Assembly (NCBI RefSeq): GCF_030814215.1
Contig: NZ_JAUSUT010000001.1
Coordinates: 558,001 to 622,000 of the forward strand
DNA length: 64,000 nt
Origin: Amycolatopsis thermophila
Lineage (GTDB): Bacteria; Actinomycetota; Actinomycetes; Mycobacteriales; Pseudonocardiaceae
Reading direction: 5' to 3'
Every line of letters starts with the position of its first letter. The stretch's first letter is position 1. Position numbers and translations under genes: made by a program. Below, piece by piece: positions 1-64,000 of the stretch. The notes below the pieces were generated by a model. The model was not told where the DNA came from, did not search any database, and saw nothing but the letters and a program-made list of their open reading frames with translations.

Positions 1-730
1 CGGCGGCCTCGGCGATCTCGGCCGCCATCTCCGCGGCCAGCTGGCGGGCGTTCTTGTTGCGCGGGTCGAGCAAGTCCCCGACCACAACCTTGGTGGGGAC
101 CCCGTTCCAGTCGTTGGCGCGGACGTAGCCGTACCGCTTGATCGCAGCCCACGCGGCGGCAAACACGGTGTCGGTGGTGAACTCGCGCGGGCAGTACCCA
201 CCGTCGCCCAGGAGCCCGTCGATCTCGTCGCGCAGGTCGTCGGCATAGACGAACACCGGGGTTGCGGTCCAGCCGAGGAAGTCCTTGATGCAGGTGGAGC
301 CGACCTGGATCTGCTCGCCGGCTTCGTTGCGGAGCAGGTAGGTGGCCTTGCGGTGGCGGTGGGTGCGGCAGTGGCCGCACCAGCCTTCGTGCAGGCCGTC
401 GCGATTGACGGTGTCGATGCCGGGGGCGGTGCGCACGATCAGTCCGGCGTTGGGGTCCCAGTCCAGGGTGGCGAGGAAGGTCCAGCCGTTGTAGCGCGGG
501 GCGTCGCCGGTGATGCGGGTGTCGTAGACGATCTCGGTGACCTGGAGCCCGCCGACCTCGCGAGTGGTTTCGCGGCGGGTGGCGTGGACCTCGATGCGGC
601 CGGTGAAGCCGCGCTTTGCGGCGCGGGTGTTGATCTTGGCGATCTTGTTGCGGGTGGCCTCCAGCTCGTCGGCGGTGAGGTGCCAGGTGTGGGCCTGGGT
701 CTCGGTGGTGGTGTCGAGCGTGGCGGTCAT
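1..730 (-). CDS. Zn-ribbon phage/plasmid protein, 3' end outside window
   Basis: The frame is open from an ATG at 728-730 to the window edge (about 243 codons), so the C-terminus is missing. Near the middle (about residues 117-155) it has a split metal-binding motif, CGHC followed about 30 residues later by an STC that precedes IKDFLGW, which suggests a zinc ribbon. The rest is mixed alpha/beta without a fold I recognise. A promoter with the palindromic operator lies directly upstream and the start has a GGGGGC ribosome site. It is transcribed away from the plus-strand operon that starts at 857. Function unknown; a nucleic-acid-binding role is only inferred from the Zn ribbon. Confidence 0.85.
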   Translation of the reverse strand, partial: MTATLDTTTETQAHTWHLTADELEATRNKIAKINTRAAKRGFTGRIEVHATRRETTREVGGLQVTEIVYDTRITGDAPRYNGWTFLATLDWDPNAGLIVRTAPGIDTVNRDGLHEGWCGHCRTHRHRKATYLLRNEAGEQIQVGSTCIKDFLGWTATPVFVYADDLRDEIDGLLGDGGYCPREFTTDTVFAAAWAAIKRYGYVRANDWNGVPTKVVVGDLLDPRNKNARQLAAEMAAEIAEAA

Positions 731-767
731 CGGTGCCCCCTGGGGTCGGTCTCTCCGTACCCCACGA

Positions 768-796
768 AACTAACACAAGTTGTCTAACTTGCGCAA
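768..796 (-). promoter_or_regulatory. Promoter with palindrome-type operator
   Basis: On the minus strand TTGCGC (791-796) is separated by 17 bp from TTAGTT (768-773). The spacer ends in ACTTGTG, as in the promoters at 15 kb and 23.8 kb, and the near-palindrome CTTGCGCAAC covers 788-797. It drives the truncated Zn-ribbon gene. Confidence 0.6.
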
Positions 797-856
797 CTGT
801 TGCGACAGCTGTTACGGTCGATCCCGCAACCACACACCGCACCCGGGGGTATCACC

Positions 857-1090
857 GTGGACCTCGCTGAACAGCTCACGAGCACCTACCCCATCAGCCT
901 CGGCGTCGCCGCCGCCCTCATCGACGAGGTCACCAGGGCACTCACCAGCACCGCAAACCCCGCACCAGAGCTGGAAGAGATCACCGCCGAGATGCGCTGG
1001 GCCGTCGGCCACGACATCGACTGGCCGTCCGCCATCCGCGACATCGCGACCGCGTTCGGAACCACCCTCCCCGACACCGCACAGCTGTAA
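857..1090 (+). CDS. Hypothetical small protein (77 aa)
   Basis: The GTG start follows a CGGGGG ribosome site; the reading frame extends upstream to 800 but without a better start. The protein is predicted all-helical, acidic, with no Cys and no membrane segment. It opens the plus-strand operon that runs to 8.4 kb and is followed 26 bp later by a small membrane protein. No family recognised. Confidence 0.7.
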   Translation: MDLAEQLTSTYPISLGVAAALIDEVTRALTSTANPAPELEEITAEMRWAVGHDIDWPSAIRDIATAFGTTLPDTAQL

Positions 1091-1116
1091 CCCCGCAACC
1101 GCAACAGGACACCGGC

Positions 1117-1293
1117 ATGCACATCGACTGGAAACGGCTCGCCTGGATCGCGCTGCTGATCGGCCTGGTCCTCTACGTGATCAGCCACCCCCAGCGCTCC
1201 GCCGACCTCGTGGGCGACGCCGTGAGCTGGCTCCGCCAGGCCGCGGAAGCGGTCATCACGTTCATCACCTCCGTGTTCAACCGGATCGTCTAG
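1117..1293 (+). CDS. Small single-pass membrane protein (58 aa)
   Basis: MHIDWKRLAWIALL begins a 58-residue protein with one strong membrane segment (about residues 9-23) followed by an amphipathic helix. The start is preceded by CCGCAACAGGAC, the CGCAAC-type leader word seen before several genes here. Small membrane proteins of this size are common in actinophage early regions; their roles are mostly unknown. Confidence 0.7.
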   Translation: MHIDWKRLAWIALLIGLVLYVISHPQRSADLVGDAVSWLRQAAEAVITFITSVFNRIV

Positions 1294-1307
1294 GGACTCC
1301 GCACACC

Positions 1308-1625
1308 ATGACCACCACCGCAACCCCCACGCCGAACGCTACGCGCGCTTCCCGCAACGGCTACTGGACCGACGAACGCCTCGCCATCTGGCGGCGGCTC
1401 ACCCCGCAGCAGCGGGACTACGACCGCTTCCAGGGCTGGTACCCGCCCGGCCAGGGCACGTGCGAGACCGAAGGCGGCCGCCGCGCGATCGAGGAACGCG
1501 ACGAAGCACGAGACGCCGCCACCGAGGACGAGCTGCACGTCTGCACCTGCCACGTCAACCCGCCCTGCACCCACTGCGTGGAGTGCACCGACTGCCCGGA
1601 GGCGCGCAGTGATCAGCGCGACTGA
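1308..1625 (+). CDS. Cys-rich small protein (105 aa)
   Basis: After a low-complexity Thr/Pro start the protein has a helical, charged middle and a C-terminal cluster of seven Cys and two His (CTCHVNPPCTHCVECTDC), which looks like a metal-binding knuckle. It overlaps the start of the methyltransferase gene by 17 bp, so the two are probably co-translated. It could be a small DNA-binding partner or regulator of the methyltransferase, but that is only position-based. Confidence 0.7.
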   Translation: MTTTATPTPNATRASRNGYWTDERLAIWRRLTPQQRDYDRFQGWYPPGQGTCETEGGRRAIEERDEARDAATEDELHVCTCHVNPPCTHCVECTDCPEARSDQRD

Positions 1626-2565
1626 CCTGTTCGGTGGTGGCGGCGGTGCATCCGAGGGGTTGCGCCAGGCCGGCCTGCATGTGGCGGTCGCCGCGAACCA
1701 CCTGCCGATCGCGATCGCAACACACAAGCTCAACCACCCGGAGACGGAGCACCGCACCGAGAATCTGCTCGAGGTGGACTGGCGCACCTTCCCCTGGACC
1801 GAGGTGCTGTGGGCATCACCGTCGTGCGTGTGGCACGCCCGCTCCGGTGGCCGCAAACGCCCCCCGGCCGAGGTCGAGTTGAAGCGCGCCGACCCGGGAG
1901 CGATCGACCGGGCGACCGCGTTCGCCGTGATCGCGGCGGCCGAGGTGCACCGCTACCCCGTGATCGTGGTCGAGAACGTCACCGAGTTCCTGGCCTGGTC
2001 GCTGTACCGGTGGTGGCTGGATGGGCTCCGCGCGCTGGGCTACACGGTGGAAACGCTCGTGCTGGACGCCGCGGACTTCGGGCACGCGCAGAACCGGCCG
2101 CGGCTGTTCATCGTCGCCACCCGCGGTATCAAGCTGGACCTCACTCTGCCGGACATCGCGCCGGTGACGGCCGCGGACATCCTCGACCCCGACCTGGGCC
2201 GCCCGGTCACCCGCCGCCTGTACGTGTCGGACCAGATCGAGCAGATCGACACCGAGGGCGTGACGCACCTGGTCACGTACCGGCGCAACGCGAAACCCCT
2301 GCGCGCGGACCGGCACCAGCTCGCCACCATCACCGCCGGGGGCAATCACCACGCGATCGCCACGATCGTCGACGGCGTCCCGCACCACCGGATGCTGTCC
2401 AACCGGGAATGCGCACGTGCCCAGGGTTTCCCCGACACGTACCAGTTCCTCGGCAACAGCAAGGACGTGAAGAAGCTGATCGGGAACGCCGTCCCGGTCG
2501 GTATCGCCCGGTGGTTCGGCGAACGCGCCGCCGCCGCGCTTGACCCGTACGACCTGGCCGCGTGA
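1609..2565 (+). CDS. DNA (cytosine-5) methyltransferase
   Basis: A 318-aa C5-methyltransferase that would transfer a methyl group from S-adenosylmethionine to cytosine in DNA. The ordered motifs are present: motif I DLFGGGGGASEG (residues 6-17), the catalytic loop with SPSC in place of the usual PCQ (about residue 72), VENVTEF (motif VI, about 119-125), QNRPRLF (motif VIII, about 160), NRECARAQGFP (motif IX) and IGNAVPVGIA (motif X). The spacer between motifs VIII and IX that holds the target recognition domain is short. No restriction enzyme is adjacent, so it is most likely an orphan, protecting the element from host restriction. The changed motif IV resembles a phage subfamily; catalytic activity is inferred from the retained Cys. 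Confidence 0.95.
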   Translation: MISATDLFGGGGGASEGLRQAGLHVAVAANHLPIAIATHKLNHPETEHRTENLLEVDWRTFPWTEVLWASPSCVWHARSGGRKRPPAEVELKRADPGAIDRATAFAVIAAAEVHRYPVIVVENVTEFLAWSLYRWWLDGLRALGYTVETLVLDAADFGHAQNRPRLFIVATRGIKLDLTLPDIAPVTAADILDPDLGRPVTRRLYVSDQIEQIDTEGVTHLVTYRRNAKPLRADRHQLATITAGGNHHAIATIVDGVPHHRMLSNRECARAQGFPDTYQFLGNSKDVKKLIGNAVPVGIARWFGERAAAALDPYDLAA

Positions 2566-2600
2566 CGGCCAAACCACCACCAACGAAGGGAAGTGCCCCC

Positions 2601-2903
2601 GTGCTCAAGATCTACGGCGCAAGCGACGACCTGATCGAGGTCGAGGGAGACGTGCGCGAGGAGTTCGACGCCCTTGCCACGCACAGGCTCGTGGCCGTGT
2701 CCAACGGCGTGCTGCTGCGCGTCGAGTACGACCAGGACGGGGTGTGGCGGATCAAGCCGCTCGCCGGCGCGGACCGCGTCCACGTCGTCCAGGCCCCGGC
2801 GGGCGACGAGGACAACTACAGCGACGTCGCCACGATCGACGAGGACGTCGAGTGGGTTGCGTGCGGCGGCCAGTGGGCGGCCCGGAAGGACGGCCGCCGG
2901 TGA
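2601..2903 (+). CDS. Hypothetical protein (100 aa)
   Basis: I chose the GTG at 2601 because GAAGGGAAG precedes it; the frame is open back to 2562. The acidic 100-residue product is predicted rich in beta strands and ends with EWVACGGQWAARKDGRR. Its stop overlaps the next start (GTGA). Family unknown. Confidence 0.8.
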   Translation: MLKIYGASDDLIEVEGDVREEFDALATHRLVAVSNGVLLRVEYDQDGVWRIKPLAGADRVHVVQAPAGDEDNYSDVATIDEDVEWVACGGQWAARKDGRR

Positions 2904-3313
2904 ACCGGACGTTCCCGAACCTCGCGAGCACCGTCGAGGAGATGCGCAAGTCCATGCAGGAGCACTACGGCGTGTGGGTGTGCTTCGTCGGCGACGACGG
3001 CGACTTGGTGGCTCTCGGCCACCACGAGCCGAAGCGTGTGCTCGCGGCTTTCAACCGCTACTGCCGGATCGAGCTGAGCATGCGAAACGTCGCGGACGAC
3101 CGGGACGTGTCCTACAAGGAAGCCGCGGAGATCCTGCGGTGGCGGCACGGGCGGTTGATCACCGCGTGTGAGTCACCTGACCACGACGATGAAATCCGGA
3201 TGGGTCACAGCTGCCACCAGTGCGCACTGCTCGGCGGCGGCGGCGAGTGGTGGCTCGACTGGTCGAACCCGGAGCACCCGGACGCGTTCCCCATCACGAT
3301 GTGGCAGGTGTGA
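2900..3313 (+). CDS. Hypothetical protein (137 aa)
   Basis: The start overlaps the previous stop by four bases. The C-terminal third has an H/C pair (GHSCHQC) in a short Cys/His context, but only one convincing CxxC-like element. No family recognised. It sits in a run of translationally coupled genes from 2.6 to 8.2 kb. Confidence 0.8.
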   Translation: MNRTFPNLASTVEEMRKSMQEHYGVWVCFVGDDGDLVALGHHEPKRVLAAFNRYCRIELSMRNVADDRDVSYKEAAEILRWRHGRLITACESPDHDDEIRMGHSCHQCALLGGGGEWWLDWSNPEHPDAFPITMWQV

Positions 3314-3822
3314 TCGTGGTCGATCCCGAGAAGACGCGGGCTGCGGTGGACACGGTTGCCCGCCGGGTGCTGGCCGACGCTGCGCGGACCGCGCTGGAGT
3401 CCGGGCGCGTCGGCTGGGAGGACTACCCGGAGCTGGACGAACGGGACTGGATCGCTGTCACCGAACGGGCCCGGAAGCTCGCCGCCACGCTGCAGCACTC
3501 CGAGGCCATGTACGCCGAGGCGTACCGGTACCTCGCTGCGCAGGCCGAGCCCGACGGGCATGTCACCAGGCCCGACCCGGGGGATTTCCGGGACCGGTTC
3601 ATCTACGCCGTGCAGCTCGTGACCTCGCGTCAGTTCGGCGCGAAGTCGATGGTGGCGCGGAAGTTGGGCACGGGGTGGAACGAGACGGTGCGGCTGTTCG
3701 AGCTTCTGGAGGGTTGGGGCGTGGTCGCGCCGACCGTCGGGTCGATGGCCCACAAGGTGTTGATGTCCGAGGCTGACGGGCGGGCGCTCGTCGCCGAGTT
3801 GCAGAAGGGGGAACGGGCGTGA
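3310..3822 (+). CDS. Winged-helix protein resembling the FtsK gamma domain
   Basis: The 170-residue protein has a helical N-terminal part. Its C-terminal region (about residues 105-160) matches the pattern of the FtsK/SpoIIIE gamma domain: VARKLGTGWNETVRLFELLE, then WGVVAPTVGS and KVLMS. In FtsK that winged helix reads the KOPS orientation sequence; here there is no motor domain, so it is probably a stand-alone DNA-binding regulator. Start GTG overlaps the preceding stop (GTGA), as does its own stop with the next gene. The assignment rests on the clear resemblance of one domain only. Confidence 0.8.
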   Translation: MIVVDPEKTRAAVDTVARRVLADAARTALESGRVGWEDYPELDERDWIAVTERARKLAATLQHSEAMYAEAYRYLAAQAEPDGHVTRPDPGDFRDRFIYAVQLVTSRQFGAKSMVARKLGTGWNETVRLFELLEGWGVVAPTVGSMAHKVLMSEADGRALVAELQKGERA

Positions 3823-4406
3823 CGGAGGACCGGCCGTACGTCGTGGCGGAGGTCCACGAGGGGCCGATGGACTACGCCGTGCGCCACGGGGACCGGGACG
3901 TGAAGCAGTTCCATGGCCCGAGCGCGTGGATGCGGGCGACGACGTTGGCGAACCTGCTCAACGACGAGCTCGCCGCGCGGGCGGAGCGCACCTACGAGGA
4001 CTGGGGTGTCCGGCACCGCAGCGAGGGCGCCGAGACCGTCGAGGTGCGCGACGACCGCCAGCACGCCCAGGAGTGGATCGTCGGCGGGTTCTTCGGTCCG
4101 TCGGCGGAGCTGGTGTGCCGCACCGTGTTCGTGGGGCCCTGGCGCCCCGCGCCGCCCGACACCGCGGCCGCGCCGGCCGAGGGGAAGCCACAGCCTTGCG
4201 CGGACGGATTCCACTGGGTCGGCCAGTCCTTCGACACCTGCGAACGGTGCGGCCTGCCCGCGTGGGAGCACGCGGGCGAAGCTCGGCTCGCCGACGGATC
4301 TCCGTTCACGGACGGCGGGTTTGTGCTGCGGCCGTGGGAGCCGGGCGAGGCCGACGCGATCCGCCGCAAGTGGGACCCGAGCTACGAGGGGGAACGGAAC
4401 CAGTGA
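3819..4406 (+). CDS. Hypothetical protein with Cys pairs (195 aa)
   Basis: An acidic protein with an N-terminal helical half and a C-terminal zinc-finger-like stretch around residues 133-150 (CADGFHW, then TCERCGLPAWEH). It ends with a WEPGEADAIRRKWDP segment. Coupled on both sides by GTGA overlaps. Family not recognised. Confidence 0.8.
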   Translation: MTEDRPYVVAEVHEGPMDYAVRHGDRDVKQFHGPSAWMRATTLANLLNDELAARAERTYEDWGVRHRSEGAETVEVRDDRQHAQEWIVGGFFGPSAELVCRTVFVGPWRPAPPDTAAAPAEGKPQPCADGFHWVGQSFDTCERCGLPAWEHAGEARLADGSPFTDGGFVLRPWEPGEADAIRRKWDPSYEGERNQ

Positions 4407-4846
4407 ACGAGCAAACGGCACCCGAACTGCTGCACCGGTTGCGTGCCCAGCTGAACGGCTTGCTGGGGGCGCTGATCGGCCAGGGCAACCGGGTGTGCGA
4501 CGAGATGCGGGACGCGATCGCCTACCTGGACACCGAGGTACGGCCCGCGGTGGTCGCAGCGGCCCGGGCCCGCGCCGAGTTGGAGTTCGTGGCCGAGCGG
4601 TACCGGCGCGACGGCTCCGGGGTCCGGTTCTCCAAGGACCGGTGCACCGGGGTGTCCTCCGACGCGCTGGCCTGGTTCGCGGCCGGCGCGCGGCCGGAGC
4701 CGGAGCGGCACGAGTACCCAGCGGACCGCAGCGACCTCGCCGCGTGCGAGCGGACCTTCCACATGGCGCCGCCCCACCTGCAGGAGCGCATGTTGCCGGT
4801 GCTCGAGCGGTACCGCGCGGCGGTCGCCAAGGAGATCGGCCAGTGA
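4403..4846 (+). CDS. Hypothetical helical protein (147 aa)
   Basis: Mostly alpha-helical with heptad-like Ala/Leu/Arg stretches (residues 1-60), followed by a more polar section and a final helix. No metal motif, signal or membrane segment. GTG start overlaps the previous stop, its stop overlaps the next GTG. Unknown function. Confidence 0.8.
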   Translation: MNEQTAPELLHRLRAQLNGLLGALIGQGNRVCDEMRDAIAYLDTEVRPAVVAAARARAELEFVAERYRRDGSGVRFSKDRCTGVSSDALAWFAAGARPEPERHEYPADRSDLAACERTFHMAPPHLQERMLPVLERYRAAVAKEIGQ

Positions 4847-5325
4847 CGGCGCGGGCGACGGTGATCCAGTCCGCGCATCCGGCGGACACGCTCAAGATGA
4901 TCCGGGAGACGCTGTGCGTGGCGCAGGCCGCGCTGACCCACGGCGCGCGCGCCGCCGGGCAGCGGGCGGCCGAGCACTCCGCGCGGCTGGGGCGCCTGAT
5001 CGACGACATCGACCGGCAGCGCCCGCTGGGCCCGGACGGCAAGCACGGCAACCGGCACACCGGGACCTGCGGATGCGAAGACGTCGAACCCCCACGGCAC
5101 AACGAGGTCACCACCTACGACGAGGTGCGGCTCACCGGGTGCCCGGGCGCCCCGTTCCCGCACTACGACTTCACCGCCCGCACCGAGGAGCACGTGCAGG
5201 CCCTGTACCGGCTCTACGCGCACGCGCTCGGCGAGGGGAACTGGACGAACCCGCAGCTGAAGCGCCGCACTGTCACGGTGATCGGCACCCCGTGGGTGGA
5301 TGACGCCCCGGAGAGAGGCGACTGA
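4843..5325 (+). CDS. Hypothetical protein (160 aa)
   Basis: A helical N-terminus is followed by a GKHGNRHTGTCGCEDVE segment (His/Cys) and a C-terminal part ending TPWVDDAPERGD. Coupled upstream by GTGA and downstream by TGATG. No family recognised. Confidence 0.8.
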   Translation: MTARATVIQSAHPADTLKMIRETLCVAQAALTHGARAAGQRAAEHSARLGRLIDDIDRQRPLGPDGKHGNRHTGTCGCEDVEPPRHNEVTTYDEVRLTGCPGAPFPHYDFTARTEEHVQALYRLYAHALGEGNWTNPQLKRRTVTVIGTPWVDDAPERGD

Positions 5326-5756
5326 TGGACAGCCGATGGATGGGGCGGGGTCCGGCGCTCGGGTACGTGTCCGCGGTTGCGGCACTGTTCCTGGCTGGTT
5401 GTGACGCCGCCCCGCCGCCGGACGCCCAGTACGGGGCCGTGTGCGTCGATCAAGCGACTGGGAACCGGCTCGACGACGACGCGTGCGGCGACTGGGACGA
5501 CACCGGTCACACCAGCCACCCGGGCATGTTCTTCCTGTGGGTGCCGATGTCCAACGGCGCCACGGTGATCCCGCCGGTCGGGCAGCGGGTACCGGGCAAC
5601 GTGGGCATCCGCCGTGTGCCGTCCGGGGCGCCTGTTGCGAAGGGGATGCCGAAGACCGGCGGCACCGTTTCGCAGATCCAGCGCGGTGGTTTCGGCGTGA
5701 AGTCCGGTGTGTCGGGTGGGGCCGGTGCGAAGGCCGGCGGGAGCGCTGGGTCATGA
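5325..5756 (+). CDS. Predicted lipoprotein (143 aa)
   Basis: The N-terminus has the order expected of a type II signal peptide: a basic start (MDSRWMGRG), a hydrophobic core and the lipobox FLAGC, with Cys at about residue 26. The mature part is about 118 residues, is rich in Gly/Ser/Val and ends in a flexible GGAGAKAGGSAGS tail. Anchoring on the outer face of the host membrane is expected. In phages such proteins can act in superinfection exclusion, but nothing in the sequence proves that here. It overlaps both neighbours. Confidence 0.85.
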   Translation: MDSRWMGRGPALGYVSAVAALFLAGCDAAPPPDAQYGAVCVDQATGNRLDDDACGDWDDTGHTSHPGMFFLWVPMSNGATVIPPVGQRVPGNVGIRRVPSGAPVAKGMPKTGGTVSQIQRGGFGVKSGVSGGAGAKAGGSAGS

Positions 5757-5782
5757 TCGAGGTTCGTAACAAGGGGGAACGG

Positions 5783-6244
5783 ATGGACAACGTGGACATC
5801 ATCGAGCGGATCGACCACGCGATCGGCTGCCACTACTGCGGCGGCCCGCTCGGCGACAGCCCGTCCGAGGATTTCTGCACCTACGGGCACCAGCGGCGGT
5901 GGAACGACCTGTACCGGCGGTTGGGCAGTGTGGAGGCGGTGGCGGAGGAGTTGCGCGAGGAGCAGCGCCGCCACCGGGAGGCCGCCGAGCATGCGGCCGC
6001 GATGCAGCGGAAGATCACCGCGACGATGTCCGAACTGGAGACGGCATTCGGGCGCATCATCGCCGCGTTCCGCCCGTTCGCGCTGGCCGCCGCGACGACG
6101 TCGCAGGTGCTCGCCGAGGCCGGTCTCCTGCCAGACCGCGCGCCCGAGGATCCGGCGCGGCGAGCGCTGTGGTTGCGCCGCCACCGCAACACCGGACCGA
6201 AACCGGGACGGCCGCGTCCCCCGCGCACCCTGAACAGGCGGTGA
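5783..6244 (+). CDS. Coiled-coil protein with Zn knuckle (153 aa)
   Basis: The ATG at 5783 is preceded by AAGGGGGAACGG; an upstream in-frame ATG at 5753 overlaps the previous stop but has a poorer ribosome site. N-terminal residues hold HYCGGP and a further Cys-His (CTYGHQRRW), a pattern seen in small host proteins with a single Zn knuckle. A long coiled coil follows (RLGSVEAVAEELREEQRR onward). The C-terminus is basic (RPRPPRTLNRR), suggesting nucleic acid contact. Confidence 0.75.
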   Translation: MDNVDIIERIDHAIGCHYCGGPLGDSPSEDFCTYGHQRRWNDLYRRLGSVEAVAEELREEQRRHREAAEHAAAMQRKITATMSELETAFGRIIAAFRPFALAAATTSQVLAEAGLLPDRAPEDPARRALWLRRHRNTGPKPGRPRPPRTLNRR

Positions 6245-6534
6245 CCGACATGCGTTCGATCTGGAAGTTCCCGCTGGACATCACCGACCGTCAACCCGTC
6301 AACATGCCAGCGGGCTCGGACATCCTCGACGCCCAGTTCCAGCACGGCGTGCTGTGCGTGTGGGCCGCCGTCGAGCGGGAGAACCCTGTGGAGCCGCGGA
6401 CGCTCGTGATCGTCGGCACCGGCAACCCGATGCCGGACGGGAAGCTGCAGCACATCGCCACCGTGCAGCACCCGGACCTGGGGCTGGTGTGGCACGTGTT
6501 CGAGGACCAGACCCCAGCGGAGGTGAAGGTGTGA
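6241..6534 (+). CDS. DUF7352-like small protein (97 aa)
   Basis: The pattern WKFPL, VNMPAG, LCVWAAVE, IVGTGNP and a C-terminal VWHVFE matches a small beta-rich family widespread in phages of Gram-positive and Gram-negative hosts (DUF7352 by memory). Its role is unknown. GTG overlaps the preceding stop and the TGATG junction couples it to the next gene. Confidence 0.8.
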   Translation: MTDMRSIWKFPLDITDRQPVNMPAGSDILDAQFQHGVLCVWAAVERENPVEPRTLVIVGTGNPMPDGKLQHIATVQHPDLGLVWHVFEDQTPAEVKV

Positions 6535-6881
6535 TGGACCCGCTGGGCTGGTTCATCGCGATCATGGTCGTGCTGTGGATCGCGGTGCTTGTGTGGGCGC
6601 TGTTCACCCGCGACCGCGGGAACAACGAGCCGTACGGGCCGACCGGCCCGGGCGAGTGGATGCTGGCCTCCCGCGATCCGGACACCGGGCTCGAGGTGTG
6701 GCACCGCGACGGCGTACCGTGGCTCGACTCGCCGCTCCCGGCGATCGGGCACGAGTGCTGGCCGCAGACGCGCGGAATTGAGGGCCACGAGGAGACCGAG
6801 CGGTGCCCGTGCGGCGCGATCCGAATCGGCGGAGGCCGGTGGCTGGAGCGAAACACCCGCACCCCGGGACAGGAGTCGTGA
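6534..6881 (+). CDS. Membrane protein with C-terminal cytosolic domain (115 aa)
   Basis: One strong membrane helix lies at residues 6-24 (IAIMVVLWIAVLVWALF). About 90 polar residues follow with a Cys pair (ERCPCGAIR) near the end. Coupled on both sides by TGATG overlaps. Unknown function. Confidence 0.8.
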   Translation: MDPLGWFIAIMVVLWIAVLVWALFTRDRGNNEPYGPTGPGEWMLASRDPDTGLEVWHRDGVPWLDSPLPAIGHECWPQTRGIEGHEETERCPCGAIRIGGGRWLERNTRTPGQES

Positions 6882-7606
6882 TGCGCGCTGTGACCTGGAC
6901 CCCGCTGATCACCGGCACCGTGGGCTCCCACGCCTATGGGCTGGCCACCCCCACCTCCGACATGGACACGCTCGGCGTCGCCGCAGCCCCGACAGAGGCG
7001 TTCCACGGGCTGCACGCCCCGACCGGGAAGGCCGCCACCCAGGTCTCGACCGACCCGGACGTCGCTGTGCACGAGGCCGGCAAGTTCGTGTCCCTGTGCC
7101 TGTCGGCGAACCCGACCGTCACGGAGCTGCTGTGGCTGCCGGAGGACTGCTACCAGGAGGTGCACCCGCTCGGACGGGAGCTGATCGCGCTCCGCGGGTC
7201 GCTGCTCGGTGCCGAGCGGGTCCGGAACGCGTACCTGGGGTATGCGACGCAGCAGTTCCGGCGGCTGCGTGACCGGGGCACGTCGTTCTCCTCGAACACC
7301 GCGAAGCGCACCGAGAAGCACGCCCGGCACCTGCTGCGCCTGGTGCGCGCCGGCATGTCGCTGTACCTCGCCGGTGAGCTGCCGGTGCGGGTCGACGACC
7401 CGCAGGAGTACCACGACTTCGGCCGCACCGTCGCCGAGGACGCGGAGCGTGGTCTCGCGCTCGCGGAGGCGACGTTGGCCGCGGCCGGGATGGCGATGGA
7501 CTCCAAACCATCCGCGCTGCCGGACGAGCCCGACAAGCGGGCGGCGGAGGCGTGGCTCCTGCGCGTGCGGGCGCACTTCTTCCAGACCGCGGGGGTGGCG
7601 GCGTGA
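6881..7606 (+). CDS. Pol-beta-superfamily nucleotidyltransferase (YcgL/RlaP-like)
   Basis: A 241-aa protein with the minimal nucleotidyltransferase signature near the N-terminus: GSHAYGLATPTSDMDTLGV (residues 15-33), in which the Ser-Asp and Asp residues would bind two metal ions. The C-terminal helical half (KHARHLLRLVRAGMSLYLAGEL) is typical of the COG3541 group found in bacteria and phages, where nucleotide transfer to RNA or protein is suspected but not established. The next gene is a phosphoesterase, so the two may act on the same substrate. Confidence 0.85.
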   Translation: MRAVTWTPLITGTVGSHAYGLATPTSDMDTLGVAAAPTEAFHGLHAPTGKAATQVSTDPDVAVHEAGKFVSLCLSANPTVTELLWLPEDCYQEVHPLGRELIALRGSLLGAERVRNAYLGYATQQFRRLRDRGTSFSSNTAKRTEKHARHLLRLVRAGMSLYLAGELPVRVDDPQEYHDFGRTVAEDAERGLALAEATLAAAGMAMDSKPSALPDEPDKRAAEAWLLRVRAHFFQTAGVAA

Positions 7607-8178
7607 CCGGCAGTGTGTGGTTCACCTCCGACACGCACTTCGACCACAAGCTGGTGTCCGGGCTCCGCGGCTTCGACTCGCCGACCGAGCACGACGCCGC
7701 GATCGTCGAGACGTGGAACAGCTTGGTGCGACCCGGCGACACGGTGTGGCACCTGGGGGACGTCGGCATGGGCAGGTTGTCGCGGTTCGCGCACCACGTC
7801 GAGCAGCTGCACGGCACGATCCACCTGGTCACCGGCAACCACGATGAGTGCTCCCCGATCCACCGTGGCGCGCACCTCAAGCAGCGGGAGTGGTTGGGCG
7901 TGTTCGCGTCGGTGCAGGCGTTCGCCCGGATCAAGCTCGTGCACGGCCGCAGGGTGCTGCTGTCGCACTTCCCCTACACGGGGGACCACGGACAGGACCG
8001 GTTCACCCAGTACCGGTTGCGGGACGAGGGTATGCCGTTGCTGCACGGGCACACCCACAGCTCGGAGCGCGGCGACGGGCGCCAGGTGCATGTCGGGCTC
8101 GACGCGTGGGAGCTGCGGCCGGTGCGGACTGAGGAGGTCGCCGAGCTGCTCGGCGTTCCGGGTCCGGCGGCGGGGTAG
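7603..8178 (+). CDS. Calcineurin-like metallophosphoesterase
   Basis: The 191-aa protein has all five metal-binding motifs in order: TSDTHFDH (residues 8-15), LGDVG, GNHD, SHFPY and LHGHTH. This places it in the small phage phosphoesterase group that hydrolyses phosphodiesters or phosphomonoesters. The GTG start overlaps the preceding nucleotidyltransferase stop. A short C-terminal tail follows the last strand (HVGLDAWEL). Substrate cannot be read from sequence. Confidence 0.95.
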   Translation: MTGSVWFTSDTHFDHKLVSGLRGFDSPTEHDAAIVETWNSLVRPGDTVWHLGDVGMGRLSRFAHHVEQLHGTIHLVTGNHDECSPIHRGAHLKQREWLGVFASVQAFARIKLVHGRRVLLSHFPYTGDHGQDRFTQYRLRDEGMPLLHGHTHSSERGDGRQVHVGLDAWELRPVRTEEVAELLGVPGPAAG

Positions 8179-8213
8179 CGTGCAGGGCGGAGCACAACAC
8201 GGAGGCACGAGGG

Positions 8214-8396
8214 ATGAGCGACACCAGGGCGACGTTGGCGGACTGGCCGGATTGCGAGACCGAGGGGTGCGACGGGAAGATCCTGCTGCGCCCGGAGGGC
8301 GAGAACAAGCGGACGAAGTGCGCCCGGTGCGAGATGGCCGGGCTCGCCCCGCGGACCGAGCTGCCGCCGCTGCCGGAGCCCTACGCGGCTAAGTGA
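8214..8396 (+). CDS. Small Zn-ribbon protein (60 aa)
   Basis: Two Cys pairs (CETEGC and CARC) separated by about 20 residues form a likely one-zinc ribbon. It is the last gene of the operon; its stop is 15 bp before a strong terminator. The start is preceded by GGAGGCACGAGGG. Unknown function. Confidence 0.75.
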   Translation: MSDTRATLADWPDCETEGCDGKILLRPEGENKRTKCARCEMAGLAPRTELPPLPEPYAAK

Positions 8397-8410
8397 CCAG
8401 CCAGCAGTGA

Positions 8411-8443
8411 AACGGCCCCGCACCGAGTTGGTGCGGGGCCGTT
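8411..8443 (+). terminator. Rho-independent terminator
   Basis: A 14-bp perfect stem (AACGGCCCCGCACC / GGTGCGGGGCCGTT) with a 5-nt loop is followed by TTCG. It ends the plus-strand operon. Confidence 0.85.
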
Positions 8444-8658
8444 TTCGTGTCGGCACCCCAGCCGCACGCCTGTAGGGAAGCGGCCCCCGCGCCGGTCCCC
8501 GGCCGGAGGAGCGCGCGCGGCGGCCGCTTGCCGTCCGGCCTCCCACGGCCCCTGGGACCAGCCAGGACTGGTAGGCGTGTCCCCAGCTTCGTCGCCTGCG
8601 CAGGGCGACCCTGTTTCCGGGTGTTGCGGCGGCTGCTGCGCCGGCCGCCGCACCGGAG
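8444..8658. other. Gene-free GC-rich spacer
   Basis: No convincing ORF on either strand. It contains AAGCGGCC...GGCCGCTT arms that could pair over about 50 nt, and lies directly downstream of the tRNA-Cys gene (minus strand). It could be a structured tRNA trailer, a small RNA or nothing. Confidence 0.35.
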
Positions 8659-8729
8659 AGGTGATGGCGGGAATCGAACCCGCGTGGACGGCTTTGCAGG
8701 CCGTTGCCTAGCCACTCGGCCACACCACC
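8659..8729 (-). tRNA. tRNA-Cys (GCA)
   Basis: Read on the minus strand this is a 71-nt cloverleaf. The acceptor GGTGGTG pairs with CATCACC (one G-U), the anticodon loop is CTGCAAA (anticodon GCA), the T arm is GCGGGTTCGATTCCCGC and the discriminator base is T, as required for tRNA-Cys. CCA is not encoded. A tRNA inside an early phage region is plausible; it could also mark an old insertion site. Confidence 0.93.
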
Positions 8730-8755
8730 TGGCGCGCTGTTGCGCGCCGTCGAGC

Positions 8756-9076
8756 CTACGCGTCAGCGCCGAACGCGGAGTCCCTGGCGCGCCGGAGCGC
8801 GCGGATCATGCGGTTGCAGCCATCACGGTCGAGGGTGATGGCGAACCCGGTGCAAGGCTCGCCGTGGTCCAGGCCCCACAGGGTCTCGCCGGTGTTGCCC
8901 TCCGCGCTGATGCGCCGCTCGGGGAATCGGGCTGGGCTGTCAGGGTCTTCGGTCATGACCTGGACGTATCCGGGTTCCGGGTCGTGGTAGGCGTGCGCGG
9001 TGTTGCCCGCGGGCTTCCAGATCACCTGGGCGCGGTTGTGCTGGCCGTCGATGCCTTGGATGTTCTCGTGCGGCAT
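8756..9076 (-). CDS. Hypothetical protein (106 aa)
   Basis: The start at 9076 is chosen because GGAGGGGGGCGGC precedes it; the frame continues upstream to 9109. The N-terminal part is beta-rich (QVIWKPAGNTAHAY...GYVQVMTE); the C-terminus is a helix (RMIRALRRARDSAFG). No family recognised. The gene faces the tRNA and is divergent from the 9230 gene. Confidence 0.75.
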   Translation of the reverse strand: MPHENIQGIDGQHNRAQVIWKPAGNTAHAYHDPEPGYVQVMTEDPDSPARFPERRISAEGNTGETLWGLDHGEPCTGFAITLDRDGCNRMIRALRRARDSAFGADA

Positions 9077-9174
9077 GATGCCGCCCCCCTCCAGTTGTTC
9101 TCCCATCACGGGGTCCCATCGCGGGACGGGTTGATGCTACGCCCGCCGACACGTGAGATCGCAACACTGGCGGG

Positions 9175-9180
9175 TATAGT
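9175..9180 (+). promoter_or_regulatory. TATAGT-family promoter
   Basis: GGGTATAGTCGTGTACA, one of nine copies of this element in the window. TATAGT would be the -10 box; the -35 is poor. It lies 50 bp before the 9230 gene. Confidence 0.6.
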
Positions 9181-9229
9181 CGTGTACAACTAGATCTCTG
9201 CTCACTGACACGACCACCGGGAGGTGTCG

Positions 9230-9358
9230 ATGCTGCGCATACTGGGCCAGCTCCTCGACGAACTGGCCGACCGCGCCGACGAGGACGCGGCGATGTTCCG
9301 CCGCGCCGCGGGCTGGCTCACCGAGATCGACCGCAAGGCCAATCGGAAGCCCGCATGA
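9230..9358 (+). CDS. Small helical protein (42 aa)
   Basis: ATG after CCGGGAGGTGTCG. The short acidic helix (ILGQLLDELADRADEDAAMF) ends in a basic tail. Its stop overlaps the start of the LuxR-type gene (ATGA), so the two are co-translated from the TATAGT promoter at 9175. It may be a small partner of the regulator. Confidence 0.7.
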   Translation: MLRILGQLLDELADRADEDAAMFRRAAGWLTEIDRKANRKPA

Positions 9359-9723
9359 CCAGCATGGAACTGAACGAACGGGACGTGTTCGCTGCGATCC
9401 TGCCGGCCGAGCTGCGCGAGGACTTCGCGTTCTGGCTGCGGACACGCGCGCATTCGATGGGCGAGATGCCCAGCGACAGCAACGTAAAGACCTACCTCGC
9501 CCGCCCCACCATCACGGCCGTGCGCGACGAGAGTTTGACGCCGCGGGAGCTGCAGGTGCTCCGCGGGATCGCCGACGGCAAAACAGATCGGACGATAGGC
9601 CGCGAGCTGTACCTGTCCGCGGACACGGTGAAGGCCACAGCGGCGCGGATATACCGCAAGCTGGGAGTGGCGAACCGCACGGAGGCCGCGGTCGCGGCGG
9701 TGCGGCGACGGTTGATTCCGTAG
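9355..9723 (+). CDS. LuxR-family DNA-binding regulator (122 aa)
   Basis: The C-terminal 65 residues form a clear GerE/LuxR helix-turn-helix: LTPRELQVLRGIADGKTDR, REL, SADTVKATAARIYRKLGVANRTEA. The N-terminal part is too short for a receiver or ligand domain, so it is a stand-alone DNA-binding protein. It belongs to a two-gene operon led by the 9230 gene. It probably controls part of the element or host; target unknown. Confidence 0.9.
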   Translation: MTSMELNERDVFAAILPAELREDFAFWLRTRAHSMGEMPSDSNVKTYLARPTITAVRDESLTPRELQVLRGIADGKTDRTIGRELYLSADTVKATAARIYRKLGVANRTEAAVAAVRRRLIP

Positions 9724-9752
9724 CAACCCTTCTCTACCGCAACAGTCGCGGG

Positions 9753-9765
9753 TATAGTCGTTTAC
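9753..9765 (+). promoter_or_regulatory. TATAGT promoter, leaderless
   Basis: TATAGT at 9753-9758 is followed by CGTTTAC and then the ATG at 9766: exactly 7 nt between -10 box and start codon, so transcription should begin at or next to the A of ATG. Confidence 0.7.
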
Positions 9766-10011
9766 ATGCCGCATCGTTGGATCGACGACACCGCACCGCA
9801 CGAACTTCACGCCGCCGTCACCCATGCCGGCCCCGTCACGGTGCGCCGCGCCTACTTCGCCGACGGCACCGGCGCGGTCTCGATGCAACACCACTGCACC
9901 GGCCACGTGCGCGGCGTACGGACCCCGACGCACCGCGCGGCGCGGGAGCTCGCCGAACAGTTCGCCGATCGCGTCGCCAGCCGCCTGCCCGAACCCGCAG
10001 ACGCGGCATAG
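9766..10011 (+). CDS. Hypothetical protein (81 aa), predicted leaderless
   Basis: The start codon lies 7 nt after a TATAGT -10 box and has no ribosome site, so the mRNA is predicted leaderless. The protein contains HHCTGHV in the middle and ends with a helix (RAARELAEQFADRVASRL). It may be a small regulator, by analogy with the other leaderless genes here, but no HTH can be seen. Confidence 0.75.
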   Translation: MPHRWIDDTAPHELHAAVTHAGPVTVRRAYFADGTGAVSMQHHCTGHVRGVRTPTHRAARELAEQFADRVASRLPEPADAA

Positions 10012-10056
10012 ACCGCCGGCCGGGGCGCGGTGACCGCCCCTTCGCCCCGGCCGGTC
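10011..10056 (+). terminator. Intergenic GC hairpin
   Basis: GACC(GCC)GGCCGGGGCG pairs with CGCCCCGGCCGGTC directly after the stop of the 9766 gene. There is no T tract, so it may be an RNA-stability or processing hairpin and not a terminator. Confidence 0.4.
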
Positions 10057-10088
10057 TCCAATCGACCCACCACACGCCCTGGGGAATC

Positions 10089-10289
10089 ATGTCCGCAGAC
10101 CGCGACAGCCTCGCTCGCCACCGCGCCTACAGCCTGCTGATGATCACCGTCCTCCTGCTGACGGCGGCGCTGCTGCTGATGCTGATCACCCCTGCCGCGC
10201 CTGGTGTCACGTTCGGCACCGCCGTTGCTGCCGGGGCTGCGCTCGTCACCGCCGCCACCGTGCGCCCGAGGGGCGGCGGTCGCAGATGA
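10089..10289 (+). CDS. Two-helix membrane protein (66 aa)
   Basis: Two hydrophobic segments (about residues 15-35 and 40-58) follow a charged start; the tail is basic (VRPRGGGRR). The ATG follows GGGGAATC. The stop overlaps the start of the hydrolase-like membrane gene (GATGATGG). Confidence 0.75.
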   Translation: MSADRDSLARHRAYSLLMITVLLLTAALLLMLITPAAPGVTFGTAVAAGAALVTAATVRPRGGGRR

Positions 10290-11068
10290 TGGGCCGCACC
10301 CACGCGCTCACCGGCTGGTGCGCCGGGTTAGCGCTCGCGCCCGCGCTCGGCGCCGGTTCGCTGCATGAGGCCGTGGTGTTCGGCGCCACGACCGCCGGGT
10401 TCGCACTCCTGCCGGACCTCGACCACCCGGAGGCACGCGCATCACGGTCCCTCGGCCCCATCACCGGCGGCGCGTCGTGGGCGCTGCGCGCCGCCTCGAG
10501 CGTGCTGTACCGGGCGACGATGGGGCCGCGCGACGAGCAGTGGCGCACCGGCGAGCACCGGCACCTCTCGCACACCGTGCTATTCGCCGTCGCGCTCGGG
10601 TTCGCCACCGCCGCGGCCACCGCTGTCGGGGGCGCGGCCGTCGTCGGGGTAGTGGTGTGGTTCGCGCTCCTGCTCGCCGCTGGGGCGCTCGGCCGGTGGA
10701 TCTGGTTGGTCGGGGGCGGTGCCGCGGTAGTGTGGCTCGCCCAGGCCGGCGGTGACGTCGCAGGCCAGCTCGACCAGCTCGCCGGGTCGCTCGGGATCGC
10801 CGTCACTGTTGGGTGCTTCGTGCACTGCCTGGGGGACGCGCTCACCGAGTCCGGGTGCCCGTTCCTGTTCCCCATACCGATCCGCGGCGAGACCTGGTAC
10901 GAGATCCGACCCCCGGCGTTCCTGCGGTTCCACACCGGCTCCGCGTTCGAGGAGAACATCGTGTTCTCCGTGTTCGCAGTGCTCGGGATCGTGCTGGTGC
11001 CCGGGGTGTGGCCCGTACTCACCGAGATCTACACCAACGTCGGGAACACCGTGGAGGCCCTGTCATGA
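10286..11068 (+). CDS. YdjM-like membrane-bound metal-dependent hydrolase
   Basis: A 260-residue multi-pass membrane protein with the motifs of the YdjM/DUF457 group: THALTGW near the start, LLPDLDHPEA (about residues 41-50) and HRHLSHTVLF (about 90). The conserved His/Asp residues in these motifs would bind metal on one face of the membrane. The family is known from bacterial and phage genomes, and its substrate is not firmly established. It lies in a four-gene membrane-protein cluster with the 10089 and 11065 genes. Confidence 0.85.
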   Translation: MMGRTHALTGWCAGLALAPALGAGSLHEAVVFGATTAGFALLPDLDHPEARASRSLGPITGGASWALRAASSVLYRATMGPRDEQWRTGEHRHLSHTVLFAVALGFATAAATAVGGAAVVGVVVWFALLLAAGALGRWIWLVGGGAAVVWLAQAGGDVAGQLDQLAGSLGIAVTVGCFVHCLGDALTESGCPFLFPIPIRGETWYEIRPPAFLRFHTGSAFEENIVFSVFAVLGIVLVPGVWPVLTEIYTNVGNTVEALS

Positions 11069-11328
11069 CGTGGATCGACTGGGCATTCATCATCATGGTT
11101 CTGGCCGCGCTGATCGCGTTCGTCCTGTTCAAACACGTCGAGGACCGGCGTAGCGCTCGCGCCCGGGCCGAGCTGGCGGCCGCGGTGCGACGCGAGTTCA
11201 CCTGCCACGCCTCGACTGTGCGCGGCGGCCGGCACACGATCTGCGGGGCACGGCTGCCGTGGCCGGGTCAGCCCTGCCCAGCCGGTCACCTCCACACCGA
11301 CAACCCGCCCGGGAGCGACGCCGCCTGA
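11065..11328 (+). CDS. Small membrane protein (87 aa)
   Basis: One membrane helix (residues 5-22) is followed by a charged segment and two Cys pairs with His (FTCHAS, HTICGARLPW, PCPAGH), a possible Zn ribbon. The ATG overlaps the previous stop (TCATGA). Confidence 0.75.
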   Translation: MTWIDWAFIIMVLAALIAFVLFKHVEDRRSARARAELAAAVRREFTCHASTVRGGRHTICGARLPWPGQPCPAGHLHTDNPPGSDAA

Positions 11329-11346
11329 TCAACAACGCCCGGCCGC

Positions 11347-11700
11347 TCACCGTGGCCGGTGGCGCGCCTTGCGCTGCTCCAGGCCCATCGCGCGGAGCAG
11401 GTTCAGCGCGGCGCGGCGGATGTCTCGCCCGTCGCCGTGGCCGCCGATCACCCACAGCAGCTCCGCCAGCGCGACGCCGGCGTCCTTCTGCAGCCGGTCG
11501 AGGTAGCGCGCGATCTCTGGTGCCCAGCGGCCGTGCAGGGTGGCGACGGGTTCACCGTCGGCGAACTGCTCACGGAGCACGATGTCGCCGCGGTCGGTGT
11601 GCTCGACGACCAGGAACGGCAGGCGCCCGGAGATCTTGCGCCACTGGTCGGCGAGTTCAGCGATGCGCGCGCGTTCGGCGCGGCCCTGGTCGTCACCCAC
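11347..11700 (-). CDS. Hypothetical protein under a putative SOS box (117 aa)
   Basis: A mostly helical protein with a central beta segment (GDIVLREQFADGEPVATL) and a C-terminal helix ending RKARHRPR. A near-perfect LexA box is 9 bp upstream of the start, so DNA-damage induction is likely. No family recognised. It converges with the 11065 gene. Confidence 0.75.
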   Translation of the reverse strand: MGDDQGRAERARIAELADQWRKISGRLPFLVVEHTDRGDIVLREQFADGEPVATLHGRWAPEIARYLDRLQKDAGVALAELLWVIGGHGDGRDIRRAALNLLRAMGLEQRKARHRPR

Positions 11701-11708
11701 CCCTTGAG

Positions 11709-11724
11709 TAGAACATGTGTTCGA
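11709..11724. promoter_or_regulatory. LexA (SOS) box
   Basis: TAGAACATGTGTTCGA differs at one position from the actinobacterial consensus TCGAAC-N4-GTTCGA. It precedes the 11347-11700 gene. Confidence 0.7.
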
Positions 11725-11754
11725 CTTGATCGCCAGATGGGTGGGAGCGAGCTG

Positions 11755-12402
11755 TCAGCCGGCCGCGCCTGCTCCCTCGCGGCGCTCGCGGCGAGCCTGT
11801 CGTCGGGCCTCTAACCGGGCCGGGGCTTGGTAGACCTCCTCAAGCACCTCGCCCATGAGCTCGAGAATCTCGGCCGACTCTTCCTCGAATACCGGCTCGA
11901 CGAAATCTCCGTGGGCCATGTCGTTGCCCAAGAACCGAACCTCGTGGGCCTGTTCCCGCACCAACTCGCGAATGAGACCGCGGGTGTGCAGCTCGTTGAT
12001 CTTGCTGTCCAGATTCCCGCCGGTAATGCCCTTGTCCTTTGCGGTCGCCTCGATCACGGAGCGGGCGAGCAACACCGCGGATCGGAACGATCCGATGCTG
12101 TGGTCGGCGTGAGCCTCTGAGGCGGCGCTTGCGATATGGTCCGGAACGTCCGGAAAGTCGCGGCCGATCGGGTGTCTCGGTAGCCAGATGACCGGGATCT
12201 CTCCGCGATGCATCTGCGCGAGAATCGACCTACCGACACCGGAGTTTGTGAACTTTTGTGCCGTCCGCGCGATGGAGAGCTGGCCGCATTCGTCGCAGGC
12301 AAAGACCGCACTCCACGTATCGTCTACAGCCCGCCTTGCCTCATCGCCGCGAGGCGTCTGGTGGGCCGAAACGCCGCAATGCCAACACACCCGGTTTGCC
12401 AT
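11755..12402 (-). CDS. DUF4145-domain protein with N-terminal Zn ribbon
   Basis: The N-terminus has two Cys pairs (CWHCG, ACDECG) and the C-terminal 100 residues match DUF4145: SFRSAVLLARSVIEATAKDKG, LDSKINELHTRGLI, LREQAHEVRFLGNDMAHG. DUF4145 often accompanies restriction and other defence proteins, and its conserved RN-like and HG residues recall HEPN domains. The start MANRVCWHCG at 12402 is preferred to the longer frame to 12441. Together with its neighbours it looks like accessory cargo. Confidence 0.85.
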   Translation of the reverse strand: MANRVCWHCGVSAHQTPRGDEARRAVDDTWSAVFACDECGQLSIARTAQKFTNSGVGRSILAQMHRGEIPVIWLPRHPIGRDFPDVPDHIASAASEAHADHSIGSFRSAVLLARSVIEATAKDKGITGGNLDSKINELHTRGLIRELVREQAHEVRFLGNDMAHGDFVEPVFEEESAEILELMGEVLEEVYQAPARLEARRQARRERREGAGAAG

Positions 12403-12472
12403 CCGCAGGATCTTAGCGGGGACGTACGACGGTGCCCGCATGCCGGACCCACTGCGCGGGCAGGACTAGACA

Positions 12473-12526
12473 CGAGAAAGCCCCAGCGGGGTTGGTATCC
12501 ATCCCGGCCCGCTGGGGCTCTCTCGT
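12473..12526. terminator. Bidirectional terminator hairpin
   Basis: GAGAAAGCCCCAGCGGG pairs with CCCGCTGGGGCTCTCTC around a 15-nt loop. It separates the DUF4145 gene from the TerD-domain gene. Confidence 0.75.
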
Positions 12527-12629
12527 CGTCAATGGCTGGAGGAGTGGAGAGGGCTACAGTCACATCCGAAGTGTTTGAGAAGGAAGTCCTCTCGATGCCT
12601 CCGTGAACCATTGTAGCGCAACAGTTTCG

Positions 12630-14783
12630 CTACTCCGGGATCAGGTCCGCCAGGTTGTCCACCGTGATCACCCGCGTCGACTCAGGCAGCCCCTCCGGCC
12701 GCTCCCAGCCGATGAAGGTGACCGGGCCGTCGACGTGCTGCCCGTGCCACGGCTCCACCTTGGAGTGCTGGCCGGCCATGCCGATCAGGTAGCCGACGTT
12801 CAGGTACTCGCGGTCGATGATGCCGCGCGCCAGCGTCCCGGCGGTGGCCCTGGTGTGCTCAACCTGGTTGAGCTGGGCCCGGCCGCTGGTGTAGAGGTGC
12901 AGCCACTTGGCCCACCACGCGCCGTCGTCGTCGCGCAGGAACAGCACTGGGAACGCGACCCGGCCGCGGCCGGTCAGGTCGGACTTCGCGCGCACTGTGC
13001 GGGGCTCGTAGGGCTGGCCCTTCTGGGCGCGGTCGCGGGTCATGTACCCGAAGAACGCCTCCGCGGCCTTGATGAACGACTCCCCGGCGAACAGGAGCAC
13101 CTGCGGCATCACGTACCGGGCGTCGACGCTGCCGTGGGGGACGTCGATGATCTCGGTGGCGCCGTCGCGGGCGTCGGTGATGTCGCCGGAGTGCACGATC
13201 TCCCCGTGCCGAAGCGCGGTGTAGGAGACGTGCCCGGCCTCGCGGAACCCGTCGGCGTACAGCTGCACGGACAGGTCGTAGTCGGTGCGGCGCTCGTTCT
13301 GCCGCCAGTGGATGAAGAACGACAGCACGTCCCCGCTGATGCGCTGCATGGAGCCGCGGGGCACGACGCCCATGCCGCGTGGGGCGGTCTTGCCGGACAG
13401 TGGGAGCGCGATCCGCAGGAAATCGGGGTCGAACAGCACGGTGCCCTCCACCCGGTCGGCGAGGCGGGCGGTGATCTCGCTGTCGATGGCGGCGCACAGC
13501 TCGTGCACGAGGCCGTGCGGCAGCGGCAGGCGGTTGTCCTCGGTGACCCAGGCCTTGCCCTTGCGGTTGGTGAACACCCGGGGCGTGCCGTCGCGCTCCG
13601 CGACCCGGTTGATCAGGTGCTCACGCACCGACAGCAGCACCCGCGCCGACACCTTGCCGCGGACGGCGTGCACGGCGTCCAGGATCGCGCTGTGCGCGTC
13701 CGGCCCCGCCGCGCGGGCAACCCGGTCCAGGGAGCGCATCAACAGCCCCGGCGCGGCCTGCAGGACCCGCACGGCGCCTGGCACGTCCCCGACGCCGAGG
13801 GCGGCGTCGACGCGGGCAGCGATCGACGGCACGTAGTCATCGCCGCGAGCGACGGTGAACACCCGGGCGGCGTTTGGGTACCGGTCCGCGTAGTCCTCGG
13901 CGTGGAGCCCGCCGGCCAGCCGCACCCAGGCGCGGGCGTGGGCCTTGACGTCGCCCAGCTTGGCGGGATTGGCGGCGACCGTGTCGAGCGCGGCGAGCAG
14001 CGCGCGCCGGTCTTTCCGGGACAGGCCGCGGAACCGAGTCGCGGTCTCGAGCGTGACGTCCCCGCCGGACAGCGCCGCGGCGAGCCGGAGCACGTCGGTC
14101 ACGGTGTCCACCAGCAGCGGCCGGTGGTGGGCGAACCGCACCCGGTTGATGACCGCGCGGTTCTCGCGCGCGGGGATCGTGTCGGGCTGGGTGTTGTCGG
14201 CGCAGAACACGGCCAGGGTCTCGAACAGGGCGCGGTCGTGCTCCGGCAGCGGCACCGTGGAGGAGGCGAGCTGCAGGTAGAGGCGGTGGGCTTCATCCTG
14301 CAACGTGCCGCCGAGGTGCAGCACCGTGACCCTGTCGCCCGCGGCGGCGATCAGCTCTTCGTGGGCGGCCAGCATCTCGTAGTAGGTGTGCTGGTACCGG
14401 CCGTACGTGGGCAGGTCCACCAGGTTGATGGTGCCGAAGCTGGACAGCGTCACCTGCCCGTCGGCGGGGGCGAGCTGGCCGAGGCACTGGAGCCAGAACG
14501 TGATGGTGTCCGGCACGCCCTGCGGGAACCGCTTGAAGTACACGTTGTGCTGGACGTGGTCGCCGGCCAGTTCGCGCACGGCGCCGAGCACCGACACGCC
14601 GAGGTCGATCACCACGCCCGGGGACATGGCGGACAGCTGCCGCAGCAGCTCGCCGGACAGCTTGAATCCGACGTCCATGAGGGCGGCGTCGAGCTGGCGG
14701 GCGACGGTGGCGCCGTCTCCGGAGGGGCCGGTCGGGATCGGCACCCGCTTGGTGCGCTGCACGAGCAGCGTGGTCAACGACAT
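12630..14783 (-). CDS. Large TerD-domain protein (717 aa)
   Basis: The start MSLTTLLVQR at 14783 has an AGGGGGAACC site; the frame is open to 14819. The C-terminal third (about residues 490-620) matches the TerD beta-sandwich as found in large actinobacterial proteins of the SCO0854/MXAN_6230 type: DYDLSVQLYADG, VHSGDITDARDGATE, YVMPQVLLFAGESF, AFFGYMTRD. The N-terminal 450 residues are helical and lack recognisable catalytic motifs. TerD proteins bind calcium and belong to stress or tellurite systems; the exact role of this large form is not known. It is monocistronic and lies in accessory DNA between hairpins. Codon usage matches the surroundings. Confidence 0.85.
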   Translation of the reverse strand: MSLTTLLVQRTKRVPIPTGPSGDGATVARQLDAALMDVGFKLSGELLRQLSAMSPGVVIDLGVSVLGAVRELAGDHVQHNVYFKRFPQGVPDTITFWLQCLGQLAPADGQVTLSSFGTINLVDLPTYGRYQHTYYEMLAAHEELIAAAGDRVTVLHLGGTLQDEAHRLYLQLASSTVPLPEHDRALFETLAVFCADNTQPDTIPARENRAVINRVRFAHHRPLLVDTVTDVLRLAAALSGGDVTLETATRFRGLSRKDRRALLAALDTVAANPAKLGDVKAHARAWVRLAGGLHAEDYADRYPNAARVFTVARGDDYVPSIAARVDAALGVGDVPGAVRVLQAAPGLLMRSLDRVARAAGPDAHSAILDAVHAVRGKVSARVLLSVREHLINRVAERDGTPRVFTNRKGKAWVTEDNRLPLPHGLVHELCAAIDSEITARLADRVEGTVLFDPDFLRIALPLSGKTAPRGMGVVPRGSMQRISGDVLSFFIHWRQNERRTDYDLSVQLYADGFREAGHVSYTALRHGEIVHSGDITDARDGATEIIDVPHGSVDARYVMPQVLLFAGESFIKAAEAFFGYMTRDRAQKGQPYEPRTVRAKSDLTGRGRVAFPVLFLRDDDGAWWAKWLHLYTSGRAQLNQVEHTRATAGTLARGIIDREYLNVGYLIGMAGQHSKVEPWHGQHVDGPVTFIGWERPEGLPESTRVITVDNLADLIPE

Positions 14784-14891
14784 GTGGTTCCCCCTAGCTG
14801 TTGCGGTTGATCGTGCCATTCCCGGCGGGGCTGGCCGAAACGGTTATGCGTGGGCGGTGGTGTGCGCGTCCTCGCGGCGCAGGCTTCCGGG

Positions 14892-15077
14892 TCAGGGCAG
14901 GAGGGTCCAGTGCCCGGCGGGGAGCTGGGCGCGGACGTCGGCGTAGTAGCCGGTGGCATCGTGCTGGCGGGTGCCGTCGGTGAAGATCCAGGAGCCGTAG
15001 CCCTGGGGCTGTTTGCCGTGGGTGTCGATGTAGTCGCTGGTGTCGACGGTGCGGCGGCGGGCGCGGTTGGTGTTCAT
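14892..15077 (-). CDS. Small hypothetical protein (61 aa)
   Basis: The ATG at 15077 follows CCGGGGGTAACC and lies just downstream of a TTGCCG-17-TAAGGT promoter. The protein is rich in Tyr, Arg and Asp with the segment GYGSWIFTDG. No family recognised. Confidence 0.7.
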   Translation of the reverse strand: MNTNRARRRTVDTSDYIDTHGKQPQGYGSWIFTDGTRQHDATGYYADVRAQLPAGHWTLLP

Positions 15078-15114
15078 GGTTACCCCCGGTGGTGTTGTGG
15101 TCCGTACCCCATGA

Positions 15115-15143
15115 ACCTTACACAAGTTGCGCAACTGCGGCAA
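15115..15143 (-). promoter_or_regulatory. Promoter with GTTGCGCAAC palindrome
   Basis: TTGCCG (15138-15143) and TAAGGT (15115-15120) are 17 bp apart on the minus strand. The spacer contains the perfect 12-bp palindrome AGTTGCGCAACT (15125-15136). It drives the 14892-15077 gene. Confidence 0.75.
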
Positions 15144-15316
15144 TTCAGTGCGACCGGTCCATGAGAGGGCGCGCACCACACCGCTCATCCCCACCGGGTT
15201 TTCCGGGTCGATCGCCGCTCCCCCTCACTGCTGTTGCGTTTCGCGGTCGGGCTCGGATGGCACCCGAACCGGCCGCGGGCGTGGCAGTCCGGGCAGCTGC
15301 ACACCGAGTACGACGG

Positions 15317-15727
15317 GTGAATCGCGCCAGCAACGCCGCCCGCGTCGCCGACCGGCACATGAAGATCATGTCTCGCTACGAGGACGCCGGGGTGTGCCCG
15401 TCCTGCCGGGAGCCGGTGACGCAGCGGCAGAAGTCGTTGACGTTCCACACGAACCTGGAGATCTCGGGCGGCCCGCCGGTGACATTCCACGTTGGCCGCG
15501 GCGGGTGCCGCCGCGATGCCGCCCGCCACGAGGAGCGGTGGGTTGCGGCGGACCCGAAGCGCCGCAAGACCACGCTCTCGTGCACCGGGCACGTCACGAA
15601 CCACAACGACGGCACCTACGACTGCCCCCAGCTCGGCGACTGCCCGGGCCCTGCGTTCGCGGCCTCGGTGCGGGCGGTGCGGTCCTCCCAGAGGTGCGAC
15701 AGGCCGGCATCACGTGCGACGTTGTAG
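15317..15727 (+). CDS. Zn-ribbon-like protein, end uncertain
   Basis: The central part has Cys pairs (CPSC, CTGHV, DCPQLGDCPG) typical of small zinc proteins. The GTG at 15317 overlaps a short upstream frame's stop, with no good ribosome site. The last 35 codons run antisense over a likely HTH gene (15616-15858), so the true end or frame may differ. Confidence is low that the annotation is exact. Confidence 0.45.
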   Translation: MNRASNAARVADRHMKIMSRYEDAGVCPSCREPVTQRQKSLTFHTNLEISGGPPVTFHVGRGGCRRDAARHEERWVAADPKRRKTTLSCTGHVTNHNDGTYDCPQLGDCPGPAFAASVRAVRSSQRCDRPASRATL

Positions 15728-15858
15728 ATCGTGCCCTTCGACACGCCAAACTGCTCGGCGAGCGCCCGGTGTGAGGGCGGGCCGTCGTCGGCGAGGATCG
15801 CGGCGCGCTGGTCTTCGGGGATGGTGGGCACGTCCGCAGCGTGCGCGGGTCGTGTCAC
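15616..15858 (-). CDS. Small HTH protein (80 aa)
   Basis: The GTG start overlaps the stop of the upstream gene (GTGA). The middle holds a helix-turn-helix of the resolvase/sigma-like kind: IPEDQRAAILADDG, RALAEQFGVSKGTIYNVARDAGL. It would bind DNA, target unknown. Overlaps the plus-strand 15317 gene at the 3' ends. Confidence 0.65.
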   Translation of the reverse strand: MTRPAHAADVPTIPEDQRAAILADDGPPSHRALAEQFGVSKGTIYNVARDAGLSHLWEDRTARTEAANAGPGQSPSWGQS

Positions 15859-16112
15859 GGACAGGCTGGCGTTATCCGTGGGTGCGGCGGGCGACCTTCT
15901 TCGGTGATCGGCGGCGGTAGTCGGGGTTGTGGCCGGGCGTGCCGGGCAGGCGGCCTTGGTCGTCTGGGAGGACTTCGGGGGGCCCGCCCCAACTGCCATC
16001 CGCACCAGGGGATGAGTTCCCAGTCCTCGATGTCGTCCCTGAGCACTCGGCGGGCGTGGTCCTCGTTCTCGAAGTACCGCATCTCGCCGGTCTGCTTGTG
16101 CTTGGCGTTCAT
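15855..16112 (-). CDS. Small protein of mixed composition (85 aa)
   Basis: The N-terminal 40 residues (MNAKHKQTGEMRYFENEDHA... WELIPWCGWQLG) look like a real small domain; the second half is a low-complexity Arg/Pro tail. A putative LexA box lies about 90 bp upstream. It is coupled to the HTH gene downstream by a GTGA overlap. The tail could reflect a frameshift. Confidence 0.55.
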   Translation of the reverse strand: MNAKHKQTGEMRYFENEDHARRVLRDDIEDWELIPWCGWQLGRAPRSPPRRPRPPARHARPQPRLPPPITEEGRPPHPRITPACP

Positions 16113-16200
16113 GGTGGTGATCGACGCCAACCCTGCTGCCCTCCGGCGTGACTGCGCTGGTCCGGGAGCTTCCCCCTCCCGAACCAGCGCATCCCAACGG

Positions 16201-16216
16201 TAGAACACGTGTTCGA
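16201..16216. promoter_or_regulatory. LexA (SOS) box
   Basis: TAGAACACGTGTTCGA, the same half-sites as the box at 11709. It lies upstream of the 16112/15858 minus-strand gene pair. Confidence 0.7.
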
Positions 16217-16234
16217 TCGGAGCAAGTCGTCTGC

Positions 16235-16834
16235 TCACCCAAGCCGAACCGGCGGCTCGGTTCCATGACGGGACCATCGCCCGCCCTGTAGGTCCTCGAA
16301 CTCGATCTCCAGCACCAAGTCAGGCCGTATGGTGTGCATTGCCGCCTCGATCAACTGGGCAATGTCATCGACCCCGGCTGGCCTCCAATCGGAAAAGACG
16401 ACCTCTTCCTCGGGGAGCAGTACCTCACGCTCGGGAACATCGACCAATAGCAGGCCGCGACCGGGGATGAAGATGGACACCAGCTTCACGTTGAGCACAG
16501 GCTCTGGGCCGCGGTTCCTTACCGCGGGGTCTTTCGTTACGCCGGAGAGTTTCCTGACCTCGCCTTGGCGGGACACCATCTCCGGCAGGATGAAGTGAGC
16601 GTTCGCGCGCTGCCGGCGGGCTTCGTCGGCGCGGCGATGTGCGGTCTCCTGCTGTGCGGCCCACAGCGCGACCCCGGCGGCGACGAGCGCACCGCCGCCC
16701 CCTACCCACTGGCCGAGGCCTGCCCACACGTCGTGGTCGTCGATGAGGAACCATGCGATCAGCCCTCCGGCGACGGAGACGGCCGCTGGCAGGATCAGCC
16801 ACCAGGCGCGCCGCGGGCGCAGCACCTCTCTCAT
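16235..16834 (-). CDS. Two-TM protein with C-terminal beta domain (199 aa)
   Basis: Two hydrophobic helices (about residues 10-30 and 42-60) are followed by a basic linker (HRRADEARRQRANA) and a beta-rich domain ending GRWSRHGTEPPVRLG. The architecture and C-terminal RW.RHG..PPVR motif recur in the products at 49580 and 50434. The role is unknown. By analogy with phage membrane morons, superinfection exclusion or host-membrane modulation is possible. Confidence 0.8.
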   Translation of the reverse strand: MREVLRPRRAWWLILPAAVSVAGGLIAWFLIDDHDVWAGLGQWVGGGGALVAAGVALWAAQQETAHRRADEARRQRANAHFILPEMVSRQGEVRKLSGVTKDPAVRNRGPEPVLNVKLVSIFIPGRGLLLVDVPEREVLLPEEEVVFSDWRPAGVDDIAQLIEAAMHTIRPDLVLEIEFEDLQGGRWSRHGTEPPVRLG

Positions 16835-16974
16835 TCTGACCCCCAGGTGTGTCGATCTCCATCGAGCACGGTAGCTCGCATTCGTCGACTCGTGGTGCAG
16901 GTGGCCCCGCCGCAGGGGGAGTGGCGCCGGGCCATCACGTTAAGCCCGTATGTTGGAGCACGTTGTCCTTCGAT

Positions 16975-18075
16975 CTAAGGCTTTTCGGTGGGCTTCGCTG
17001 CCTTTAGCGTGTCAGCGATGCTGGAGAACAATCGGCCCACGTCGCCGACAACCGACGGGCTGCCTGGATCGTCATCGTGCTGCTCCAGGGAGGCGGCAAA
17101 TACCCGCTCGCCAAGTTGCTCTCGCATCTTCTGCTTCGAGTCATCGGGCAGTGGTGCGATGTACGCCTCGAGAGTTAGAAGTTGAATCTCAAATCGCTTA
17201 CCCCACTCCGCATTCCGTCGATGCTTCCCCGCTTCACGTGCAAGATAAGCCGCAAGGGCGGCGACAGGGATAGACAGGGCCAGGTGTGGTATTTGTGGTA
17301 CGAATGCGGATGCATTCGACGGCGGCCCGGACAGTGCTATTCCGGCCATAACCACGATGGCAACGATAAGAATGACGGTAGTCAATCGCAGCAGGTTAGC
17401 TGCCCTGTATTCTGAATGAGCGTACGCGGCGAAGTGAATCGCCAGCTGGTTGGAGCCGGTTATTCCGGCGGCTTGCTTGCTGATCTCGAGTACACGCTGC
17501 GTTTCGTCTCTCGCTCGGTTAGTATCGAGTCTCGCTAGCCGTGCTTCGATCGCGTCAGTCGCCCTATCTAGGGACCTGTTGAGTCGGTCAACTTCTCGGC
17601 GCGGTAGGTAATTCGAGAGGACATGCGCTTGGGCGACTGCGTGGGCGAGTTCTTGAAGTAGTGACCTTTGAAGTGATTCTACCTCTTCATCAATGTTTGA
17701 AAGCTCCTCCGAGGTGGTATCCTCTAGTGCTGCCAGGATCATCCGCGGCTGTTTAAGTGATCTTTCAATTCTTCGGGCGCGTCCATAAATCCTGTCGACA
17801 TCGTGGACCGCGATGGGTCGTTTCGTCTCGACAATTTGGCGCATCGCAGTCTTGATCGGATCCAAAACCTGGACGGAGATGTCGAATATTTCTCGCAGAC
17901 TTCGAAGGGTGGAGGTGGACGGTAGATAGCCTTTTTTAACGTCCTCAACCTTTTTATTCTCGTCGAGAGCAGTCCGAACTTTGGTAATGTCAGTTTCCAG
18001 GTCCTCCTGTAGCGTTGCGAGAAAGTCGACGAGGTCAAGTAGGGGACTGTGATTCTCCGCTACCTGGTCCGTCAC
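16975..18075 (-). CDS. Coiled-coil membrane protein, low GC (366 aa)
   Basis: The first 220 residues are helical and charged with several coiled-coil stretches. Two membrane helices follow (LTTVILIVAIVVMAGIAL and the second at LSIPVAALAAYL), then a conserved-looking AREAGKHRRNAEWGKRFEIQ and LEAYIAPLPDDSKQKMREQ segment. Base composition is clearly lower in GC than the neighbours and codon use includes many A/T-ending codons, which marks recent transfer. The C-terminal pattern is shared with accessory membrane proteins I have seen in other mobile DNA. Function unknown, possibly defence or exclusion. Confidence 0.85.
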   Translation of the reverse strand: MTDQVAENHSPLLDLVDFLATLQEDLETDITKVRTALDENKKVEDVKKGYLPSTSTLRSLREIFDISVQVLDPIKTAMRQIVETKRPIAVHDVDRIYGRARRIERSLKQPRMILAALEDTTSEELSNIDEEVESLQRSLLQELAHAVAQAHVLSNYLPRREVDRLNRSLDRATDAIEARLARLDTNRARDETQRVLEISKQAAGITGSNQLAIHFAAYAHSEYRAANLLRLTTVILIVAIVVMAGIALSGPPSNASAFVPQIPHLALSIPVAALAAYLAREAGKHRRNAEWGKRFEIQLLTLEAYIAPLPDDSKQKMREQLGERVFAASLEQHDDDPGSPSVVGDVGRLFSSIADTLKAAKPTEKP

Positions 18076-18170
18076 CGTTCGCCTCCGTGTCTTTTGGCAG
18101 CTTGCTTGAGTGCTACGTCGCAGTAAGTATGCGTGCCGTTACGAATGATGCCTCCGCTGGAATACGTCGG

Positions 18171-18729
18171 TCACGCGACAGCTTGGGACGTAGTGCGCCG
18201 ATCGACAGGTGCGGTGCTCACCGGACGGCGCGGACGGGTTGACCCCGTCCTCAAGGGCAAGAGGTACTGTCCGGGGCCGACCCACCTGCGGCCGACCTTC
18301 ACTGGCGCGGCGACTGGCCGCTGCCACACCTCGCGCTGCTCGGCCTTCCGCCGCGCGCGGGCGCGCCGCTCCCGCTCGTAGATGGTGTGCGCCTTCCGGC
18401 ACTCCGCGCAGGTGCAGCCCCACTTCGCGTACCGGCTGTTCGTGCCGTGGTCCGGGACGACGGCCGGTCGGGGGAACCCGTACTCGCGGGCCAGGGCGGT
18501 GCGGTCCTTGCGGTCGAGGCTGCCCCAGATGCCCCACGGTCGCCGCGGCGCAGCGCGTCTTCAGCGCAGAGCATGCGGACGGGGCAGGCGGCGCAGATGA
18601 CGCGGCACGCCGCTGCCTGCGCGCCGTTCGCTTGGATGAAGTCGAGCTCGGGGAAGATCTGGCACTTCCCCTGCGCGTGCCAGTCGGGGACCTCGCGGGG
18701 AGGCGGGGCGGTTCGGCGACGGCGGTCAT
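18171..18729 (-). pseudogene. WhiB-like iron-sulfur regulator, frameshifted twice
   Basis: Three frames joined give a WhiB protein. The core frame reads VPDWHAQGKCQIF... then ACRVICAACPVRMLCAEDALRRGDR, with the four Cys that hold a [4Fe-4S] cluster. It needs a one-base shift near 18693 to reach the start MTAVAEPPRL, and another near 18535 to reach the conserved GIWGSLDRKDR turn and the basic C-terminus (YERERRARARRKAEQRE). No start codon exists in the core frame. Either the sequence has two indel errors, or the gene is dead. WhiB homologues in phage such as TM4 gp49 interfere with host WhiB2 and exclude superinfecting phage (literature knowledge), so an intact version would matter. The first gene upstream is the 28-aa ORF at 18726-18812. 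Confidence 0.8.
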
Positions 18730-18812
18730 CGGTCCTTCCACAGCATCAGGCCGGCCGCGGCGATGAGCGCGGCGACGAGTAGGCCGGGGTCGGCGGTTCG
18801 TTCGAGGATCAC
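18726..18812 (-). CDS. Tiny single-helix membrane protein (28 aa)
   Basis: MILERTADPGLLVAALIAA begins a 28-residue protein that is essentially one membrane helix with a charged end (LMLWKDR). The GTG start overlaps the preceding stop and its stop overlaps the whiB-like ATG (CGATGA), so it is translationally coupled on both sides. Confidence 0.6.
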   Translation of the reverse strand: MILERTADPGLLVAALIAAAGLMLWKDR

Positions 18813-18934
18813 GGTGCACCGTCCGGAGGCTGGAGGTCGTAGACCGCGAACACCGGCGCGCCGGTGGCGTGGGCGGCCTGCTTCGGGCTGCGTGGAACCG
18901 ACCACCGGCGCAAGATCGTGTGCCGGTTCCTCAC
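18809..18934 (-). CDS. Small protein (41 aa)
   Basis: A basic start (MRNRHTILRRW) followed by a short beta segment (PVFAVYDLQPPDG). Start and stop both overlap neighbours by GTGA. No family recognised; the coupling supports it as a real gene. Confidence 0.6.
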   Translation of the reverse strand: MRNRHTILRRWSVPRSPKQAAHATGAPVFAVYDLQPPDGAP

Positions 18935-19344
18935 TCCTGCGGTCCTTCCTCGACGGCGTTGAGGAGCTGTTCAAGTCGGCTCGGTGTGCGGTTCGGGTCT
19001 TCGGGGAGCGGCGGCAGCACCCCGGAGAACCAGGTGCCGCAGTGGGTGCAGAACCCGGAGCCGTTGCGGTACTTGCGCCGCTCGAACGGGCCGTGGTCGG
19101 GGTGTGCGGGGCAGGCGGCGAGCCGCTGGTACTTCCGCCACGCGGCGTCCTCGGCCTCGGCGACGGTGGCGCCCTCGCCGCGCAGGAACGTGCCGGCCGG
19201 GAACGCTTCGACGAACGCGGTTCGGTAGGTGCCGTCGCCCTTGAACACCAGGCCGGAGCGGCCGCCTTGGAGGAACACGTCGGCGGGCCAGGGGTGGCGG
19301 GTGAGTTCGCCGGTGCGCTGGATCTCGCGTGCCTGGTGGGTCAC
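18931..19344 (-). CDS. Zn-ribbon hypothetical protein (137 aa)
   Basis: GTG overlaps the preceding stop. An N-terminal beta-rich segment (VFLQGGRSGLVFKGDG) is followed by C..H and a TFCTHCGTWF-like Cys pair near residue 95, and an acidic tail. A much longer frame (to 20463) exists, but this start is coupled to the gene upstream. Confidence 0.75.
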   Translation of the reverse strand: MTHQAREIQRTGELTRHPWPADVFLQGGRSGLVFKGDGTYRTAFVEAFPAGTFLRGEGATVAEAEDAAWRKYQRLAACPAHPDHGPFERRKYRNGSGFCTHCGTWFSGVLPPLPEDPNRTPSRLEQLLNAVEEGPQE

Positions 19345-20357
19345 TGCTGCGCTCCTTCCGGTCGGGGCACCTCGGTCAGGGATGTGCCGCCCTGGGGGGC
19401 GTTCTCGGCGTTGATCTGCCACCACGAGTAGGCGCGGCCGTCGCCGCCGCTCGCGGTCGTTGCGACCCATGCCTGAGGCGCGGGGAACGCCTTGCGGCAC
19501 TGGAAGACGACGCCGTTCTGGTCGCTGCGGACGGCCTCGACGTCGTCGGGCTCGGGCGAGCCGATCGGGAAGCGGCGCGGCTCGGGCGCGGGTTGTGGTT
19601 GGGAGACCCGGGAGAGCTCCTGACGAATGCGGTCCGCCTGCAGCGTGACCGCGCCGCAGGCGTCCCAGTTGTCGATGAGCGACAGCACCTCGTTGATGCC
19701 GGTCTGGAGGGCGTCGCGGTCGCGGCGTGTGGCCATGAGCTGGCTGTGGTACTCGGCCGCCTCCTGCCGGTGCTGGAGGCAGTTCGCGTGCAGCCGGTCG
19801 TTCTCGGCGCGGAGTCGAGCGGGCCCGTCGGCTGCGGCCCCCGTGGTGGCACAGCGCGGACAGGTCGGGTGGCAGTCGCCCGGCTCGCCGTCCGAATCCA
19901 TCGTGACGCGGTGCGGCTCGTCGTCTGCGGCCCCCTGCCCGGTCTCGCCGGCGAACCGCTCGTGCGGGTCGTAGGCCTTGAGCGCGGCGTCCAGCGCGTG
20001 CTGGTGGTGGGCGGTGAAGAACGCCCGCCACTGCGGCACGTCGCGCTGGAACTGGTCGTACGCCTCGTAGTAGGCCTTCCAGGCATCGCTGCGGCGGGCT
20101 TCGAGGGCAAGGGCGTGGGAGTCGTCGGCACGCGCGTCGGCATCCAGGTCTGGGGCCCCCTGCTTCCGCCAGCCGGCCCGGTCGAGCGCAGCAAACAGCC
20201 GGTTTGCCACGCCAACCGCGTGGATCGCATGGTCCTCGTCGCGGTTCTGGTAGAGGTCCACTTCGTCCAGGAGCGCGTCCGCGAGCAGGGTGACTCCCTC
20301 CCGCAACTCGGCGCCCTCGCGGGCCAGTTCTTCGCGCTGTTCGTCGTGGGTGGTCAC
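19341..20357 (-). CDS. Long helical protein with MTTHDEQR module (338 aa)
   Basis: Starts MTTHDEQREELAREGAEL; the same N-terminus and the phrase GWRKQGA.D recur in the 33327 product, so these are paralogues. The middle is helical with a CHPTCPRC Cys pair; the C-terminus has a WWQINAENAPQGG segment. It is in the middle of the minus-strand operon 18.2-23.8 kb with overlapping starts. Family unknown; possibly a DNA-interacting accessory protein, but nothing proves it. Confidence 0.8.
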   Translation of the reverse strand: MTTHDEQREELAREGAELREGVTLLADALLDEVDLYQNRDEDHAIHAVGVANRLFAALDRAGWRKQGAPDLDADARADDSHALALEARRSDAWKAYYEAYDQFQRDVPQWRAFFTAHHQHALDAALKAYDPHERFAGETGQGAADDEPHRVTMDSDGEPGDCHPTCPRCATTGAAADGPARLRAENDRLHANCLQHRQEAAEYHSQLMATRRDRDALQTGINEVLSLIDNWDACGAVTLQADRIRQELSRVSQPQPAPEPRRFPIGSPEPDDVEAVRSDQNGVVFQCRKAFPAPQAWVATTASGGDGRAYSWWQINAENAPQGGTSLTEVPRPEGAQQ

Positions 20358-20638
20358 AGGTGGGCTCCGTTCGGGTAGCAGCGGCGGCAGGTGCGGGACC
20401 AGGCGAAGTTGCGGCGGTCGGCGGGGACGCCGGACTTGCCGCACTTGGTGCGGACCTCCACACGGGTGCTGCTGTTGCGGTTCCACAGCACGGCCTGGCA
20501 TTCGACGGCGAGGTGGAGGATCGAGCGGGCGGTGAACGCTGGCACGACGGGGTAGGGCACGTCCCGGTAGGACACGTCGAGACCGTCCTCGATGCGCTCG
20601 GGCGGCTCGCGCACGACCGGCTCAGCGTGGGTGGTCAT
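20354..20638 (-). CDS. Small Cys-containing protein (94 aa)
   Basis: ATG at 20638 in a GTCATCGGGCCCCCTC context (minus strand: GAGGGGGCCCGATG). Residues VRTKCGKSGVPADRRNF and CRRCYPNG suggest a zinc-binding knuckle near the C-terminus. Overlaps the downstream gene by 4 bp. Confidence 0.75.
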   Translation of the reverse strand: MTTHAEPVVREPPERIEDGLDVSYRDVPYPVVPAFTARSILHLAVECQAVLWNRNSSTRVEVRTKCGKSGVPADRRNFAWSRTCRRCYPNGAHL

Positions 20639-20940
20639 CGGGCCCCCTCGCCAGCGCCGTCCCACCACCACTGGGCGACGCGGACGATGGCCTCCTGGTA
20701 CGGCCGGTCCAGCTCCTGGGTGCGCTTGTCGAGCTTGTCGAACAAGACGATGGACGGGTGATCGGGCCGGGTCTGGTCCCGCCAGATCGCCCACGCGTCG
20801 TGGACGTGTTCGAGGGTGGTGTTCACGCCTTCGGTGAGCACGAGGAGCGCGTAGAAGCGGATGAGGTCGGGTTCGCAGTCGTCCAGTTCGGTGGTGAGCC
20901 GGTCGATGATGCGTTGGACGTAGGTGGGTGAATCAGCCAC
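20635..20940 (-). CDS. Small helical phage protein (101 aa)
   Basis: An all-helical protein with YALLVLTEGVNTTLEHVHDAW and HPSIVLFDKLDKRTQELDRPY. The VHDAW motif with the spaced H/F pattern is one I associate with a small family common in actinophage early regions. Function unknown. Start and stop both overlap the neighbours. Confidence 0.75.
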   Translation of the reverse strand: MADSPTYVQRIIDRLTTELDDCEPDLIRFYALLVLTEGVNTTLEHVHDAWAIWRDQTRPDHPSIVLFDKLDKRTQELDRPYQEAIVRVAQWWWDGAGEGAR

Positions 20941-21655
20941 GGCGGGTCTCCTCGGTGTCGGTGGTGGCGGGCCCGGACAGGGCGGCGATGACGGCCTCGA
21001 TGTTGACCAGCTCGGGTCCGGACACCAGTTGCTCGCGCATCTCGCGGGCGCGGGCGAGCGCCTTCTCGATGCTGGCGTAGAGGTCGCGAGTCTTCGCCTG
21101 GGCCTCGTCTCGTTGGTGGCGATAATCGCGGGCCGCGAGAACGGCCCGCTCGAACCAATCGCGGGGCACCTGGTCCTGTCCGTCGGCCGGCAGACCAGCA
21201 GCGGGGATCGCGTCGGCAGCGTCGCGCAGGAGCCGGACGACGGTCGCCCGGAGGTTGCTGCCGAACGGGCGGTAGAAGCTCTCCAGCCTGTCAGCGGCGT
21301 CGCGCAGGAAGTCCGCGTCCGCCTCGTCCTTGTTGATGCCCTCAGGGCCATACGGGACGTGCGGACGGGGGACGGTGATCACGTCTCTGCACGGGGCCTG
21401 GCGGGCGGAGGCGTCAGGATGCTCGGTCAGCTTGGCCACGATCTGCCCAGCCACCTCGTCTGGCGTCCACGAGCCCTCCAGCTCGCGCAGCACCTCGGCG
21501 ACCAGGGCGCGCGAGTTCGCGGGCATCGTGGGCTGCAGCCGCAGCCGGTCGCTGAGCCGCCAGATGACGCCCTGGAGCCGCTCGATCGTCTGCTCGGGCT
21601 GCTCAGTCTTGTCGCGGTCGGGTCGGTCTTGTGGGGTGGCGGCCTCGGTGGTCAC
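20933..21655 (-). CDS. Helical protein with repeated C-terminal module (240 aa)
   Basis: Predicted helical. The final 45 residues (ARAREMREQLVSGPELVNIEAVIAALSG) closely resemble the 33327 product (EEMRSQLVNGPELNDVLRILAAL), so this is a shared module. A central segment DADFLRDAADRLESFYRPF is conserved-looking. GTG start with a 3-bp spacing to the upstream gene. No catalytic motif. Confidence 0.75.
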   Translation of the reverse strand: MTTEAATPQDRPDRDKTEQPEQTIERLQGVIWRLSDRLRLQPTMPANSRALVAEVLRELEGSWTPDEVAGQIVAKLTEHPDASARQAPCRDVITVPRPHVPYGPEGINKDEADADFLRDAADRLESFYRPFGSNLRATVVRLLRDAADAIPAAGLPADGQDQVPRDWFERAVLAARDYRHQRDEAQAKTRDLYASIEKALARAREMREQLVSGPELVNIEAVIAALSGPATTDTEETRRG

Positions 21656-21658
21656 AGG

Positions 21659-21985
21659 TCAGGCCTCCCCGAGGGCGACGGCCAGCGGCGCGGACAACGC
21701 CTTCATGCCGGTAACCATGAGGCCGGGGAAGTCGCGGCGGGCGGTCTCCACGCAGCTGGAGCACGGGGTGTGCACCATGCCGGGCCCGGTGACTCCGCCG
21801 CCGACGGACCAGCCGGGTGCGTCCGGCGCGAAGCGGTCGATGCCGCACAGGGTCGGGCCCGGAGTGCCGCGCTCGGTGCCGCGCACGAGGTGCACGAGGT
21901 CGTCGACCGGTGTGGCGTCGAAGAGGCCGCCCCAGGCGAACTGGAGCGTCGTCAGGTGCGTGATGGGCTGTTCGGCGGTGGTCAC
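21659..21985 (-). CDS. Hypothetical protein (108 aa)
   Basis: An N-terminal helical part and a Cys pair (HTPCSSCV) in the middle. GTG start. Part of the minus-strand operon; no family recognised. Confidence 0.7.
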   Translation of the reverse strand: MTTAEQPITHLTTLQFAWGGLFDATPVDDLVHLVRGTERGTPGPTLCGIDRFAPDAPGWSVGGGVTGPGMVHTPCSSCVETARRDFPGLMVTGMKALSAPLAVALGEA

Positions 21986-21988
21986 AGG

Positions 21989-22474
21989 TCATGCCTCTCC
22001 GCGCTCGGCACGGGCACGGGCGACCTCGGCTGCGTAGTCCACCGTGACCTCGACGAGCGGGCCGAAGTTGCCGTTGTCCCACTCCTCGCCGTCGTCGTCG
22101 AACGAGTCCGGGTGCACGTCGCCGTTCTGGTCCATCACCTTGACACCGGCGGGGATGGTGTCGCCGTTGAAGAACACGCGCGGCTTCCGGGCGTGGTCGT
22201 CCTGGGCGGCGCCGTCGAGGAGGTCTGCGATCTTGCGGGCCAGGGCGGCGCTGATGTCGACGCCGTTCGGGTCGTAGGCGTGGTTGATGCGGATCTCGAT
22301 CTCCGCGCCCTCACCCGCGCCCGGTTCGTGCTCGGCAAGGACGTACCAGCCCTCGGGGATGTTCTCGCTGGGCTCGTCCGGGTACGGCGTGCCGGGCTCG
22401 ACGTGGGTGGGGATGAACCGCTCGGGCAGATGCTCGCGGTCGAGGTCGGTCACGGTGGTCTCCTTGGTGGTCAT
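21989..22474 (-). CDS. Acidic hypothetical protein (161 aa)
   Basis: ATG at 22474 follows CTGGAGAACCC. Strongly acidic in the middle (HPDSFDDDGEEWD) with a mixed beta/helical character elsewhere (EGWYVLAEHEPG; EIEIRINHAYDPNGVD). No motif recognised. Confidence 0.75.
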   Translation of the reverse strand: MTTKETTVTDLDREHLPERFIPTHVEPGTPYPDEPSENIPEGWYVLAEHEPGAGEGAEIEIRINHAYDPNGVDISAALARKIADLLDGAAQDDHARKPRVFFNGDTIPAGVKVMDQNGDVHPDSFDDDGEEWDNGNFGPLVEVTVDYAAEVARARAERGEA

Positions 22475-22505
22475 GGGTTCTCCAGGAGTGGGGTTCGGCG
22501 AAGGG

Positions 22506-22725
22506 TCAGAAGAGGGTGAGCGGTTCGGGTTCGGCGGCGGCCTCGGTGAGTTCACCGCGTTGGGCGAGGAGCAAGTCCCACATGACGATCCGGCCGCCCT
22601 TCGGGGTGGGGAACCAGAAGTGGCCGTACTCGCTGCGGTACCAGGTGTGGCCGGTGCGGTCGCTGACGGCGCGGACATGTTTGGGGGGGTGGGTCGCCGG
22701 CGGTCCAGGTGCGGGGCGCTGTCAT
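22506..22725 (-). pseudogene. Small phage protein, frameshifted at a G7 run
   Basis: From the ATG at 22725 the frame gives MTAPRTWTAGDPPPQTC..., which is junk beyond residue 14. One base fewer in the G7 run at 22683-22689 (minus strand C7) would join it to KHVRAVSDRTGHTWYR...GHFWFPTPKGGRIVMWDLLL, an intact-looking 72-residue protein. So the gene is either phase-variable or affected by a homopolymer sequencing error. Start overlaps the neighbouring stop by ATGA. Confidence 0.75.
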
Positions 22726-23201
22726 GGGATGCGCACTCCGCGGTGGGCGAGGGACGTCACGAGGTCGGTGAGCGGGATGGTGGCGTGGTTGCCGCGGCGG
22801 CCGGAGCTGGTGCGTGTCCAGTCGACGGTGATGCCGGGCATGGCGCGGCCGTTGTCGTCGCGGGGGATCCAGCCGTGGATGCGCCAGGTGAGGCCGTCCC
22901 GGTCGGTGGTGGCGTGGAAGCACACGTCGGAGGGGCGGCGTTCGACGTGAATGGTGGTGACGTCGAGCGCGCGGCACCAGCGGACGAATTCCGCGGTGTC
23001 GGGCGGGAAGAGCCCGAGTTCCGGCAGGACGGGTCGGGTGTAGTCCTCGGTCTTGGGGTCCCAGCGTTTCGCGCCGGGCTGGGCGGGCTTGATGTGTGTG
23101 GTGCGGAGCTGGAGGTGGTGTTCGCGCGCGACCGCGTCGAGGGTGGCCATGGCGTGCATGACCTCGGTGGTGTGCGTGTCCAGCAGGGCGGTAGTCGTCA
23201 T
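22722..23201 (-). CDS. Hypothetical protein (159 aa)
   Basis: An alpha/beta protein with LFPPDTAEFVRWCRALDVTT and a final strand HATIPLTDLVTSLAHRG. Start at ATG 23201. Stop overlaps the following frameshifted gene's start. No family recognised. Confidence 0.75.
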   Translation of the reverse strand: MTTTALLDTHTTEVMHAMATLDAVAREHHLQLRTTHIKPAQPGAKRWDPKTEDYTRPVLPELGLFPPDTAEFVRWCRALDVTTIHVERRPSDVCFHATTDRDGLTWRIHGWIPRDDNGRAMPGITVDWTRTSSGRRGNHATIPLTDLVTSLAHRGVRIP

Positions 23202-23530
23202 GCGGGTCGGGCCTCCGGCGTGATGGCGGGTTGGGTGAAGGCGGAGCGGGGGTTGCGGACGAGTTCGAGCGCGCGCCGCAGCGGGACGAAATGGTCGCGA
23301 GCTTCGACCCAGGGGGCGCTGGCGATCCGGACGATGGGCTGGCCGCTGGTGGCGGTGATGAACAGGTGGCGCTTGTACTGGGGTTCGGGCCACTGCCGTG
23401 GTGACACCCACCCCGGTGTCGGCAGTGTTTCGGTCCAGCGCACGGTGTTGCCGTCGAGGACGGTCCAGGCGTCGGTGTTGGCGGCGGCGCGGAGCGCGGT
23501 GTGGAACTCGTCGCGGATGCGGGACGGCAT
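23198..23530 (-). CDS. Hypothetical protein (110 aa)
   Basis: Start ATG at 23530 with GGGAGAGACC. Mixed alpha/beta, with a helix at the end (LRRALELVRNPRSAF). Followed by an overlapping gene; preceded by a GC hairpin at 23553-23575. Confidence 0.75.
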   Translation of the reverse strand: MPSRIRDEFHTALRAAANTDAWTVLDGNTVRWTETLPTPGWVSPRQWPEPQYKRHLFITATSGQPIVRIASAPWVEARDHFVPLRRALELVRNPRSAFTQPAITPEARPA

Positions 23531-23552
23531 GGTCTCTCCCCCAGGATCTGGA

Positions 23553-23575
23553 GCCCCCGGCTGGGTGCCGGGGGC
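23553..23575 (-). terminator. Intergenic GC hairpin
   Basis: GCCCCCGGC-TGGGT-GCCGGGGGC lies between the 23587 gene and the downstream operon. No T tract. Confidence 0.4.
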
Positions 23576-23586
23576 GGGCTGCTGGT

Positions 23587-23790
23587 TCAGCAGCCGTGGA
23601 ACACGGTCAGCTCGGTTCCCCAGGGGAACGAGAGCGCCCGGACGGCGCCGTCGTGGGCGCGGACGGCCACCACGCGCTCCACCTGGTCGCCGAGGTAGAG
23701 GGTGGAGAAGTGCTCCACCACCCCTTCGTCGAGCTGCATGCCGATCAGCAGCGACTGGACGGGGACCTCGGTGGTGGTGATGGTGGCCAT
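23587..23790 (-). CDS. Small beta-rich protein (67 aa)
   Basis: ATG at 23790 after AAAGGAGGCCCCC, a strong ribosome site. Predicted mostly beta (LLIGMQLDEGVV, QVERVVAVRAHDG). First gene of the long minus-strand operon, directly downstream of the TTGCGT-17-TAAGGT promoter. Confidence 0.8.
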   Translation of the reverse strand: MATITTTEVPVQSLLIGMQLDEGVVEHFSTLYLGDQVERVVAVRAHDGAVRALSFPWGTELTVFHGC

Positions 23791-23829
23791 GGGGGCCTCC
23801 TTTGTGGTTGGGGTGGTTGGATACCTCGA

Positions 23830-23858
23830 ACCTTACACAAGTTGCGCAACTGACGCAA
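23830..23858 (-). promoter_or_regulatory. Promoter with GTTGCGCAAC operator
   Basis: TTGCGT (23853-23858) and TAAGGT (23830-23835) lie 17 bp apart on the minus strand, with the palindrome GTTGCGCAAC at 23841-23850 in the spacer. It drives the operon 23.8 to 18.2 kb. Confidence 0.8.
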
Positions 23859-23916
23859 CAGTTCAAGCCCCCACCGTGCTCCAGAGCACCTCAAACCGGG
23901 TCCCGAAGCGTCACCG

Positions 23917-23945
23917 TTGGCACACTCCGGCAAGTTGTGTAAGGT
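23917..23945 (+). promoter_or_regulatory. Divergent promoter, leaderless
   Basis: TTGGCA (23917-23922), 17 bp, TAAGGT (23940-23945), then 7 nt to the ATG at 23953. It shares the CAAGTTGTGTAAGGTTGG sequence type with the divergent promoter 80 bp away. Confidence 0.75.
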
Positions 23946-23952
23946 TGGGCGC

Positions 23953-24435
23953 ATGACAGCGCAACAGGGCATCGCCGAGATCAGCGCACAGGAACTCCGT
24001 ACCCGCAAGGCCGGCAGCGACGAGTCCGCCTGGTCCGACGTGCTCAACGACGCCGAGATCCGCAACACCGCCACCTACGTGCGGCGGCGCGGACGGCTGA
24101 TGATGCTCGCGCTGAACCCGACCACCTACGCCCGACTCTCCGGCCTCGTCGACGGCGCGAACGCTCCGGCTCCACAGCGGATCGTGTCTCCGCCGCGCCC
24201 GGTGAACGGCAGCGAGCGGCTGGACCTCTCGCACATCACCGACCCGAACGCGCGGGTCATCATGGACTCGCGGCTGGCGTTCCGGGAGCTGGCGCAGATC
24301 CAGCCGCGCGTGGAGAACGGCTGGCATGTGACGGTGGTGCGGTGGGATCGCCCGGCCGCGGTGTTCGTGCCGCCGTCATGGGCGCCGCAGCACGCCCTGG
24401 AGGCCGCGTTGGAGATGGCCCACTCGGGGGACTAA
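23953..24435 (+). CDS. Phd/YefM-like DNA-binding protein, leaderless (160 aa)
   Basis: The N-terminal 75 residues resemble the Phd/YefM antitoxin fold: ISAQELRTR, SDVLNDAEI, TATYVRRRGRLMMLALNPTTYARL. The C-terminal part is a second, unidentified helical/beta domain. The ATG follows the -10 box by 7 nt, so the mRNA is predicted leaderless. It sits divergently from the operon whose promoter bears the palindrome GTTGCGCAAC, making it a candidate repressor of that promoter. No toxin gene follows directly. Confidence 0.8.
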   Translation: MTAQQGIAEISAQELRTRKAGSDESAWSDVLNDAEIRNTATYVRRRGRLMMLALNPTTYARLSGLVDGANAPAPQRIVSPPRPVNGSERLDLSHITDPNARVIMDSRLAFRELAQIQPRVENGWHVTVVRWDRPAAVFVPPSWAPQHALEAALEMAHSGD

Positions 24436-24505
24436 CCCTCAAGTTCGTAACACCCGGGCGCGCCTGTTGCGATACCCCGACCGTGAGCAGGTCGAGGGGA
24501 ACCAC

Positions 24506-24689
24506 ATGGCAGTCACAACGCACCAACTGGCGACCAACAGCGCAACCCGTGCGCACCGCCGCCGACCGCACGCCCTGTCCCGGATGTCACAAGCCTGTCC
24601 GCTACTACGACAACCGGCCGGAAACCCACCTCACCCCGAAAGACCGGCGCGGCCGGCGCGCCAACTGCCCAGGCCGCGCCGCTGCCTAG
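24506..24689 (+). pseudogene. Zn-ribbon protein, frame disrupted
   Basis: The ATG at 24506 has a good GAGGGGAACCAC site but its own frame gives no Zn motif. The frame that ends at 24689 carries PCPGCHKPVRYYDNRPETHL and RRANCPGR, clearly a small ribbon. A single extra base near 24521-24525 would join them. Alternatively translation starts at a GTG near 24552 without a ribosome site. Confidence 0.5.
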
Positions 24690-25261
24690 CGGGCGAACCA
24701 CTCGAACCGCTCGTGCGCGCGTGACGGCGTCGGCCCGGCCTGCCCCTGGTACCGCGAGCCCGCCTCCGCCGACCCGTACGGGTGCTCGGCCGGGGACTCC
24801 AGCCGGAACAGGCACAGCTGCCCCACCTTCATGCCCGGCCACAGAGCGATTGGCAGGTTCGCCACATTCGACAGCTCCAGCGTGATGGTGCCGGTGAACC
24901 CGGGGTCGATGAACCCGGCCGTCGAGTGCGTCAGCAGCCCGAGCCGCCCGAGTGACGACTTGCCTTCCAGCCGCCCGGCGAGGTCATCGGGCAGGGCGAA
25001 CCGCTCGAACGTCGAAGCCAGCACGAACTCCCCGGGGTGCAGCATGAACGGCTCCCCCACTTCCGGCTCGACCAGTGTGGTCAGCTCGTCCTGGTGCTCG
25101 GCCGGGTCGATGTGCGAGTACCGGTGGTTGTTGAACACCCGGAACCCGCGATCCAGGCGCACGTCGATGCTGGCAGGCTGGAGCATCGCGGTATCCCAGG
25201 GCTCGACCCCGAATCGGCCGGCTGCGAGTTCTTTGCGGAGGTCGCGGTCGCTGAGCAGCAC
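24686..25261 (-). CDS. dcd: dCTP deaminase (dUMP-forming type likely)
   Basis: A 191-aa homologue of dCTP deaminase with [19 protein letters not shown], the catalytic loop [33 protein letters not shown] and [14 protein letters not shown]. Actinobacterial Dcd proteins often combine deamination and triphosphate hydrolysis to give dUMP for thymidylate synthesis. In a phage it increases the dTMP supply and lowers dUTP. Length fits the family (about 190 residues). Confidence 0.93.
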
Positions 25262-25310
25262 CCGGACACGATACGCGGGGGCGATCCGGCTTGCGTCCGC
25301 CCTTCGGTCG

Positions 25311-25508
25311 TCAGCGGAACACTACGAGCGGAGTAGCGATCGCGTTCTCACACCCGGGTGTGTGCGCGCGGCCGTAGCGGGCGGGCCCGATGTGCGGGCG
25401 GAGAGCTTCCAGGGCGGCACAGTGTTCCGGGGAGCCAGAGCCGTGGGCTTCGCGGGCGGCGGTGGCGGCGTCGTTGACGGTGCAGTACTCGCAGCGGGTG
25501 GCGGACAC
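25311..25508 (-). CDS. Small Cys-pair protein (65 aa)
   Basis: The GTG at 25508 follows CGAGGAGGCGCCC. It has a CEYC pair and an isolated Cys (HTPGCENAI). Possible Zn-binding peptide; no family recognised. Confidence 0.65.
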
Positions 25509-25623
25509 GGGCGCCTCCTCGGGCGTCGGGGCCCGGGCTGGTGCCCCCCGGGCCGGGGTCGGTTCGCTCGTGTCCTGGCGGTCGCCGGGGCTGCCCCGGT
25601 TGGGGCGGCCCCGGCCTTCGCGG

Positions 25624-25860
25624 TTAGGCGTGGCTGTTGCGGTGCTTGTCGGCCTCGTACTTGGCGAACGTCAGGGTCGGCTCGATGAAGTACTTGTTGG
25701 TGAGGCGTTCACCGCCCGGCAGGTAGACGGCCCAGCCGCGGCCTTCCCGGCGGATCTGGTAGCCCTCGTAGTTTTCGTAGGTGTTGCGATCTTTGCGGAC
25801 CCATGCGCCGGTCTGGAGGTCGTGGCGGTGCTGGTTGTTCTGGGCGACCGTGGGGTGCAT
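25624..25860 (-). CDS. Small hypothetical protein (78 aa)
   Basis: ATG at 25860 after GAAACGAGGAGGAACC, a strong ribosome site. Contains EGYQIRREGRGWAVYLPGGERLTN, which looks like a small beta-sheet core. It follows a TATAGT promoter at 25895. Confidence 0.8.
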   Translation of the reverse strand: MHPTVAQNNQHRHDLQTGAWVRKDRNTYENYEGYQIRREGRGWAVYLPGGERLTNKYFIEPTLTFAKYEADKHRNSHA

Positions 25861-25894
25861 GGTTCCTCCTCGTTTCCCCTGCTCTCTGTTAACG

Positions 25895-25900
25895 ACTATA
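25895..25900 (-). promoter_or_regulatory. TATAGT-family promoter
   Basis: On the minus strand GGGGTATAGTCGTTAACAG; -10 box TATAGT. It is 35 bp upstream of the 25860 start. Confidence 0.65.
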
Positions 25901-25997
25901 CCCCAGAGGGTGGGGTGGGACCACAACTCCGCAGGTGCTCCCCAGCACAGCAGTCGGGGCGGCAGCAACCGCCACCGCCCCGCTCACCCATCCGCCT

Positions 25998-26524
25998 CTA
26001 CGCGGCCGCGCCCCCCGCCGATCGCGCCCACGCCGCCACCGTCGCGAAGTCCTCGTCGACCAGCCCGACCTTCGCTGACACCTCGTGCAGCAGGGTCGGC
26101 GTCCCGGCCCGCGCCCGCTCGAACCCCTCCCGCGGCTTCGGGTACTCGCCGAAGTCGTCATCCAGCCACACCAGCGGCCGCCCTGCGCGTACTCGAGCAC
26201 CGGCCCGAACTTCCACGATGGGCCGCGGCCCTTCTCGACGTCGATCACCGGCAGCGCGGGCAGCCCGATCCGCGGGCCGATCCAGGTGTTCGCGTCGTGC
26301 TCCCACGTGGTGCACCACACCAGTTCGTAGCCGGTCTGCGCGGCGAGCGCGAGCAGCCGCGCCCCGTGGTCGGGGTGCAGCCACACCCGCAGCGCGTCCG
26401 GCCCGTCCCACGACCGCGGGTTCATCCGGTGCTTGCGGTACCCGGCCCGCAACCGGGGCTTGTTCGTGCCGGCGAAGGGGTTCAGGGGGCCATCGACGTC
26501 GAGCAGGAGCAGGCCCGTGGCCAT
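25998..26524 (-). pseudogene. HAD-family phosphatase, frameshifted
   Basis: From MATGLLLLDVDGPLNPFAG (HAD motif I, DVDG with the nucleophile Asp) the frame runs to YAQGG, then the conserved C-terminal half (RPLVWLDDDFGEYPKPREGFERAR, and VDEDFATVAAWARSAGG) is in the next frame. One base is missing near 26176-26185, in a GGGCGGCCG context. If the base is real in nature, the gene would be dead; it may also be an assembly error. An intact protein would be a small hydrolase of about 175 residues. Confidence 0.8.
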
Positions 26525-26541
26525 GCGCATGTCCTTCCTGA

Positions 26542-26994
26542 TCAGAACGGGGGCTCGTCGGTGAACTGGCCGGCCGGTGCCGGGGCCGAGCCCCACGGTT
26601 CGTCGCTCGCCGCGGCTCCGCCGCTGCCGCGGCTGACCTTGTTCACCTTCGCGGTGGCGTAGCGCAGGGAGGGGCCGATCTCGTCGACCTCCAGTTCCAC
26701 CACGGTGCGTTTCTCGCCTTCCTTGGTCTCGAACGACCGCTGCTTGAGGCGGCCCTGCACGATCACCCGCGTGCCCCGGGTCAGGGACTCGGCGACGTTC
26801 TCGGCGGCCTGCCGCCACAGGTTGCAGCGCAGGAACAGCGCCTCGCCGTCCTTCCACTCCCCCGTGGCTTTGTCGAAGGTGCGCGGGGTGGACGCCACGG
26901 TGAAGTTCGCGACGGCCGCGCCCGACGGCGTGAACCGCAACTCGGGATCGCTCGTGAGGTTCCCGACGACGGTGATGACGGTGTCTCCAGCCAT
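26542..26994 (-). CDS. ssb: Single-stranded DNA-binding protein
   Basis: A 150-aa [62 protein letters not shown], and the acidic C-terminal tip DEPPF (as used by host repair partners). The linker is short and Gly/Ala-rich. It coats single-stranded DNA at replication forks and supports RecT-type annealing. Length is typical for actinophage SSB. Confidence 0.95.
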
Positions 26995-27057
26995 GTTGCC
27001 TCGCTCTCTCGTTCGCGCTCGTGCGTATCGTCCCGCCCGCCACCGACGATTTCTGTG

Positions 27058-27094
27058 GTGTGCCGTCCCGGCGCAGGGGGCCGGGACGGCACAC
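27058..27094 (-). terminator. Intergenic hairpin
   Basis: GTGTGCCGTCCCGG pairs perfectly with CCGGGACGGCACAC, loop about 9 nt, between the 27098 gene and ssb. No T tract. Confidence 0.45.
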
Positions 27095-27097
27095 CAT

Positions 27098-27505
27098 TCA
27101 GTGGGTCGGCTTGTGCTCCTCGACGTAGTCCCGCATGAGCTGCAGCAGCTCGACGCCAGTGGGCAGGTCGGTGTACCCGGCACGCTTCACGTGCTGCCTG
27201 CACTCCTCGGTGTCCCCGCAATCGCAGGTGAAGTTGCTGGGCCCGCTGTCCCATTCATCCAGCGCCCCACCGTCGAACGTAGCGGAGTCGATGACCCAGC
27301 GGCCATCGACGAACCGCACGTACACGTGGAGACCGTTATCGATGATGTGGTCGCCGGTGGGTGCGTTGCGCAGCACCCAGTTGTCGCCATCGAGCCACAT
27401 GAGGTCTTGGCCGCAGCCACGGCAGGGTTTGATGCGGTCAAAGCGGTCAGGGTCGTCGTCGGGCCGGTGGCCTTCGGTGGCGCAGCGCGGTTCGGTGGCG
27501 GTCAC
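27098..27505 (-). CDS. Zn-ribbon hypothetical protein (135 aa)
   Basis: GTG start overlaps the upstream stop. Cys pairs at CRGCGQ (residues 28-33) and CDCGDTEEC indicate zinc binding; between them lies a beta segment [15 protein letters not shown]. No family recognised. Confidence 0.75.
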
Positions 27506-27783
27506 CACTGCACCTCCGCGAGGTGCTTCGCGAGCCCGGCCGCGATGGTTTCGATGACGGCGAAGCGGGTGTGCAAGGGCTGGTCGATGGTGGCGAGCTG
27601 TCCGTCGGCGGCGAAGGAGATGCGGTACCCGCTGGGGGTGATCGCGACGGTGACGCCGGTGGGGTGGTTGAGGATCGCGTTGTCCTCGTTGGGCCGGGTG
27701 AATCCGTGTTCGCGGAGGAGGGCGTCGAGCGCTTGGGCGGCGGCCTCGACGGCTTCGCCGAGGAGCGGGTGCGTGGACTGCAC
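27502..27783 (-). CDS. Hypothetical protein (93 aa)
   Basis: Start GTG at 27783 with CCGGAAAGGAACAGCCC. Two helices followed by a beta hairpin (VTVAITPSGYRISF) and a helix. No motif recognised. Overlaps the next gene. Confidence 0.7.
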   Translation of the reverse strand: MQSTHPLLGEAVEAAAQALDALLREHGFTRPNEDNAILNHPTGVTVAITPSGYRISFAADGQLATIDQPLHTRFAVIETIAAGLAKHLAEVQW

Positions 27784-27799
27784 GGGCTGTTCCTTTCCG

Positions 27800-27827
27800 G
27801 TCGGGCGCGGTGGTGGCCGCGCCCGAC
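27800..27827 (-). terminator. Intergenic hairpin
   Basis: GTCGGGCGCGG-TGGTG-GCCGCGCCCGAC between the 27783 start and the LPD29 gene. Confidence 0.4.
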
Positions 27828-27838
27828 CTGGTTGGGGG

Positions 27839-28405
27839 TTAGGCGTTGCGGGGGGTTTTGACGGATGCGCGGTAGATGCCGTCGCTGACGGTGTCGTACC
27901 GGCCGTACTGGTAGGGGCCGCCGCGCAGCTGCTCGTGCTCGGGCGCGTCGGCGGGGAGGCCGGACTTGCGGGCGACGAGGGCGCGCAGTTCCTCGCGGAA
28001 CTCTGGCGAGATGCGGCGTTGGCGGTTGATGTAGTCGGAGAGGAACTGGACCAGCTCGGCGTTGGCGCAGCAGCGGGAGTCGTGGACACCGTTGCGATCG
28101 CGGCTGTCGGCGCCGTAGGTCTCGGCGACGCGGGCGCCGTGCTCGGGGCAGTACCAGGAGCTGGCGTTGTAGGCGCAGTCGGTGCGGCCGTCGAACCGCT
28201 CGCCGGCGAACGCGCCGGTGATCTGCTGGACCTGGTCCTCGGTGGGGCCGTCGGTCCAGGTGATGTCGACGGAGGCGCCGCCGCTGTAGCGGCTGGTTCG
28301 GACGGAGAACTTGACGCCGGGGAACGTGGCCTTGAGGTGCTTGCGGATGAGCTTCGCGGCTTCGGCGCTGTCGATGTAGCGGGCCGGTGCGGCGGTGGTC
28401 TCCAT
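27839..28405 (-). CDS. LPD29-domain protein (188 aa)
   Basis: The N-terminal 75 residues (YIDSAEAAKLIRKHLKATFPGVKFSV, SGGASVDITWTDGPTEDQV) resemble LPD29, a small domain of the large polyvalent proteins of phages and plasmids. It also has Cys/His-rich loops (WYCPEH, DSRCCANAEL) in the second half. Start METTAAPARY follows the TATAGT promoter at 28447. The function of LPD29 is not established. Confidence 0.85.
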   Translation of the reverse strand: METTAAPARYIDSAEAAKLIRKHLKATFPGVKFSVRTSRYSGGASVDITWTDGPTEDQVQQITGAFAGERFDGRTDCAYNASSWYCPEHGARVAETYGADSRDRNGVHDSRCCANAELVQFLSDYINRQRRISPEFREELRALVARKSGLPADAPEHEQLRGGPYQYGRYDTVSDGIYRASVKTPRNA

Positions 28406-28446
28406 GGTGTTTCCCCCTTCGGTCGGTGTCCGTCCTGACGTAAATG

Positions 28447-28474
28447 ACTATACCCCTACTGTTGGGGATCGCAA
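28447..28474 (-). promoter_or_regulatory. TATAGT promoter with -35
   Basis: TTGCGA (28469-28474), 16 bp, TATAGT (28447-28452), then CATTTACG on the minus strand. Drives the LPD29 operon. Confidence 0.75.
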
Positions 28475-28566
28475 CACCGTGTCCGCGTGCTCAGCAGCAC
28501 ACCCGTAACGCCTCTGATCAGCAAAGATTCCCCGCAGGCCCTCTAGCCTGTTGCGACTCTTGTGGG

Positions 28567-28572
28567 TATAGT
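28567..28572 (+). promoter_or_regulatory. TATAGT promoter, divergent
   Basis: TATAGTCGTTTACATC, with a TGG extension before the box. It starts the 28610 operon; a leader with CGCAACCGCAAC and GAGGGGG ribosome site follows. Confidence 0.7.
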
Positions 28573-28609
28573 CGTTTACATCGCAACCGCAACACCCGAG
28601 GGGGACACC

Positions 28610-29095
28610 GTGGAAACCATCACCGCGCCGATCAACATCGACAAGCTCCAAGCCGCCTACGACGAGGCCGTCGCCACCACCGACCGCCTCCAGAACGAGG
28701 AAGCCGCCGCCCTCGACCGCCTGGACACCCGCGAAGCCGCGCGGCTCCACGTGCTGGCAGCCGCCTCCCGCGCCGGCTCCAACTTCCTGGCCGCGCTGAT
28801 CCAGCTCGACCGGTTCCGCAGCGCCGAGCGCCTGGAGTGGAAGCGGCACACCGTGTTCCAGCCGCACCGCGTGGACGACGGCAACCTGATCGCCCACCTG
28901 CCCGGCGGCGGCGAGCCGCTGTCGTTCCCGCTGGACTCCACCCTTCCGACCGAGCGCTACGACTCGCCGGTCGTGATCGACCCCGGCATGGGTGTTGTGC
29001 CCGTGGACGCCGCGAGCCTGGACGACCTGCACGGCGCGGTGCGCGCCTGGGCGCGGGTGTTCATCGGCCGTGACGACATCGAGTTCCCCGCCTGA
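28610..29095 (+). CDS. Helical protein (161 aa)
   Basis: GTG at 28610 with CGAGGGGGACACC. The first 60 residues look like a coiled coil (KLQAAYDEAVATTDRLQNEE). The rest is alpha/beta with no known motif. It opens a plus-strand operon to 36.3 kb. Confidence 0.8.
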   Translation: METITAPINIDKLQAAYDEAVATTDRLQNEEAAALDRLDTREAARLHVLAAASRAGSNFLAALIQLDRFRSAERLEWKRHTVFQPHRVDDGNLIAHLPGGGEPLSFPLDSTLPTERYDSPVVIDPGMGVVPVDAASLDDLHGAVRAWARVFIGRDDIEFPA

Positions 29096-29117
29096 TCCAC
29101 CTCTCCCCCCGATCCCC

Positions 29118-29157
29118 GGGGGCCCGCCTGTTGTCGCCCACTCCCGGCGGGCCCCCG
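29118..29157 (+). terminator. Intergenic hairpin
   Basis: GGGGGCCCGCC pairs with GGCGGGCCCCC around an 18-nt loop between the 28610 and 29188 genes. Confidence 0.4.
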
Positions 29158-29187
29158 GACCCACCACACCACCCCAAGGAGACCCCC

Positions 29188-29289
29188 ATGTCCGACAACC
29201 CGTGGCGCGACGACGTCGACAGCGAGCCCGTTGACCCCGACTTCGACCGGCGAGTGCTCGACCGACTGCGCGACCAGGAAAGCCGCTGA
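29188..29289 (+). CDS. Tiny acidic protein (33 aa)
   Basis: MSDNPWRDDVDSEPVDPDF begins a 33-residue peptide with an excellent AAGGAGACCCCC ribosome site. Predicted mainly helical. Tiny acidic peptides of this kind are common in actinophage early operons. Confidence 0.6.
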   Translation: MSDNPWRDDVDSEPVDPDFDRRVLDRLRDQESR

Positions 29290-29294
29290 CCGCC

Positions 29295-29327
29295 CGGCCC
29301 GCCCCGTGACCACACCGGGGCGGGCCG
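29295..29327 (+). terminator. Intergenic hairpin
   Basis: CGGCCCGCCCCG pairs with CGGGGCGGGCCG; loop TGACCACAC. Sits between the 29188 and 29369 genes. Confidence 0.45.
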
Positions 29328-29368
29328 GGACACCACCACCTCAACCCGCGACAGGAAGGAACCCCGCG

Positions 29369-29824
29369 ATGTCCGACGAGATCGGGCGCTTGGATCACCT
29401 CGGGATCAACGTGGTCGTCTACGAGCGGCCGGACGGCAAGATCCAGGTCACCGTGGACACCTCCGGCCGCCCGGAGCAGGAGGACGACCCGCGCGTCGGG
29501 CCGATCAACCTGCGGGTGTCCCTCAATGACGGGGACCTGTGGGACAACGGCCCCGTGGACCACGCCGTGATGGAGCTGGCCGAGCCCCAGGCGTTGCCGC
29601 TGGTGCGCATCGAGACCGGCGGCAACCTGGTGTGCCCCCGCTGCGGCGAGGTCAACCGCATCGTCGAGTTCGACCAAGCGTGCCGGATCAACACGCTGTC
29701 CGTCGAGGACGGCGCGGTGAAGGCCACGACCGGTCAGGGCGACTGGGACCACGACCACTTCGCCTGCCAGGCATGCGGAAAGCGCGTCGAGCTCCCCGAT
29801 GGCGTCGAGATCCACCACTCCTGA
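29369..29824 (+). CDS. Protein with C-terminal Zn ribbon (151 aa)
   Basis: The N-terminal half is beta-rich; the C-terminal half has CPRCGEVNR and CQACGKR pairs about 45 residues apart, a ribbon. ATG after AAGGAACCCCGCG. No family recognised. Confidence 0.8.
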   Translation: MSDEIGRLDHLGINVVVYERPDGKIQVTVDTSGRPEQEDDPRVGPINLRVSLNDGDLWDNGPVDHAVMELAEPQALPLVRIETGGNLVCPRCGEVNRIVEFDQACRINTLSVEDGAVKATTGQGDWDHDHFACQACGKRVELPDGVEIHHS

Positions 29825-29857
29825 CCGCACCGAAACGACACCGCGAACGGGGAAACG

Positions 29858-30769
29858 ATGAGCATCACGATCACGCACACCTACGCCGACGGCACCCTGC
29901 TGGACGGCACGAGCCGGGAGCAGGGCCGCCGGGGAGAACCGGTCCGGGCGGTGCTTGACCGCCACGGGTGGCGGTGGGGCCGCACCATCGGGTGCTGGTA
30001 TCAGCGCAACAGCCGCGACCGGCCCGCCGATCCCGGGCGGATCGAGGCCACCGCGCGGGAGCTGCGGTCGCTGGGGCTCGAGGTCACGGTGGAGGTGGAC
30101 AACACCCCGCGCGACATGGCGGCGGCTGAGGCTGACCGCGCCGAGCGCATGGAGGACCGGGCGGCCGCGTTGCAGGCGAAGGCGTCCCGGCGCGCCAACG
30201 CAGCGGCGGCGCGCGAGGCTGCCGCGAGCCGGGTGCTGGACGGCATCCCGATGGGTCAGCCGTTGCTGGTGGACCACTACAGCTACCGCGCCGACCGGAA
30301 CCGGCGGGAGCGGGCGTTCAGCAACCTGGACAAGGCCTTGAAGCTGTCGCGAGAGGCTGATCACCACGCCGAGCGCGCCGCGACGGCGGCCCGCCACATG
30401 GACCACCGGTACAACCCGGTGACGGTGGCCAACCGGATCGTGGACCTGGAGGCCAAGTTGCGGCGCCGTTCGCTCAACGAGGAGTACCGGGCGAAGTACG
30501 AGAACGAGCTGGCCTACTGGCGCGGGGTGCGGGAGCAGCAGATCGCCGCCGGTGAGGTGGTCGAGTACGGGCCGCACAACGTCGCCGTGGACGGCTGGGT
30601 GAAGGGCTGGGCCGGGTCCGGCTGGTTCCGGGTGGTGCGGGTCAACAAGACCACGGTCACGCTCGCCACGACGCGCAGCGCGATCGATGAGACGAAGTGG
30701 CTGACCAACACGCTGCCCTATCACCGCATCACGGGGTACCGGGCGCCCGAGGAGGTGGAGGCACGGTGA
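29858..30769 (+). CDS. DUF3560-domain protein (303 aa)
   Basis: Contains the DUF3560 pattern MGQPLLVDHYSYRADRNRRER, FSNLDKALKLSREADHHAERA, flanked by N-terminal coiled coil (RMEDRAAALQAKASRRANAAAARE) and a C-terminal beta domain. DUF3560 proteins are found on plasmids and phages next to replication or DNA-processing genes; biochemical role unknown. The C-terminal YRITGYRAPEEVE tail is typical of the phage form. Confidence 0.85.
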   Translation: MSITITHTYADGTLLDGTSREQGRRGEPVRAVLDRHGWRWGRTIGCWYQRNSRDRPADPGRIEATARELRSLGLEVTVEVDNTPRDMAAAEADRAERMEDRAAALQAKASRRANAAAAREAAASRVLDGIPMGQPLLVDHYSYRADRNRRERAFSNLDKALKLSREADHHAERAATAARHMDHRYNPVTVANRIVDLEAKLRRRSLNEEYRAKYENELAYWRGVREQQIAAGEVVEYGPHNVAVDGWVKGWAGSGWFRVVRVNKTTVTLATTRSAIDETKWLTNTLPYHRITGYRAPEEVEAR

Positions 30770-30849
30770 TCACGACCGACTTGCCCGGCGGGTTCGACCA
30801 GGGGTTCTTCGGGGAGCGGGAGGGGTTCACCCTTCCGCCGGTGTTCTGA
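30766..30849 (+). CDS. Tiny protein (27 aa)
   Basis: MITTDLPGGFDQGFFGERE begins a 27-residue peptide. GTG overlaps the preceding stop; the TGATG junction links it to the HTH gene. Function unknown; coupling is the main support. Confidence 0.55.
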   Translation: MITTDLPGGFDQGFFGEREGFTLPPVF

Positions 30850-31163
30850 TGGGCGGCCGGGAGGCGCCGGCGGTGGGGGTGCGCTCGTGCCGCCGGTGCG
30901 GTGGCCGGTTCACGCGGGAACGGCCGTTGGTGTGTCGGGGGTTGCACGGCCAGTGCTACGACCACGCGCGTGCGGTGGGTGAGCTGCATCGGTATCCGGT
31001 GACGCGGCGCACGATCGATCGGGAGGAGATGGCCCGGTTGGAGGCTGCGGGGTTGTCGACTGGGGAGATCGCGGAGCGGTTCAGGGTGTCGCCGGGGGCG
31101 GTGCGGGTGGCGCGGCATCGGCTGCGGCGTGGGGGTGCCGTCGTGCCTGGGGGCGGATCGTAG
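30849..31163 (+). CDS. Zn-ribbon and HTH protein (104 aa)
   Basis: An N-terminal Cys motif (CRRCGGRF, CRGLHGQC) and a C-terminal helix-turn-helix of the sigma-70 region 4/homeodomain-like kind: GLSTGEIAERFRVSPGAVRVARHRL. Probably a small transcription factor. Coupled upstream by TGATG. Confidence 0.85.
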   Translation: MGGREAPAVGVRSCRRCGGRFTRERPLVCRGLHGQCYDHARAVGELHRYPVTRRTIDREEMARLEAAGLSTGEIAERFRVSPGAVRVARHRLRRGGAVVPGGGS

Positions 31164-31219
31164 GCTGTCCTCCCCCGGCGCTGCCGCTGTGAGCGGTCCG
31201 TGGCGGGTGTTCCCGCAGG

Positions 31220-31256
31220 TCAAAACCCTTGACTATGTTCAGGGTTTTGGATTAAC
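31220..31256 (+). promoter_or_regulatory. Palindromic operator/promoter of the HicA-like operon
   Basis: AAAACCCTTGACTATGTTCAGGGTTTT is an 8-bp perfect inverted repeat (arms AAAACCCT / AGGGTTTT). Inside it starts TTGACT, which with TTAACC 17 bp downstream forms a plausible promoter. Autoregulation by the HTH partner is expected. Confidence 0.6.
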
Positions 31257-31285
31257 CTTGCGATACCGCAAGGGAAAGGCGCATA

Positions 31286-31540
31286 ATGGGACGCGAGGAC
31301 GAGCTGGAGAAGCTGATCGCCTGGGCCGAGTCCCAGGGCTGGACGGTCAAGACCGACAAGAAGGGGTACCGCCACTTCTACAACCCGGCCGGCGACTGGG
31401 TTGTCCGCCACCCCGCCACACCCGGCAACCCGCGTCGACGACTGGCCGAGGTCCAGACCGCGCTCAAACGCAACGGCCTGGAGGTCCCGCCGCCCAGCAG
31501 GGCAGAACAGCGACGCCGCGCCCGCAAGGAGGCCGACTGA
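31286..31540 (+). CDS. HicA-like toxin candidate (84 aa)
   Basis: The double-stranded-RNA-binding-like fold of HicA/YcfA: WAESQGWTVKTDKKGYRHF, followed by WVVRHPATPGNPRRRLAEVQTALKRNGLEV, the basic His-containing loop of this family. HicA proteins cleave mRNA. The next gene is an HTH protein and could be the antitoxin. The C-terminus is basic (EQRRRARKEAD). Confidence 0.8.
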   Translation: MGREDELEKLIAWAESQGWTVKTDKKGYRHFYNPAGDWVVRHPATPGNPRRRLAEVQTALKRNGLEVPPPSRAEQRRRARKEAD

Positions 31541-32259
31541 TGAAGAACTGGACCGTGGAGGTGCTTGTCCGGGTCCAGGGCAAGCAGCTCGACAACGACG
31601 ACCTGATCGCCCTCGCGGACCTGGCCGACGAGCAGCACGAGTGGACCCTGGCCCGGTGGGAGCTGGGCAACGGGTTCTGGATCATCGGCGACGCTGACGC
31701 AGTGACGACGGCCGAGGCCGCCGACAAGCTGTACCAGGCCGTCGCCGCGTGGATCGACCCGCTGCCGCTGAACGCGTCGGTGGCGAGCGTGCGTGCGGTG
31801 GACCCGGACGTGTTCGAGATGGAGACCGAGCAGTCGACGGTGCCGGAGCTGGTGTCGTCGGTGGAGGCTGCGGAGATCCTGGGCGTGACCAGGCAGCGGG
31901 TGAACCAGCTGGCCGACCGGCCCGACTTCCCGGCGCCGCTGTACCGCCTCAAGACCGGGCCGTTGTGGACGCGGATGTCGGTCGAGGCGTTCGGTAAGCG
32001 GTGGGTGCGCAAGCCGGGTAGGCCGCGGAAGGCTGAGCCGGATGGTGGCGACGAGCTGCGTCAGGCTCTCGGCACCGTGACATCGATGGTGGGCCGGGCG
32101 ACGCGGTCGGCGGTGACCGGCAAGTTCACGTCGAAGACGACACCCAAGAACGGGGTGGTCCGGGCCACCAAGGCCGCGGCGAGGCTCGGTGGCGCGGTGG
32201 CCGGCCGGTCGACGGCGGCGCGGCAGATGCCGGGCGCGAAGAAGCGCGGGAACGCGTGA
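31540..32259 (+). CDS. HTH protein, candidate antitoxin (239 aa)
   Basis: N-terminal 75 residues form an alpha/beta domain; the middle holds a MerR/AlpA-type HTH: VSSVEAAEILGVTRQRVNQLADRPDFPAPLYRL. The C-terminus is long, basic and Ser/Thr/Lys-rich (VRATKAAARLGGAVAGRS). ATG overlaps the HicA-like stop (TGATG). A paired toxin-HTH arrangement with a palindromic promoter supports a toxin-antitoxin reading, though HicB is the usual partner of HicA. Confidence 0.75.
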   Translation: MKNWTVEVLVRVQGKQLDNDDLIALADLADEQHEWTLARWELGNGFWIIGDADAVTTAEAADKLYQAVAAWIDPLPLNASVASVRAVDPDVFEMETEQSTVPELVSSVEAAEILGVTRQRVNQLADRPDFPAPLYRLKTGPLWTRMSVEAFGKRWVRKPGRPRKAEPDGGDELRQALGTVTSMVGRATRSAVTGKFTSKTTPKNGVVRATKAAARLGGAVAGRSTAARQMPGAKKRGNA

Positions 32260-32305
32260 CGGTGGTGCACGTCGAGAGCTGAATACCTGCCCTGACGGGC
32301 GCGAG

Positions 32306-32339
32306 CAGGCCCCCGGGACCGTTTGGTCTCGGGGGCCTG
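32306..32339 (+). terminator. Terminator hairpin
   Basis: AGGCCCCCGGGACC-GTTTG-GTCTCGGGGGCCT, followed by GTTGCG. Ends the HicA-like operon. Confidence 0.7.
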
Positions 32340-32377
32340 TTGCGTGTCACGGGACTCTGCGGATGTTGCGGTCGGCG

Positions 32378-32407
32378 TTGCCTCCTCGAACCCGTTACGG
32401 GTATAGT
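32378..32407 (+). promoter_or_regulatory. TATAGT-family promoter
   Basis: TTGCCT (32378-32383), 18 bp, TATAGT (32402-32407), CGTTAACA downstream. Starts the 32447 operon. Confidence 0.75.
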
Positions 32408-32446
32408 CGTTAACAACAGCGGATGGCCGCAACACCCGGAGGGCCC

Positions 32447-32542
32447 GTGACCGACACTCTGACCACCCCCGACCACCACGTCGAGGGTGTCGAGTGCGTC
32501 GGCGGCGACACGGTGTGCGACTACCGCCGCATCCACGGCTGA
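32447..32542 (+). CDS. Tiny protein (31 aa)
   Basis: MTDTLTTPDHHVEGVE... with one Cys pair spaced by six residues. GTG after CCGGAGGGCCC. It is directly downstream of the TATAGT promoter. Confidence 0.55.
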   Translation: MTDTLTTPDHHVEGVECVGGDTVCDYRRIHG

Positions 32543-32575
32543 CCGCTACCCGTTCCGCAACCACAAGGAGACCCC

Positions 32576-33115
32576 GTGCGCACCGCGCGCCGCTTCCTCG
32601 CCGCCGCGATCCTCGCCGCAACCGCCATCACCGCCAACGCGACCCCGGCGGCAGCCGCGAACCCCACTCACATGCCCGTCCCCGCCAAGGGCCGCGGCTG
32701 CGACTACCAGACCACCCTGCAGACCACGCTTCGGGCGCTGCACGAGGACCCTGCCGACTGGTCCGTGGTGGACATGGCCGACGACCCGACCATCGCGGGC
32801 GTCACCCGCTACCCCGAGAACACCGTCCGCATGAACGCGGCGCTGCCGTGCGACCTGATCGCCGACGTCGCCCGCCACGAGCACATCCACCGTGTGCAGT
32901 GGGCCGTGTTTGGCCGCAGCGACGCCAAGACCCCGCTGGAAGACGCGTTCGGCGGCGACGAAGAGGTCGAACGCGTCGCTGACTGCGGCGCGATCCAGCT
33001 TGGGGCTGAGTACACGTACTACCTCGGCAGCGACCCCACGCTGTGCACGTCGCGGGAGAACCACGCCGCTCGGCTTCTGAACGACTGGTGGACCGCTCAC
33101 CAGGCCGGCGCCTGA
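32576..33115 (+). CDS. Secreted HExxH-containing protein
   Basis: A Sec signal peptide is clear: basic MRTARRF, hydrophobic core (LAAAILAATAITANA) and an AAA-type cleavage site near residue 27. In the mature part, ARHEHIHRVQW (HEHIH, an HExxH) lies at about residue 100, and a downstream Glu/Asp segment (GGDEEVERVADCGA) could give the third zinc ligand, as in zincin metallopeptidases. Three Cys could form disulfides. It would be exported; target unknown. Such a secreted enzyme is unusual in an early phage region. Confidence 0.8.
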   Translation: MRTARRFLAAAILAATAITANATPAAAANPTHMPVPAKGRGCDYQTTLQTTLRALHEDPADWSVVDMADDPTIAGVTRYPENTVRMNAALPCDLIADVARHEHIHRVQWAVFGRSDAKTPLEDAFGGDEEVERVADCGAIQLGAEYTYYLGSDPTLCTSRENHAARLLNDWWTAHQAGA

Positions 33116-33147
33116 CCCTTCGCCCGACCCCACCCCTGGAGAACCCC

Positions 33148-33327
33148 ATGGATCGCCGAAAAGCTGCCCGAGAAGCACGATTCCGGGCCGGACTTTTCAT
33201 CGAGACTGCGCTCGCCGGAGTCGAGTGGGATCGCACCGATCTCAGCGAGGACGACGCCGAGAAGGTCGAGCGTGAGATGACGAAGATCGCGAAGCGGCTC
33301 ATCCGCTCGTCCGGACGGGAGGCGTGA
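33148..33327 (+). CDS. Small helical protein (59 aa)
   Basis: A basic, all-helical peptide (MDRRKAAREARFRAG...). ATG after CTGGAGAACCCC. Stop overlaps the next gene. Confidence 0.65.
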   Translation: MDRRKAAREARFRAGLFIETALAGVEWDRTDLSEDDAEKVEREMTKIAKRLIRSSGREA

Positions 33328-34094
33328 TGACCACCCACGACGAACAGCGCGTAGAACTGGCCCGGGACCTGGACACCGCGGTGAACACCGTGCCGTGGGA
33401 ACGCGACGACCTCGCCCGCTACCTGGTCGAGCAGGGCTGGCGGAAGCAGGGGGCCGCAGACCCGGAGCTTCCTCAGCGCGTCGCTGACGACATCGAGAAC
33501 CTGCTGCACGAGTTCGACGGTGTCGCCGTGAAGCGGATCATCGCCGACGAAATCGTCAACCGGATCGTGTGGCGCTACCTCGGCCAGAGGGCCGCAGCCG
33601 ACGACACCGCCGGATCTCGCGCCGAGCCTGATCGGGTGCGCGCCGAGCGTGATGCGTTCGTCAAGGCCGGGCGGGCACTCGTGCGGGAACACGACTGGCT
33701 CAAGGGCCAGCGCGACGACCTCCAGGCCCGCAACGACGCAGCACGAGGCATCGCGGAGGAGATGCGCTCGCAGCTCGTCAACGGTCCGGAGCTGAACGAC
33801 GTCCTCCGCATCCTCGCCGCTCTTGGAGGAGGTGGAGATCTTTCCGGCGGGTTGGGGGTGGACCAGCCCAACCCCCCGAACCCGCCCGCCGGGACGCGCG
33901 TGAAGGTCACAGCCCGCCAGTGGAGGGGCTGGACGGGTGAGCTGGTGGAAGCGAGGGACGCCGAGGCCGCTGAGCGGTGGCCGTTCTGGTTCCTCCCGGA
34001 CAACGGGCACGCGCGGATCGGGCTACGTCGTGAGGAGTTCGTGGTCTGTCCGGCTTCGGAGACCAGCGGCCCGCAGGAAGGACAGCGGCGGTGA
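33327..34094 (+). CDS. Helical protein with MTTHDEQR module (255 aa)
   Basis: MTTHDEQRVELARDLD and GWRKQGAADPE recur in the 19341 product, and EEMRSQLVNGPELNDVLRILAAL recurs in the 20933 product, so this protein combines modules found separately elsewhere. The C-terminal 60 residues (VKVTARQWRGWTGELVEARD) form a different beta-rich domain. GTG at 33324 and ATG at 33327 are both possible; ATG is chosen. No catalytic motif. Confidence 0.8.
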   Translation: MTTHDEQRVELARDLDTAVNTVPWERDDLARYLVEQGWRKQGAADPELPQRVADDIENLLHEFDGVAVKRIIADEIVNRIVWRYLGQRAAADDTAGSRAEPDRVRAERDAFVKAGRALVREHDWLKGQRDDLQARNDAARGIAEEMRSQLVNGPELNDVLRILAALGGGGDLSGGLGVDQPNPPNPPAGTRVKVTARQWRGWTGELVEARDAEAAERWPFWFLPDNGHARIGLRREEFVVCPASETSGPQEGQRR

Positions 34095-34897
34095 CCGCGC
34101 GCGAACTCACCCCTCACGAGGTCGAGGCCCTTGCCCGCGCCGAGCGGCTCGGCCACCACGTCGAGTACGACCCGCCCGCCGGGATGACCGCTGCTCGACG
34201 CTGGACCTGCACGCGCTGCGGATCGGGCGTCCTCGTCCGGGGTGCTGTGGTCTACGGGTCCGCGACGGAACAGCCCTGCGAGGCCGTCGAGGCTCCTCGA
34301 ACCGACCCCCTTCCGGCCGAGCGTGCCGCGTGCACGGACGTGCGCTGCTCCCGCATCGACGGCCGCTGTGTGGGCTACCACTGTGCCCACTGCGGCCAGC
34401 CTTCCAGCATGCTCGGGCACCCCGAGTGCCGCGAGCGTGCCCGCGTGACGTCCCCCGCGGCCCCGGATGCGGCGAACACCGGTCCTGGCCCGGTTCAGGT
34501 GCCGGGAGGTGTCGCTACCGCGTCTACGGCCCGCTCAGGGCCGAAGCGGATTCAGCGTCGCCGCACCAAGGGGTGGCGTATGCCCGAAGGGGCGGTGTAC
34601 GTCGGCCGCCCGACACGGTGGGGCAACCCGTGCGACTGGCGCGCCTACCCCACCATGCACCACGACGCCGAAGGCGAAGCGTGGCCGATCTCCGACGCCG
34701 AGCGGCGCCGGTTCGCGGTCTCCGACTTCGAGGCCGAGGTGGTATACGGGGCGGGCAGGCGAGCCAGCTATCCGAGCGATGAGGAGATCCGGCGCGAGCT
34801 GCGCGGCCGGCACCTCGTGTGCTGGTGCCCGCTCGACCAGCCGTGCCACGCGGACCTGCTCCTGCGCATCGCCAACAGTCCGGAGGGTCTGCGGTGA
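34091..34897 (+). CDS. DUF4326 protein with N-terminal Cys-rich part (268 aa)
   Basis: The C-terminal half has the DUF4326 motifs: GWRMPEGAVYVGRPTRWGNP, EIRRELRGRHLVCWCPLDQPCHADLLL. The N-terminal 130 residues have CTRCGSG, C..C and HCAHCGQP, a separate zinc region. DUF4326 proteins occur in phages and are of unknown activity; the CWCP-C-H arrangement suggests metal binding. Fused to a Zn region here. Confidence 0.85.
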   Translation: MTARELTPHEVEALARAERLGHHVEYDPPAGMTAARRWTCTRCGSGVLVRGAVVYGSATEQPCEAVEAPRTDPLPAERAACTDVRCSRIDGRCVGYHCAHCGQPSSMLGHPECRERARVTSPAAPDAANTGPGPVQVPGGVATASTARSGPKRIQRRRTKGWRMPEGAVYVGRPTRWGNPCDWRAYPTMHHDAEGEAWPISDAERRRFAVSDFEAEVVYGAGRRASYPSDEEIRRELRGRHLVCWCPLDQPCHADLLLRIANSPEGLR

Positions 34898-35715
34898 GCA
34901 GGCCGCCGTTCACGTACTTCGGCGGGAAGACCCGGTTGGCTGATCGGATCGTGGCCGCGTTCCCGCCCCACGAGCACTACGTCGAGCCGTTCGCAGGGTC
35001 GCTCGCCGTGTTGCTCGCGAAGGCGCCGAGTCGCATGGAGACGGTCAACGACTTGGACCGGGAGCTGATGACGTTCTGGCGGGTGCTGCGTGACCAGCCC
35101 GCCGAGCTGGCGCGCGTGTGCGCGTTGACGCCGCACTCCCGTGCCGAGCACCTGGAAGCCTACGACCGGCCGGACACCCTCGACGACCTCGAGCGGGCGC
35201 GGCGGGTGTGGGTGTGTCTCACCCAGGGCCGCGCCGGGGTGCTGCGCAAGACCGGGTGGCGGCATCACGTCAACCCGTCCGGGCACAGCTTCGGGATGCC
35301 GGGGTACCTCGAGGCCTACGTCGAGCGGATCCTCGACGCGGCCGAGCGGATCTCGCGGGTCTCGCTCGAGTGCCGGCCCGCGCTGGACGTGATCGCCGAC
35401 TACGGCAGTCACCCGGGCGTGCTGCTGTACGTGGACCCGCCGTACCTCGGTTCGGCGCGGGTGTGGGGCAACAACTACCGGCACGAGCTGCGCGGCGAGA
35501 CCGAGCACCGCGAGCTTGCGGAGGCGCTGCTGTCCTGCAAGGCGTCGGTGGTGCTGTCCGGCTACGACTCGTCGCTGTACGCCGAGCTGTACGACGGGTG
35601 GCACGTCACCCGCATGGACGCCACAACGAGCCAGGGCGGCGCGAACAGTGCCCGCACCGAGGTGCTGTGGTCCAACCGGCTGCCGGAGCCTGACCTGTTT
35701 GGAGCGATCGCGTGA
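34894..35715 (+). CDS. DNA adenine-N6 methyltransferase (Dam-like)
   Basis: A D12-class (alpha group) methyltransferase: RPPFTYFGGKTRLA at the N-terminus, YVEPFAGSLAVLL (motif I) and LLYVDPPYLGS (motif IV, DPPY). It would methylate adenine in a short target using S-adenosylmethionine. 273 aa is the family's usual size. No restriction partner is adjacent, so it is likely a protective orphan. Overlaps the DUF4326 gene (GTGA). Confidence 0.95.
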   Translation: MSRPPFTYFGGKTRLADRIVAAFPPHEHYVEPFAGSLAVLLAKAPSRMETVNDLDRELMTFWRVLRDQPAELARVCALTPHSRAEHLEAYDRPDTLDDLERARRVWVCLTQGRAGVLRKTGWRHHVNPSGHSFGMPGYLEAYVERILDAAERISRVSLECRPALDVIADYGSHPGVLLYVDPPYLGSARVWGNNYRHELRGETEHRELAEALLSCKASVVLSGYDSSLYAELYDGWHVTRMDATTSQGGANSARTEVLWSNRLPEPDLFGAIA

Positions 35716-36074
35716 CCACCGAGGAAGAGTTCACCGCCGAGCAGCAGGCGTGGGCCGCAGCCGGCGAGCGGCGCCACGCCGTCGACCAGCTCCCGGAGCG
35801 GCCAGCGGACGCGGTGTGCGAGGCGGTCGGGGACGCGGTGGCCGAAGCGCTCGCCACAGGCGCGTTCGACGAGCACCTGCGCGGGAAAGGGTGGGTGCTG
35901 GTGCACGTCGGTGACGGCACCTGCCCCGAGCCCCCAACCACGTGGCTGCACGAGGGCCTGGATCTGACCGAGCCCGGCGGGCTGGTCGACCCGATCGGGC
36001 ACCTCGCGGCGATGTGGCGCGAGGCGTGGGAGGCCGGCAACCGCGTCGGACGTGCCAACGGTGGCGTGTCATGA
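35712..36074 (+). CDS. Hypothetical protein (120 aa)
   Basis: An acidic helical start, then a beta-rich centre (GWVLVHVGDGTCPEP) and a C-terminal helix. Coupled to the methyltransferase by GTGA. No family recognised. Confidence 0.75.
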   Translation: MTTEEEFTAEQQAWAAAGERRHAVDQLPERPADAVCEAVGDAVAEALATGAFDEHLRGKGWVLVHVGDGTCPEPPTTWLHEGLDLTEPGGLVDPIGHLAAMWREAWEAGNRVGRANGGVS

Positions 36075-36122
36075 CCGGCTCCGCCTACGCGGTCGCCTTC
36101 GGGCAGCGGGCAGGATGACCTC

Positions 36123-36356
36123 ATGTTCAAACGCAAGAAGCCCACTCCGCCCCCGCCCGGACAGTTCGTGGCGAAGTACGACGGGGAATGCGCCGCATGC
36201 GGGGCTGGCATCAAAGCCGGGGACCAGGTGGGGCGAGTGTTCATGGCGCGACGCCGGATCGGTGGCGGCATCGCTGACGACCCCCGCAACCGTGTCTGCT
36301 GCGCTCGCTGTCACGCCGACGCTGCAGTCAAAGGCGACCCGTCACTGAGGTGGTGA
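36123..36356 (+). CDS. Zn-finger protein (77 aa)
   Basis: Two Cys pairs (CAACGAG, CCARCHAD) about 40 residues apart form a ribbon, with basic ends (MFKRKKP). ATG with AGGATGACCTC. Last gene before a gene-free stretch. Confidence 0.75.
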   Translation: MFKRKKPTPPPPGQFVAKYDGECAACGAGIKAGDQVGRVFMARRRIGGGIADDPRNRVCCARCHADAAVKGDPSLRW

Positions 36357-36572
36357 CCGGGGACAGTCGTTGATACGACCGTGGTAAAACGGCGCACCCC
36401 ACGGTGCGGCCCGGCATCCGGCTGGCGGGCAGTGCCGGGTTCCGCCGCGGGGATCGCTCACGTCCGGCGGGCGGTGGCCTGGTCCGGGTCGCGGTAGCTG
36501 AACGAACCGAGCCCGGCGGCGGGTGCAGTCACGAATACAGCCACGAGAATCGCCGCTCTCAGCGGCACGACA
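36357..36572. other. Gene-free spacer between convergent genes
   Basis: No convincing ORF. It contains the segment ACGACCGTGGTAAAACGGCGCACC. I see no promoter. Confidence 0.3.
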
Positions 36573-36602
36573 AAGGCCCGCCACCGCGAAGGTGACGGGC
36601 CT
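36573..36602 (-). terminator. Terminator of the minus-strand basic-protein operon
   Basis: AGGCCCGTCACC-TTCGC-GGTGGCGGGCCT followed by TTGTCG on the minus strand; one G-T pair. It lies 24 bp after the stop at 36626. Confidence 0.75.
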
Positions 36603-36625
36603 CCGTGTCGCCCTCCCCAAGGGAC

Positions 36626-38248
36626 CTACCGCTGATTCGCGGCGATGTCCCAAGCCTGCTCACGCTGCCGATCCTCACCCGTGGACTCCAGCCGCGCCCA
36701 ATCCTGCTCGTGCGTCCGCCGGAACTCCGTCTGCGACTCGCCGATCTGCTCAGCCACACCGTTCGCCAGCGTGCCGAACCGGTCCACAACCTCCATCATC
36801 GCGGGCTCCAGCCGCACCGACCCCTTCGCCGCCTCCGAGAACCGGCGGAACAGACCACCGATCGCCTGGCTGGCCTGCGCCGCGCCGCCGAGCTCGTCGT
36901 ACAGCTCCGACGCCGACCGGAAGTGATCGATCGGGGTGCCGGCGGCCTCGACCAGCGGCGCGAACCGGGTGTTGCCCGCGGCGGCCGCGCCGACACCGCC
37001 AGCCGCCGCGGCGGCCTCGTTGGCGCGGACGACCCGCGCGCGGTGCTTTCCTCCGCTCATCGTCCCTCCTGGGGTGTCTCGCGGGATCCGCTGGCCGGGC
37101 TTCTGGGGGAGTTTCCGGAAGTCGCTCGGGCCGTTGATGTCGCGGGGTCCCTTGGGTTTCGGTGGTGTTGCGGTGGGCTTGGGGTTGCCCATGGTGGTGT
37201 TGCGCTTCCGGTTGCGAAGTTTAGCAGCTTGGGCAAGTTTCGACGTGAACTGTTTGAGGCCGAGTGGGTTTTTTCCTGTGGCGTGTCGGGGTTTGCGGGG
37301 GTTGTTGCGAGCCCCGGGGGTGGGGGTTTTCCGGGGGCGGTTGGGGTTGTGGGTGCGGCCCCTGCCGCCGAGGAGGCCGCGGGCACGGCTGCGGCCCGGG
37401 TTGTTGCGGCGCCCGGCGAGGATGCCTTTACCGCGGCCTGGGGTGCGCCCGTGGCTGGGGCTGCTGCGGTGACCGCGGCGGCCGCTGGTGGCGGCGCCGC
37501 CGCGTTTGCTGCGTTTGGTGCCGGTGTGGCCGCTGCTGCGGGTGCCGGTGGTCTTGGTGCTCTTGCCGGTCGCGGTGCGGCGGGTGGGGCGGGTGTTGGC
37601 GGGGCGTTTGCTGGCGAGGCGGGCGGCGACGCTGTTGGGGTTGCGGCGTGCGGTGCGGGCGGCGAGGGGGTTGGTGCGGCCCCGGGCGGTGCGGGTGGCG
37701 CGGCTGCGGCGGCCGAGGCCGGGGATGCCGAGGCGGGAGCGGCCGGGGCCGCGGCCGCGGGTGTTGCTGCGTCCAGGGCCGGAGCGGCCGAAGCCCGGGC
37801 CACCCTTGGAGCCGGTGGGACGACCGCGGCGGCCGAGGCCGAGTCCCTGACTGCCAGGGCGGGCCGCGCCGCGTCGGCGGGCGCCGGTGGTGCCGGGGTG
37901 GGAGAGGCTGGCCAGGCGGCGTCGGGCGCGGGCTGTTCCGGCCGGGCTGGTGGCGCGGGCGCCGCGGGTGCCGTTGCCGGCGCGGCGCGGGTCGGGTGTG
38001 CGGAGTCCGAGGCGTGCGGCGATGGTGGGGCCGAGCTTGCGGGCGCCGTAGCTGACGGCGACTGCGCCACCGGCGGCGGCGCTGGTGATGGCGAGGCCGG
38101 TGGGGCCGAAGTGCATGCCGATGGTTTGGGCTCCGCCTGCGGCGGCGAGGGTTTCGGCGGCGAGCGCGGGTTTCGACGTGAGGCGGCGGGGCTTGGGCTG
38201 GTCGGCCAGTTCGGTGTCCGGGGCCGGGGTCTTGGGCTTGCCGGTCAT
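36626..38248 (-). CDS. Arg/Gly-rich basic protein, internal start (540 aa)
   Basis: Third codon positions are almost always C, so the frame is real throughout. The N-terminus has two hydrophobic helices (QTIGMHFGPTGLAITSAAAGG region, residues 40-70); then about 280 residues of Arg, Gly, Thr, Asn, Ser (such as GRGPGRSRLG), very basic; then a helical C-terminal domain starting near residue 396. That domain has its own ATG at 37060 with an AGGAGGG ribosome site (encoding MSGGKHRARVVRANEAAAAA), so a 144-residue second product is likely. The long basic part might coat nucleic acid. No family recognised, and comparable basic Gly/Arg proteins exist in actinomycete mobile elements. Confidence 0.75.
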   Translation of the reverse strand: MTGKPKTPAPDTELADQPKPRRLTSKPALAAETLAAAGGAQTIGMHFGPTGLAITSAAAGGAVAVSYGARKLGPTIAARLGLRTPDPRRAGNGTRGARATSPAGTARARRRLASLSHPGTTGARRRGAARPGSQGLGLGRRGRPTGSKGGPGFGRSGPGRSNTRGRGPGRSRLGIPGLGRRSRATRTARGRTNPLAARTARRNPNSVAARLASKRPANTRPTRRTATGKSTKTTGTRSSGHTGTKRSKRGGAATSGRRGHRSSPSHGRTPGRGKGILAGRRNNPGRSRARGLLGGRGRTHNPNRPRKTPTPGARNNPRKPRHATGKNPLGLKQFTSKLAQAAKLRNRKRNTTMGNPKPTATPPKPKGPRDINGPSDFRKLPQKPGQRIPRDTPGGTMSGGKHRARVVRANEAAAAAGGVGAAAAGNTRFAPLVEAAGTPIDHFRSASELYDELGGAAQASQAIGGLFRRFSEAAKGSVRLEPAMMEVVDRFGTLANGVAEQIGESQTEFRRTHEQDWARLESTGEDRQREQAWDIAANQR

Positions 38249-38285
38249 CCTCGGTTCCTCCTCGGTTCCTCCTCGCCGAGGAGGT

Positions 38286-38645
38286 CTACTGCGGCTGGTA
38301 GTGGGGGTGGTTGGGGTAGCTGGAGGCGAGCTGCTGTTGGCGGGCGGCGGCCTGCTGGTCCTCGAAGGACTTCTGCATGAGCATGCCGACGACGAGGTTG
38401 ATGGCGTCTTTGGCGTCCTGGAGGGCGGGGAGGATGACGCCGTACTTGAGGTGGCGGGTGACGCCGGTGTCGTCGGCTTGGTAGGTGGGGTCGTCGTCGG
38501 GGTCGGTGTCGGTGTCGGGTTCGGGTTCGGTGGCGCGGATGGGTGCGGTGTAGGTGTCGAAGTCGCGGATGCGGGTGTTGAGGGCGCTGGCGAGGTGTGC
38601 CCAGTCGGCGGCGAGGGTTTCTGCGCTGGTGTGGGGCTGGTTCAT
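38286..38645 (-). CDS. Helical protein (119 aa)
   Basis: Predicted helical with an acidic central run (EPEPDTDTDPDDD) and a Gln-rich tail (DQQAAARQQQLASSYP). ATG at 38645. Directly upstream (in transcription order) of the basic-protein gene; it may be its partner. Confidence 0.75.
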   Translation of the reverse strand: MNQPHTSAETLAADWAHLASALNTRIRDFDTYTAPIRATEPEPDTDTDPDDDPTYQADDTGVTRHLKYGVILPALQDAKDAINLVVGMLMQKSFEDQQAAARQQQLASSYPNHPHYQPQ

Positions 38646-38671
38646 GGTGGTGTTGTCCCCTGGATGCGGGT

Positions 38672-38705
38672 CGGGCGAGCACCTGGGGGGTGAGGTGCTC
38701 GCCCG
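38672..38705 (-). other. Leader hairpin
   Basis: CGGGCGAGCACCT pairs perfectly (13 bp) with AGGTGCTCGCCCG, about 25 nt upstream of the 38645 start, in a long 5' leader behind the TATAGT promoter at 38813. It could attenuate or protect the transcript. Confidence 0.5.
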
Positions 38706-38812
38706 GCGCGAGTGGGGAGTGCTCCTTTCTGGGGTTGGGGTGGCGGGGCGCCCCGGTGAGGGGGGAGGGTCGGGGCGGCCCCGCCAGGTGGTTCTCGCAC
38801 CACCTGTTCGTG

Positions 38813-38842
38813 ACTATACCCGTCGATGTTGTGGTGCCGCAA
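38813..38842 (-). promoter_or_regulatory. TATAGT promoter with -35
   Basis: TTGCGG (38837-38842), 18 bp, TATAGT (38813-38818) on the minus strand. Drives the 38645 and 36626 genes after a leader of about 160 nt. Confidence 0.75.
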
Positions 38843-38893
38843 CCGGCCCGGCCCTATGGTGTTGCCATCGCCACAACAGTCGAGGGGGAACCA

Positions 38894-39289
38894 GTGGCTA
38901 TCGCGTATATCGAAGTGCCCGTCTACTGCCGCGTCGGCGACAGCGAGGAAAACCAGCTCGGCGTCATCTCGTTCGAGCCTGACCTGATGACCAGCGCGGA
39001 AGCCCGTGACCACGTGGTGGTGCAGGTTCAGGCCAGGGCCGCGGAGTTCTTCCGGGACATCGCCCATGAGCTGGGCGGCACCCGCTCCTTCCAGCGAGAC
39101 CTGCGAGACCTCATCAACCGGCACAGCGTCGACAACGACGCCAACACCGCGGACTACATCTTGGCCCGGTACCTGCATCGCTGCCTGGAGGCGTTCACCG
39201 AAGCCGTCGAGGTGCGGGACCGGCACAGCGCCCCGCCGTCGCGGGACGTGCTGCTGGGGCAGGCCGCCGGGATCGAGAGGCGGGTCTGA
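38894..39289 (+). CDS. Hypothetical protein (131 aa)
   Basis: Starts MAIAYIEVPVYCRVGDSEEN with GAGGGGGAACC. The centre is helical (AAEFFRDIAHELGG; ILARYLHRCLEAFTEAVE). No family recognised. Opens a plus-strand group. Confidence 0.75.
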   Translation: MAIAYIEVPVYCRVGDSEENQLGVISFEPDLMTSAEARDHVVVQVQARAAEFFRDIAHELGGTRSFQRDLRDLINRHSVDNDANTADYILARYLHRCLEAFTEAVEVRDRHSAPPSRDVLLGQAAGIERRV

Positions 39290-39291
39290 TC

Positions 39292-39672
39292 GTGCAGCAG
39301 GAACCGAGCATCGGCCAGACCGTGCACTACGTGTCGCACGGCACGCCGGGCGGCGAGTACACCAAGCAGTGCCGGGCCGCGGTCATCACCCAAGTCACCG
39401 GGCGCGCCGTCGACCCCGCGACCGGGGACCCGACGGACGCGTGGGTCGTGGGGCTGCTCGTGCAGAACCCGACCGGTGTGCACCTCGCCCAGGTTTGTGT
39501 GCAGTCCGAGCAGTCGCACGACGGCGGCACGTGGCACTGGCCGGAGCACGTCACGTCCCTATCGGACCGGATGGCCGAGCTGGAGAAGGTGGTGGCCGAC
39601 CTCGCCAAGCGGGTGCGCGACTGCGAGACGGGGTTCCCCGGCATGGGGCGGCTGCTCGGGGGCGGCCTGTGA
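39292..39672 (+). CDS. Protein with C-terminal coiled coil (126 aa)
   Basis: The N-terminal 80 residues are beta-rich (TVHYVSHGTPGG; WVVGLLVQNPTG); the end is a short coiled coil (RMAELEKVVADLAKRVRDCE). GTG at 39292. No family recognised. Confidence 0.75.
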   Translation: MQQEPSIGQTVHYVSHGTPGGEYTKQCRAAVITQVTGRAVDPATGDPTDAWVVGLLVQNPTGVHLAQVCVQSEQSHDGGTWHWPEHVTSLSDRMAELEKVVADLAKRVRDCETGFPGMGRLLGGGL

Positions 39673-39833
39673 CCGTGGAGGTGGCCGTTGACTTCGACGG
39701 CGTGATCCACGCGTACGCGAGCGCCCCGGCGTCCGCGGACGTGGTCCGGGCGCGGCTGTTGGGGATCGCTGTGGCTCTCCTGGGTGGCCTGGAGCTGCTG
39801 CAGTGGGCCGCGCGGAAGCGGAGGGAACGCTGA
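39669..39833 (+). CDS. Truncated HAD-like fragment fused to a membrane helix (54 aa)
   Basis: MTVEVAVDFDGVIHAY carries HAD motif I (DFDGVI), but the rest of the phosphatase is missing. A hydrophobic stretch (LLGIAVALLGGLELLQW) and a basic end follow. Coupled on both sides. Looks like a remnant, but it is translated in frame with neighbours. Confidence 0.65.
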   Translation: MTVEVAVDFDGVIHAYASAPASADVVRARLLGIAVALLGGLELLQWAARKRRER

Positions 39834-40258
39834 TGCCGTACACGAGGCATGGGCACTGGTACGGGTCCGGGACGCCGGTCACGCCGCGGCCACGGGTCGC
39901 GCGGTGCGGCGGGTCCGGGCTGTGCCGGGACTGCGCGCTCGATGCGTCCGGTGCCGCGCCGGCCGCCCCGGACCGGCCGTGTGAGCACGAGGTGTTCCAG
40001 GCGGAGGTGGCGGTCAACCGGCTCACCAAGCACGAGGGTGGCCCGGTGGTGGGGTTCCGCGCCGACGTCCGCGTCCGGTGTGCGCAGTGCGGCGAGCGGT
40101 TCCGGTGGAGCGGGGTTCCGGCCGGGCTGCTGCCGGACCGGCCCGCGGTGAGCGTGGACGGCACCGAGCTGCGCGCGCCGCTGCGGCCCGCGTCCGCGGA
40201 TCCGGACTTCGGGCTCGGCCTGCCCGGGTTCACCGTGCGGCCGGGAGGTCAGGGGTGA
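39833..40258 (+). CDS. Zn-ribbon protein (141 aa)
   Basis: Cys pairs at CRDC and at CAQCGERFRW and an H/C (CEHEVF) suggest zinc binding. ATG overlaps the previous stop (TGATG). No family recognised. Confidence 0.75.
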   Translation: MPYTRHGHWYGSGTPVTPRPRVARCGGSGLCRDCALDASGAAPAAPDRPCEHEVFQAEVAVNRLTKHEGGPVVGFRADVRVRCAQCGERFRWSGVPAGLLPDRPAVSVDGTELRAPLRPASADPDFGLGLPGFTVRPGGQG

Positions 40259-40551
40259 GCGAGCGGAACCGGCCTGGGAAGGCGTCGGTGCGCAAGGTCG
40301 ACGGGCAGTGGCGGACGGTTCGGCCGGCGTACGGGTTCGGGTTGCCGCACGAGACCGCCCACCGCCGGTGGGAGGACGCGCTCGATGCCGCGCTGGGACG
40401 GTCGCGGGGCCGCTCCGGGTACGGCAACATGACCGCGCTGCACGCCGAGCTGGCCGACCCGTGGCACGACGGGATCGCCGCCCGGCCCGCATGGTCACCG
40501 CTGTACCACTCTGGGGGCGCCTCCCCACCGCGGGGACGGTCGGTGCCGTAG
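40255..40551 (+). CDS. Small basic protein (98 aa)
   Basis: MSERNRPGKASVRKVDGQW, a basic start, then a helical middle (TAHRRWEDALDAALGRSRG). GTG overlaps the previous stop. No family recognised. Confidence 0.7.
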   Translation: MSERNRPGKASVRKVDGQWRTVRPAYGFGLPHETAHRRWEDALDAALGRSRGRSGYGNMTALHAELADPWHDGIAARPAWSPLYHSGGASPPRGRSVP

Positions 40552-40668
40552 TCTGCCCCCGGCTCGGACAACTGGCGGTTTCGCCAGCTGGCCCGGGCCG
40601 GGTGAGCCCCGAGGGCGGGTGGAGTCGCCCCCGGGTCACGCGTCGGCCTTGGTCGACGCAACGCCCTG

Positions 40669-40896
40669 CTAGGCGCCCGACCGGAGTCGCAGCACTTCGC
40701 GGACCATGTCGAGCCACCACGGGTGCTGAGGGACGCACAGCGGGACGAGCAGGAGTGCGGCGTTTGTGGACGCTGCACTCCTCACCCGCCGCGCGGCGCA
40801 CTTGAGTTGGTGTCCAGCCCTACTGCACCAGCAGGCGCATGGTCCGGGCTCTTGGGATCCTCCGGCCCCCTCGGGCCGGCTGGGTCTCTCGCTCAT
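40669..40896 (-). CDS. Small Cys-rich protein (75 aa)
   Basis: ATG at 40896 with ACGGAGAGTCG. It has CACWCSRAGHQLKC and a basic C-terminus. Weak support; position between two plus-strand groups is uncommon. Confidence 0.45.
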   Translation of the reverse strand: MSERPSRPEGAGGSQEPGPCACWCSRAGHQLKCAARRVRSAASTNAALLLVPLCVPQHPWWLDMVREVLRLRSGA

Positions 40897-41271
40897 CGAC
40901 TCTCCGTTCTTGTTGATCCGCTCGTCGCAGGCGACCGCGGTGCCGTCCAACCTTGCATCCTCTGTCCTAAGTGGACAATATCTTACGTTAGCTGATCCGT
41001 GGACCCATACTTTTCGTCAATGCATGCCACCCGGCCGACCCCAAGGTTTCCGCAGGTCAGCCCGTATAGGGCCGCGAGACAGCGCAGCCAACAGATCACG
41101 CACTCCACGTCGGGCCACTTGCCAGACAGCAGATCTCGTAGGCGAACCGACCGCCGTGGTTAGCCGGCCGGAGGGCGCTCTCCGGCCGGCGCCAGCAGCC
41201 ACGTTCGAGAGGGCTGACGTAACGAAGAAGGGTCTCGCGCGTACTCACCTGTGAGGAAAGGATCACCCGCC
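40897..41271. other. Gene-free stretch
   Basis: No convincing ORF; the region has a lower-GC part (GGACAATATCTTACGTTAGC) that could be a promoter for the 40669 gene (minus strand). Beyond that I see nothing. Confidence 0.3.
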
Positions 41272-41682
41272 ATGACCCAGCCGCCGTACCCGCCTCCCGA
41301 CCCGTGGGCGCCGAGACCCCCGCAACCGCAGCAGCCGTACCCGCCGCAGGGGTACCCACAGCAGCACCCGAGCTGGCCCATACCCCAGCAGCCGCCGTAC
41401 GGGTACGGCTACCCCGCACAGGGCTTCCCGCAGCCGCGGAACGGGCTCGGCACCGCCGGGTTCGTTGTGGGTGTCGTGGCGCTCGTGGTCGCCGGTGTGC
41501 TGCCCTTCACGTTCTGGGTGTTCGGTCTCGCCCTCGGGGTCGTCGGCGTGTCGTTGGCGGGCGTGGGCTTGAGCTACGCGAACCGCGGACAGGCGACGAA
41601 CGGCAAGCTGGCCACTGCCGGTGTGGTGTGCTCGACCCTCGCGATCGTATGCGCCGTGATCGGCGCGTTCTTCGCGGTCTAA
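41272..41682 (+). CDS. Pro-rich membrane protein (136 aa)
   Basis: ATG at 41272 with GAGGAAAGGATC. The first 60 residues are Pro/Gln/Tyr-rich (PPYPPPDPWAPRPPQPQ), a cytosolic tail of the kind in DUF4190-type proteins; then two membrane segments (GFVVGVVALVVAGVLPF and the second near AGVVCSTLAIVCAVIG). Typical of actinobacterial membrane proteins; the role in the element is unknown. Confidence 0.8.
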   Translation: MTQPPYPPPDPWAPRPPQPQQPYPPQGYPQQHPSWPIPQQPPYGYGYPAQGFPQPRNGLGTAGFVVGVVALVVAGVLPFTFWVFGLALGVVGVSLAGVGLSYANRGQATNGKLATAGVVCSTLAIVCAVIGAFFAV

Positions 41683-41699
41683 CTGGGCCCGGAACGACT

Positions 41700-41732
41700 G
41701 CGGCCCCGGAACCGTTGAGGTCCCGGGGCCGC
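41700..41732 (+). terminator. Terminator hairpin
   Basis: GCGGCCCCGGAACC-GTTGA-GGTCCCGGGGCCGC, 14 bp with one G-T pair. Ends the 41272 gene. Confidence 0.65.
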
Positions 41733-41750
41733 GGCCGGAGCCGTGAGGAT

Positions 41751-42098
41751 TCACGGGTTGTTTGGACGGTTGACAGCGTACCCGAGAGGCGCGGCGGGTG
41801 TTGCGACTGTTGCGATCGTGTCGCCGTCGGTGTCGGGTTCCTGGTCCTGCCGGTCGAACTCGTCCCGCACCGCCTCCGCCAGCACGCGGTCGGTGGTGGT
41901 GAAGCCACCGGCCTTGCCGACCTCGTACCCGCCCTCGGTTTCGTTGATGCGCCTGTACGGCCAGGGCCGGACGTTGTCGCCGTGCCTGATCTCGACCTGC
42001 ACGCCGGGCCGCACCACAGCGTCGGCGAACGTTTCGGCGTCGGCGGCGGTGCGGTAGCGGGCCTGCTCGACCCCGCCGACGATCACGTGATGAAACAC
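41751..42098 (-). CDS. Hypothetical protein (115 aa)
   Basis: GTG at 42098 with CCGAGGGGGTTCAGC. Mixed alpha/beta (VIVGGVEQARYRTAADAETF; VEIRHGDNVRPW). No family recognised. Confidence 0.75.
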   Translation of the reverse strand: MFHHVIVGGVEQARYRTAADAETFADAVVRPGVQVEIRHGDNVRPWPYRRINETEGGYEVGKAGGFTTTDRVLAEAVRDEFDRQDQEPDTDGDTIATVATPAAPLGYAVNRPNNP

Positions 42099-42262
42099 GC
42101 TGAACCCCCTCGGTCTCCCCTGCTGTGCAGGGTATCCGAGCTGACCGGGGCTACATAGGGCGAAGCCTGCGAGACGACCGTCCGAACGTGCCGTGGGCTC
42201 ACGTCCCGGCCGCGCGCGGCACTGGGTAGAACCGGCGCGATCCAGTCCAGCGGGCCGGCAGG

Positions 42263-42688
42263 TCAGTGCTCCCAGCCCTGCGCCTCCGCGAGAAGCGCCT
42301 TCCACCGCTGCGCGGTGAGCGGCTCCTCCCACATCCCGACGGCGCCGTTGTGGTGCACCAGGCGGGGCGGTTTCGGCGGATGGTTGGCCGGCAACTCGCA
42401 CACCACGTCGAGGGCGCCATACAACTGGTCGTACAACGCTTGCGGCATCGTGCCCCGGTCGGGCACGTACCGGGCGCCGCACACCTCTTGCTGCGGCGGC
42501 AGCGGTCGCGGGGTGATCTCGACGTCGGCGAGGGCGCCGTGGAACGCGCCACCGCAACGGCAGTCGCAACCGGCGGCGGTGTCCGGGGCCGCGGTGAGGC
42601 AGGCGCCCGAGCAGTGTCCGGACGCGACCGCCTCCATCGCCGTGTAGGTGCCGGCCGGGCCGCTCTCGCCGCTGCTCAGAACTTCCAC
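42263..42688 (-). CDS. Cys-rich protein (141 aa)
   Basis: GTG at 42688 overlaps the lipoprotein stop. Contains HCSGACLTAAPDTAAGCDCRCGGAFHGAL, a CxC/CxxC-rich stretch typical of small phage proteins. The exact start is uncertain. Confidence 0.7.
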   Translation of the reverse strand: MEVLSSGESGPAGTYTAMEAVASGHCSGACLTAAPDTAAGCDCRCGGAFHGALADVEITPRPLPPQQEVCGARYVPDRGTMPQALYDQLYGALDVVCELPANHPPKPPRLVHHNGAVGMWEEPLTAQRWKALLAEAQGWEH

Positions 42689-43278
42689 TCCCAGCCGCCA
42701 GAGGTGAAGGAGGAGGTGAGGGCGAGGATCCCGCTCAGTTCCGGCACGTCCAGCTCGATCTTGCCGGTGAACTTCTGGTTGGGGCCGAACTGGTAGGGCA
42801 GCTGGTCGTCGCTCGGGTCGGTGCACATGCCCATGTCGGCCTGCTTGGTGACACCGTCCTTGGTGACGATGGAGAAGTTCGACGCGGTGAGCGTCCAGCC
42901 CAGCACGTCGGCGGCGTGCTGGTCGGAGCCGGTCGCGGCGCGCACGTGCAGCACGAGCGTGTGCCCCTTCGGCTTGGTGCCGTACTGGAAGCACTTCGGG
43001 TCGGCGTCGATCTTGTCGATCGCGAACGTCGCGTTCCCCGCTCCAGGGTCCTTCGACGAGATGATGGACGCGGTCTCCCCCAACTGCTTGACCACCCGGC
43101 CGCGCTCGTTCGTCTCAGCCGCCGACGCGGCCTCCGTGGTGGGCCCGGCCTGCGTGGTGGCGGGCACGGCGGGAAGGCTTGGCTGGCCGGCGGTGTCGCT
43201 GCCGGTGTTCTTGGAGCATCCGGCGAGCACCGCAACAGCGGCAGCGGCGATGGCGAGAGCGGTGGCGGTTCGGCGCAT
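42676..43278 (-). CDS. Predicted lipoprotein, DUF4352-like (200 aa)
   Basis: Signal and lipobox LAGC at residues 18-21 after MRRTATALAIAAAAVAV. A flexible Ala/Thr/Ser linker leads into a beta-sandwich domain with HTLVLHVRAATG and FTGKIELDVPE, like DUF4352. Lipoproteins of this type in temperate phages are suspected in superinfection exclusion (inference). ATG at 43278 after GAGGGGAACCC. Confidence 0.85.
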   Translation of the reverse strand: MRRTATALAIAAAAVAVLAGCSKNTGSDTAGQPSLPAVPATTQAGPTTEAASAAETNERGRVVKQLGETASIISSKDPGAGNATFAIDKIDADPKCFQYGTKPKGHTLVLHVRAATGSDQHAADVLGWTLTASNFSIVTKDGVTKQADMGMCTDPSDDQLPYQFGPNQKFTGKIELDVPELSGILALTSSFTSGGWEWKF

Positions 43279-43420
43279 GGGTTCCCCTCGAAATGTGGTT
43301 CGCATCCTCCATACGATCAAGGCCACGCGGCGTTACACGGTTGCGGTCGTGGTTCACCCGGTCAGCCCATCCACAACACTTCCCCAGCTTGTGGATCACT
43401 CGCCGCTACCCGCATGCGGA

Positions 43421-43452
43421 GAGACCCCGACAGGTTCGGCTGCCGGGGTCTC
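43421..43452 (-). terminator. Intergenic hairpin
   Basis: GAGACCCCGGCA-type arms (one mismatch) around an 8-nt loop between the 43465 and 43278 genes. Confidence 0.4.
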
Positions 43453-43464
43453 TGGGGGTGGGGG

Positions 43465-43821
43465 TCAGCGGCGTTTGCCGTTCCCGACCGGGTTCGTCAC
43501 CACCGACGTGATGCCCTTGGCTGCGGTAATCCACTTGGCGGGCGTCCCGCTCTTGGATTTCCCGCGGTTCTTCGGCACGTTGTCCTTGACCTTGCCGCTC
43601 TTGGAGGGGTTGCGAACGCCGACCTTCTTGCCGTTCTTCGGCTGCTTGATCACCGGCGGAGCGCCCTCGCGCTGCGGGTGGAGGAACGCATCCAGTTCGG
43701 CCCCCAGGTTGCGCCGCGGCGGATGCTTCTTGTGGCTGAGCCGCCTTTTGCCGGCGCAGTGGCAGCACGTCCGCTCACCGCAGTAGTGCCCGCACCGGCC
43801 GCACGTTCGCATCTTCGCCAC
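43465..43821 (-). CDS. Small basic Zn protein (118 aa)
   Basis: An N-terminal Cys/His knuckle (CGRCGHYCGERTCCHCAGK) is followed by a Lys-rich tail (PKNGKKVGVRNPSKSGKVK), so DNA or RNA binding is likely. GTG after GAGGAGCGGC. Overlaps the upstream small gene. Confidence 0.7.
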   Translation of the reverse strand: MAKMRTCGRCGHYCGERTCCHCAGKRRLSHKKHPPRRNLGAELDAFLHPQREGAPPVIKQPKNGKKVGVRNPSKSGKVKDNVPKNRGKSKSGTPAKWITAAKGITSVVTNPVGNGKRR

Positions 43822-43981
43822 GCCGCTCCTCCTGCTCCCCGATCTCGGTAGTGGTATCGCTGACCGGTGCCCTGTCGGTTACAGGTCTCGGGTCCGCAAC
43901 GGGGTGGGCGAGGTAGTCGGCGATCGCGTCTTCCGGGTCGAGGTGCGCCCGCTCCGGCTGCACCCACACCGGCGCCGTCAC
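43775..43981 (-). CDS. Small protein after DnaB (68 aa)
   Basis: MTAPVWVQPERAHLDPED... GTG start overlaps the DnaB stop (GTGA). It overlaps the next gene by 47 bp in another frame. Acidic, no motif. Moderate confidence. Confidence 0.55.
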   Translation of the reverse strand: MTAPVWVQPERAHLDPEDAIADYLAHPVADPRPVTDRAPVSDTTTEIGEQEERRGEDANVRPVRALLR

Positions 43982-45456
43982 TGGCCGTCTCCGTAGAAGC
44001 TGCCGAACTGGGCGAAGTGGCGCCGGTCGGCGAGGGTGATCACCGCGTGGGAGCGGCCCTTGCGCTGCTTGTCCAGGATCAGGTCGACCTCCCCGGCGCG
44101 GGGGTTGTCCCCGCCGGTGCGGTCGCCGTACTGGGCGACGTCGTGCAGCAGCATGATCACGTCGGCGTCCTGCTGCAGCTTGTCGCTCGAGCGGATGTCG
44201 GAGGCCTTCGGCACGCCGCCGGAGCGTTCCTCCGGGCCGCGGTTGAGCTGGGCGACCAGGATGACGATGCACCCGAACTCCCCGGCCATCACCTTGAGCG
44301 ATCGGGACACCTCGCCGAAAGCCTGGTCCTCGCGGTCGGCGCGGGGCAGCTGCATCAACCCGATGTAGTCCACCACCACCACGCCGAGCTGCCCGACGCC
44401 GGATTCGCGTCGCACCTGGGAGCAGCGCGAGCGGATGTGCGCGAGGTTCACGGCCTTGGTGTCGTCGTAGTACATGAGCGCGCCCTCGGTCTCGTACCGG
44501 GCTGCGGCCTTGCGCAGCTTCTCCCGCTCGTAGTCCGTGGCCGGGGTCTTGCCGGTGGCCGAGTCGTGCCGCACCCCGGCGAGGGCGGCGAGGTCGCGGA
44601 TGTAGAGCTCGCGGCGCGTCATTTCCATCGAGAAGAACAGGGAGCACTCGCCGCGGTCGAACACGTAGTGGCGGGCGATCTGCGCGGCCCATGTCGACTT
44701 CCCGACACCGGAGCGGGCAGCGACCACCACGAGACCGCCGGTGGCGACGTCGAGCACGTCGTCGACGTCCGCGAGCCCGGTGGTCATCGACCCGGGGTCG
44801 GGCTCGCCCCAGTGGTCGAGGATGTCGGTGATCAGCCACGAGGAGTCCGCGGCGGACACCAGCTCTTGGGTGCCCAGGCCCAGCGTCTCCTGGAGGTACG
44901 TCTGGTGGGCCTGGTCGATGCGCGAGTCGAGCGAGCCGATGTCAAGCCGCGACGCCGCGGCCTGCCCCACAGCGCGGGCGAACTCGAGCGCGGCTCGGCG
45001 GCGGTATGCCTCGATGACCAGGTCGGCGTAGTAGGTGGCGTTCGCGGCGACCGACACCCGCTCGGTGAGGGTGAGCAGGTAGGGGGCTGCTCCGACCTTG
45101 GCCAGCTCACCCCGCCGTTCGAGCTCGTCGGCGACCTTGATGACGTCGATGCCGGACACGGACCGGTCGTCGAGGTCGCAGATCGCCTGCATGATCGCCT
45201 GGTGCTTGGGCAGGAACAGGTGCTTGGGCTGCAACAACCGCCGCACCTCCGCCAACGCCGGGTTGTTCATCGCCGCCGGCCGCCCGTCCACGTCGGTGGC
45301 CTGGATCGGCATCATCAGCGCGCCGAGCACGCTCATCTCGGCGTCGGCCTCAGTGCGGGTGGGGAACCAGCCGGTCGGGTCGCCGGGCTCGTCGTCGCCC
45401 GGTGGTTCCCATGGCACGGCGGCCGGGTCGTCTGTCATGCTGGTCAACGGATCCAT
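43978..45456 (-). CDS. dnaB: Replicative DNA helicase (DnaB family)
   Basis: A 492-aa DnaB homologue: N-terminal DnaB-N domain (DAEMSVLGALMMP, KHQAIMQAICDL), hinge, and RecA-type core with Walker A AARSGVGKST, SLFFSMEM, Walker B VVVDYIGLM, and LNRGPE. Unwinds DNA at the fork as a hexamer. It is transcribed in the same direction as, and lies downstream of, the DnaC-like loader and the initiator. The C-terminus (RRHFAQFGSFYGDGQ) is normal length for phage helicases. Confidence 0.96.
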   Translation of the reverse strand: MDPLTSMTDDPAAVPWEPPGDDEPGDPTGWFPTRTEADAEMSVLGALMMPIQATDVDGRPAAMNNPALAEVRRLLQPKHLFLPKHQAIMQAICDLDDRSVSGIDVIKVADELERRGELAKVGAAPYLLTLTERVSVAANATYYADLVIEAYRRRAALEFARAVGQAAASRLDIGSLDSRIDQAHQTYLQETLGLGTQELVSAADSSWLITDILDHWGEPDPGSMTTGLADVDDVLDVATGGLVVVAARSGVGKSTWAAQIARHYVFDRGECSLFFSMEMTRRELYIRDLAALAGVRHDSATGKTPATDYEREKLRKAAARYETEGALMYYDDTKAVNLAHIRSRCSQVRRESGVGQLGVVVVDYIGLMQLPRADREDQAFGEVSRSLKVMAGEFGCIVILVAQLNRGPEERSGGVPKASDIRSSDKLQQDADVIMLLHDVAQYGDRTGGDNPRAGEVDLILDKQRKGRSHAVITLADRRHFAQFGSFYGDGQ

Positions 45457-45494
45457 TCCTCTCGGCCCCCCTCGGGGCTTCCTTTGGGTCCACA

Positions 45495-45530
45495 GGCCTC
45501 CACCAGGTCCTGGCCGACCAGGTGGAGGCC
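45495..45530 (-). terminator. Intergenic hairpin
   Basis: GGCCTCCACC pairs with GGTGGAGGCC in the gap between the loader and helicase genes. Confidence 0.4.
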
Positions 45531-45546
45531 GTCCTATGTGTGGGGT

Positions 45547-46143
45547 TCAGCGGCGCGCCTTGCGGCGGTCCTCGCCCACCACAGGCACCACCTCGCAGGT
45601 TTCGCGCAGTCGGGACACCACCCGCTCCGGCAGCGCGGTCGCGAGGTCCCGCGGCTGCGCGTTGGTGGTGTAGATCCCCGGCAGCAGGTTGCGGTACCGG
45701 TGGTCGATCAACCGACTGGTGACGTTCGCGGCGAACGCGGTGTCCCGGGACGCGCCAAGATCGTCGACCAGCAGCAGCTTGGCCGTGGCGTACGCCCGGT
45801 ACACCTCCTCGGTGTTCACCCCGGGCTGCGGCTGCAGCGACGCGAACAGGTCCTCCGCCGTGGTCATCGCCGGGACCGCAACCAGCCCGTGGTCGAACAT
45901 GTAGCGCACGGCGGCGTAGGCGGCGAACGTCTTGCCGGTGCCGGTCGGGCCGAGCAGCAGCAGCGAGGTGCCCCGCTCCCCCGCGAGCACCCGGTCACAC
46001 CAGTCCCGGACGGCGGAGTGCACCGGCGCGTCCAGGAGTTCCAGGCGGGCGTCGGCGAACAGCGGCGGGATCGCGGCTTCCATCGCCTTCCGCTTCTGCT
46101 CGACCACCTCCGGGTCGATTCGGCGGGTGAGCGCTTCGGTCAT
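45547..46143 (-). CDS. DnaC-like helicase loader ATPase
   Basis: An AAA+ protein with Walker A GPTGTGKTFAAY and Walker B KLLLVDDLGASRD, followed by RYRNLLPGIYTTNAQPRDL (sensor region). DnaC-family loaders place DnaB on DNA. Start MTEALTRR at 46143 follows GGAAGGAACCGCAGCC; another ATG lies at 46161. Sits between the initiator and DnaB. Confidence 0.93.
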   Translation of the reverse strand: MTEALTRRIDPEVVEQKRKAMEAAIPPLFADARLELLDAPVHSAVRDWCDRVLAGERGTSLLLLGPTGTGKTFAAYAAVRYMFDHGLVAVPAMTTAEDLFASLQPQPGVNTEEVYRAYATAKLLLVDDLGASRDTAFAANVTSRLIDHRYRNLLPGIYTTNAQPRDLATALPERVVSRLRETCEVVPVVGEDRRKARR

Positions 46144-46174
46144 GGCTGCGGTTCCTTCCATGTGTTGCGGGGGG

Positions 46175-47104
46175 TTACAGCGGCTGGTGGTAGCCGGACT
46201 GGTCCTCGGGGTTGCGGTAGTACGGGCCCCACCCGGAGGCGTTGCGCAGCTGCCCCGGAGGACCGCCGCGCCCGTAGGCGGTGAGCATCCAGTTCTTCCA
46301 GGTCTTCGCCCAGTCGAGCTTCGTCGCGCCTTGGCCGCTCTTGGACTCCCAGTAGAGCTTGAACTTCTGCGTCTCCAGGTCGTGATTCACGCCGGGAGCG
46401 TGCTGACTAGCCCACACGAGCAGGTCCGGTGTGGGCGCGAAGTCCTCCGGGATCCGGGTTGCTCTCCTGGCCTTCGGCTTGGACGCGCCAGCGTCCGAGC
46501 GGCCGCCCTGGACCGCGAACAACGCCGGCTCCGGCTCGCTGGCGGCCCCATGACGGTTCGGTGTGGGTTCGTTGGTGGGTAACTGATGGTTCTGCATTGG
46601 ATCACCAGAGAACGGTTCTCGCGTGTTCGGAGAACCGTCTTCGGATGACCCAGTAACGGTTTTCGGATGATCCGAAAACCGCTGGTCAGGGGGCGTTTTT
46701 GGCTCTTCCGAAAACGGGTCCTGACCTGGGGTTTCGGGCTCCGGCGGGCTCTCGTGGAGGTCGCGGTCGTCGAACTCGGGGAAGTCGGGGTTGCGCCGGT
46801 TCTTGCGAGGCACCTCCAGCTGCTTCAACAGCGCCATGTTGATCACGTACTTGTTGCCGGTCGCGGTCTTGCGCTTGCGGAGCAGGTTGGCCTCCACACA
46901 CGCGGCGGTCGCGGCCGACACTGTGCTCGGTCCACACCCAGCTTCGAGCGCAATGGTGTCGACGTGGGGCCAGGACATGTTCGACTCGTTGGCGTGGTCG
47001 GCGAACACCTTCATCACGGCCTTGGCGGCGAGCCGCGCCCGAGGCGGCAGGGTCGTCCGGGAGAAGTCGGCCCGGCTCACTGCCGTCATGTGGACGATGC
47101 TCAT
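46175..47104 (-). CDS. HTH replication initiator-like protein (309 aa)
   Basis: The N-terminal domain (LPPRARLAAKAVMKVFADHANE, then MSWPHVDTIALEAGCGPSTVSAATAACVEANLLRKR) is a winged helix of the kind in phage replisome organisers. The C-terminus (TKLDWAKTWKNWMLTAY) is conserved in actinophage initiators. The linker (residues about 130-170) is encoded by a stretch with five TCCGAANAC repeats, a likely origin inside the gene, as in lambda O. The start overlaps the upstream stop (ATGA). Confidence 0.88.
   Translation of the reverse strand: MSIVHMTAVSRADFSRTTLPPRARLAAKAVMKVFADHANESNMSWPHVDTIALEAGCGPSTVSAATAACVEANLLRKRKTATGNKYVINMALLKQLEVPRKNRRNPDFPEFDDRDLHESPPEPETPGQDPFSEEPKTPPDQRFSDHPKTVTGSSEDGSPNTREPFSGDPMQNHQLPTNEPTPNRHGAASEPEPALFAVQGGRSDAGASKPKARRATRIPEDFAPTPDLLVWASQHAPGVNHDLETQKFKLYWESKSGQGATKLDWAKTWKNWMLTAYGRGGPPGQLRNASGWGPYYRNPEDQSGYHQPL
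46623..46715. other. Candidate replication origin with iterons
   Basis: Five copies of TCCGAANAC lie in 93 bp: on the minus strand at 46623-46631, 46637-46645 and 46659-46667, and on the plus strand at 46671-46679 and 46707-46715. The middle two form the near-perfect inverted repeat CGGTTTTCGGAT-G-ATCCGAAAACCG. They lie inside the initiator gene in a locally lower-GC stretch. Confidence 0.65.
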
Positions 47105-47775
47105 CGGTTCACCTCAACCGCCCCGAGGCGCAACGCGGCACGCTTCACGAGACCCACCGGATCCCGCCTACCACGGAACTCGAACCACTCCCCGTGGGTG
47201 CGGTACCGCGAGAATTCGGCATGGAGCTGCTGCTCGATGCGCCAGCTTCCCGTGGCGTGCCACAGCACCTCCAGCGGCTTGCCCGAGCCATTTCGCAGCT
47301 GCTTCACGCGAGCGCGCACGTCCTTGGCGATCCCGATCTTCACCAGCGATTCGCCCGGAACACCGATCACGTAGAGGTTGGTGGGCTCGGTGGCCCTGGA
47401 CCGGCTCGGTTCAGGGGCTTCGACCGGCTCGGCAAGGGTCTCTTCGTGATCCTGGTGCTCGAGTTCCGCTTTGGCCAGGCGAGCGCCCTCCACGATGAGG
47501 TTGCGCACCTCGTCGGGGCTTGCGTCTCCGCGAACCACGGCGTCGAGCGCGTCCACTACAGCGGCCAGCTCGATACGCCACCGCGCGAACTCGTGGTGGA
47601 TCCGGGGATGGTCCTTCACCTCCACGGCACCGGACTCGTCGCGCACGATCGGACGCGGCGTGGGGCCACCGTGCTCCAACGCGATGTCGTGAATCCACTG
47701 ACCGCCGATGTAGGCGTGGAAGGTGGCGGTAGAGATGGGGCCCGGCATGTGCGGGTCCCGCCCGAGGTGCTTCAT
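47101..47775 (-). CDS. GIY-YIG (T5orf172-like) protein (224 aa)
   Basis: The C-terminal 85 residues match the T5orf172/MUG113 group of GIY-YIG nucleases: NLYVIGVPGESLVKIGIAKDVRARVKQL, EVLWHATGSW, EQQLHAEFSRYRTHGEWFEF. The conserved Arg and Glu are present. The N-terminal 120 residues are helical. It may nick DNA during replication or act as a homing-type nuclease. It is the gene upstream of the initiator. Confidence 0.85.
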   Translation of the reverse strand: MKHLGRDPHMPGPISTATFHAYIGGQWIHDIALEHGGPTPRPIVRDESGAVEVKDHPRIHHEFARWRIELAAVVDALDAVVRGDASPDEVRNLIVEGARLAKAELEHQDHEETLAEPVEAPEPSRSRATEPTNLYVIGVPGESLVKIGIAKDVRARVKQLRNGSGKPLEVLWHATGSWRIEQQLHAEFSRYRTHGEWFEFRGRRDPVGLVKRAALRLGAVEVNR

Positions 47776-47819
47776 GGTTCCCCTCAGCTGTGGTGGTTCG
47801 TGGTGAGAATGGTGCCGGG

Positions 47820-48077
47820 TCAGCTGGCGAGCTGGTCTTGCTCGTCGGCCGCGGTGAGCGGGGTGAGGATCGCCTTGATGTCGGACACGCGGACCCGGCG
47901 GCGGCCGCTGGGGAGTCGGACGTACTGGAGGTAGCCGTTGGCCATCCACTTCTCGATGGCGACGCGGGAGACACGTAGGCCGCCGGCTTTGAGGATGCGT
48001 TCGGCATCCAGGGCGGAGATCCACTCTTCGACGTCTGGGGGGATGGTCGGGGTCTTGCGGGTGGTGTTGTGATCCAT
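47820..48077 (-). CDS. HTH regulator, leaderless (85 aa)
   Basis: A MerR/excisionase-type winged HTH: LDAERILKAGGLRVSRVAIEKWMANGYL, then VRLPSGRRRVRVSDI. The ATG lies 7 nt after TTAGGT, and the spacer contains GTGCGCAACTTGTG, so a leaderless message controlled by the GTTGCGCAAC-type operator is predicted. It is the first gene of the replication module and may regulate it. Confidence 0.85.
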   Translation of the reverse strand: MDHNTTRKTPTIPPDVEEWISALDAERILKAGGLRVSRVAIEKWMANGYLQYVRLPSGRRRVRVSDIKAILTPLTAADEQDQLAS

Positions 48078-48084
48078 GCCGCCA

Positions 48085-48110
48085 ACCTAACACAAGTTGC
48101 GCACTTTCGC
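48085..48110 (-). promoter_or_regulatory. Leaderless promoter of the replication module
   Basis: TTAGGT at 48085-48090 (minus strand) with the AACTTGTG extension; the -35 is poor. The ATG follows after 7 nt. Confidence 0.6.
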
Positions 48111-48170
48111 GCTCAGCTGTTGCGCAGGTCCTCGATCACAGCAGGTCGCGGAGGGTATGGTGTCTCCATC

Positions 48171-48575
48171 ATGGACCGCAACACCGCCACCGCTCCGCAA
48201 CACCTGTCCCTCGCGCTCGCCGAGTACGTCACCGCCCCGCCCTGCCCCGACTGGGGCCGCTGGCGGCTGTGCGCCGACACCCCAGCCCTGTACCTCCCCG
48301 CCGACCCGGCCGACCCCGGCTGGGGCGACCTCTGGTGGCTCCCGCTCGACGGGTGCCGAACCGCGGAGGACGCCTTCCGCTGGACCGCGCACCTGTCAGC
48401 GAAGACCTGGGCCGACAACGCGGTCATTGGCGGACTCGTCAACGCGCTGCGTGACGTGCTGGGGCTCGGCGACCGCGCCGCGCCGCTGTCCCACGATCAG
48501 GTGCGGGACTACGCGCGCCGCGCCGCCCACCGCTGGCCCGACCTGGCCGGCGCGGTCGGCCGCGCCGCGGGGTAA
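48171..48575 (+). CDS. Hypothetical protein (134 aa)
   Basis: The ATG follows TATGGT by 9 nt, so it is short-leadered or leaderless. The protein is helical at the end (QVRDYARRAAHRW), with a WRLCADTPALYLPADP segment. No family recognised; divergent from the HTH gene at 48077. Confidence 0.75.
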   Translation: MDRNTATAPQHLSLALAEYVTAPPCPDWGRWRLCADTPALYLPADPADPGWGDLWWLPLDGCRTAEDAFRWTAHLSAKTWADNAVIGGLVNALRDVLGLGDRAAPLSHDQVRDYARRAAHRWPDLAGAVGRAAG

Positions 48576-48691
48576 CCCGGCCAGCGCCGGCACCCTCCAA
48601 CGACACCGGCGTCCGCGTTGGAAGTTCGGGCCGACGCTCCAACGGGTGTTGCCCCGGTCGCGCCCCTCACGGATGCGGCCGACCATGAGAC

Positions 48692-49606
48692 ATGGCCACC
48701 CCACCTCCGCCAATCCCGGTCGCGAAGCCGAAGAAGGCCGACGCGCTCCCGGCTGGTGGGTACGCCTACGAACCCAAGCTCGACGGGTGGCGCGCGGTCG
48801 TGCACGTTCCGGCCGGGGTCGTGCACACCGCCAGCGGCGCGGACATCACCTGGCGGGTGCCCGAGATCCTGGACGCCGCGCGCCAGCTCGGCGGCGGGCT
48901 CGTACTGGACGGGGAGCTGGTGACCTACCGGGACGAGCGGATCGACTTCTCCCCGCTGATGTGGGGCCGCGCCCGGCGCCGCCGCGAGGGCGTGGCCGCC
49001 TACTTCGTGGCGTTCGACCTGCTCGCCGCCCGCGGCCGGGACCTGCGCGAGCAGCCGTACGAGCGGCGCCGCGACCGATTGGCGGCCGCGGTGGCCGGCG
49101 GGGCAGGGCTGGTGCAGTTGATGGAGTCGACCACCGACCTCGAGACCGGGCAGGGGTGGATCAGCGAGGAGTGCGCGACGTATGGCATCGAGGGTGCGGT
49201 GGCGAAACCGCTCCGGAGCCGGTACGTGCGGGGCGAGCGCTGCGGCTGGGTGAAGGTCAAGCAGTACGACACCGAGGACGCGGTGGTGCTCGGCGTAACC
49301 GGGCCCGTTGACCACCCCGCCGCGCTGGTGCTCGGCCAGGCCGACGACGCGGGCGTGGTGCGGGTGGTGGGGCTGTCCACTGTGCTGCCCACGCGGATCA
49401 AGACAGTCCTCGCTGGGCGGCTCCGGCCGGCCGGTCCGCGGCAGAAGGCCCCCGGCATTCTCGGGGGTCTACCGGGGGCCCACGACGCGTTCGAGTTCCA
49501 GCCGGTCGAGCCCGGGATCGTGGTGGAGGTGCTGGCAGACGCGGCGCGGGAATGGGGCCGGTTCCGGCACCGGCCGCGTCTACTCCGCGTCAAGCCCTCT
49601 GGATGA
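48692..49606 (+). CDS. ATP-dependent DNA ligase
   Basis: A 304-aa ligase of the LigC/LigD-ligase size class. Adenylation motif EPKLDGWRAV (residues 28-37, catalytic Lys in motif I), DGELVTY (motif III), FVAFDLL, EGAVAKPL (motif IV) and the KVKQYD (motif V) follow, then an OB-fold domain. It seals nicks with ATP. No non-homologous-end-joining partner (Ku, LigD polymerase) is near, so it is most likely a replication/repair ligase of the element. Confidence 0.94.
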   Translation: MATPPPPIPVAKPKKADALPAGGYAYEPKLDGWRAVVHVPAGVVHTASGADITWRVPEILDAARQLGGGLVLDGELVTYRDERIDFSPLMWGRARRRREGVAAYFVAFDLLAARGRDLREQPYERRRDRLAAAVAGGAGLVQLMESTTDLETGQGWISEECATYGIEGAVAKPLRSRYVRGERCGWVKVKQYDTEDAVVLGVTGPVDHPAALVLGQADDAGVVRVVGLSTVLPTRIKTVLAGRLRPAGPRQKAPGILGGLPGAHDAFEFQPVEPGIVVEVLADAAREWGRFRHRPRLLRVKPSG

Positions 49607-50368
49607 CCGTTCCTGGGGCCGGTACGCACTGTGTGTGCGCCACCCCCCAAGGCTCAGTGATCCGAATAGGACGCCGGCAAAGCCGGCAGCAGCGGTGAGG
49701 GCAGTGCTGTAATCGCCTGTGACGACCGCCAGGGTTACGCCGATCGGAACTGTGATGAGGGCGAACACGGCCCAGATCTTGAGGAGGCGGCGGAATTCCA
49801 GGCGGTTGCGCTCGACCTTGCTCAAGACTCGAACAGGCGGCCCGTTTTTGTGACGCCGCCACCGCAGCCCGTCGGCGTCGACGAAGGTGAACGTGACCGC
49901 ACCTGTTGAGGCGTCCACCTCGTCGTTCATCTGGTCACGGAACCGTAGTGCCGCGGAAGAGCTCTCGTTCGGGCCGATGACAGGCGCCAGCTGGTACAAG
50001 CCCTCGCTCCTGTGGTGGACCACGCCAGGCCGGTGGATCTCCCAGTCGTTGAGCCGCCATACCAGCGCGTTCGCCGACACATCCAAGATCGCGACTTCCG
50101 AAATTGGCAGCTGCCCGTAGTTCCGCACTGATACTTCGAGCTGGTCGGCGTTGAGGGTCTCGACGGTATTTACGGTGGCGGCGATCGTCCGAGCTTGCGC
50201 TGCCTGCCGGTCGGCCAGTTCCCGACGACGCCGTCGGCCTTCTGCAAGCGCGAGACCGAGAGCAACGACGACGGCCAAGAAGCTGGCGATCGCGCCTGCC
50301 CACTGGCCCCACGCACCGAAAGTCTCCGGGTCGGTGCCCCACGGTGGGAGCCAGCTCGTTGCCTGCAC
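49580..50368 (-). CDS. Two-TM protein with beta domain (262 aa)
   Basis: Starts GTG at 50368. A membrane helix (WAGAIASFLAVVVALGLAL) and linker (RRRRRELADRQAAQARTI) lead to a beta domain with DADGLRWRRHKNGPPVRV; two more hydrophobic helices follow near the C-terminus. The RWRRHKNGPPVR motif is also in the 16235 and 50434 products. Overlaps the ligase 3' end. Confidence 0.8.
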   Translation of the reverse strand: MQATSWLPPWGTDPETFGAWGQWAGAIASFLAVVVALGLALAEGRRRRRELADRQAAQARTIAATVNTVETLNADQLEVSVRNYGQLPISEVAILDVSANALVWRLNDWEIHRPGVVHHRSEGLYQLAPVIGPNESSSAALRFRDQMNDEVDASTGAVTFTFVDADGLRWRRHKNGPPVRVLSKVERNRLEFRRLLKIWAVFALITVPIGVTLAVVTGDYSTALTAAAGFAGVLFGSLSLGGWRTHSAYRPQERSSRGLDAE

Positions 50369-50433
50369 GCGAAGATCGTCGCCCCTCCACCATCGGGCGT
50401 TACCGCGGACCGGCCGGGCGGGCACGAACTCGA

Positions 50434-50997
50434 TCACCCTGGGAGGTGGCGCGCCTCTCCTGGCCGCTGCCAGATGTAGCGGCGGGGCGCGTCCTGGTCC
50501 GGGTCGTCGCGGTACCACTGCTTGCCGTCCGCGTCTGTCCAGCGGATCAGCCAGCCCATGAACCCCTGCGATGGGTCTTCCTGGAGGCGCATCGTGAGGG
50601 TGGTGCTTTCCCCGCTCGCCACCACCGGTTGCCGTACCATAAACCGCTGGGCGGACTCAGGGTTGCCGGGTTCGATCTCTCGCCAGATCTCCGGGTGGAC
50701 GTCGAGCACAGGGCGGTCGCCGTGGTTGGCGAACGGGAACTCCATCAGGTACGGGAGCTCATCGTCGGGCATGGCCGGATCAGCCTCCCGCACACCCACG
50801 TGGCCCTGCCCGGTGATGACCAGACGGGCCTGGGCGAGCGACTTCGCCTCCTCCTCGGCGACTCGGCGCTTCTCGTCCGCACTCCGCTGCCGGAGGTTGG
50901 CAATGCCGAAGGTGATTGCCGCGAGCACGCCGACCGTGTTCGCGATGGTGGCGGCTGTCGCCCACCAGGAGATCGGCTGCACGAGCTGAACGACCAT
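50434..50997 (-). CDS. Single-TM protein with beta domain (187 aa)
   Basis: ATG at 50997. One membrane helix (ATIANTVGVLAAITFGIANL), a basic linker (RQRSADEKRRVAEEEAKSLAQAR), and a domain with PYLMEFPFANHGDRPVLDV and RWTDADGKQWYRDDPDQDAPRRY. Paralogue of the 16235 and 49580 products. Confidence 0.8.
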   Translation of the reverse strand: MVVQLVQPISWWATAATIANTVGVLAAITFGIANLRQRSADEKRRVAEEEAKSLAQARLVITGQGHVGVREADPAMPDDELPYLMEFPFANHGDRPVLDVHPEIWREIEPGNPESAQRFMVRQPVVASGESTTLTMRLQEDPSQGFMGWLIRWTDADGKQWYRDDPDQDAPRRYIWQRPGEARHLPG

Positions 50998-51533
50998 CCC
51001 GCAACCGTAGGAGGCGTCGATCAGGCCGTGATCACCGGAGTCGCACGCGGGTGGAAACCGACGGCTGCCCCAAAGCGGACCACTGTGACGCATGCCACAT
51101 TCGTCGACCGGACACGGACGTTTCGCGCTGATCGGCCCGACCCAAGGCCCCACTTCACTGCACATCGCGCCAGGTGCCCGCACGAGGGCGGCCTGAGCGC
51201 CCTTGTGAGCGGTCCGGCTTTTAAGCCAGGTGCTCCCCCACGCACGTATTTGTCGGCCGCAGTACTTCTTATTAGAATGGCGCCACCGGAGACCGGCCGG
51301 CGCATTCGAACGACCGACTTGACATTCCCGCCTTGGGGCGTCATCCTCTTCCACATCAGGTAGCAAACCCCTCCCGGCATTACGAGACAGGCCACTCCTG
51401 CACTCAAACGCCGGTGTCAGCGGAAGAAAACCGCAGGTCAACGCGGGTGCGAGCCGCCTGAGCGCCGAGATAGTCTGAAAAACTAATTTCGGCGGATCGT
51501 AGTTAAATCGGAATTAGTATAGGGAGATTAATC
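50998..51533. other. Gene-free region with operator at right end
   Basis: No convincing ORF. AT-rich patches at 51230-51270. Before the HTH gene, ACTAATTTC (51482-51490) and GGAATTAGT (51510-51518) form an inverted repeat around a possible promoter. Confidence 0.4.
51482..51533 (+). promoter_or_regulatory. Promoter/operator of the XRE gene
   Basis: Inverted repeat ACTAATTTC...GGAATTAGT (8 of 9 match) flanks a lower-GC stretch; TAGTATAGG precedes GGGAGATTAATC and the ATG at 51534. Autoregulation by the HTH protein is plausible. Confidence 0.5.
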
Positions 51534-51836
51534 ATGACAGTTATCGCTTTGCGGGACGACGACGACAACAACTTCGAGTATCGTCGCAAGAGAATCGGAT
51601 ACACATCCCAGGAGATCGCAGCCATGCTCGGGGTCACCTACCAGACCGTCCGGAACATGGAGCACGGCCGATGGTCCTACCACACGGCCGACTACGACAG
51701 TCTGCTCACTCGCCTGACCGATGATCGGCGACAGGAGCTGAACCGTGAGCTGCCGTTCGACCAGGACGTGGAGGAGTTCAAGGAGCGGATGCGTGAGCGA
51801 CTCCAAGGCGACACGGACCGGGGCAAGGACCAGTAG
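51534..51836 (+). CDS. XRE-family HTH regulator (100 aa)
   Basis: HTH YTSQEIAAMLGVTYQTVRNMEHGRWSYH in the N-terminal half; an acidic helical tail follows. ATG at 51534. The 5' region has lower GC than the surroundings, and the gene stands alone between membrane genes and the nuclease operon, so recent acquisition is possible. Confidence 0.85.
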   Translation: MTVIALRDDDDNNFEYRRKRIGYTSQEIAAMLGVTYQTVRNMEHGRWSYHTADYDSLLTRLTDDRRQELNRELPFDQDVEEFKERMRERLQGDTDRGKDQ

Positions 51837-51857
51837 TCCCAGGTCAGAGCACGAAAG

Positions 51858-51905
51858 GGCCCCGCGCTCGACCTCGCAAACGTGCACGCGAGGGAGCGCG
51901 GGGCC
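51858..51905. terminator. Bidirectional hairpin between XRE gene and exonuclease
   Basis: GGCCCCGCGCTCG... pairs with ...GAGCGCGGGGCC across a 20-nt middle. Serves both converging genes. Confidence 0.6.
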
Positions 51906-51933
51906 TCATGTGACCGCCCTCCGGGAAGCAGTT

Positions 51934-52677
51934 TCAGGCCGCGCCGGTGAACAGGGGCATGGTGATGCGGATCGGCCACTCGTAATGCACGTCGCGGTGG
52001 ATGTGCATGCCCTTGGCGCGGGCGTCGGCCTGCTCGGCCTGCACCCGGTACGCGGCGGCCTGGAACCGCTGCAACGCGTCCAGCGGCATCGTGGCGATGC
52101 GCGGGAACCGCTCGGCGATCCCCCACGCGAGCCGGGCCGCGGCGAGACAGTCCCCCGCGCTGGTGTGCGCGTCCTCCGGGGTCAACTCGATGCCGTACGC
52201 GGCGCACGCCGGCCCGAGCTGCCGTTTCCCGTGCCGGGTCGGGTCCAGGCGTCGGTCCAGCACCAGCGGGTCGATCACGTACAGCGTGGAGCCGGCGTCG
52301 CGTACCAGCTCGTGCAGCGTCGGGAGCCCGTGGCGGGCGCACTCGGCGGCGAGCATGGTGAGGTCGAACGGGGCGTTGTAGATGACGAGTGGGGCCCCGG
52401 AGATGACCTGGTCGGCCAGCATCCCCACGAGCAGCCGCACCGCGTCGACGGCGGGGATGCCGTCAGTGCGGGCCTTCTCGGTGGTGATCCCATGCACCGC
52501 GGTCGCCTTCGCGGGGATCTCCACCCCTGGGTCGGCCAGGATCGTCTCGTGCCCGGCCCGCTCGCCCGGGCGCCAGCTCCACACGGTGCCGGTGACGATC
52601 CGGTCCCGCTCGGGCTCGACCCCCGAGCTCTCGATGTCGAACGCGACCAGCGGGCCGCGGTGCCAACCGTCCCCCAT
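51934..52677 (-). CDS. DnaQ-like 3'-5' exonuclease
   Basis: A 247-aa DEDDh exonuclease: motif I AFDIESSG (residues 11-18), motif II IYNAPFD (about 95-101) and motif III HTSAGDCLAAAR (about 170-180). It removes mismatched nucleotides or degrades single-stranded DNA. Typical size for phage exonucleases; the C-terminal 60 residues are helical. Last gene of the nuclease operon. Confidence 0.92.
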   Translation of the reverse strand: MGDGWHRGPLVAFDIESSGVEPERDRIVTGTVWSWRPGERAGHETILADPGVEIPAKATAVHGITTEKARTDGIPAVDAVRLLVGMLADQVISGAPLVIYNAPFDLTMLAAECARHGLPTLHELVRDAGSTLYVIDPLVLDRRLDPTRHGKRQLGPACAAYGIELTPEDAHTSAGDCLAAARLAWGIAERFPRIATMPLDALQRFQAAAYRVQAEQADARAKGMHIHRDVHYEWPIRITMPLFTGAA

Positions 52678-52693
52678 GCTCCCCTCTCCCTGG

Positions 52694-53167
52694 TCAGGCG
52701 GCTGGGACGCGGGTGGCGGCAGCGCACGTGGCGCGCTGGTAGCCGATCCCGGTGCACGCCTCGAACACGTCTTGGGGGTACACGTCGATGAGGTCCAGGG
52801 CGGCGGAGAGCCGGGCGAAGTAGGCGCGCGGCAGGAGCGCGTACACCTCGTCGCGCCACGCGATGCCGTGCATAGTTTCGGCCTGGCGGGCCAGCTCGGC
52901 GGGGGTGATCGACTCCGGGTCGCCGATGGTGGTGTCGTAGGGGGCCACGACCTGGTCGAGGGTGAGGAGCCCGTGCCGGGCGGACATGATCAGTACGCGG
53001 GCGCTGCGGCCGCCCTCGCGGTCCTGGGCGGCGAGGGTTTCGGCGGTCGCGAGCACGTGTCGGAAGTGCGGGGAGGTGTAGAGGTCCCGGGCCGGCATGG
53101 GACGGTCGGCCTTGATGGCGGCGCAGGGGACGATGTAGGTGACCGGGCGGGGTTCCTCGTGCGTCAT
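52694..53167 (-). CDS. DUF6884-like protein, leaderless (157 aa)
   Basis: Pattern YIVPCAAIKADRPMPARDLY, VLIMSARHGLLTLDQVVAPYDTTI fits DUF6884, a small phage family of unknown function with a probable nucleotide-binding core. ATG follows TATAGT by 7 nt, so it is predicted leaderless. 16 bp separate it from the exonuclease. Confidence 0.82.
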   Translation of the reverse strand: MTHEEPRPVTYIVPCAAIKADRPMPARDLYTSPHFRHVLATAETLAAQDREGGRSARVLIMSARHGLLTLDQVVAPYDTTIGDPESITPAELARQAETMHGIAWRDEVYALLPRAYFARLSAALDLIDVYPQDVFEACTGIGYQRATCAAATRVPAA

Positions 53168-53174
53168 GTAAACG

Positions 53175-53180
53175 ACTATA
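53175..53180 (-). promoter_or_regulatory. TATAGT promoter, leaderless
   Basis: TATAGTCGTTTACATG on the minus strand with 7 nt from -10 box to ATG. No -35 at the expected distance (TTGCGA lies only 9 bp away). Confidence 0.65.
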
Positions 53181-53220
53181 CCCGCTATTTCGCAACCGTG
53201 CGCTGCTGCGGCACTCGCGG

Positions 53221-53706
53221 TCACGCCGGGATCAGGGTGGTGTCGTCGCCGACCGTGGCCAGCTCCTTGAGCACGGCCGCGCCGACCCCGGAGTGCCGAA
53301 CCCGCAACGGGATTCCCGCCTGTCCGGCAAGGAACGCGCACCCGATCGACCCCGGCGAGCGGGCGAGGATGAACGCGATGCACAGGTCCGCGCCGAGGTT
53401 CACCATGTGCCGGTTCCGCCGCGGGCCCGCGGCGGGACAGTATGTCTCCGCCGGGTTGCGCCGCGACGGGCGCCGGTGGCCGGGCTGGCACACCTCAGGG
53501 TCCGGGTCACACGGCCCGAACCAGTCCGCCCGGTGCCGCTCCACCTTGCCGCCCCAGTGGGTCCAGCACGCGTCCGCCAGCGCGTCCGCGCCGCTGTCGC
53601 AGCGGCCGTGCACGAGCACGTTGTTCGGGTGCCACACCTCGGCCAGGGCCTCGCGGATGATGCCCTTGTCCACCCAGTTGCGGGACCCGGTGACCAGGAT
53701 CCGCAC
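53221..53706 (-). CDS. SLOG-domain (YpsA-like) protein (161 aa)
   Basis: Start GTG at 53706. Residues RILVTGSRNWVDK, HGRCDSGADALADACW and MVNLGADLCIAFILARSPG follow the Rossmann-like SLOG pattern (YspA/YpsA related). SLOG proteins bind nucleotide-derived ligands, some in defence signalling; here it is part of the phage operon. The C-terminus is normal. Confidence 0.85.
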   Translation of the reverse strand: MRILVTGSRNWVDKGIIREALAEVWHPNNVLVHGRCDSGADALADACWTHWGGKVERHRADWFGPCDPDPEVCQPGHRRPSRRNPAETYCPAAGPRRNRHMVNLGADLCIAFILARSPGSIGCAFLAGQAGIPLRVRHSGVGAAVLKELATVGDDTTLIPA

Positions 53707-53827
53707 GGCTACCCCTGCCGCCAGTACCGTGGGCGTTGCCGCAACCGCGCCCGCCGCCACATCGACCCGACAGGGTGCTGGCCTACGTGCTCGACGCGCG
53801 GTGCGCCGGCCTTGGGTACCCATCCCA

Positions 53828-54307
53828 TCACGCCACCGCCGTGCCCGGGGCGGACAGTTCGGCGCGGATCGCAGCCCAGTCCCGGGGGCGCCACAGCCGG
53901 TACAGCCCGGAGGGCTCGAGGTGCTCGCGCCAACGACGCTGCTCCGGGCTCAGGGACTTCGTGTTGGTCTTCAACTCCACGAGCAGCACTGCGCCGTTGC
54001 GTGCCAACTGCAGGTCCGGGAAGCCCTTGTCGCCCTGCACCGGCGTGGAGACGCCGCCGGACTTGCGGTACGCGGGCCGGAAATGGCAGGCCATCCACCC
54101 GCAGAACGCGGCGACCTTCATCACCACGTACTGGAAATCGTCCTCCAGCATGTCCTTGGGCAGCTCGGGCACCCTGGCCAGCACCGCGGGCGCGACCTTG
54201 CGCCAGGTGGTCACGACCTTGGCCGGGCGCAGCGCGGCCGCGGTGGCGCGCGGAACGTGGGGTGTTGCGCGCCGACCGTTGCGGATGACGGCCGCTCGGC
54301 TGCTCAT
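53828..54307 (-). CDS. VRR-NUC nuclease (159 aa)
   Basis: The core FQYVVMKVAAFCGW, then FPDLQLARNGAVLLVELKTNTKSLSPEQRRW and YRLWRPRDWAAI, is a VRR-NUC domain with the Asp and Glu-x-Lys catalytic residues (D, ELK). It would cut DNA, perhaps branched intermediates. The start MSSRAAVIRN at 54307 overlaps the HNH stop. Confidence 0.9.
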   Translation of the reverse strand: MSSRAAVIRNGRRATPHVPRATAAALRPAKVVTTWRKVAPAVLARVPELPKDMLEDDFQYVVMKVAAFCGWMACHFRPAYRKSGGVSTPVQGDKGFPDLQLARNGAVLLVELKTNTKSLSPEQRRWREHLEPSGLYRLWRPRDWAAIRAELSAPGTAVA

Positions 54308-54798
54308 GATGCCCGTGCCTCCCGCTGATCGGTGGGGGTGCCGTCGACGAGACGGTACCGCGCGCCACCGACAGTGTTGCGCATCAGTACGCCACCGACC
54401 GCAACACCAGTCGGCTCGGCCACATCCCACAGGCGGGTCAGGTCGCCGCGGTCATCGAGCAGGAACCAGCCGAAGCCCAGGTAGTTGTTGCTCCAGATCC
54501 ACGCCTTCTTCTTGGCCGGGTCCTCGTTCGTGCGTAGTTGTGCCCAGCCCAGTTCGTAGGCCCGCGCCGGGTGCCCGGTGATCCACCCATGGCACCCCGT
54601 GGTGCCGGAACCGCACGCGGCCAACGCGTTCGAGGGCCGCCACAGATCCGGCTTCGGGCACTGTCCGCGCAGCTTGCGGTGGTGGTAGGTGACGCCACCG
54701 ACGCACACGCCCGGGATCCGCACCTCACACTGGAAGCCCGCGCGCTCGAACACGATCTCTCGCGCACGCCCCTCGGTGAACGTCTTCCCGCTGCTCAC
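54304..54798 (-). CDS. HNH endonuclease (164 aa)
   Basis: CEVRIPGVC, then TYHHRKLRGQCPKPDLWRPSNALAACGSGTTGCHGWI is an HNH motif with paired Cys as in phage HNH proteins. The N-terminal REIVFERAGFQC is typical. It is positioned inside a nuclease operon, not beside a terminase, so repair or homing is likelier than packaging. Confidence 0.9.
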   Translation of the reverse strand: MSSGKTFTEGRAREIVFERAGFQCEVRIPGVCVGGVTYHHRKLRGQCPKPDLWRPSNALAACGSGTTGCHGWITGHPARAYELGWAQLRTNEDPAKKKAWIWSNNYLGFGWFLLDDRGDLTRLWDVAEPTGVAVGGVLMRNTVGGARYRLVDGTPTDQREARAS

Positions 54799-55748
54799 GC
54801 CGCGGCCCCCACCGGCTCTGGGAACTCCTGTGGGAACGGCTCCGGCCAGTCGGCGGGCTTCTCGCCCTTACCCTGCGCGCCGACCGCGCGGGCCAGAACG
54901 GTGCCGAGCTGCTTGAACCAGAACGGCACACCCGCCTCGGCGCACTGGTCGCGCAGCGACCGTGCCCATTCCAGGTCCATCCGGCGCGCGCCGCGGCCCG
55001 ACTCGCCCCCAACGATCACCCAAGAGAGGTCCCGAGCCGGCACCTGGGTGACGGTCATGCCGCCGATCCCGCCGCCACCGCGCCGCTTCCCGGCGTAGTC
55101 GTAGAACGGCCCGGCGGTGCTGGCGCCGGTGAGCCACAGGTACCGGGCGAGATCCACCGGCCCGAGCAGCGGCTCGCACGAGAGGAACCGCACCGCGGCC
55201 GGGGTGTCGATGAGCGCGGGCACGCGGATGTCGGCCCACTTCTGGTCCTCGACCGACACGCCCAGCCACACGTTCGGCAGCGGCCACCGCTGCACCAGCG
55301 ACAGCAGGTCGGCCTTCCACCCGTCGCGGTGCACCGACGACAGCACCTCCCGCTGAAACGCCCGGTCTCTCAGCAGCGACCGCATCCGGGCGTGCCGCTT
55401 GGTGAGCACCTGGTAGGTGTGCTGCGGGGTCATCGCCATCACGGCGAACACGCGGGCCAGGAACTCGTCCGGCACCTCGTCGTGGAACAGGTCGCTCATC
55501 GAGTTGACGAACACCTTGCGGGGCTTGCGCCACCGCAACGGCTCCCCCAGCACGTCCTCGTGCACTGTGACACCGAACCCGGGGCCGGAGGTGGCCGGCG
55601 ACCCGTCGCGCTGGTACTTCTCGGAGCCCGTCGCCTTGAGCCGCTTCGCCAGGGTGAGCGCGTAGCAGTGGTCGCACCCGGGCGAGACCCGGTCGCAGCC
55701 GGTTGTCGGGTTCCAGGTGGCCTCGGTCCAGCTGATTCCCGTGCTCAC
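54795..55748 (-). CDS. Phage Gp37/Gp68 family protein (DUF5131)
   Basis: A 317-aa member: GISWTEATWNPTTGCDRVSPGCDHCYALTLAKRL near the start (three Cys, CxxCYA, typical of an iron-sulfur or metal site), VFVNSMSDLFHDEVPDEF, VWLGVSVEDQKWADIRVPAL, SCEPLLGPV and WVIVGGESGRGARRMD. This family occurs in phages and bacteria and resembles radical SAM or TIM-barrel proteins; its role is unclear. Confidence 0.92.
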   Translation of the reverse strand: MSTGISWTEATWNPTTGCDRVSPGCDHCYALTLAKRLKATGSEKYQRDGSPATSGPGFGVTVHEDVLGEPLRWRKPRKVFVNSMSDLFHDEVPDEFLARVFAVMAMTPQHTYQVLTKRHARMRSLLRDRAFQREVLSSVHRDGWKADLLSLVQRWPLPNVWLGVSVEDQKWADIRVPALIDTPAAVRFLSCEPLLGPVDLARYLWLTGASTAGPFYDYAGKRRGGGGIGGMTVTQVPARDLSWVIVGGESGRGARRMDLEWARSLRDQCAEAGVPFWFKQLGTVLARAVGAQGKGEKPADWPEPFPQEFPEPVGAAA

Positions 55749-56233
55749 CGCTTGTAGGCCCCTCTCTGGATCAGGAACGCCAGCAGCTCAAGGTGGTGCC
55801 ACGTGATGCCGCACAGGGCTTCGAACGCCGCCTCCGGGCCGGACCTGGCGGCCACCACGTCGTGGTGGGCCGTGATGATGTCCTGGGAGAGGCGCTGGTC
55901 TCCGTTGACGAAGGTGGTGACGGACTGCATCGCGGGGAGCAGGTGCGGGTCCTTGCCGGTGTCGCTGCCGTGCTTCTGCAGCAGCGCGAACACCTCACCC
56001 TTCCCCGGGCCGGCCAGCTCGATCAGAGCTTGGCCGGCGAGTACCGGGCCGACCCCGACCGCGTACCAGGTGTGCAGGAGCGCGGTCTCGTCGTCGTTCC
56101 TGGGGAACAGCTCCGCGAAACGCGCGTCGACGGCCGCCCTGTCCCGGTCCGCGATCGCGAAGGCCAGGTGGAGGTACTTCTCCGCGAAGTGCATCGCCTC
56201 GTCGGCGTTCGGTGGGGTCGCGCTGATGGTCAC
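55745..56233 (-). CDS. Hypothetical protein (162 aa)
   Basis: Helical throughout (EKYLHLAFAIADRDRAAVDARFAELF; LQKHGSDTGKDPHLLPA). GTG at 56233. Overlaps both neighbours. No family recognised. Confidence 0.75.
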   Translation of the reverse strand: MTISATPPNADEAMHFAEKYLHLAFAIADRDRAAVDARFAELFPRNDDETALLHTWYAVGVGPVLAGQALIELAGPGKGEVFALLQKHGSDTGKDPHLLPAMQSVTTFVNGDQRLSQDIITAHHDVVAARSGPEAAFEALCGITWHHLELLAFLIQRGAYKR

Positions 56234-56595
56234 GACGTCTCTCCTTCCGGCAGGTTCCACAGCTGCTCGATCAGCACGGCCACGACCTGCCGGGCGAGCG
56301 GGTAGTAGATGGGCCGCGGCTGACCGGGCAATGTGGACAGGGCGTGCGCGTAGATGGACAGGGCGATGTCGAACAGCGCGGCGGGTTTGGCGTGCGGCAG
56401 CGACGAGATCAGCGACGCAACGCGGCGGGCGACGGTGACCCCGACGTGCAGGTCCGTGAAGCGGGCGGCGCGGGCGGCCCGCACCAGCGGATCGTCCGCG
56501 CCGGGCCGGTAGCCGGCCCGGGCGTGGCGCCGGGCGGCGATCTGCATCCGCTCGGCGGCCGCGCGCATATCGGCGACCGTGTGGGGTGTCGGCAT
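56230..56595 (-). CDS. Helical protein (121 aa)
   Basis: ATG at 56595. Helical, basic N-terminal part (MRAAAERMQIAARRHARAGY), then AALFDIALSIYAHALSTL. No family recognised. Overlaps the 55745 gene by 4 bp. Confidence 0.75.
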   Translation of the reverse strand: MPTPHTVADMRAAAERMQIAARRHARAGYRPGADDPLVRAARAARFTDLHVGVTVARRVASLISSLPHAKPAALFDIALSIYAHALSTLPGQPRPIYYPLARQVVAVLIEQLWNLPEGETS

Positions 56596-56609
56596 GAGAT
56601 GTTCCTTCG

Positions 56610-56828
56610 CTAGCAGGACACTCCGGCGCGCCGGAGTTCGCTGCGGGTGTTGTAGAGAGACCGGATGTCGCTCGGCGAGCCCGGAACCGACACGGTGGTT
56701 TTGCCGTCCGGCGCGAGCAGCCACGTGTGCTTGGTCTTCTTCTTCCAAGACCAGCCCGCGTCCAGGGCAGCCTGGATCGCGGGCTGCAGGTGGCGCGGCA
56801 CGAACTTCTTCCACTCGGCGCGGCTCAT
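56610..56828 (-). CDS. HicA-like small protein (72 aa)
   Basis: The HicA/YcfA-type dsRBD-like fold: AALDAGWSWKKKTKHTWLLAPDGKTTVSVPGSPSDIRSLYNTRSELRRAG, with the conserved basic helix and P-G-S-P-S pattern. No partner antitoxin is adjacent. In phages these orphan HicA-like proteins may be RNA-binding. Confidence 0.8.
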   Translation of the reverse strand: MSRAEWKKFVPRHLQPAIQAALDAGWSWKKKTKHTWLLAPDGKTTVSVPGSPSDIRSLYNTRSELRRAGVSC

Positions 56829-56920
56829 GTCAGCGACTGCACGATCGCGGCGGCGATGATCCCGACCGCGGCGAGGAGTGTGACCGCCACCAGCACGAGC
56901 TGACCGAAATCGTCCGCCAT
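56825..56920 (-). CDS. Tiny membrane protein (31 aa)
   Basis: MADDFGQLVLVAVTLLAAVG begins a 31-residue protein with one membrane helix; GGGGAC before the ATG. The frame continues upstream to 56983 over the 56961 gene's end. A longer form is possible. Confidence 0.6.
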   Translation of the reverse strand: MADDFGQLVLVAVTLLAAVGIIAAAIVQSLT

Positions 56921-56960
56921 GTCCCCGGCGTCACGCACCTGCGCGGGCGCGACGTGCGGG

Positions 56961-57512
56961 TCACGCCTGCGCCGGCCGGTCATCGGTGTCACCGCCGTCC
57001 GTGGTGGTTTCGACGGGGGCCGGGTCGGGAACGGGCGCCGCGTCCACGGCGGCGGGCTCGGCGGAGTGGACGGCATCGGGGCGGTACTCCTCGACCGGCT
57101 CGGCGGCGGTGGGGTTGTCGGTGACCAGGCCGGGCTGGTCGTCCTGTGCGGCGCCCTCGCCGGGGCGGTCGCCAGGGATGAGGCCGGTGCGGGTCAGAGC
57201 GACCGGCGCCAACTCCTGCGTGTCCTCGGCTCCGGCGGGCAGGCCGTTCGCCTGCCGGAGCTCATCCAGGGTCGCGAGCAACGCCGGGTCCCGTGGCATG
57301 GGCTGCGGTGTTGGGGCGGGCATGGACAGCCACATCCGCTGCACCGAGCGGCGGGCCTGTTCCTGCACCACCAGCGTTTCCAGCTTGCCGAGCATCGTGC
57401 TGAGCACGGCGACTTCGCGGTCGCCGAGCGCGGGCAGTGCGCTTCGCGCCTCCTGCAATGCGGCCGCGAACGTGGTCGGGGTGAACACGCGCGGCGCGTG
57501 GGCGGTGGTCAT
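56961..57512 (-). CDS. Helical protein with acidic tail (183 aa)
   Basis: The first 80 residues are helical (FAAALQEARSALPALGDREVAVLSTMLGKLET); the second half is a long Ala/Pro/Asp/Glu tail. No catalytic motif. Comparable to accessory proteins next to RecT. ATG at 57512. Confidence 0.75.
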   Translation of the reverse strand: MTTAHAPRVFTPTTFAAALQEARSALPALGDREVAVLSTMLGKLETLVVQEQARRSVQRMWLSMPAPTPQPMPRDPALLATLDELRQANGLPAGAEDTQELAPVALTRTGLIPGDRPGEGAAQDDQPGLVTDNPTAAEPVEEYRPDAVHSAEPAAVDAAPVPDPAPVETTTDGGDTDDRPAQA

Positions 57513-57539
57513 CGGGGTGTCCTTCCGGTGAAAGAGGAA

Positions 57540-57567
57540 GCCCGGGCCGCGGTGTTGCGGCCCGGGC
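57540..57567 (-). terminator. Intergenic hairpin downstream of RecT gene
   Basis: GCCCGGGCCGC-AACACC-GCGGCCCGGGC on the minus strand; no T tract. Confidence 0.45.
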
Positions 57568-57575
57568 CGGGTGGG

Positions 57576-58490
57576 TCAGGACTCTTCGCGCTTGTGCGCC
57601 GTCAGGTCCGGGTCGTCCGGGGACAGCGGGGTACCGGCGGCCGGGTCGTCCTCGCGCACGATCTCGCCGTCGAGCACGTCGCCGTGGTTGACGTGGTCCT
57701 CGACGTGCCCCTCCACGGTGCGTCGCACCGTGTTCTCCGCGGCCAGCGCGATGTTCAGGCTCACCGACAAGGGGATGATCTTGGACAGCTGCCGCAGCGC
57801 GGTCTTTTTGCCCATGGAAGCCCACTCGGTTTTCCACGGGCTGTCGTCCTTGTGGCTGCCCTTGGAGTAGGTGCGGCGGATGCGCTCGACCTCCCGCGCG
57901 TGCATCACGGTGAACGCAGACCCGCCGTTGGTCATCTTCACCGCGGCCCACACATGCGTGGCGCCCTCGATGCTGTTGCGCTCCTCGCGGGTGGGCTTGT
58001 GCCGCAGGAACGACTCCGTGCCCTTCTCATAGTCGAACGGCTCGCCCTCGTAGACGACCTCGGCGTCGATGTTGGCGACCATCCCGGACTGCCACGCCAA
58101 CTTGACCAGGCCGCGGTAGCCGGGAATGAACGTGCACACCCGGCCGTAGGGCACGAGGTACGCCTCACCGAGCGGGCCGGGCTCCAGCCCGAGCTGTGCG
58201 GACGTCATGAGCGCGCCGAGCACGGTGTCGGCCTCGCAGTCCAGCAGCTTCGGGGTCCTGCGCACCACCGTGAGCGCGATGCGCGTGAACCGCTCCGCGT
58301 TGAGCGCGGTGCCTGCCAGTGCGCTGACGATTCCGGACTTCTGCTGGTTGATCAGCGACCGCAGGTCCTTGCCGTCGGTGCTGATCAGTTCGCCGTTGCG
58401 ACGGGCGCGGGCGATGTCCGAGGGCAACGCGATCTCGCCTCGCGGGCGGCTGTTGCTCTGCCGCGGCGCGTCGACCTTGGTGGGGGGCAT
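57576..58490 (-). CDS. recT: RecT-family single-strand annealing protein
   Basis: A 304-aa RecT homologue: LINQQKSGIVSALAGTALNAERFTRIALTVVRRTPKLLDCEADTVLGALMTSAQLGLEPGPLGEAYLVPYGRVCTFIPGYRGLVKLAWQSG is typical, in addition to W..M..KTALRQLSKIIPLS near residue 230. It anneals complementary single strands during phage recombination. Upstream gene encodes the partner nuclease. ATG at 58490. Confidence 0.96.
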   Translation of the reverse strand: MPPTKVDAPRQSNSRPRGEIALPSDIARARRNGELISTDGKDLRSLINQQKSGIVSALAGTALNAERFTRIALTVVRRTPKLLDCEADTVLGALMTSAQLGLEPGPLGEAYLVPYGRVCTFIPGYRGLVKLAWQSGMVANIDAEVVYEGEPFDYEKGTESFLRHKPTREERNSIEGATHVWAAVKMTNGGSAFTVMHAREVERIRRTYSKGSHKDDSPWKTEWASMGKKTALRQLSKIIPLSVSLNIALAAENTVRRTVEGHVEDHVNHGDVLDGEIVREDDPAAGTPLSPDDPDLTAHKREES

Positions 58491-58515
58491 GGGTGTTTCC
58501 TCCAGTGGTTGTGGT

Positions 58516-59457
58516 TCACCACGCGGTGGTGGTGTCGAACTCGCCGCGCGCGTGCGCGGCCTCGTAGCCGCTCACGGCGTAGAGCGGCAGGCTGATCGGG
58601 ACGACGCCGTCGGTGTAGCTCGGCCAGTAGCCGGTGGCGATGCATTCCTGGTAGATGCGGATGGCCTTGCGGTTGAGCCGATCGCCCCAGTACACGGCCT
58701 CTTCGTCCAGCTCGACGACGGTCGGAAGGTACGGGGGTTCCTTCTCCTGGAAGATGAACAGGAACACGATCTCGTCGGCGACGTCGAGCGCGCGCAGCCC
58801 GGCGCGGTAGAACGCCTCCTGCTGGTGGTAGCCGTGCTCGTACACGGCGCGCTGGATGGCGTGGGGCTCGGCGCTGCGGGCCGTCTTGTAGTCGACGATG
58901 GTCAGGCGGCCGTTGTGGTCGATCGCGCGCATCCAGTCCACACGCGCCCGGCACATCACCCCGCTTCGGTCCTCCCAGATCAGCGTCTGTTCAGGCCGGC
59001 CACCGTCGGCCGGGTCCAGCAGCGCCCCGGCGTGCTCGTGGTTCCGCAGGGCAGCGGCCATTGCGTTGATCCGCTCGTACTGGTGGGGAAGCAGCGGGAT
59101 CGCTCCACGGGCGCGGGCTTGCTCGGCGGCCTGTTGCGCCGCCTTGGTGCGCCAGTCCTTCGCGTCGACGACGACGAGATCCGGGCCGCAGCCGAGCACC
59201 TTCCGGTGCGCGGCGGATCCGAAGTCGAGGTCCTTGTTGGGCTCGGAGTGGTGTTTGCGGTCGTGCTCGAAGATCGCCGGGCAGGACGGGGGCAGCAGCT
59301 TCCTCGCGCCGGACGACGACAGCGAGCCGCCGGGGACCGGGTCGGCGTGGTACGCCTCTTCGGGGACGTCGTCGTAGATGCCGGGCTCGTCCAGCACAAC
59401 CGGCTGGTCGAGCCCGGCAGGAGCGGTGTCCTGCGCGGGCTCGAGGACGGCGGTCAT
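58516..59457 (-). CDS. RecE-like PD-(D/E)xK exonuclease (313 aa)
   Basis: A phage exonuclease with LSSSGARKLLPPSCPAIFEHDRK, FGSAAHRKVLG and MCRARVDWMRAIDHNGRLTIVDYKTARSA (catalytic D and DxK). It resembles the DUF3799/RecE C-terminal domain. Works with RecT: it degrades one strand from double-strand ends. ATG at 59457 overlaps the small upstream gene. Confidence 0.93.
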   Translation of the reverse strand: MTAVLEPAQDTAPAGLDQPVVLDEPGIYDDVPEEAYHADPVPGGSLSSSGARKLLPPSCPAIFEHDRKHHSEPNKDLDFGSAAHRKVLGCGPDLVVVDAKDWRTKAAQQAAEQARARGAIPLLPHQYERINAMAAALRNHEHAGALLDPADGGRPEQTLIWEDRSGVMCRARVDWMRAIDHNGRLTIVDYKTARSAEPHAIQRAVYEHGYHQQEAFYRAGLRALDVADEIVFLFIFQEKEPPYLPTVVELDEEAVYWGDRLNRKAIRIYQECIATGYWPSYTDGVVPISLPLYAVSGYEAAHARGEFDTTTAW

Positions 59458-59723
59458 CAGGCCGCCGCTCCCAGCTGGATCGGCTCGACGTAGGTGGAGA
59501 CCTCGATGTACGGGTCGTCGTCACCGGTGTGGTCGGCCAGGGCCTCAGCGATGCACGCCTCGCGCTCGCAGGTGTGGCGGGTGTCGCGGTCGCCGTCCTC
59601 GTCGGTGACGTAGATGTTGGTGACGCACACCTGGCCGAGGGCCTGGCAGTACTCGCACGGTTCGCCGTGCTGGTCGGACGGCTTGGCGATCGCGACCGGC
59701 TTGATGTCGGTGGTGTTGCGCAT
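59457..59723 (-). CDS. Cys-rich small protein (88 aa)
   Basis: CEYCQALGQVC and CEREAC pairs; acidic elsewhere. ATG at 59723 after GAGGGGGCAGACACC, directly under the TATAGT promoter. First gene of the recombination operon. Confidence 0.75.
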   Translation of the reverse strand: MRNTTDIKPVAIAKPSDQHGEPCEYCQALGQVCVTNIYVTDEDGDRDTRHTCEREACIAEALADHTGDDDPYIEVSTYVEPIQLGAAA

Positions 59724-59763
59724 GGTGTCTGCCCCCTCTGGCTGGCGTCAACTTCTGTTTGTG

Positions 59764-59792
59764 ACTATACCCCTAGACAGGTATGGCCGCAA
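59764..59792 (-). promoter_or_regulatory. TATAGT promoter with -35
   Basis: TTGCGG (59787-59792), 17 bp, TATAGT (59764-59769), then CACAAACAG on the minus strand. Drives the recombination operon. Confidence 0.8.
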
Positions 59793-59819
59793 CAGTTCAG
59801 CGCAACAGTGGCGCTCGCC

Positions 59820-60071
59820 CTAGCCGGGCCGCCTGCGCGTCACCACGAACGCCGACAGTGGATGCCCGAGCGCACGCGCCAACGCCTGCGCCGTCTCCGG
59901 CATAGGCCGCGTTTTACCTGCTAGGACACGGCTCACAGTGGCCGTAGACACTCCCGAGCGGCGCGCAAGCTCCAGCCCGGTCCACCCCCTCGACATCCGC
60001 ACCCTGTTGAACAACTCGGACGAGTAGCACACCTCGCCGGTGTTCTGTTTCCCCCTCAACAGTTGCGACAT
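59820..60071 (-). CDS. XRE/Cro-like HTH repressor, leaderless (83 aa)
   Basis: HTH RMSRGWTGLELARRSGVSTATVSRVLAGKTRPM in the middle (Cro/CI type), followed by a short helix (QALARALGHPLSAF). The ATG at 60071 follows TTAGTG by 7 nt, so a leaderless message is predicted. Divergent from the 60221 HTH gene, with the promoters in between: a typical lysogeny-switch arrangement. Confidence 0.9.
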   Translation of the reverse strand: MSQLLRGKQNTGEVCYSSELFNRVRMSRGWTGLELARRSGVSTATVSRVLAGKTRPMPETAQALARALGHPLSAFVVTRRRPG

Positions 60072-60220
60072 GTTGCGACACTAACACAACACTTTAGGTA
60101 GATTGCGCACAAAGAGTTACTCGGAGTTGCGGCCATTGGGGTGGCGCCGAAAGCGGGCAAAGGTTACTCACCGGTGTTCCACCGCGCTTCAGCGCGTTGC
60201 ACCGCGCTATGCTCCCGCGT
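60072..60220. promoter_or_regulatory. Divergent regulatory region of the HTH pair
   Basis: 150 bp between the two divergent HTH genes. Contains TTAGTG (minus, 60079-60084) and TATGCT (plus, 60208-60213) as -10 boxes and several TTGCGCA/TTGCGG-like words. Operators for either repressor would be here. Confidence 0.6.
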
Positions 60221-60730
60221 ATGGGCGACAACACCACTCTGAACTGGCAAAACCTGGACGACGAGTTAGATCGTCGCAGGAACGAACTGAACATGACCTG
60301 GGGCGACGTGGCCGATAAGGCCGGTCTCTCCGAGACCATGCTGCGCAAGGTTCGCCGCGGCCAATCCACGCGCCCCACACCGCGCACCAAAGCGGCAATT
60401 GAGAAAGCGGTGTCGTGGGAAACCGGCAGTTTCGACGCCGTGCTCCGCAACGAGCCTCCGACGCCCAAGGGCGACACACCCGGCGCCCGCGGCACTCACC
60501 TGGCCGCGGTCCCGACTGCGCGCAGTGCGACGGCCACGAGTGCTTCCGAGCCGGCGGCGACCGCAACACCCGCACAGGACGTGCCGGAGGATGCGGAGCG
60601 TGAGCTGTTCGACCGGTGGCGCAGCCGGGTGGGCGAACGCTTCAGCCACGACTGGTTCTGGGAGCTCGTCGAGGACTTCACGACCGTCCGGAAGATGGCC
60701 ATCCAGGGATCTCGCACTGACCGCAAGTAG
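60221..60730 (+). CDS. XRE-family HTH protein, leaderless (169 aa)
   Basis: HTH ELNMTWGDVADKAGLSETMLRKVRRGQSTRPTPRTKAAIEKAV; long flexible middle (Ala/Thr/Pro), then a C-terminal helix (AERELFDRWRSRVGERFSHDWFWELVEDF). The ATG follows TATGCT by 7 nt. Candidate immunity repressor or its antagonist. Confidence 0.88.
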   Translation: MGDNTTLNWQNLDDELDRRRNELNMTWGDVADKAGLSETMLRKVRRGQSTRPTPRTKAAIEKAVSWETGSFDAVLRNEPPTPKGDTPGARGTHLAAVPTARSATATSASEPAATATPAQDVPEDAERELFDRWRSRVGERFSHDWFWELVEDFTTVRKMAIQGSRTDRK

Positions 60731-60910
60731 TGTTACAGGGTTTCACCGTCCCTCCCCCGCGCGGGGAAGGGTCACGAACTGAATTCGCCTGTTCGGACGA
60801 AAGCTCGTCGCGATCGGCACGGCAAATTCGGACGACTGGTTGAACAGCCACCAGGGGTAAGGGCTATCGTCTACGGAGGAACCAATTTTCTCCACCCCGG
60901 GGGGGTAACG

Positions 60911-61126
60911 TTGCGTAACATCCTTGCGGTCGCTTCACTGGTGGCGGGCGTGTCCGCTGCCGTCACGGCGACCGTCGTCCGGCGTGGTCTCGAAGCCGAG
61001 ATCGACCGGAAGGCGTCGAGCTTCAGCCTGCGAAAGCTGGAGAACCGGCTGGACGCGCGGCTGGATGCCCTTGAAGCGTTCCAGGAGTTCAAGGCTGCCG
61101 CCGCGACGGCCGGCACTGCGGCCTGA
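60911..61126 (+). CDS. Small membrane protein, TTG start (71 aa)
   Basis: TTG at 60911 preceded by GGGGGGGTAACG; one membrane helix (ILAVASLVAGVSAAVTATVV), then a coiled coil (KLENRLDARLDALEAFQEF). It is separated from the HTH gene by a promoter-like TTGAAC-19-TATCGT and ends in a terminator. Might be a lysogen-expressed protein. Confidence 0.7.
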   Translation: MRNILAVASLVAGVSAAVTATVVRRGLEAEIDRKASSFSLRKLENRLDARLDALEAFQEFKAAAATAGTAA

Positions 61127-61141
61127 CGCGACTCATAGAGG

Positions 61142-61193
61142 AAGCCCCGGCTGGTCCCCTCGGGGCGGGGAAATTGACCAGCCGGGGCTTTTT
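61142..61193 (+). terminator. Strong terminator
   Basis: AAGCCCCGGCTGGT pairs with ACCAGCCGGGGCTT followed by TTTC; the loop is about 20 nt. Confidence 0.85.
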
Positions 61194-61307
61194 CATGCCG
61201 ACGAAGAAATGGTTACGGTCCCCTCGACCCTATTCACAGAAATCACACGCGCACTCAAACCCGGCAGAACCGCATCACGGTTCTGCCGATGTAATTACCC
61301 ACACGAA

Positions 61308-61628
61308 CTAACTCGCCTTGCGGGGCTTCCTGTTCCGCGCGGCGCTTCGGCTCGACGCGCCGAAGACGCTGACGTCCACCGCTGGCGCCGCAACTGCCTG
61401 CCCGGGAACCTCCCCCGCAGAGGGGGTTTCCTTCGCGGGTTGTTCGTGAAGCTGGGCGATCTGCTTGATGTGCTCGTCGGTGAACCGCACGGGCCCGCGC
61501 TTGCCACCGAGCCGCAGGAACGGGAACCGCCCCTGTTGCACCCCGCTACGCACCCAGTACACGGACGTCTTGAACAGCTGGGCGACTTCCTGGACCGTGT
61601 ACGTCGTGATCGGGGCGGCGTGGGTCAT
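61308..61628 (-). CDS. Excisionase-like HTH protein (106 aa)
   Basis: YTVQEVAQLFKTSVYWVRSGVQQGRFPFLRLGGKRGPVRFTDEHIKQI is a MerR/AlpA-type winged HTH like phage excisionases. The ATG follows TATTGT by 6 nt and the palindrome GTTGCGCAAC lies at 61648-61657 upstream. The position 1.8 kb from the attachment site suits Xis or an integration regulator. C-terminus basic (RSAARNRKPRKAS). Confidence 0.85.
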   Translation of the reverse strand: MTHAAPITTYTVQEVAQLFKTSVYWVRSGVQQGRFPFLRLGGKRGPVRFTDEHIKQIAQLHEQPAKETPSAGEVPGQAVAAPAVDVSVFGASSRSAARNRKPRKAS

Positions 61629-61634
61629 GACTCC

Positions 61635-61657
61635 ACAATACGCCACAGTTGCGCAAC
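61635..61657 (-). promoter_or_regulatory. Leaderless promoter with palindrome
   Basis: TATTGT (61635-61640) on the minus strand with the palindrome GTTGCGCAAC (61648-61657) in the spacer. Confidence 0.6.
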
Positions 61658-61696
61658 AGGCCACAACAGACCGCAACAGTTGGATTATCCGACAGG

Positions 61697-62224
61697 TCAG
61701 GAGCGCGGATGGGGCGCAGGGCCCGGCTTCCGCTTGCGGTTCTCGGCGAAGTGCTCGGCAGCCGACCGCAACCAGTACCCCGTCACAACTGGTCGAGGGA
61801 ACGGGTGCGGCCGACCTTCACCCGCGGCGCGCTGCCGCTCCTTCTCCAGCTTGTAGATCCACTTGTCCGTGACCTCGCACAGCTCTGCGAACTCGGCAGC
61901 CGAGACCATCGGGGGAATCGACAGGTTGGCTAGGCGACGTTCGCTCTCGGCCTCGGACAGCACCTCCGCTGCATCCCAGCCGGTCACGGTATAGCCGCTG
62001 GCGGCGAGCTGTTCGACGAATGCGCGCCGGGCCTCGACGAGTGCGTCAATCGGATCGGGGGTCGCGCTGGTCATGAGGATGTTGAAGGCGGCCACGTCTC
62101 CGGTCTCGTGCACGCCGACGGAGAGGAGGCTGTCAGCGGCGATGCGCCGGCCAAGTGCGAAGGCTTGCTCGCGCGGCACTGGTCGATTCAGGGTGGCGGA
62201 CAGGGTGATGCTCCAGGGCTCCAT
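61697..62224 (-). CDS. AlpA/MerR-like regulator, leaderless (175 aa)
   Basis: A C-terminal AlpA-type HTH (MVSAAEFAELCEVTDKWIYKLEKERQ, then PHPFPRPVVTGYWLRS) follows an N-terminal alpha/beta domain (SITLSATLNRPVPREQAFALG). The ATG at 62224 follows AAGGAT by 7 nt, with TTGAAT 17 bp further upstream, so it is leaderless. Likely a regulator of the integration region. Confidence 0.82.
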   Translation of the reverse strand: MEPWSITLSATLNRPVPREQAFALGRRIAADSLLSVGVHETGDVAAFNILMTSATPDPIDALVEARRAFVEQLAASGYTVTGWDAAEVLSEAESERRLANLSIPPMVSAAEFAELCEVTDKWIYKLEKERQRAAGEGRPHPFPRPVVTGYWLRSAAEHFAENRKRKPGPAPHPRS

Positions 62225-62231
62225 GTCAACT

Positions 62232-62260
62232 ATCCTTGCTTGACAAGCGAAAAAATTCAA
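62232..62260 (-). promoter_or_regulatory. Leaderless promoter
   Basis: TTGAAT (62255-62260), 17 bp, AAGGAT (62232-62237) on the minus strand, 7 nt before the ATG. CTTGTCAAG palindrome lies in the spacer. Confidence 0.65.
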
Positions 62261-62329
62261 GTACCAGGAGTGGGGCTACGCTGGGAAAGCTGGTCGGGGG
62301 TGCTTCCTTCACCCCCGACCAGCCCGCGA

Positions 62330-62584
62330 TCATTCGCTACGCGGCACCTCGCCGTGGATCCCCTGGTGGTGATCCGGCGGCCAAGGCCACTGCAGCCCGT
62401 CCCAGACGATCCAGGTCAGGAGCACGCGGCGCAGGTAGCGCTCGTGTTCGTCCTGGAACAATTCGATCGGGGCAAAGCGACCCTTGCCAGCCGGCGTCTC
62501 AAGGAACACCGTGGCGTCAATGATGACCACCGTCCAGCCCTGGTCGCGCATCGCGAGGATGATCGCGGTTCCCAGCTCTCCCAT
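62330..62584 (-). CDS. Small hypothetical protein (84 aa)
   Basis: GAGGAGGTGACAACGA before the ATG at 62584. Contains TVVIIDATVFLETPAGKGRFAPIELFQDEHERYLRRV, predicted beta then helix. No family recognised. Confidence 0.75.
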   Translation of the reverse strand: MGELGTAIILAMRDQGWTVVIIDATVFLETPAGKGRFAPIELFQDEHERYLRRVLLTWIVWDGLQWPWPPDHHQGIHGEVPRSE

Positions 62585-62737
62585 TCGTTGTCACCTCCTC
62601 TCATTGGGTGACACGACCATATCCTCGTTAGGAGACTTTTGTCGCTTAACTGGGCGGGAGAAGGGCGCAGATCACCCGTCATCGGACTCGCTACGACCTC
62701 GTGCGCAGAAGCCCGCCTCACCGCTACGGTCACGCCC

Positions 62738-63307
62738 GTGACCGACCCATTCGACATCCCCAAAGCGCGGGGCACTCTAAGGGTGCTGCAGCTCGCGCAC
62801 GACCGGTGGACCGAACTGTACGAGGGCATCGAGGGGCTGAAGTTCGACGACCTCAACGGCCAGGAGGAGGTCGCAGCGATCATCCGCGGGCCAGCCGTCG
62901 AGATGATGATGTGGGCGCGCGGACTCGACGACCTCTGCCGCGGGATGCCCGAGCGGCGGGACGGTCAGCTGGTGCCGACCGAGCCCGACCTGCCCGGCTA
63001 CGAGACCGCTCGAGCCACAGTCGCGGGCCTCGTCGACGGCGCCCGCTACGCGACGAACCGCGAGGTGCATCAGTTGCTCGCGCTCATGCAGCCCAAGGGG
63101 GCTCTGAAGTTCCCACTCACCTTCCCGCTTGCGTTCGACCACTTCGGCGGCGTGCAGTGGCTGCACGAGATGCAACTGCCGCCCGCCGCGGAGGAACGCC
63201 GAGGGCAGGCGCCGCTGCGCCAGGCGTACGTCGACCACCTCGCCGGCCGGCCGGTCGGCCCCACGCTCGACGGCCTGCGCCAGTGGTTCGAGAGCCAGCT
63301 CTCGTAG
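62738..63307 (+). CDS. Hypothetical protein, leaderless GTG start (189 aa)
   Basis: GTG at 62738 lies 7 nt after TACGGT. The protein is helical (LQLAHDRWTELYEGIEGL; GPAVEMMMWARGLDDL) with a C-terminal LRQWFESQLS. The gene ends 75 bp before the first arm of the attachment-site repeat. Role unknown; could be a boundary cargo gene. Confidence 0.78.
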   Translation: MTDPFDIPKARGTLRVLQLAHDRWTELYEGIEGLKFDDLNGQEEVAAIIRGPAVEMMMWARGLDDLCRGMPERRDGQLVPTEPDLPGYETARATVAGLVDGARYATNREVHQLLALMQPKGALKFPLTFPLAFDHFGGVQWLHEMQLPPAAEERRGQAPLRQAYVDHLAGRPVGPTLDGLRQWFESQLS

Positions 63308-63381
63308 CCATCGCGGCCGCGGCAAGCAGCGGGAAGGGCCGCCCCCAGTGTGTCCCCGCCGGGGACAGAACACCCGTCAAA

Positions 63382-63433
63382 CCCCTGCAACCGTCGACAA
63401 CAGCCAGCAACCCTCAACAACAGCTTGCAGGGG
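63382..63433. repeat. Inverted repeat with CAACAGC motifs (candidate arm sites)
   Basis: CCCCTGCAA (63382-63390) and TTGCAGGGG (63425-63433) are inverted copies; between them lie two CAACAGC words. Such short repeats beside the core resemble integrase or excisionase arm sites. Confidence 0.5.
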
Positions 63434-63457
63434 AAACGCGTCCGACCTGCGGAAAGG

Positions 63458-63484
63458 AGCGGGTTCGATTCCCGTCGCCCGCTC
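63458..63484 (+). other. Attachment site, 3' part of tRNA-Gly
   Basis: AGCGGGTTCGATTCCCGTCG followed by CCCGCTC is the T arm and 3' acceptor half of a bacterial tRNA-Gly; the 5' half of a tRNA is not present upstream. This is the right-hand core left after site-specific integration into the tRNA gene. Confidence 0.75.
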
Positions 63485-63493
63485 TCGCTGTCT

Positions 63494-63730
63494 TCACAGG
63501 TCAAAGCACACAACGAGCGGCGGTCTCCGGTTCTGAGGGCCGCCGCTCGCCGCTGTCGTGCCATTACCGTGCCAGTAGCTCCCGCCCTGCCGGTACCGCT
63601 CCACCGGTGCGTTCAGCTCGTCGGCGATCTGCCGGTCACGCGCGCTCGTCGCGTGCTGGTAGATCAGCGCCGCCCGCGCGGTGCTCTGCCCCATCCGCTG
63701 CATCAGCTCCCGCGTGGTCCCGCCGGCGAC
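63494..63730 (-). pseudogene. C-terminal remnant of a tyrosine integrase
   Basis: TTRELMQRMGQSTARAALIYQHATSARDRQIADEL is the catalytic end of an actinobacterial phage-type integrase: the G-x-S turn (here GQS instead of GHS) and the Tyr of IYQHA. The rest is missing; the frame upstream is unrelated and overlaps the DUF2188 gene. It ends 10 bp from the tRNA fragment, so it belongs to another element that used the same site. Confidence 0.8.
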
Positions 63731-63740
63731 GCGGCGAGTC

Positions 63741-63983
63741 CTACCTAGCGCCGGTCCTCCGGCAGTGCGGATCGTGGCCACGAGGCGACGTGTCCTTGTC
63801 CCGGATCCTGCCGTCCCGACCATGAACGACGGTCTCGCCGCCGGTGTTGTTCGTGATCTCACGCGCCCGGCCTGTCGCCTCGCGCTGCGTGTCGTAGCGC
63901 CCGCTCGAACGGTTTGCCCCCGGCTTCTTGACGTCCCAGCCACCGTCCGGATTCGGCACGACGTGCCGATCTTTCTCGCTCAC
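63741..63983 (-). CDS. DUF2188 protein (80 aa)
   Basis: DRHVVPNPDGGWDVKKPGANRSSGRYDTQREATGRAREITNNTGGETVVHGRDGRIRDKDT is typical of DUF2188, a small stress-associated protein of high-GC actinobacteria. The C-terminus (PRGHDPHCRRTGAR) is fused to unrelated sequence by the deletion that removed the integrase. Lies outside the element described here. Confidence 0.85.
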   Translation of the reverse strand: MSEKDRHVVPNPDGGWDVKKPGANRSSGRYDTQREATGRAREITNNTGGETVVHGRDGRIRDKDTSPRGHDPHCRRTGAR

Positions 63984-64000
63984 GCGTGACTACGGCCACC

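Follow-up and report, generated by a model that had tools for sequence, protein, structure and literature searches.

Repeated promoter-like sequences in front of leaderless-like and leadered genes of an Amycolatopsis thermophila prophage

Several genes in a stretch of Amycolatopsis thermophila DNA begin a few nucleotides after a -10-like hexamer, which raises the question of whether a mobile element has a leaderless mode of its own for its regulatory genes. The stretch analysed, here called the window, is 64,000 nt long, and coordinates are window positions unless prefixed otherwise. It covers the right part of a 121-kb prophage in a genome of 7.3 Mb. The element is a temperate phage genome integrated in tRNA-Gly, and one of its ends lies in the window.

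63459..63484, no strand: attR, a 26-bp repeat of the tRNA-Gly end, with a second copy at C1:500287-500312

Spacing of hexamers and start codons

The original prediction cited nine genes, eight of them with 7 nt between hexamer and start codon. Homologues are given for a related phage, PIS 136.

9766..10011, +: 81-aa ORF, leaderless-like; scores poorly for coding and matches no family
23953..24435, +: 160-aa gene without a Pfam family; leaderless-like, as is its homologue in PIS 136
47820..48077, -: 85-aa HTH_17-like gene, leaderless-like, in PIS 136 too
52694..53167, -: DUF6884 gene (Pfam), leaderless-like
59820..60071, -: 83-aa HTH_3 gene, leaderless-like; divergent from 60221
60221..60730, +: 169-aa HTH_3 gene; TATGCT 7 nt before ATG; start and -10 kept in PIS 136
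61308..61628, -: excisionase-like gene; TATTGT 6 nt before ATG
61697..62224, -: cited gene with an AAGGA Shine-Dalgarno (SD) sequence
62738..63307, +: 189-aa gene; TACGGT 7 nt before GTG

All nine hexamers and spacings are present exactly as predicted. Defined as TANNNT, the hexamer lies at 7 nt in five of the nine (9766, 23953, 53167, 60221, and 62738) but at 6 nt for 48077 (TAGGTT), 60071 (TAGTGT), and 61628 (TATTGT, for which 6 nt had also been predicted). In the register of the class B sequence described below, 48077 and 60071 do show 7 nt. Gene 62224 is rejected as leaderless because the proposed hexamer, AAGGAT, includes its SD sequence; no TANNNT occurs at 4-9 nt from its start.

The spacing is indeed hard to obtain by chance. 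Of 106 window genes, 9 have TANNNT 6-7 nt before the start, roughly ten times the 0.91 that other spacings would lead one to expect (Poisson P 5e-7). However, the host chromosome shows the same rate, so the spacing is not special to the element: in 16 of 17 non-prophage stretches (L008 was left out for no special reason), 23 of 308 genes have the hexamer at 6-7 nt against 1.6 expected, and the prophage count of 10 of 172 does not differ from this (Fisher P=0.58). A special leaderless mode of the mobile element is not supported, and leaderless genes are rejected as its speciality.

Eight of the nine cited starts have a box, and seven of these eight lack an SD score, the sole case with a weak score being 23953. 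Codons just upstream of all nine score below zero, as non-coding sequence does. Leaderless starts are predicted with good support for six genes (23953, 48077, 53167, 60071, 60221, and 61628) and are plausible for eight. The first 15 codons of 9766 score non-coding, and at both 53167 and 60221 a weak SD stands ahead of an internal ATG. The start of 62738, for which no homologue was found, is uncertain because an SD sequence precedes an in-frame TTG 99 nt upstream.

A proposed enrichment in regulators holds only post hoc. Of 9 leaderless-like genes at the head of a unit, 3 have a helix-turn-helix (HTH), versus 1 of 44 others (P 0.013); the share is 4 of 10 (P 0.003, likewise post hoc) when 60071 is added, and this ORF (59820-60071) is among those left uncalled because they have fewer than 30 codons or fall under the caller's score limit. 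Five genes had been credited with a clear HTH. Pfam finds one in four of them (48077, 60071, 60221, and 61628), although 48077 and 61628 fall below the curated cut-off, and 62224 has only a weak PHROG match (E 0.005). The DUF6884 assignment at 53167 is confirmed, and 9766 and 62738 are without a family match. A Phd-like identity for 23953 is not borne out by Pfam, though the homologue in PIS 136 carries a PhdYeFM annotation. Gene 48077 heads a leftward gene run that includes dnaB (43978-45438). The divergent HTH_3 pair 60071 and 60221 is proposed to form the Cro-like and repressor sides, respectively, of a switch.

Two promoter-like families confined to the prophage

Leaderless starts at the host's rate are ordinary; two promoter-like families confined to one prophage are not. 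These repeats are more interesting than the leaderless starts, which are common in high-GC bacteria like this host. Five of the nine cited genes lie on them, a point that the original prediction missed.

Class A is GGGTATAGTCRNNNAC, also written GGGTATAGTCRNNNACA, and has no fixed -35. All 11 copies in the 7.3-Mb genome lie inside the prophage (C1:508965-617772), each directed toward a downstream gene, and no copy with one mismatch was found under the filter used. Ten bases are strictly conserved, with GGGTAT part of the invariant block; conservation stops at the 17-bp site, and the flanks are unrelated. Class A occurs at most once in each of 18 congeners. Across 390 genomes of the family, a set of core copies with unrelated flanks is unique to the window's genome; those in two others, G317 (6) and G170 (3), are long dispersed repeats, and 24 further genomes have one each. 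The predicted leaders of the 11 copies measure 0, 0, 3, 27, 30, 32, 33, 34, 34, 42, and 160 nt, the value of 30 resulting from a start correction (GTG 28610).

9172..9187, +: class A; leader 42 nt to 9230, followed by a LuxR-type HTH gene (9355-9723)
9750..9765, +: class A; predicted transcription start site (TSS) is the A of ATG 9766, leaderless
25888..25903, -: class A; leader 27 nt to gene 25624-25860
28440..28455, -: class A; leader 34 nt to gene 27839-28405 (LPD29 domain)
28564..28579, +: class A, divergent from the preceding copy; start probably at GTG 28610 after a 30-nt leader that contains SD-like GAGGGGG
32399..32414, +: class A; leader 32 nt to 32447
38806..38821, -: class A; leader 160 nt to 38645
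53168..53183, -: class A; predicted TSS is the A of ATG 53167, leaderless
59757..59772, -: class A; leader 33 nt to 59723, also 33 nt in a weakly similar PIS 136 gene

Class B is TTGTGTWAGK, and its seven copies in the genome are likewise all inside the prophage. Five of the seven have a TTG -35 at exactly 17 bp. The palindrome GTTGCGCAAC adjoins the core in three copies, and its centre also lies 25 nt upstream of the 61628 start.

769..778, -: class B core; leader 30 nt to the gene starting at 730
15116..15125, -: class B core with GTTGCGCAAC palindrome; leader 30 nt to 15077
23831..23840, -: class B core with GTTGCGCAAC palindrome; leader 32 nt to 23790
23935..23944, +: class B core, divergent from the preceding copy; predicted TSS is the A of ATG 23953
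48086..48095, -: class B core; predicted TSS is the A of ATG 48077
60080..60089, -: class B core; predicted TSS is the A of ATG 60071

All 18 prophage copies are placed ahead of a gene start as a promoter would be, and each class precedes both leaderless-like and leadered genes. With the 60071 start and the corrected 28610 included, the predicted leader is 0-42 nt in 17 copies and 160 nt in the other; it is 0-3 nt in six and 24-42 nt in 11, and five copies end exactly at ATG. Since the start codon falls at the predicted TSS in some copies, these messages probably need no ribosome-binding leader. The expected +1, which the search patterns leave free, is a purine at all 34 sites of class A, class B, and the PIS 136 set described next.

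Counterparts in phage PIS 136

The search for relatives points to PIS 136. In phage records, tblastn with the capsid protein returned 843 records, one of which (PIS 136) covers over 80% of the query, and the FtsK-like protein matched only PIS 136 and a Microcystis phage. Among viral contigs, the capsid query found one 7-kb contig (L038) and the DUF6884 query no relatives; alignments of the FtsK-like and portal proteins revealed none in genome or viral contigs. Class A and class B patterns gave scattered matches in viral contigs, mostly AT-rich ones. A literature search for the letters ggtatagt returned nothing on these repeats among the matches listed.

PIS 136 has 16 copies of GGTATAGT, most commonly GGTATAGTAGACAACA. 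They share the class A core and differ in the discriminator, and the third G is missing from most. A TTG at 16-19 nt occurs in 4 of 11 class A and 8 of 16 PIS 136 copies (raw counts). For three PIS 136 copies, no start was called within 160 nt.

Conserved spacing in an orthologous element had been suggested as a check, and it is seen in this one relative. Six of the nine cited genes have no PIS 136 homologue at E 1e-3; the other three are leaderless-like there, with TAACCT at 6 nt (23953), TATAGT at 7 nt (48077), and TATGCT at 8 nt (60221, aligned from residue 1), the PIS 136 starts for the first two being reassigned here from the deposited ones. The promoter class has changed in one of the three. 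Leaderless-like genes number 5 of 138 in PIS 136 overall. A leader of 3 nt is shared by the gene at -49016 and PIS 89371, its homologue at 24% identity, and a WhiB gene keeps its promoter in both the prophage and PIS 136. Only one direction of search recovered the PIS 136 homologue of 59457 (E 3e-4), and PIS 52139-52600, the homologue of the 28610 gene, has no class A copy nearby on its strand. The uncited dCTP deaminase gene 24686 has TATCGT 6 nt before its start, and its PIS 136 homologue has an SD-like leader and no box there; thus, not every spaced hexamer marks a leaderless start.

Readings of the repeats and their meaning

It is likely that two repeated promoters belonging to the phage drive transcription of some of its genes, the messages being leaderless or leadered according to start-codon position. 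Each promoter would set the transcription start at a purine separated by 7 nt from the -10 hexamer. A start codon on that purine would yield a leaderless mRNA translated by the host's normal leaderless route, and one about 24-42 nt further would yield a leader, mostly with an SD sequence. For class B, the most probable interpretation is a housekeeping-sigma promoter controlled by a phage repressor. Class A activity most likely depends on, or is gated by, a DNA-binding factor encoded by the phage, with a specificity that may have diverged from that in PIS 136. This factor is not expected to be a phage sigma factor, a candidate rejected because all 50 Sigma70_r2 matches in the genome lie outside the prophage.

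Alternatively, both classes could be mainly operators, phage-repressor sites scattered over the genome and only secondarily resembling -10 boxes. This is unlikely, even though the repeats, like the stoperators of cluster A mycobacteriophages in the available text, are short, asymmetric, oriented with transcription, and genome-specific, with a motif that varies between related phages (PMC6550527), and the ten strictly conserved class A bases would suit a binding site. Stoperators are mostly away from promoters in that account (PMC6550527), whereas every prophage copy is placed as a promoter, with a purine at +1 in 18 of 18, a short leader in all but one, and five copies ending at ATG; a repressor of the prophage sites is itself a prediction. 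Still less probable is that only ordinary host-type leaderless genes are present, with the spacing reflecting the host's normal distance from -10 to TSS and the repeats being incidental duplications. The equal rate in the 308 host genes and the 21% of leaderless mRNAs in S. coelicolor (PMC4895711, as far as available) favour it, but confinement of both classes to the prophage, class A conservation limited to the 17-bp site between unrelated flanks, and the diverged set of PIS 136 do not fit.

Misassigned starts, with translation beginning elsewhere and the boxes preceding untranslated leaders or falling inside genes, would suit the coding score at 9766, the upstream TTG of 62738, and the weak internal SDs at 53167 and 60221. 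This reading is quite improbable given the non-coding scores upstream of all nine starts, the alignment of 60221 from residue 1, and the box kept at 6-8 nt in three PIS 136 homologues. Promoters of the SigB/SigF type have the consensus -10 GGGTAT and -35 GTTT. The invariant GGGTAT of class A invites assignment to such a host alternative sigma factor, but GTTT occurs at 13-19 nt in 0 of 11 prophage copies and 1 of 16 in PIS 136, most PIS 136 copies lack the third G, and the host genome has no further class A copies, making this explanation highly improbable.

Phage-own promoters remain the favoured reading, and known systems resemble parts of it. Repeated phage-specific promoters in an actinophage are familiar from phiC31, with its early promoters and repressor sites, a likeness of description. 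Actinobacterial leaderless mRNAs similarly have a -10 box directly before the start codon and no SD, and those of S. coelicolor include many for regulators (PMC4895711), although another survey, in its available part, found no group with linked function (PMC4681348); in the prophage, by difference, several share two prophage-specific promoter sequences. Regulator or operon-first phage genes on leaderless messages include lambda cI and E. coli dicA, racR, and ymfK (PMC4681348), and leaderless genes are predicted in cluster O phages and for Adephagia gene 90 (PMC4351075, PMC11373665). In contrast to the prophage, the accounts available do not connect these with a repeated phage promoter shared by leadered genes. 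In cluster K phages, start-associated sequences are conserved short repeats that have an orientation and lie close to the start codons of non-structural genes, typically 3-7 bp ahead of them; a role in translation is proposed, and in the available text the genomes of M. smegmatis and M. tuberculosis contain no exact copy (PMC3203893). However, class A holds a -10 box with 0-160 nt between the predicted +1 and the start, and 12 of the 18 class A and class B copies lie beyond 3-7 bp (24-42 nt in 11, 160 nt in one).

A bolder proposal is tentative: class A may be a new actinophage promoter system in which a phage factor directs or gates host RNA polymerase, with a concerted change of the recognition sequence between the two related phages at nearly all copies and leaderless starts of switch and replication genes kept by selection despite one swap of promoter class. 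One candidate for this factor is the WhiB-like protein, whose own gene has a class A promoter in both phages. If the promoters are real, they would provide a map of the phage operons and a way to the phage regulator that reads them. They would also offer a natural test of why certain phage genes stay leaderless, with one genome holding the same promoter both with a leader and without one.

The prophage and its closest phage relative

The window (C1:558001-622000 of a one-contig, 7.3-Mb genome) contains 108 called genes with a median length of 137 aa, against medians of 157-321 aa in 12 chromosomal control stretches. It lies inside a prophage whose two ends carry 26-bp copies of the end of tRNA-Gly(tcc):

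Left copy, C1:500287-500312, integrase just inside
Right copy (attR), C1:621459-621484 (window 63459-63484)

PHROGs matches identify prophage portal, major head, and tape-measure proteins. Among phage records, Saccharomonospora phage PIS 136 (JX006077) comes closest, with a capsid identity of 71% over 83% of the query. Common to both are a related structural region, an FtsK-like protein, WhiB, and DnaB. A tRNA-Cys (gca) lies within the prophage (window 8658-8729), and PIS 136 also has a tRNA-Cys. Left of the window (~540-544 kb of C1), four neighboring genes resembling FolE, QueE, QueD, and QueC are followed by a DpdA-like gene; this preQ0/7-deazaguanine-like set, identified by eye from protein starts, would fit phage DNA modification. 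CGCAACA/TGTTGCG is a further motif spread over the whole element, with 52 places in the window (6.7 expected) and 88 in the prophage. Half of the window copies (26/52) are intergenic, against 21% of the DNA. In PIS 136, CGCAACCA behaves alike (32 copies, 20 intergenic, with 16% of the DNA intergenic).

Spacing of the -10 box in prophage and host

The nine starts of the original prediction (9766, 23953, 48077, 53167, 60071, 60221, 61628, 62224, and 62738) and their hexamers are present as described. When the box must read TANNNT, the claimed distance of exactly 7 nt holds for five; in three others it is 6 nt, and 62224 shows an AAGGA Shine-Dalgarno sequence in place of the box. Two more starts are doubtful: coding potential is poor at 9766, and an in-frame TTG with its own Shine-Dalgarno sequence lies 99 nt upstream of 62738. 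The gene called at 28562-29095 should start at GTG 28610, and the codon-usage gene caller missed an HTH_3 gene at 59820-60071.

Taken over all called genes, the distribution of TANNNT has a sharp peak 6-7 nt ahead of the start codon. Genes with this leaderless-like arrangement number 9/106 in the window (0.91 expected), 10/172 in the prophage (1.26 expected), and 23/308 in the host (1.60 expected), and counts are similar when the gene caller ignores Shine-Dalgarno sites (9/104, 9/170, and 24/308, respectively). Prophage and host rates do not differ (Fisher P 0.58), nor do they among genes whose upstream DNA is free for 40 nt or more (10/83 and 18/208; P 0.38). The spacing is thus real but not enriched in the element. 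The 6-7 nt spacing is the host's normal leaderless signature.

The proposed enrichment in regulators fares better, in a post hoc comparison: among window unit-head genes (40 nt free upstream), HTH families (E ≤ 0.001) occur in 3 of the 9 with a box at 6-7 nt and in 1 of the 44 without TANNNT at 5-8 nt (P 0.013). Adding the uncalled gene at 60071 gives 4/10 (P 0.003, also post hoc). The HTH matches of 48077 and 61628 fall under Pfam's curated cut-off. Two leadered regulators, WhiB at -7902 (beyond the window; negative numbers are positions to its left) and a LuxR-type gene at 9355 (second in its unit), lie outside the 53 genes scanned. Excerpts of published work report 21% leaderless mRNAs in S. 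coelicolor, many for transcription regulators (PMC4895711), no linked function for 264 leaderless mRNAs of that species, and prophage regulators in 3/5 leaderless mRNAs of E. coli (PMC4681348).

Two repeated promoter-like sequences

Class A, GACTATACCC (GGGTATAGTC), ranks second among over-represented 10-mers of the window. Followed by RNNNAC, it has 11 copies in 7.3 Mb, all inside the prophage (C1:508965-617772); three of 18 congeners hold one copy apiece. The wider pattern GGTATAGT occupies nine window places, with G before and C after in all, and 224 kb contain no one-mismatch copy keeping the TA and last T of the box. Conservation spans 17 bp between unrelated flanks. Two copies, those of 9766 and 53167, place the predicted +1 directly on the start codon (0 nt). 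The gap is 3 nt at one copy beyond the window, 160 nt at another copy, and 27-42 nt at the remaining seven.

All seven genomic copies of the class B core, TTGTGTWAGK, lie in the prophage, and 320 kb of control hold none. At three copies, the predicted +1 falls on the ATG of 23953, 48077, and the uncalled 60071; at the other four, genes begin 24-32 nt past it. A TTG stands at a 17-bp spacer in 5/7. The palindrome GTTGCGCAAC, with 8 occurrences in the prophage vs. 2 in 320 kb of host, adjoins three class B copies and also precedes 61628.

The predicted +1 is the eighth base after the hexamer, a position left free in the search patterns, and is a purine in all copies of class A (11/11), class B (7/7), and PIS 136 (16/16). 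Seven nt is the predicted -10 to +1 distance, common to leaderless and leadered genes of one promoter class, which explains the original "exactly 7".

Similar boxes occur elsewhere. Five GC-rich viral contigs (L112, L123, L127, L132, and L137) each hold one GGGTATAGTNNNNGACATG match with a leaderless-like start and the same core. In stretches from other genomes of the family (L165, L168, L171, L175, and L178), single leaderless-like GGGGTATAGT boxes adjoin inverted ATACCC or GGGTA parts, which could be operator-over-promoter control; two precede a start resembling, by eye, a heavy-metal chaperone. Near contig ends of another family genome, G317, a dispersed repeat (L192-L197) carries GGTATAGTMGAACACATG, its leaderless-like start within a longer repeat.

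Conservation in PIS 136 and possible regulation

PIS 136 has 16 copies of GGTATAGT, most commonly as GGTATAGTAGACAACA. Copies in the two elements agree in the core and, mostly, in ACA around +1; every prophage copy has C directly after the core, and no PIS 136 copy does. The predicted promoter is kept at four places:

-49016 / PIS 89371, 3-nt leader in both
WhiB, -7902 / PIS 32907
59457 / PIS 72479, 33-nt leaders in both (weak match, E 3e-4, one search direction only)
Unit 38286-36626 / PIS 55026-53577, only second genes match

The homologue of the gene at 28610 (PIS 52139-52600) has no nearby copy on its own strand, and the prophage homologues (-4808/-4351) of the divergent PIS pair 38243/38258 have no promoter copy.

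Comparison with a related element, the check originally suggested, finds PIS 136 homologues (E 1e-3) for three of the nine cited genes, all three leaderless-like:

23953 homologue, TAACCT, 6 nt to GTG (start called here, differs from record)
48077 homologue, TATAGT, 7 nt (start called here, differs from record)
60221 homologue, TATGCT, 8 nt

Leaderless-like genes number 5/138 in PIS 136, a rate at which three in three has a chance of 5e-5. The gene at 48077 has class B in the prophage and class A in PIS 136. The dCTP deaminase gene at 24686 has a box in the prophage and none at its PIS 136 homologue, which counts against a kept leaderless start.

Excerpts of earlier papers already describe predicted leaderless phage genes (cluster O, Adephagia gene 90), leaderless actinobacterial genes, stoperators, and start-associated sequences. 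Neither motif is described among the best literature matches listed, from a search mostly outside subscription papers. Both predicted promoters would belong to a known kind, phage-specific repeated promoters. Class B has a -35 and a -10, separated in several copies by a palindrome, and is probably a set of early promoters controlled by a repressor. It would serve one side of a divergent HTH pair, 60071/60221, that resembles a lysogeny switch and lies close to the excisionase-like 61628 and attR. A phage factor probably helps to read class A, a rigid block lacking a fixed -35, or else gates it. WhiB-like proteins are candidates for this role, since both phages have a WhiB gene under class A and no Sigma70_r2 domain occurs in the prophage. 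The leaderless messages would be translated by the host's ordinary route.
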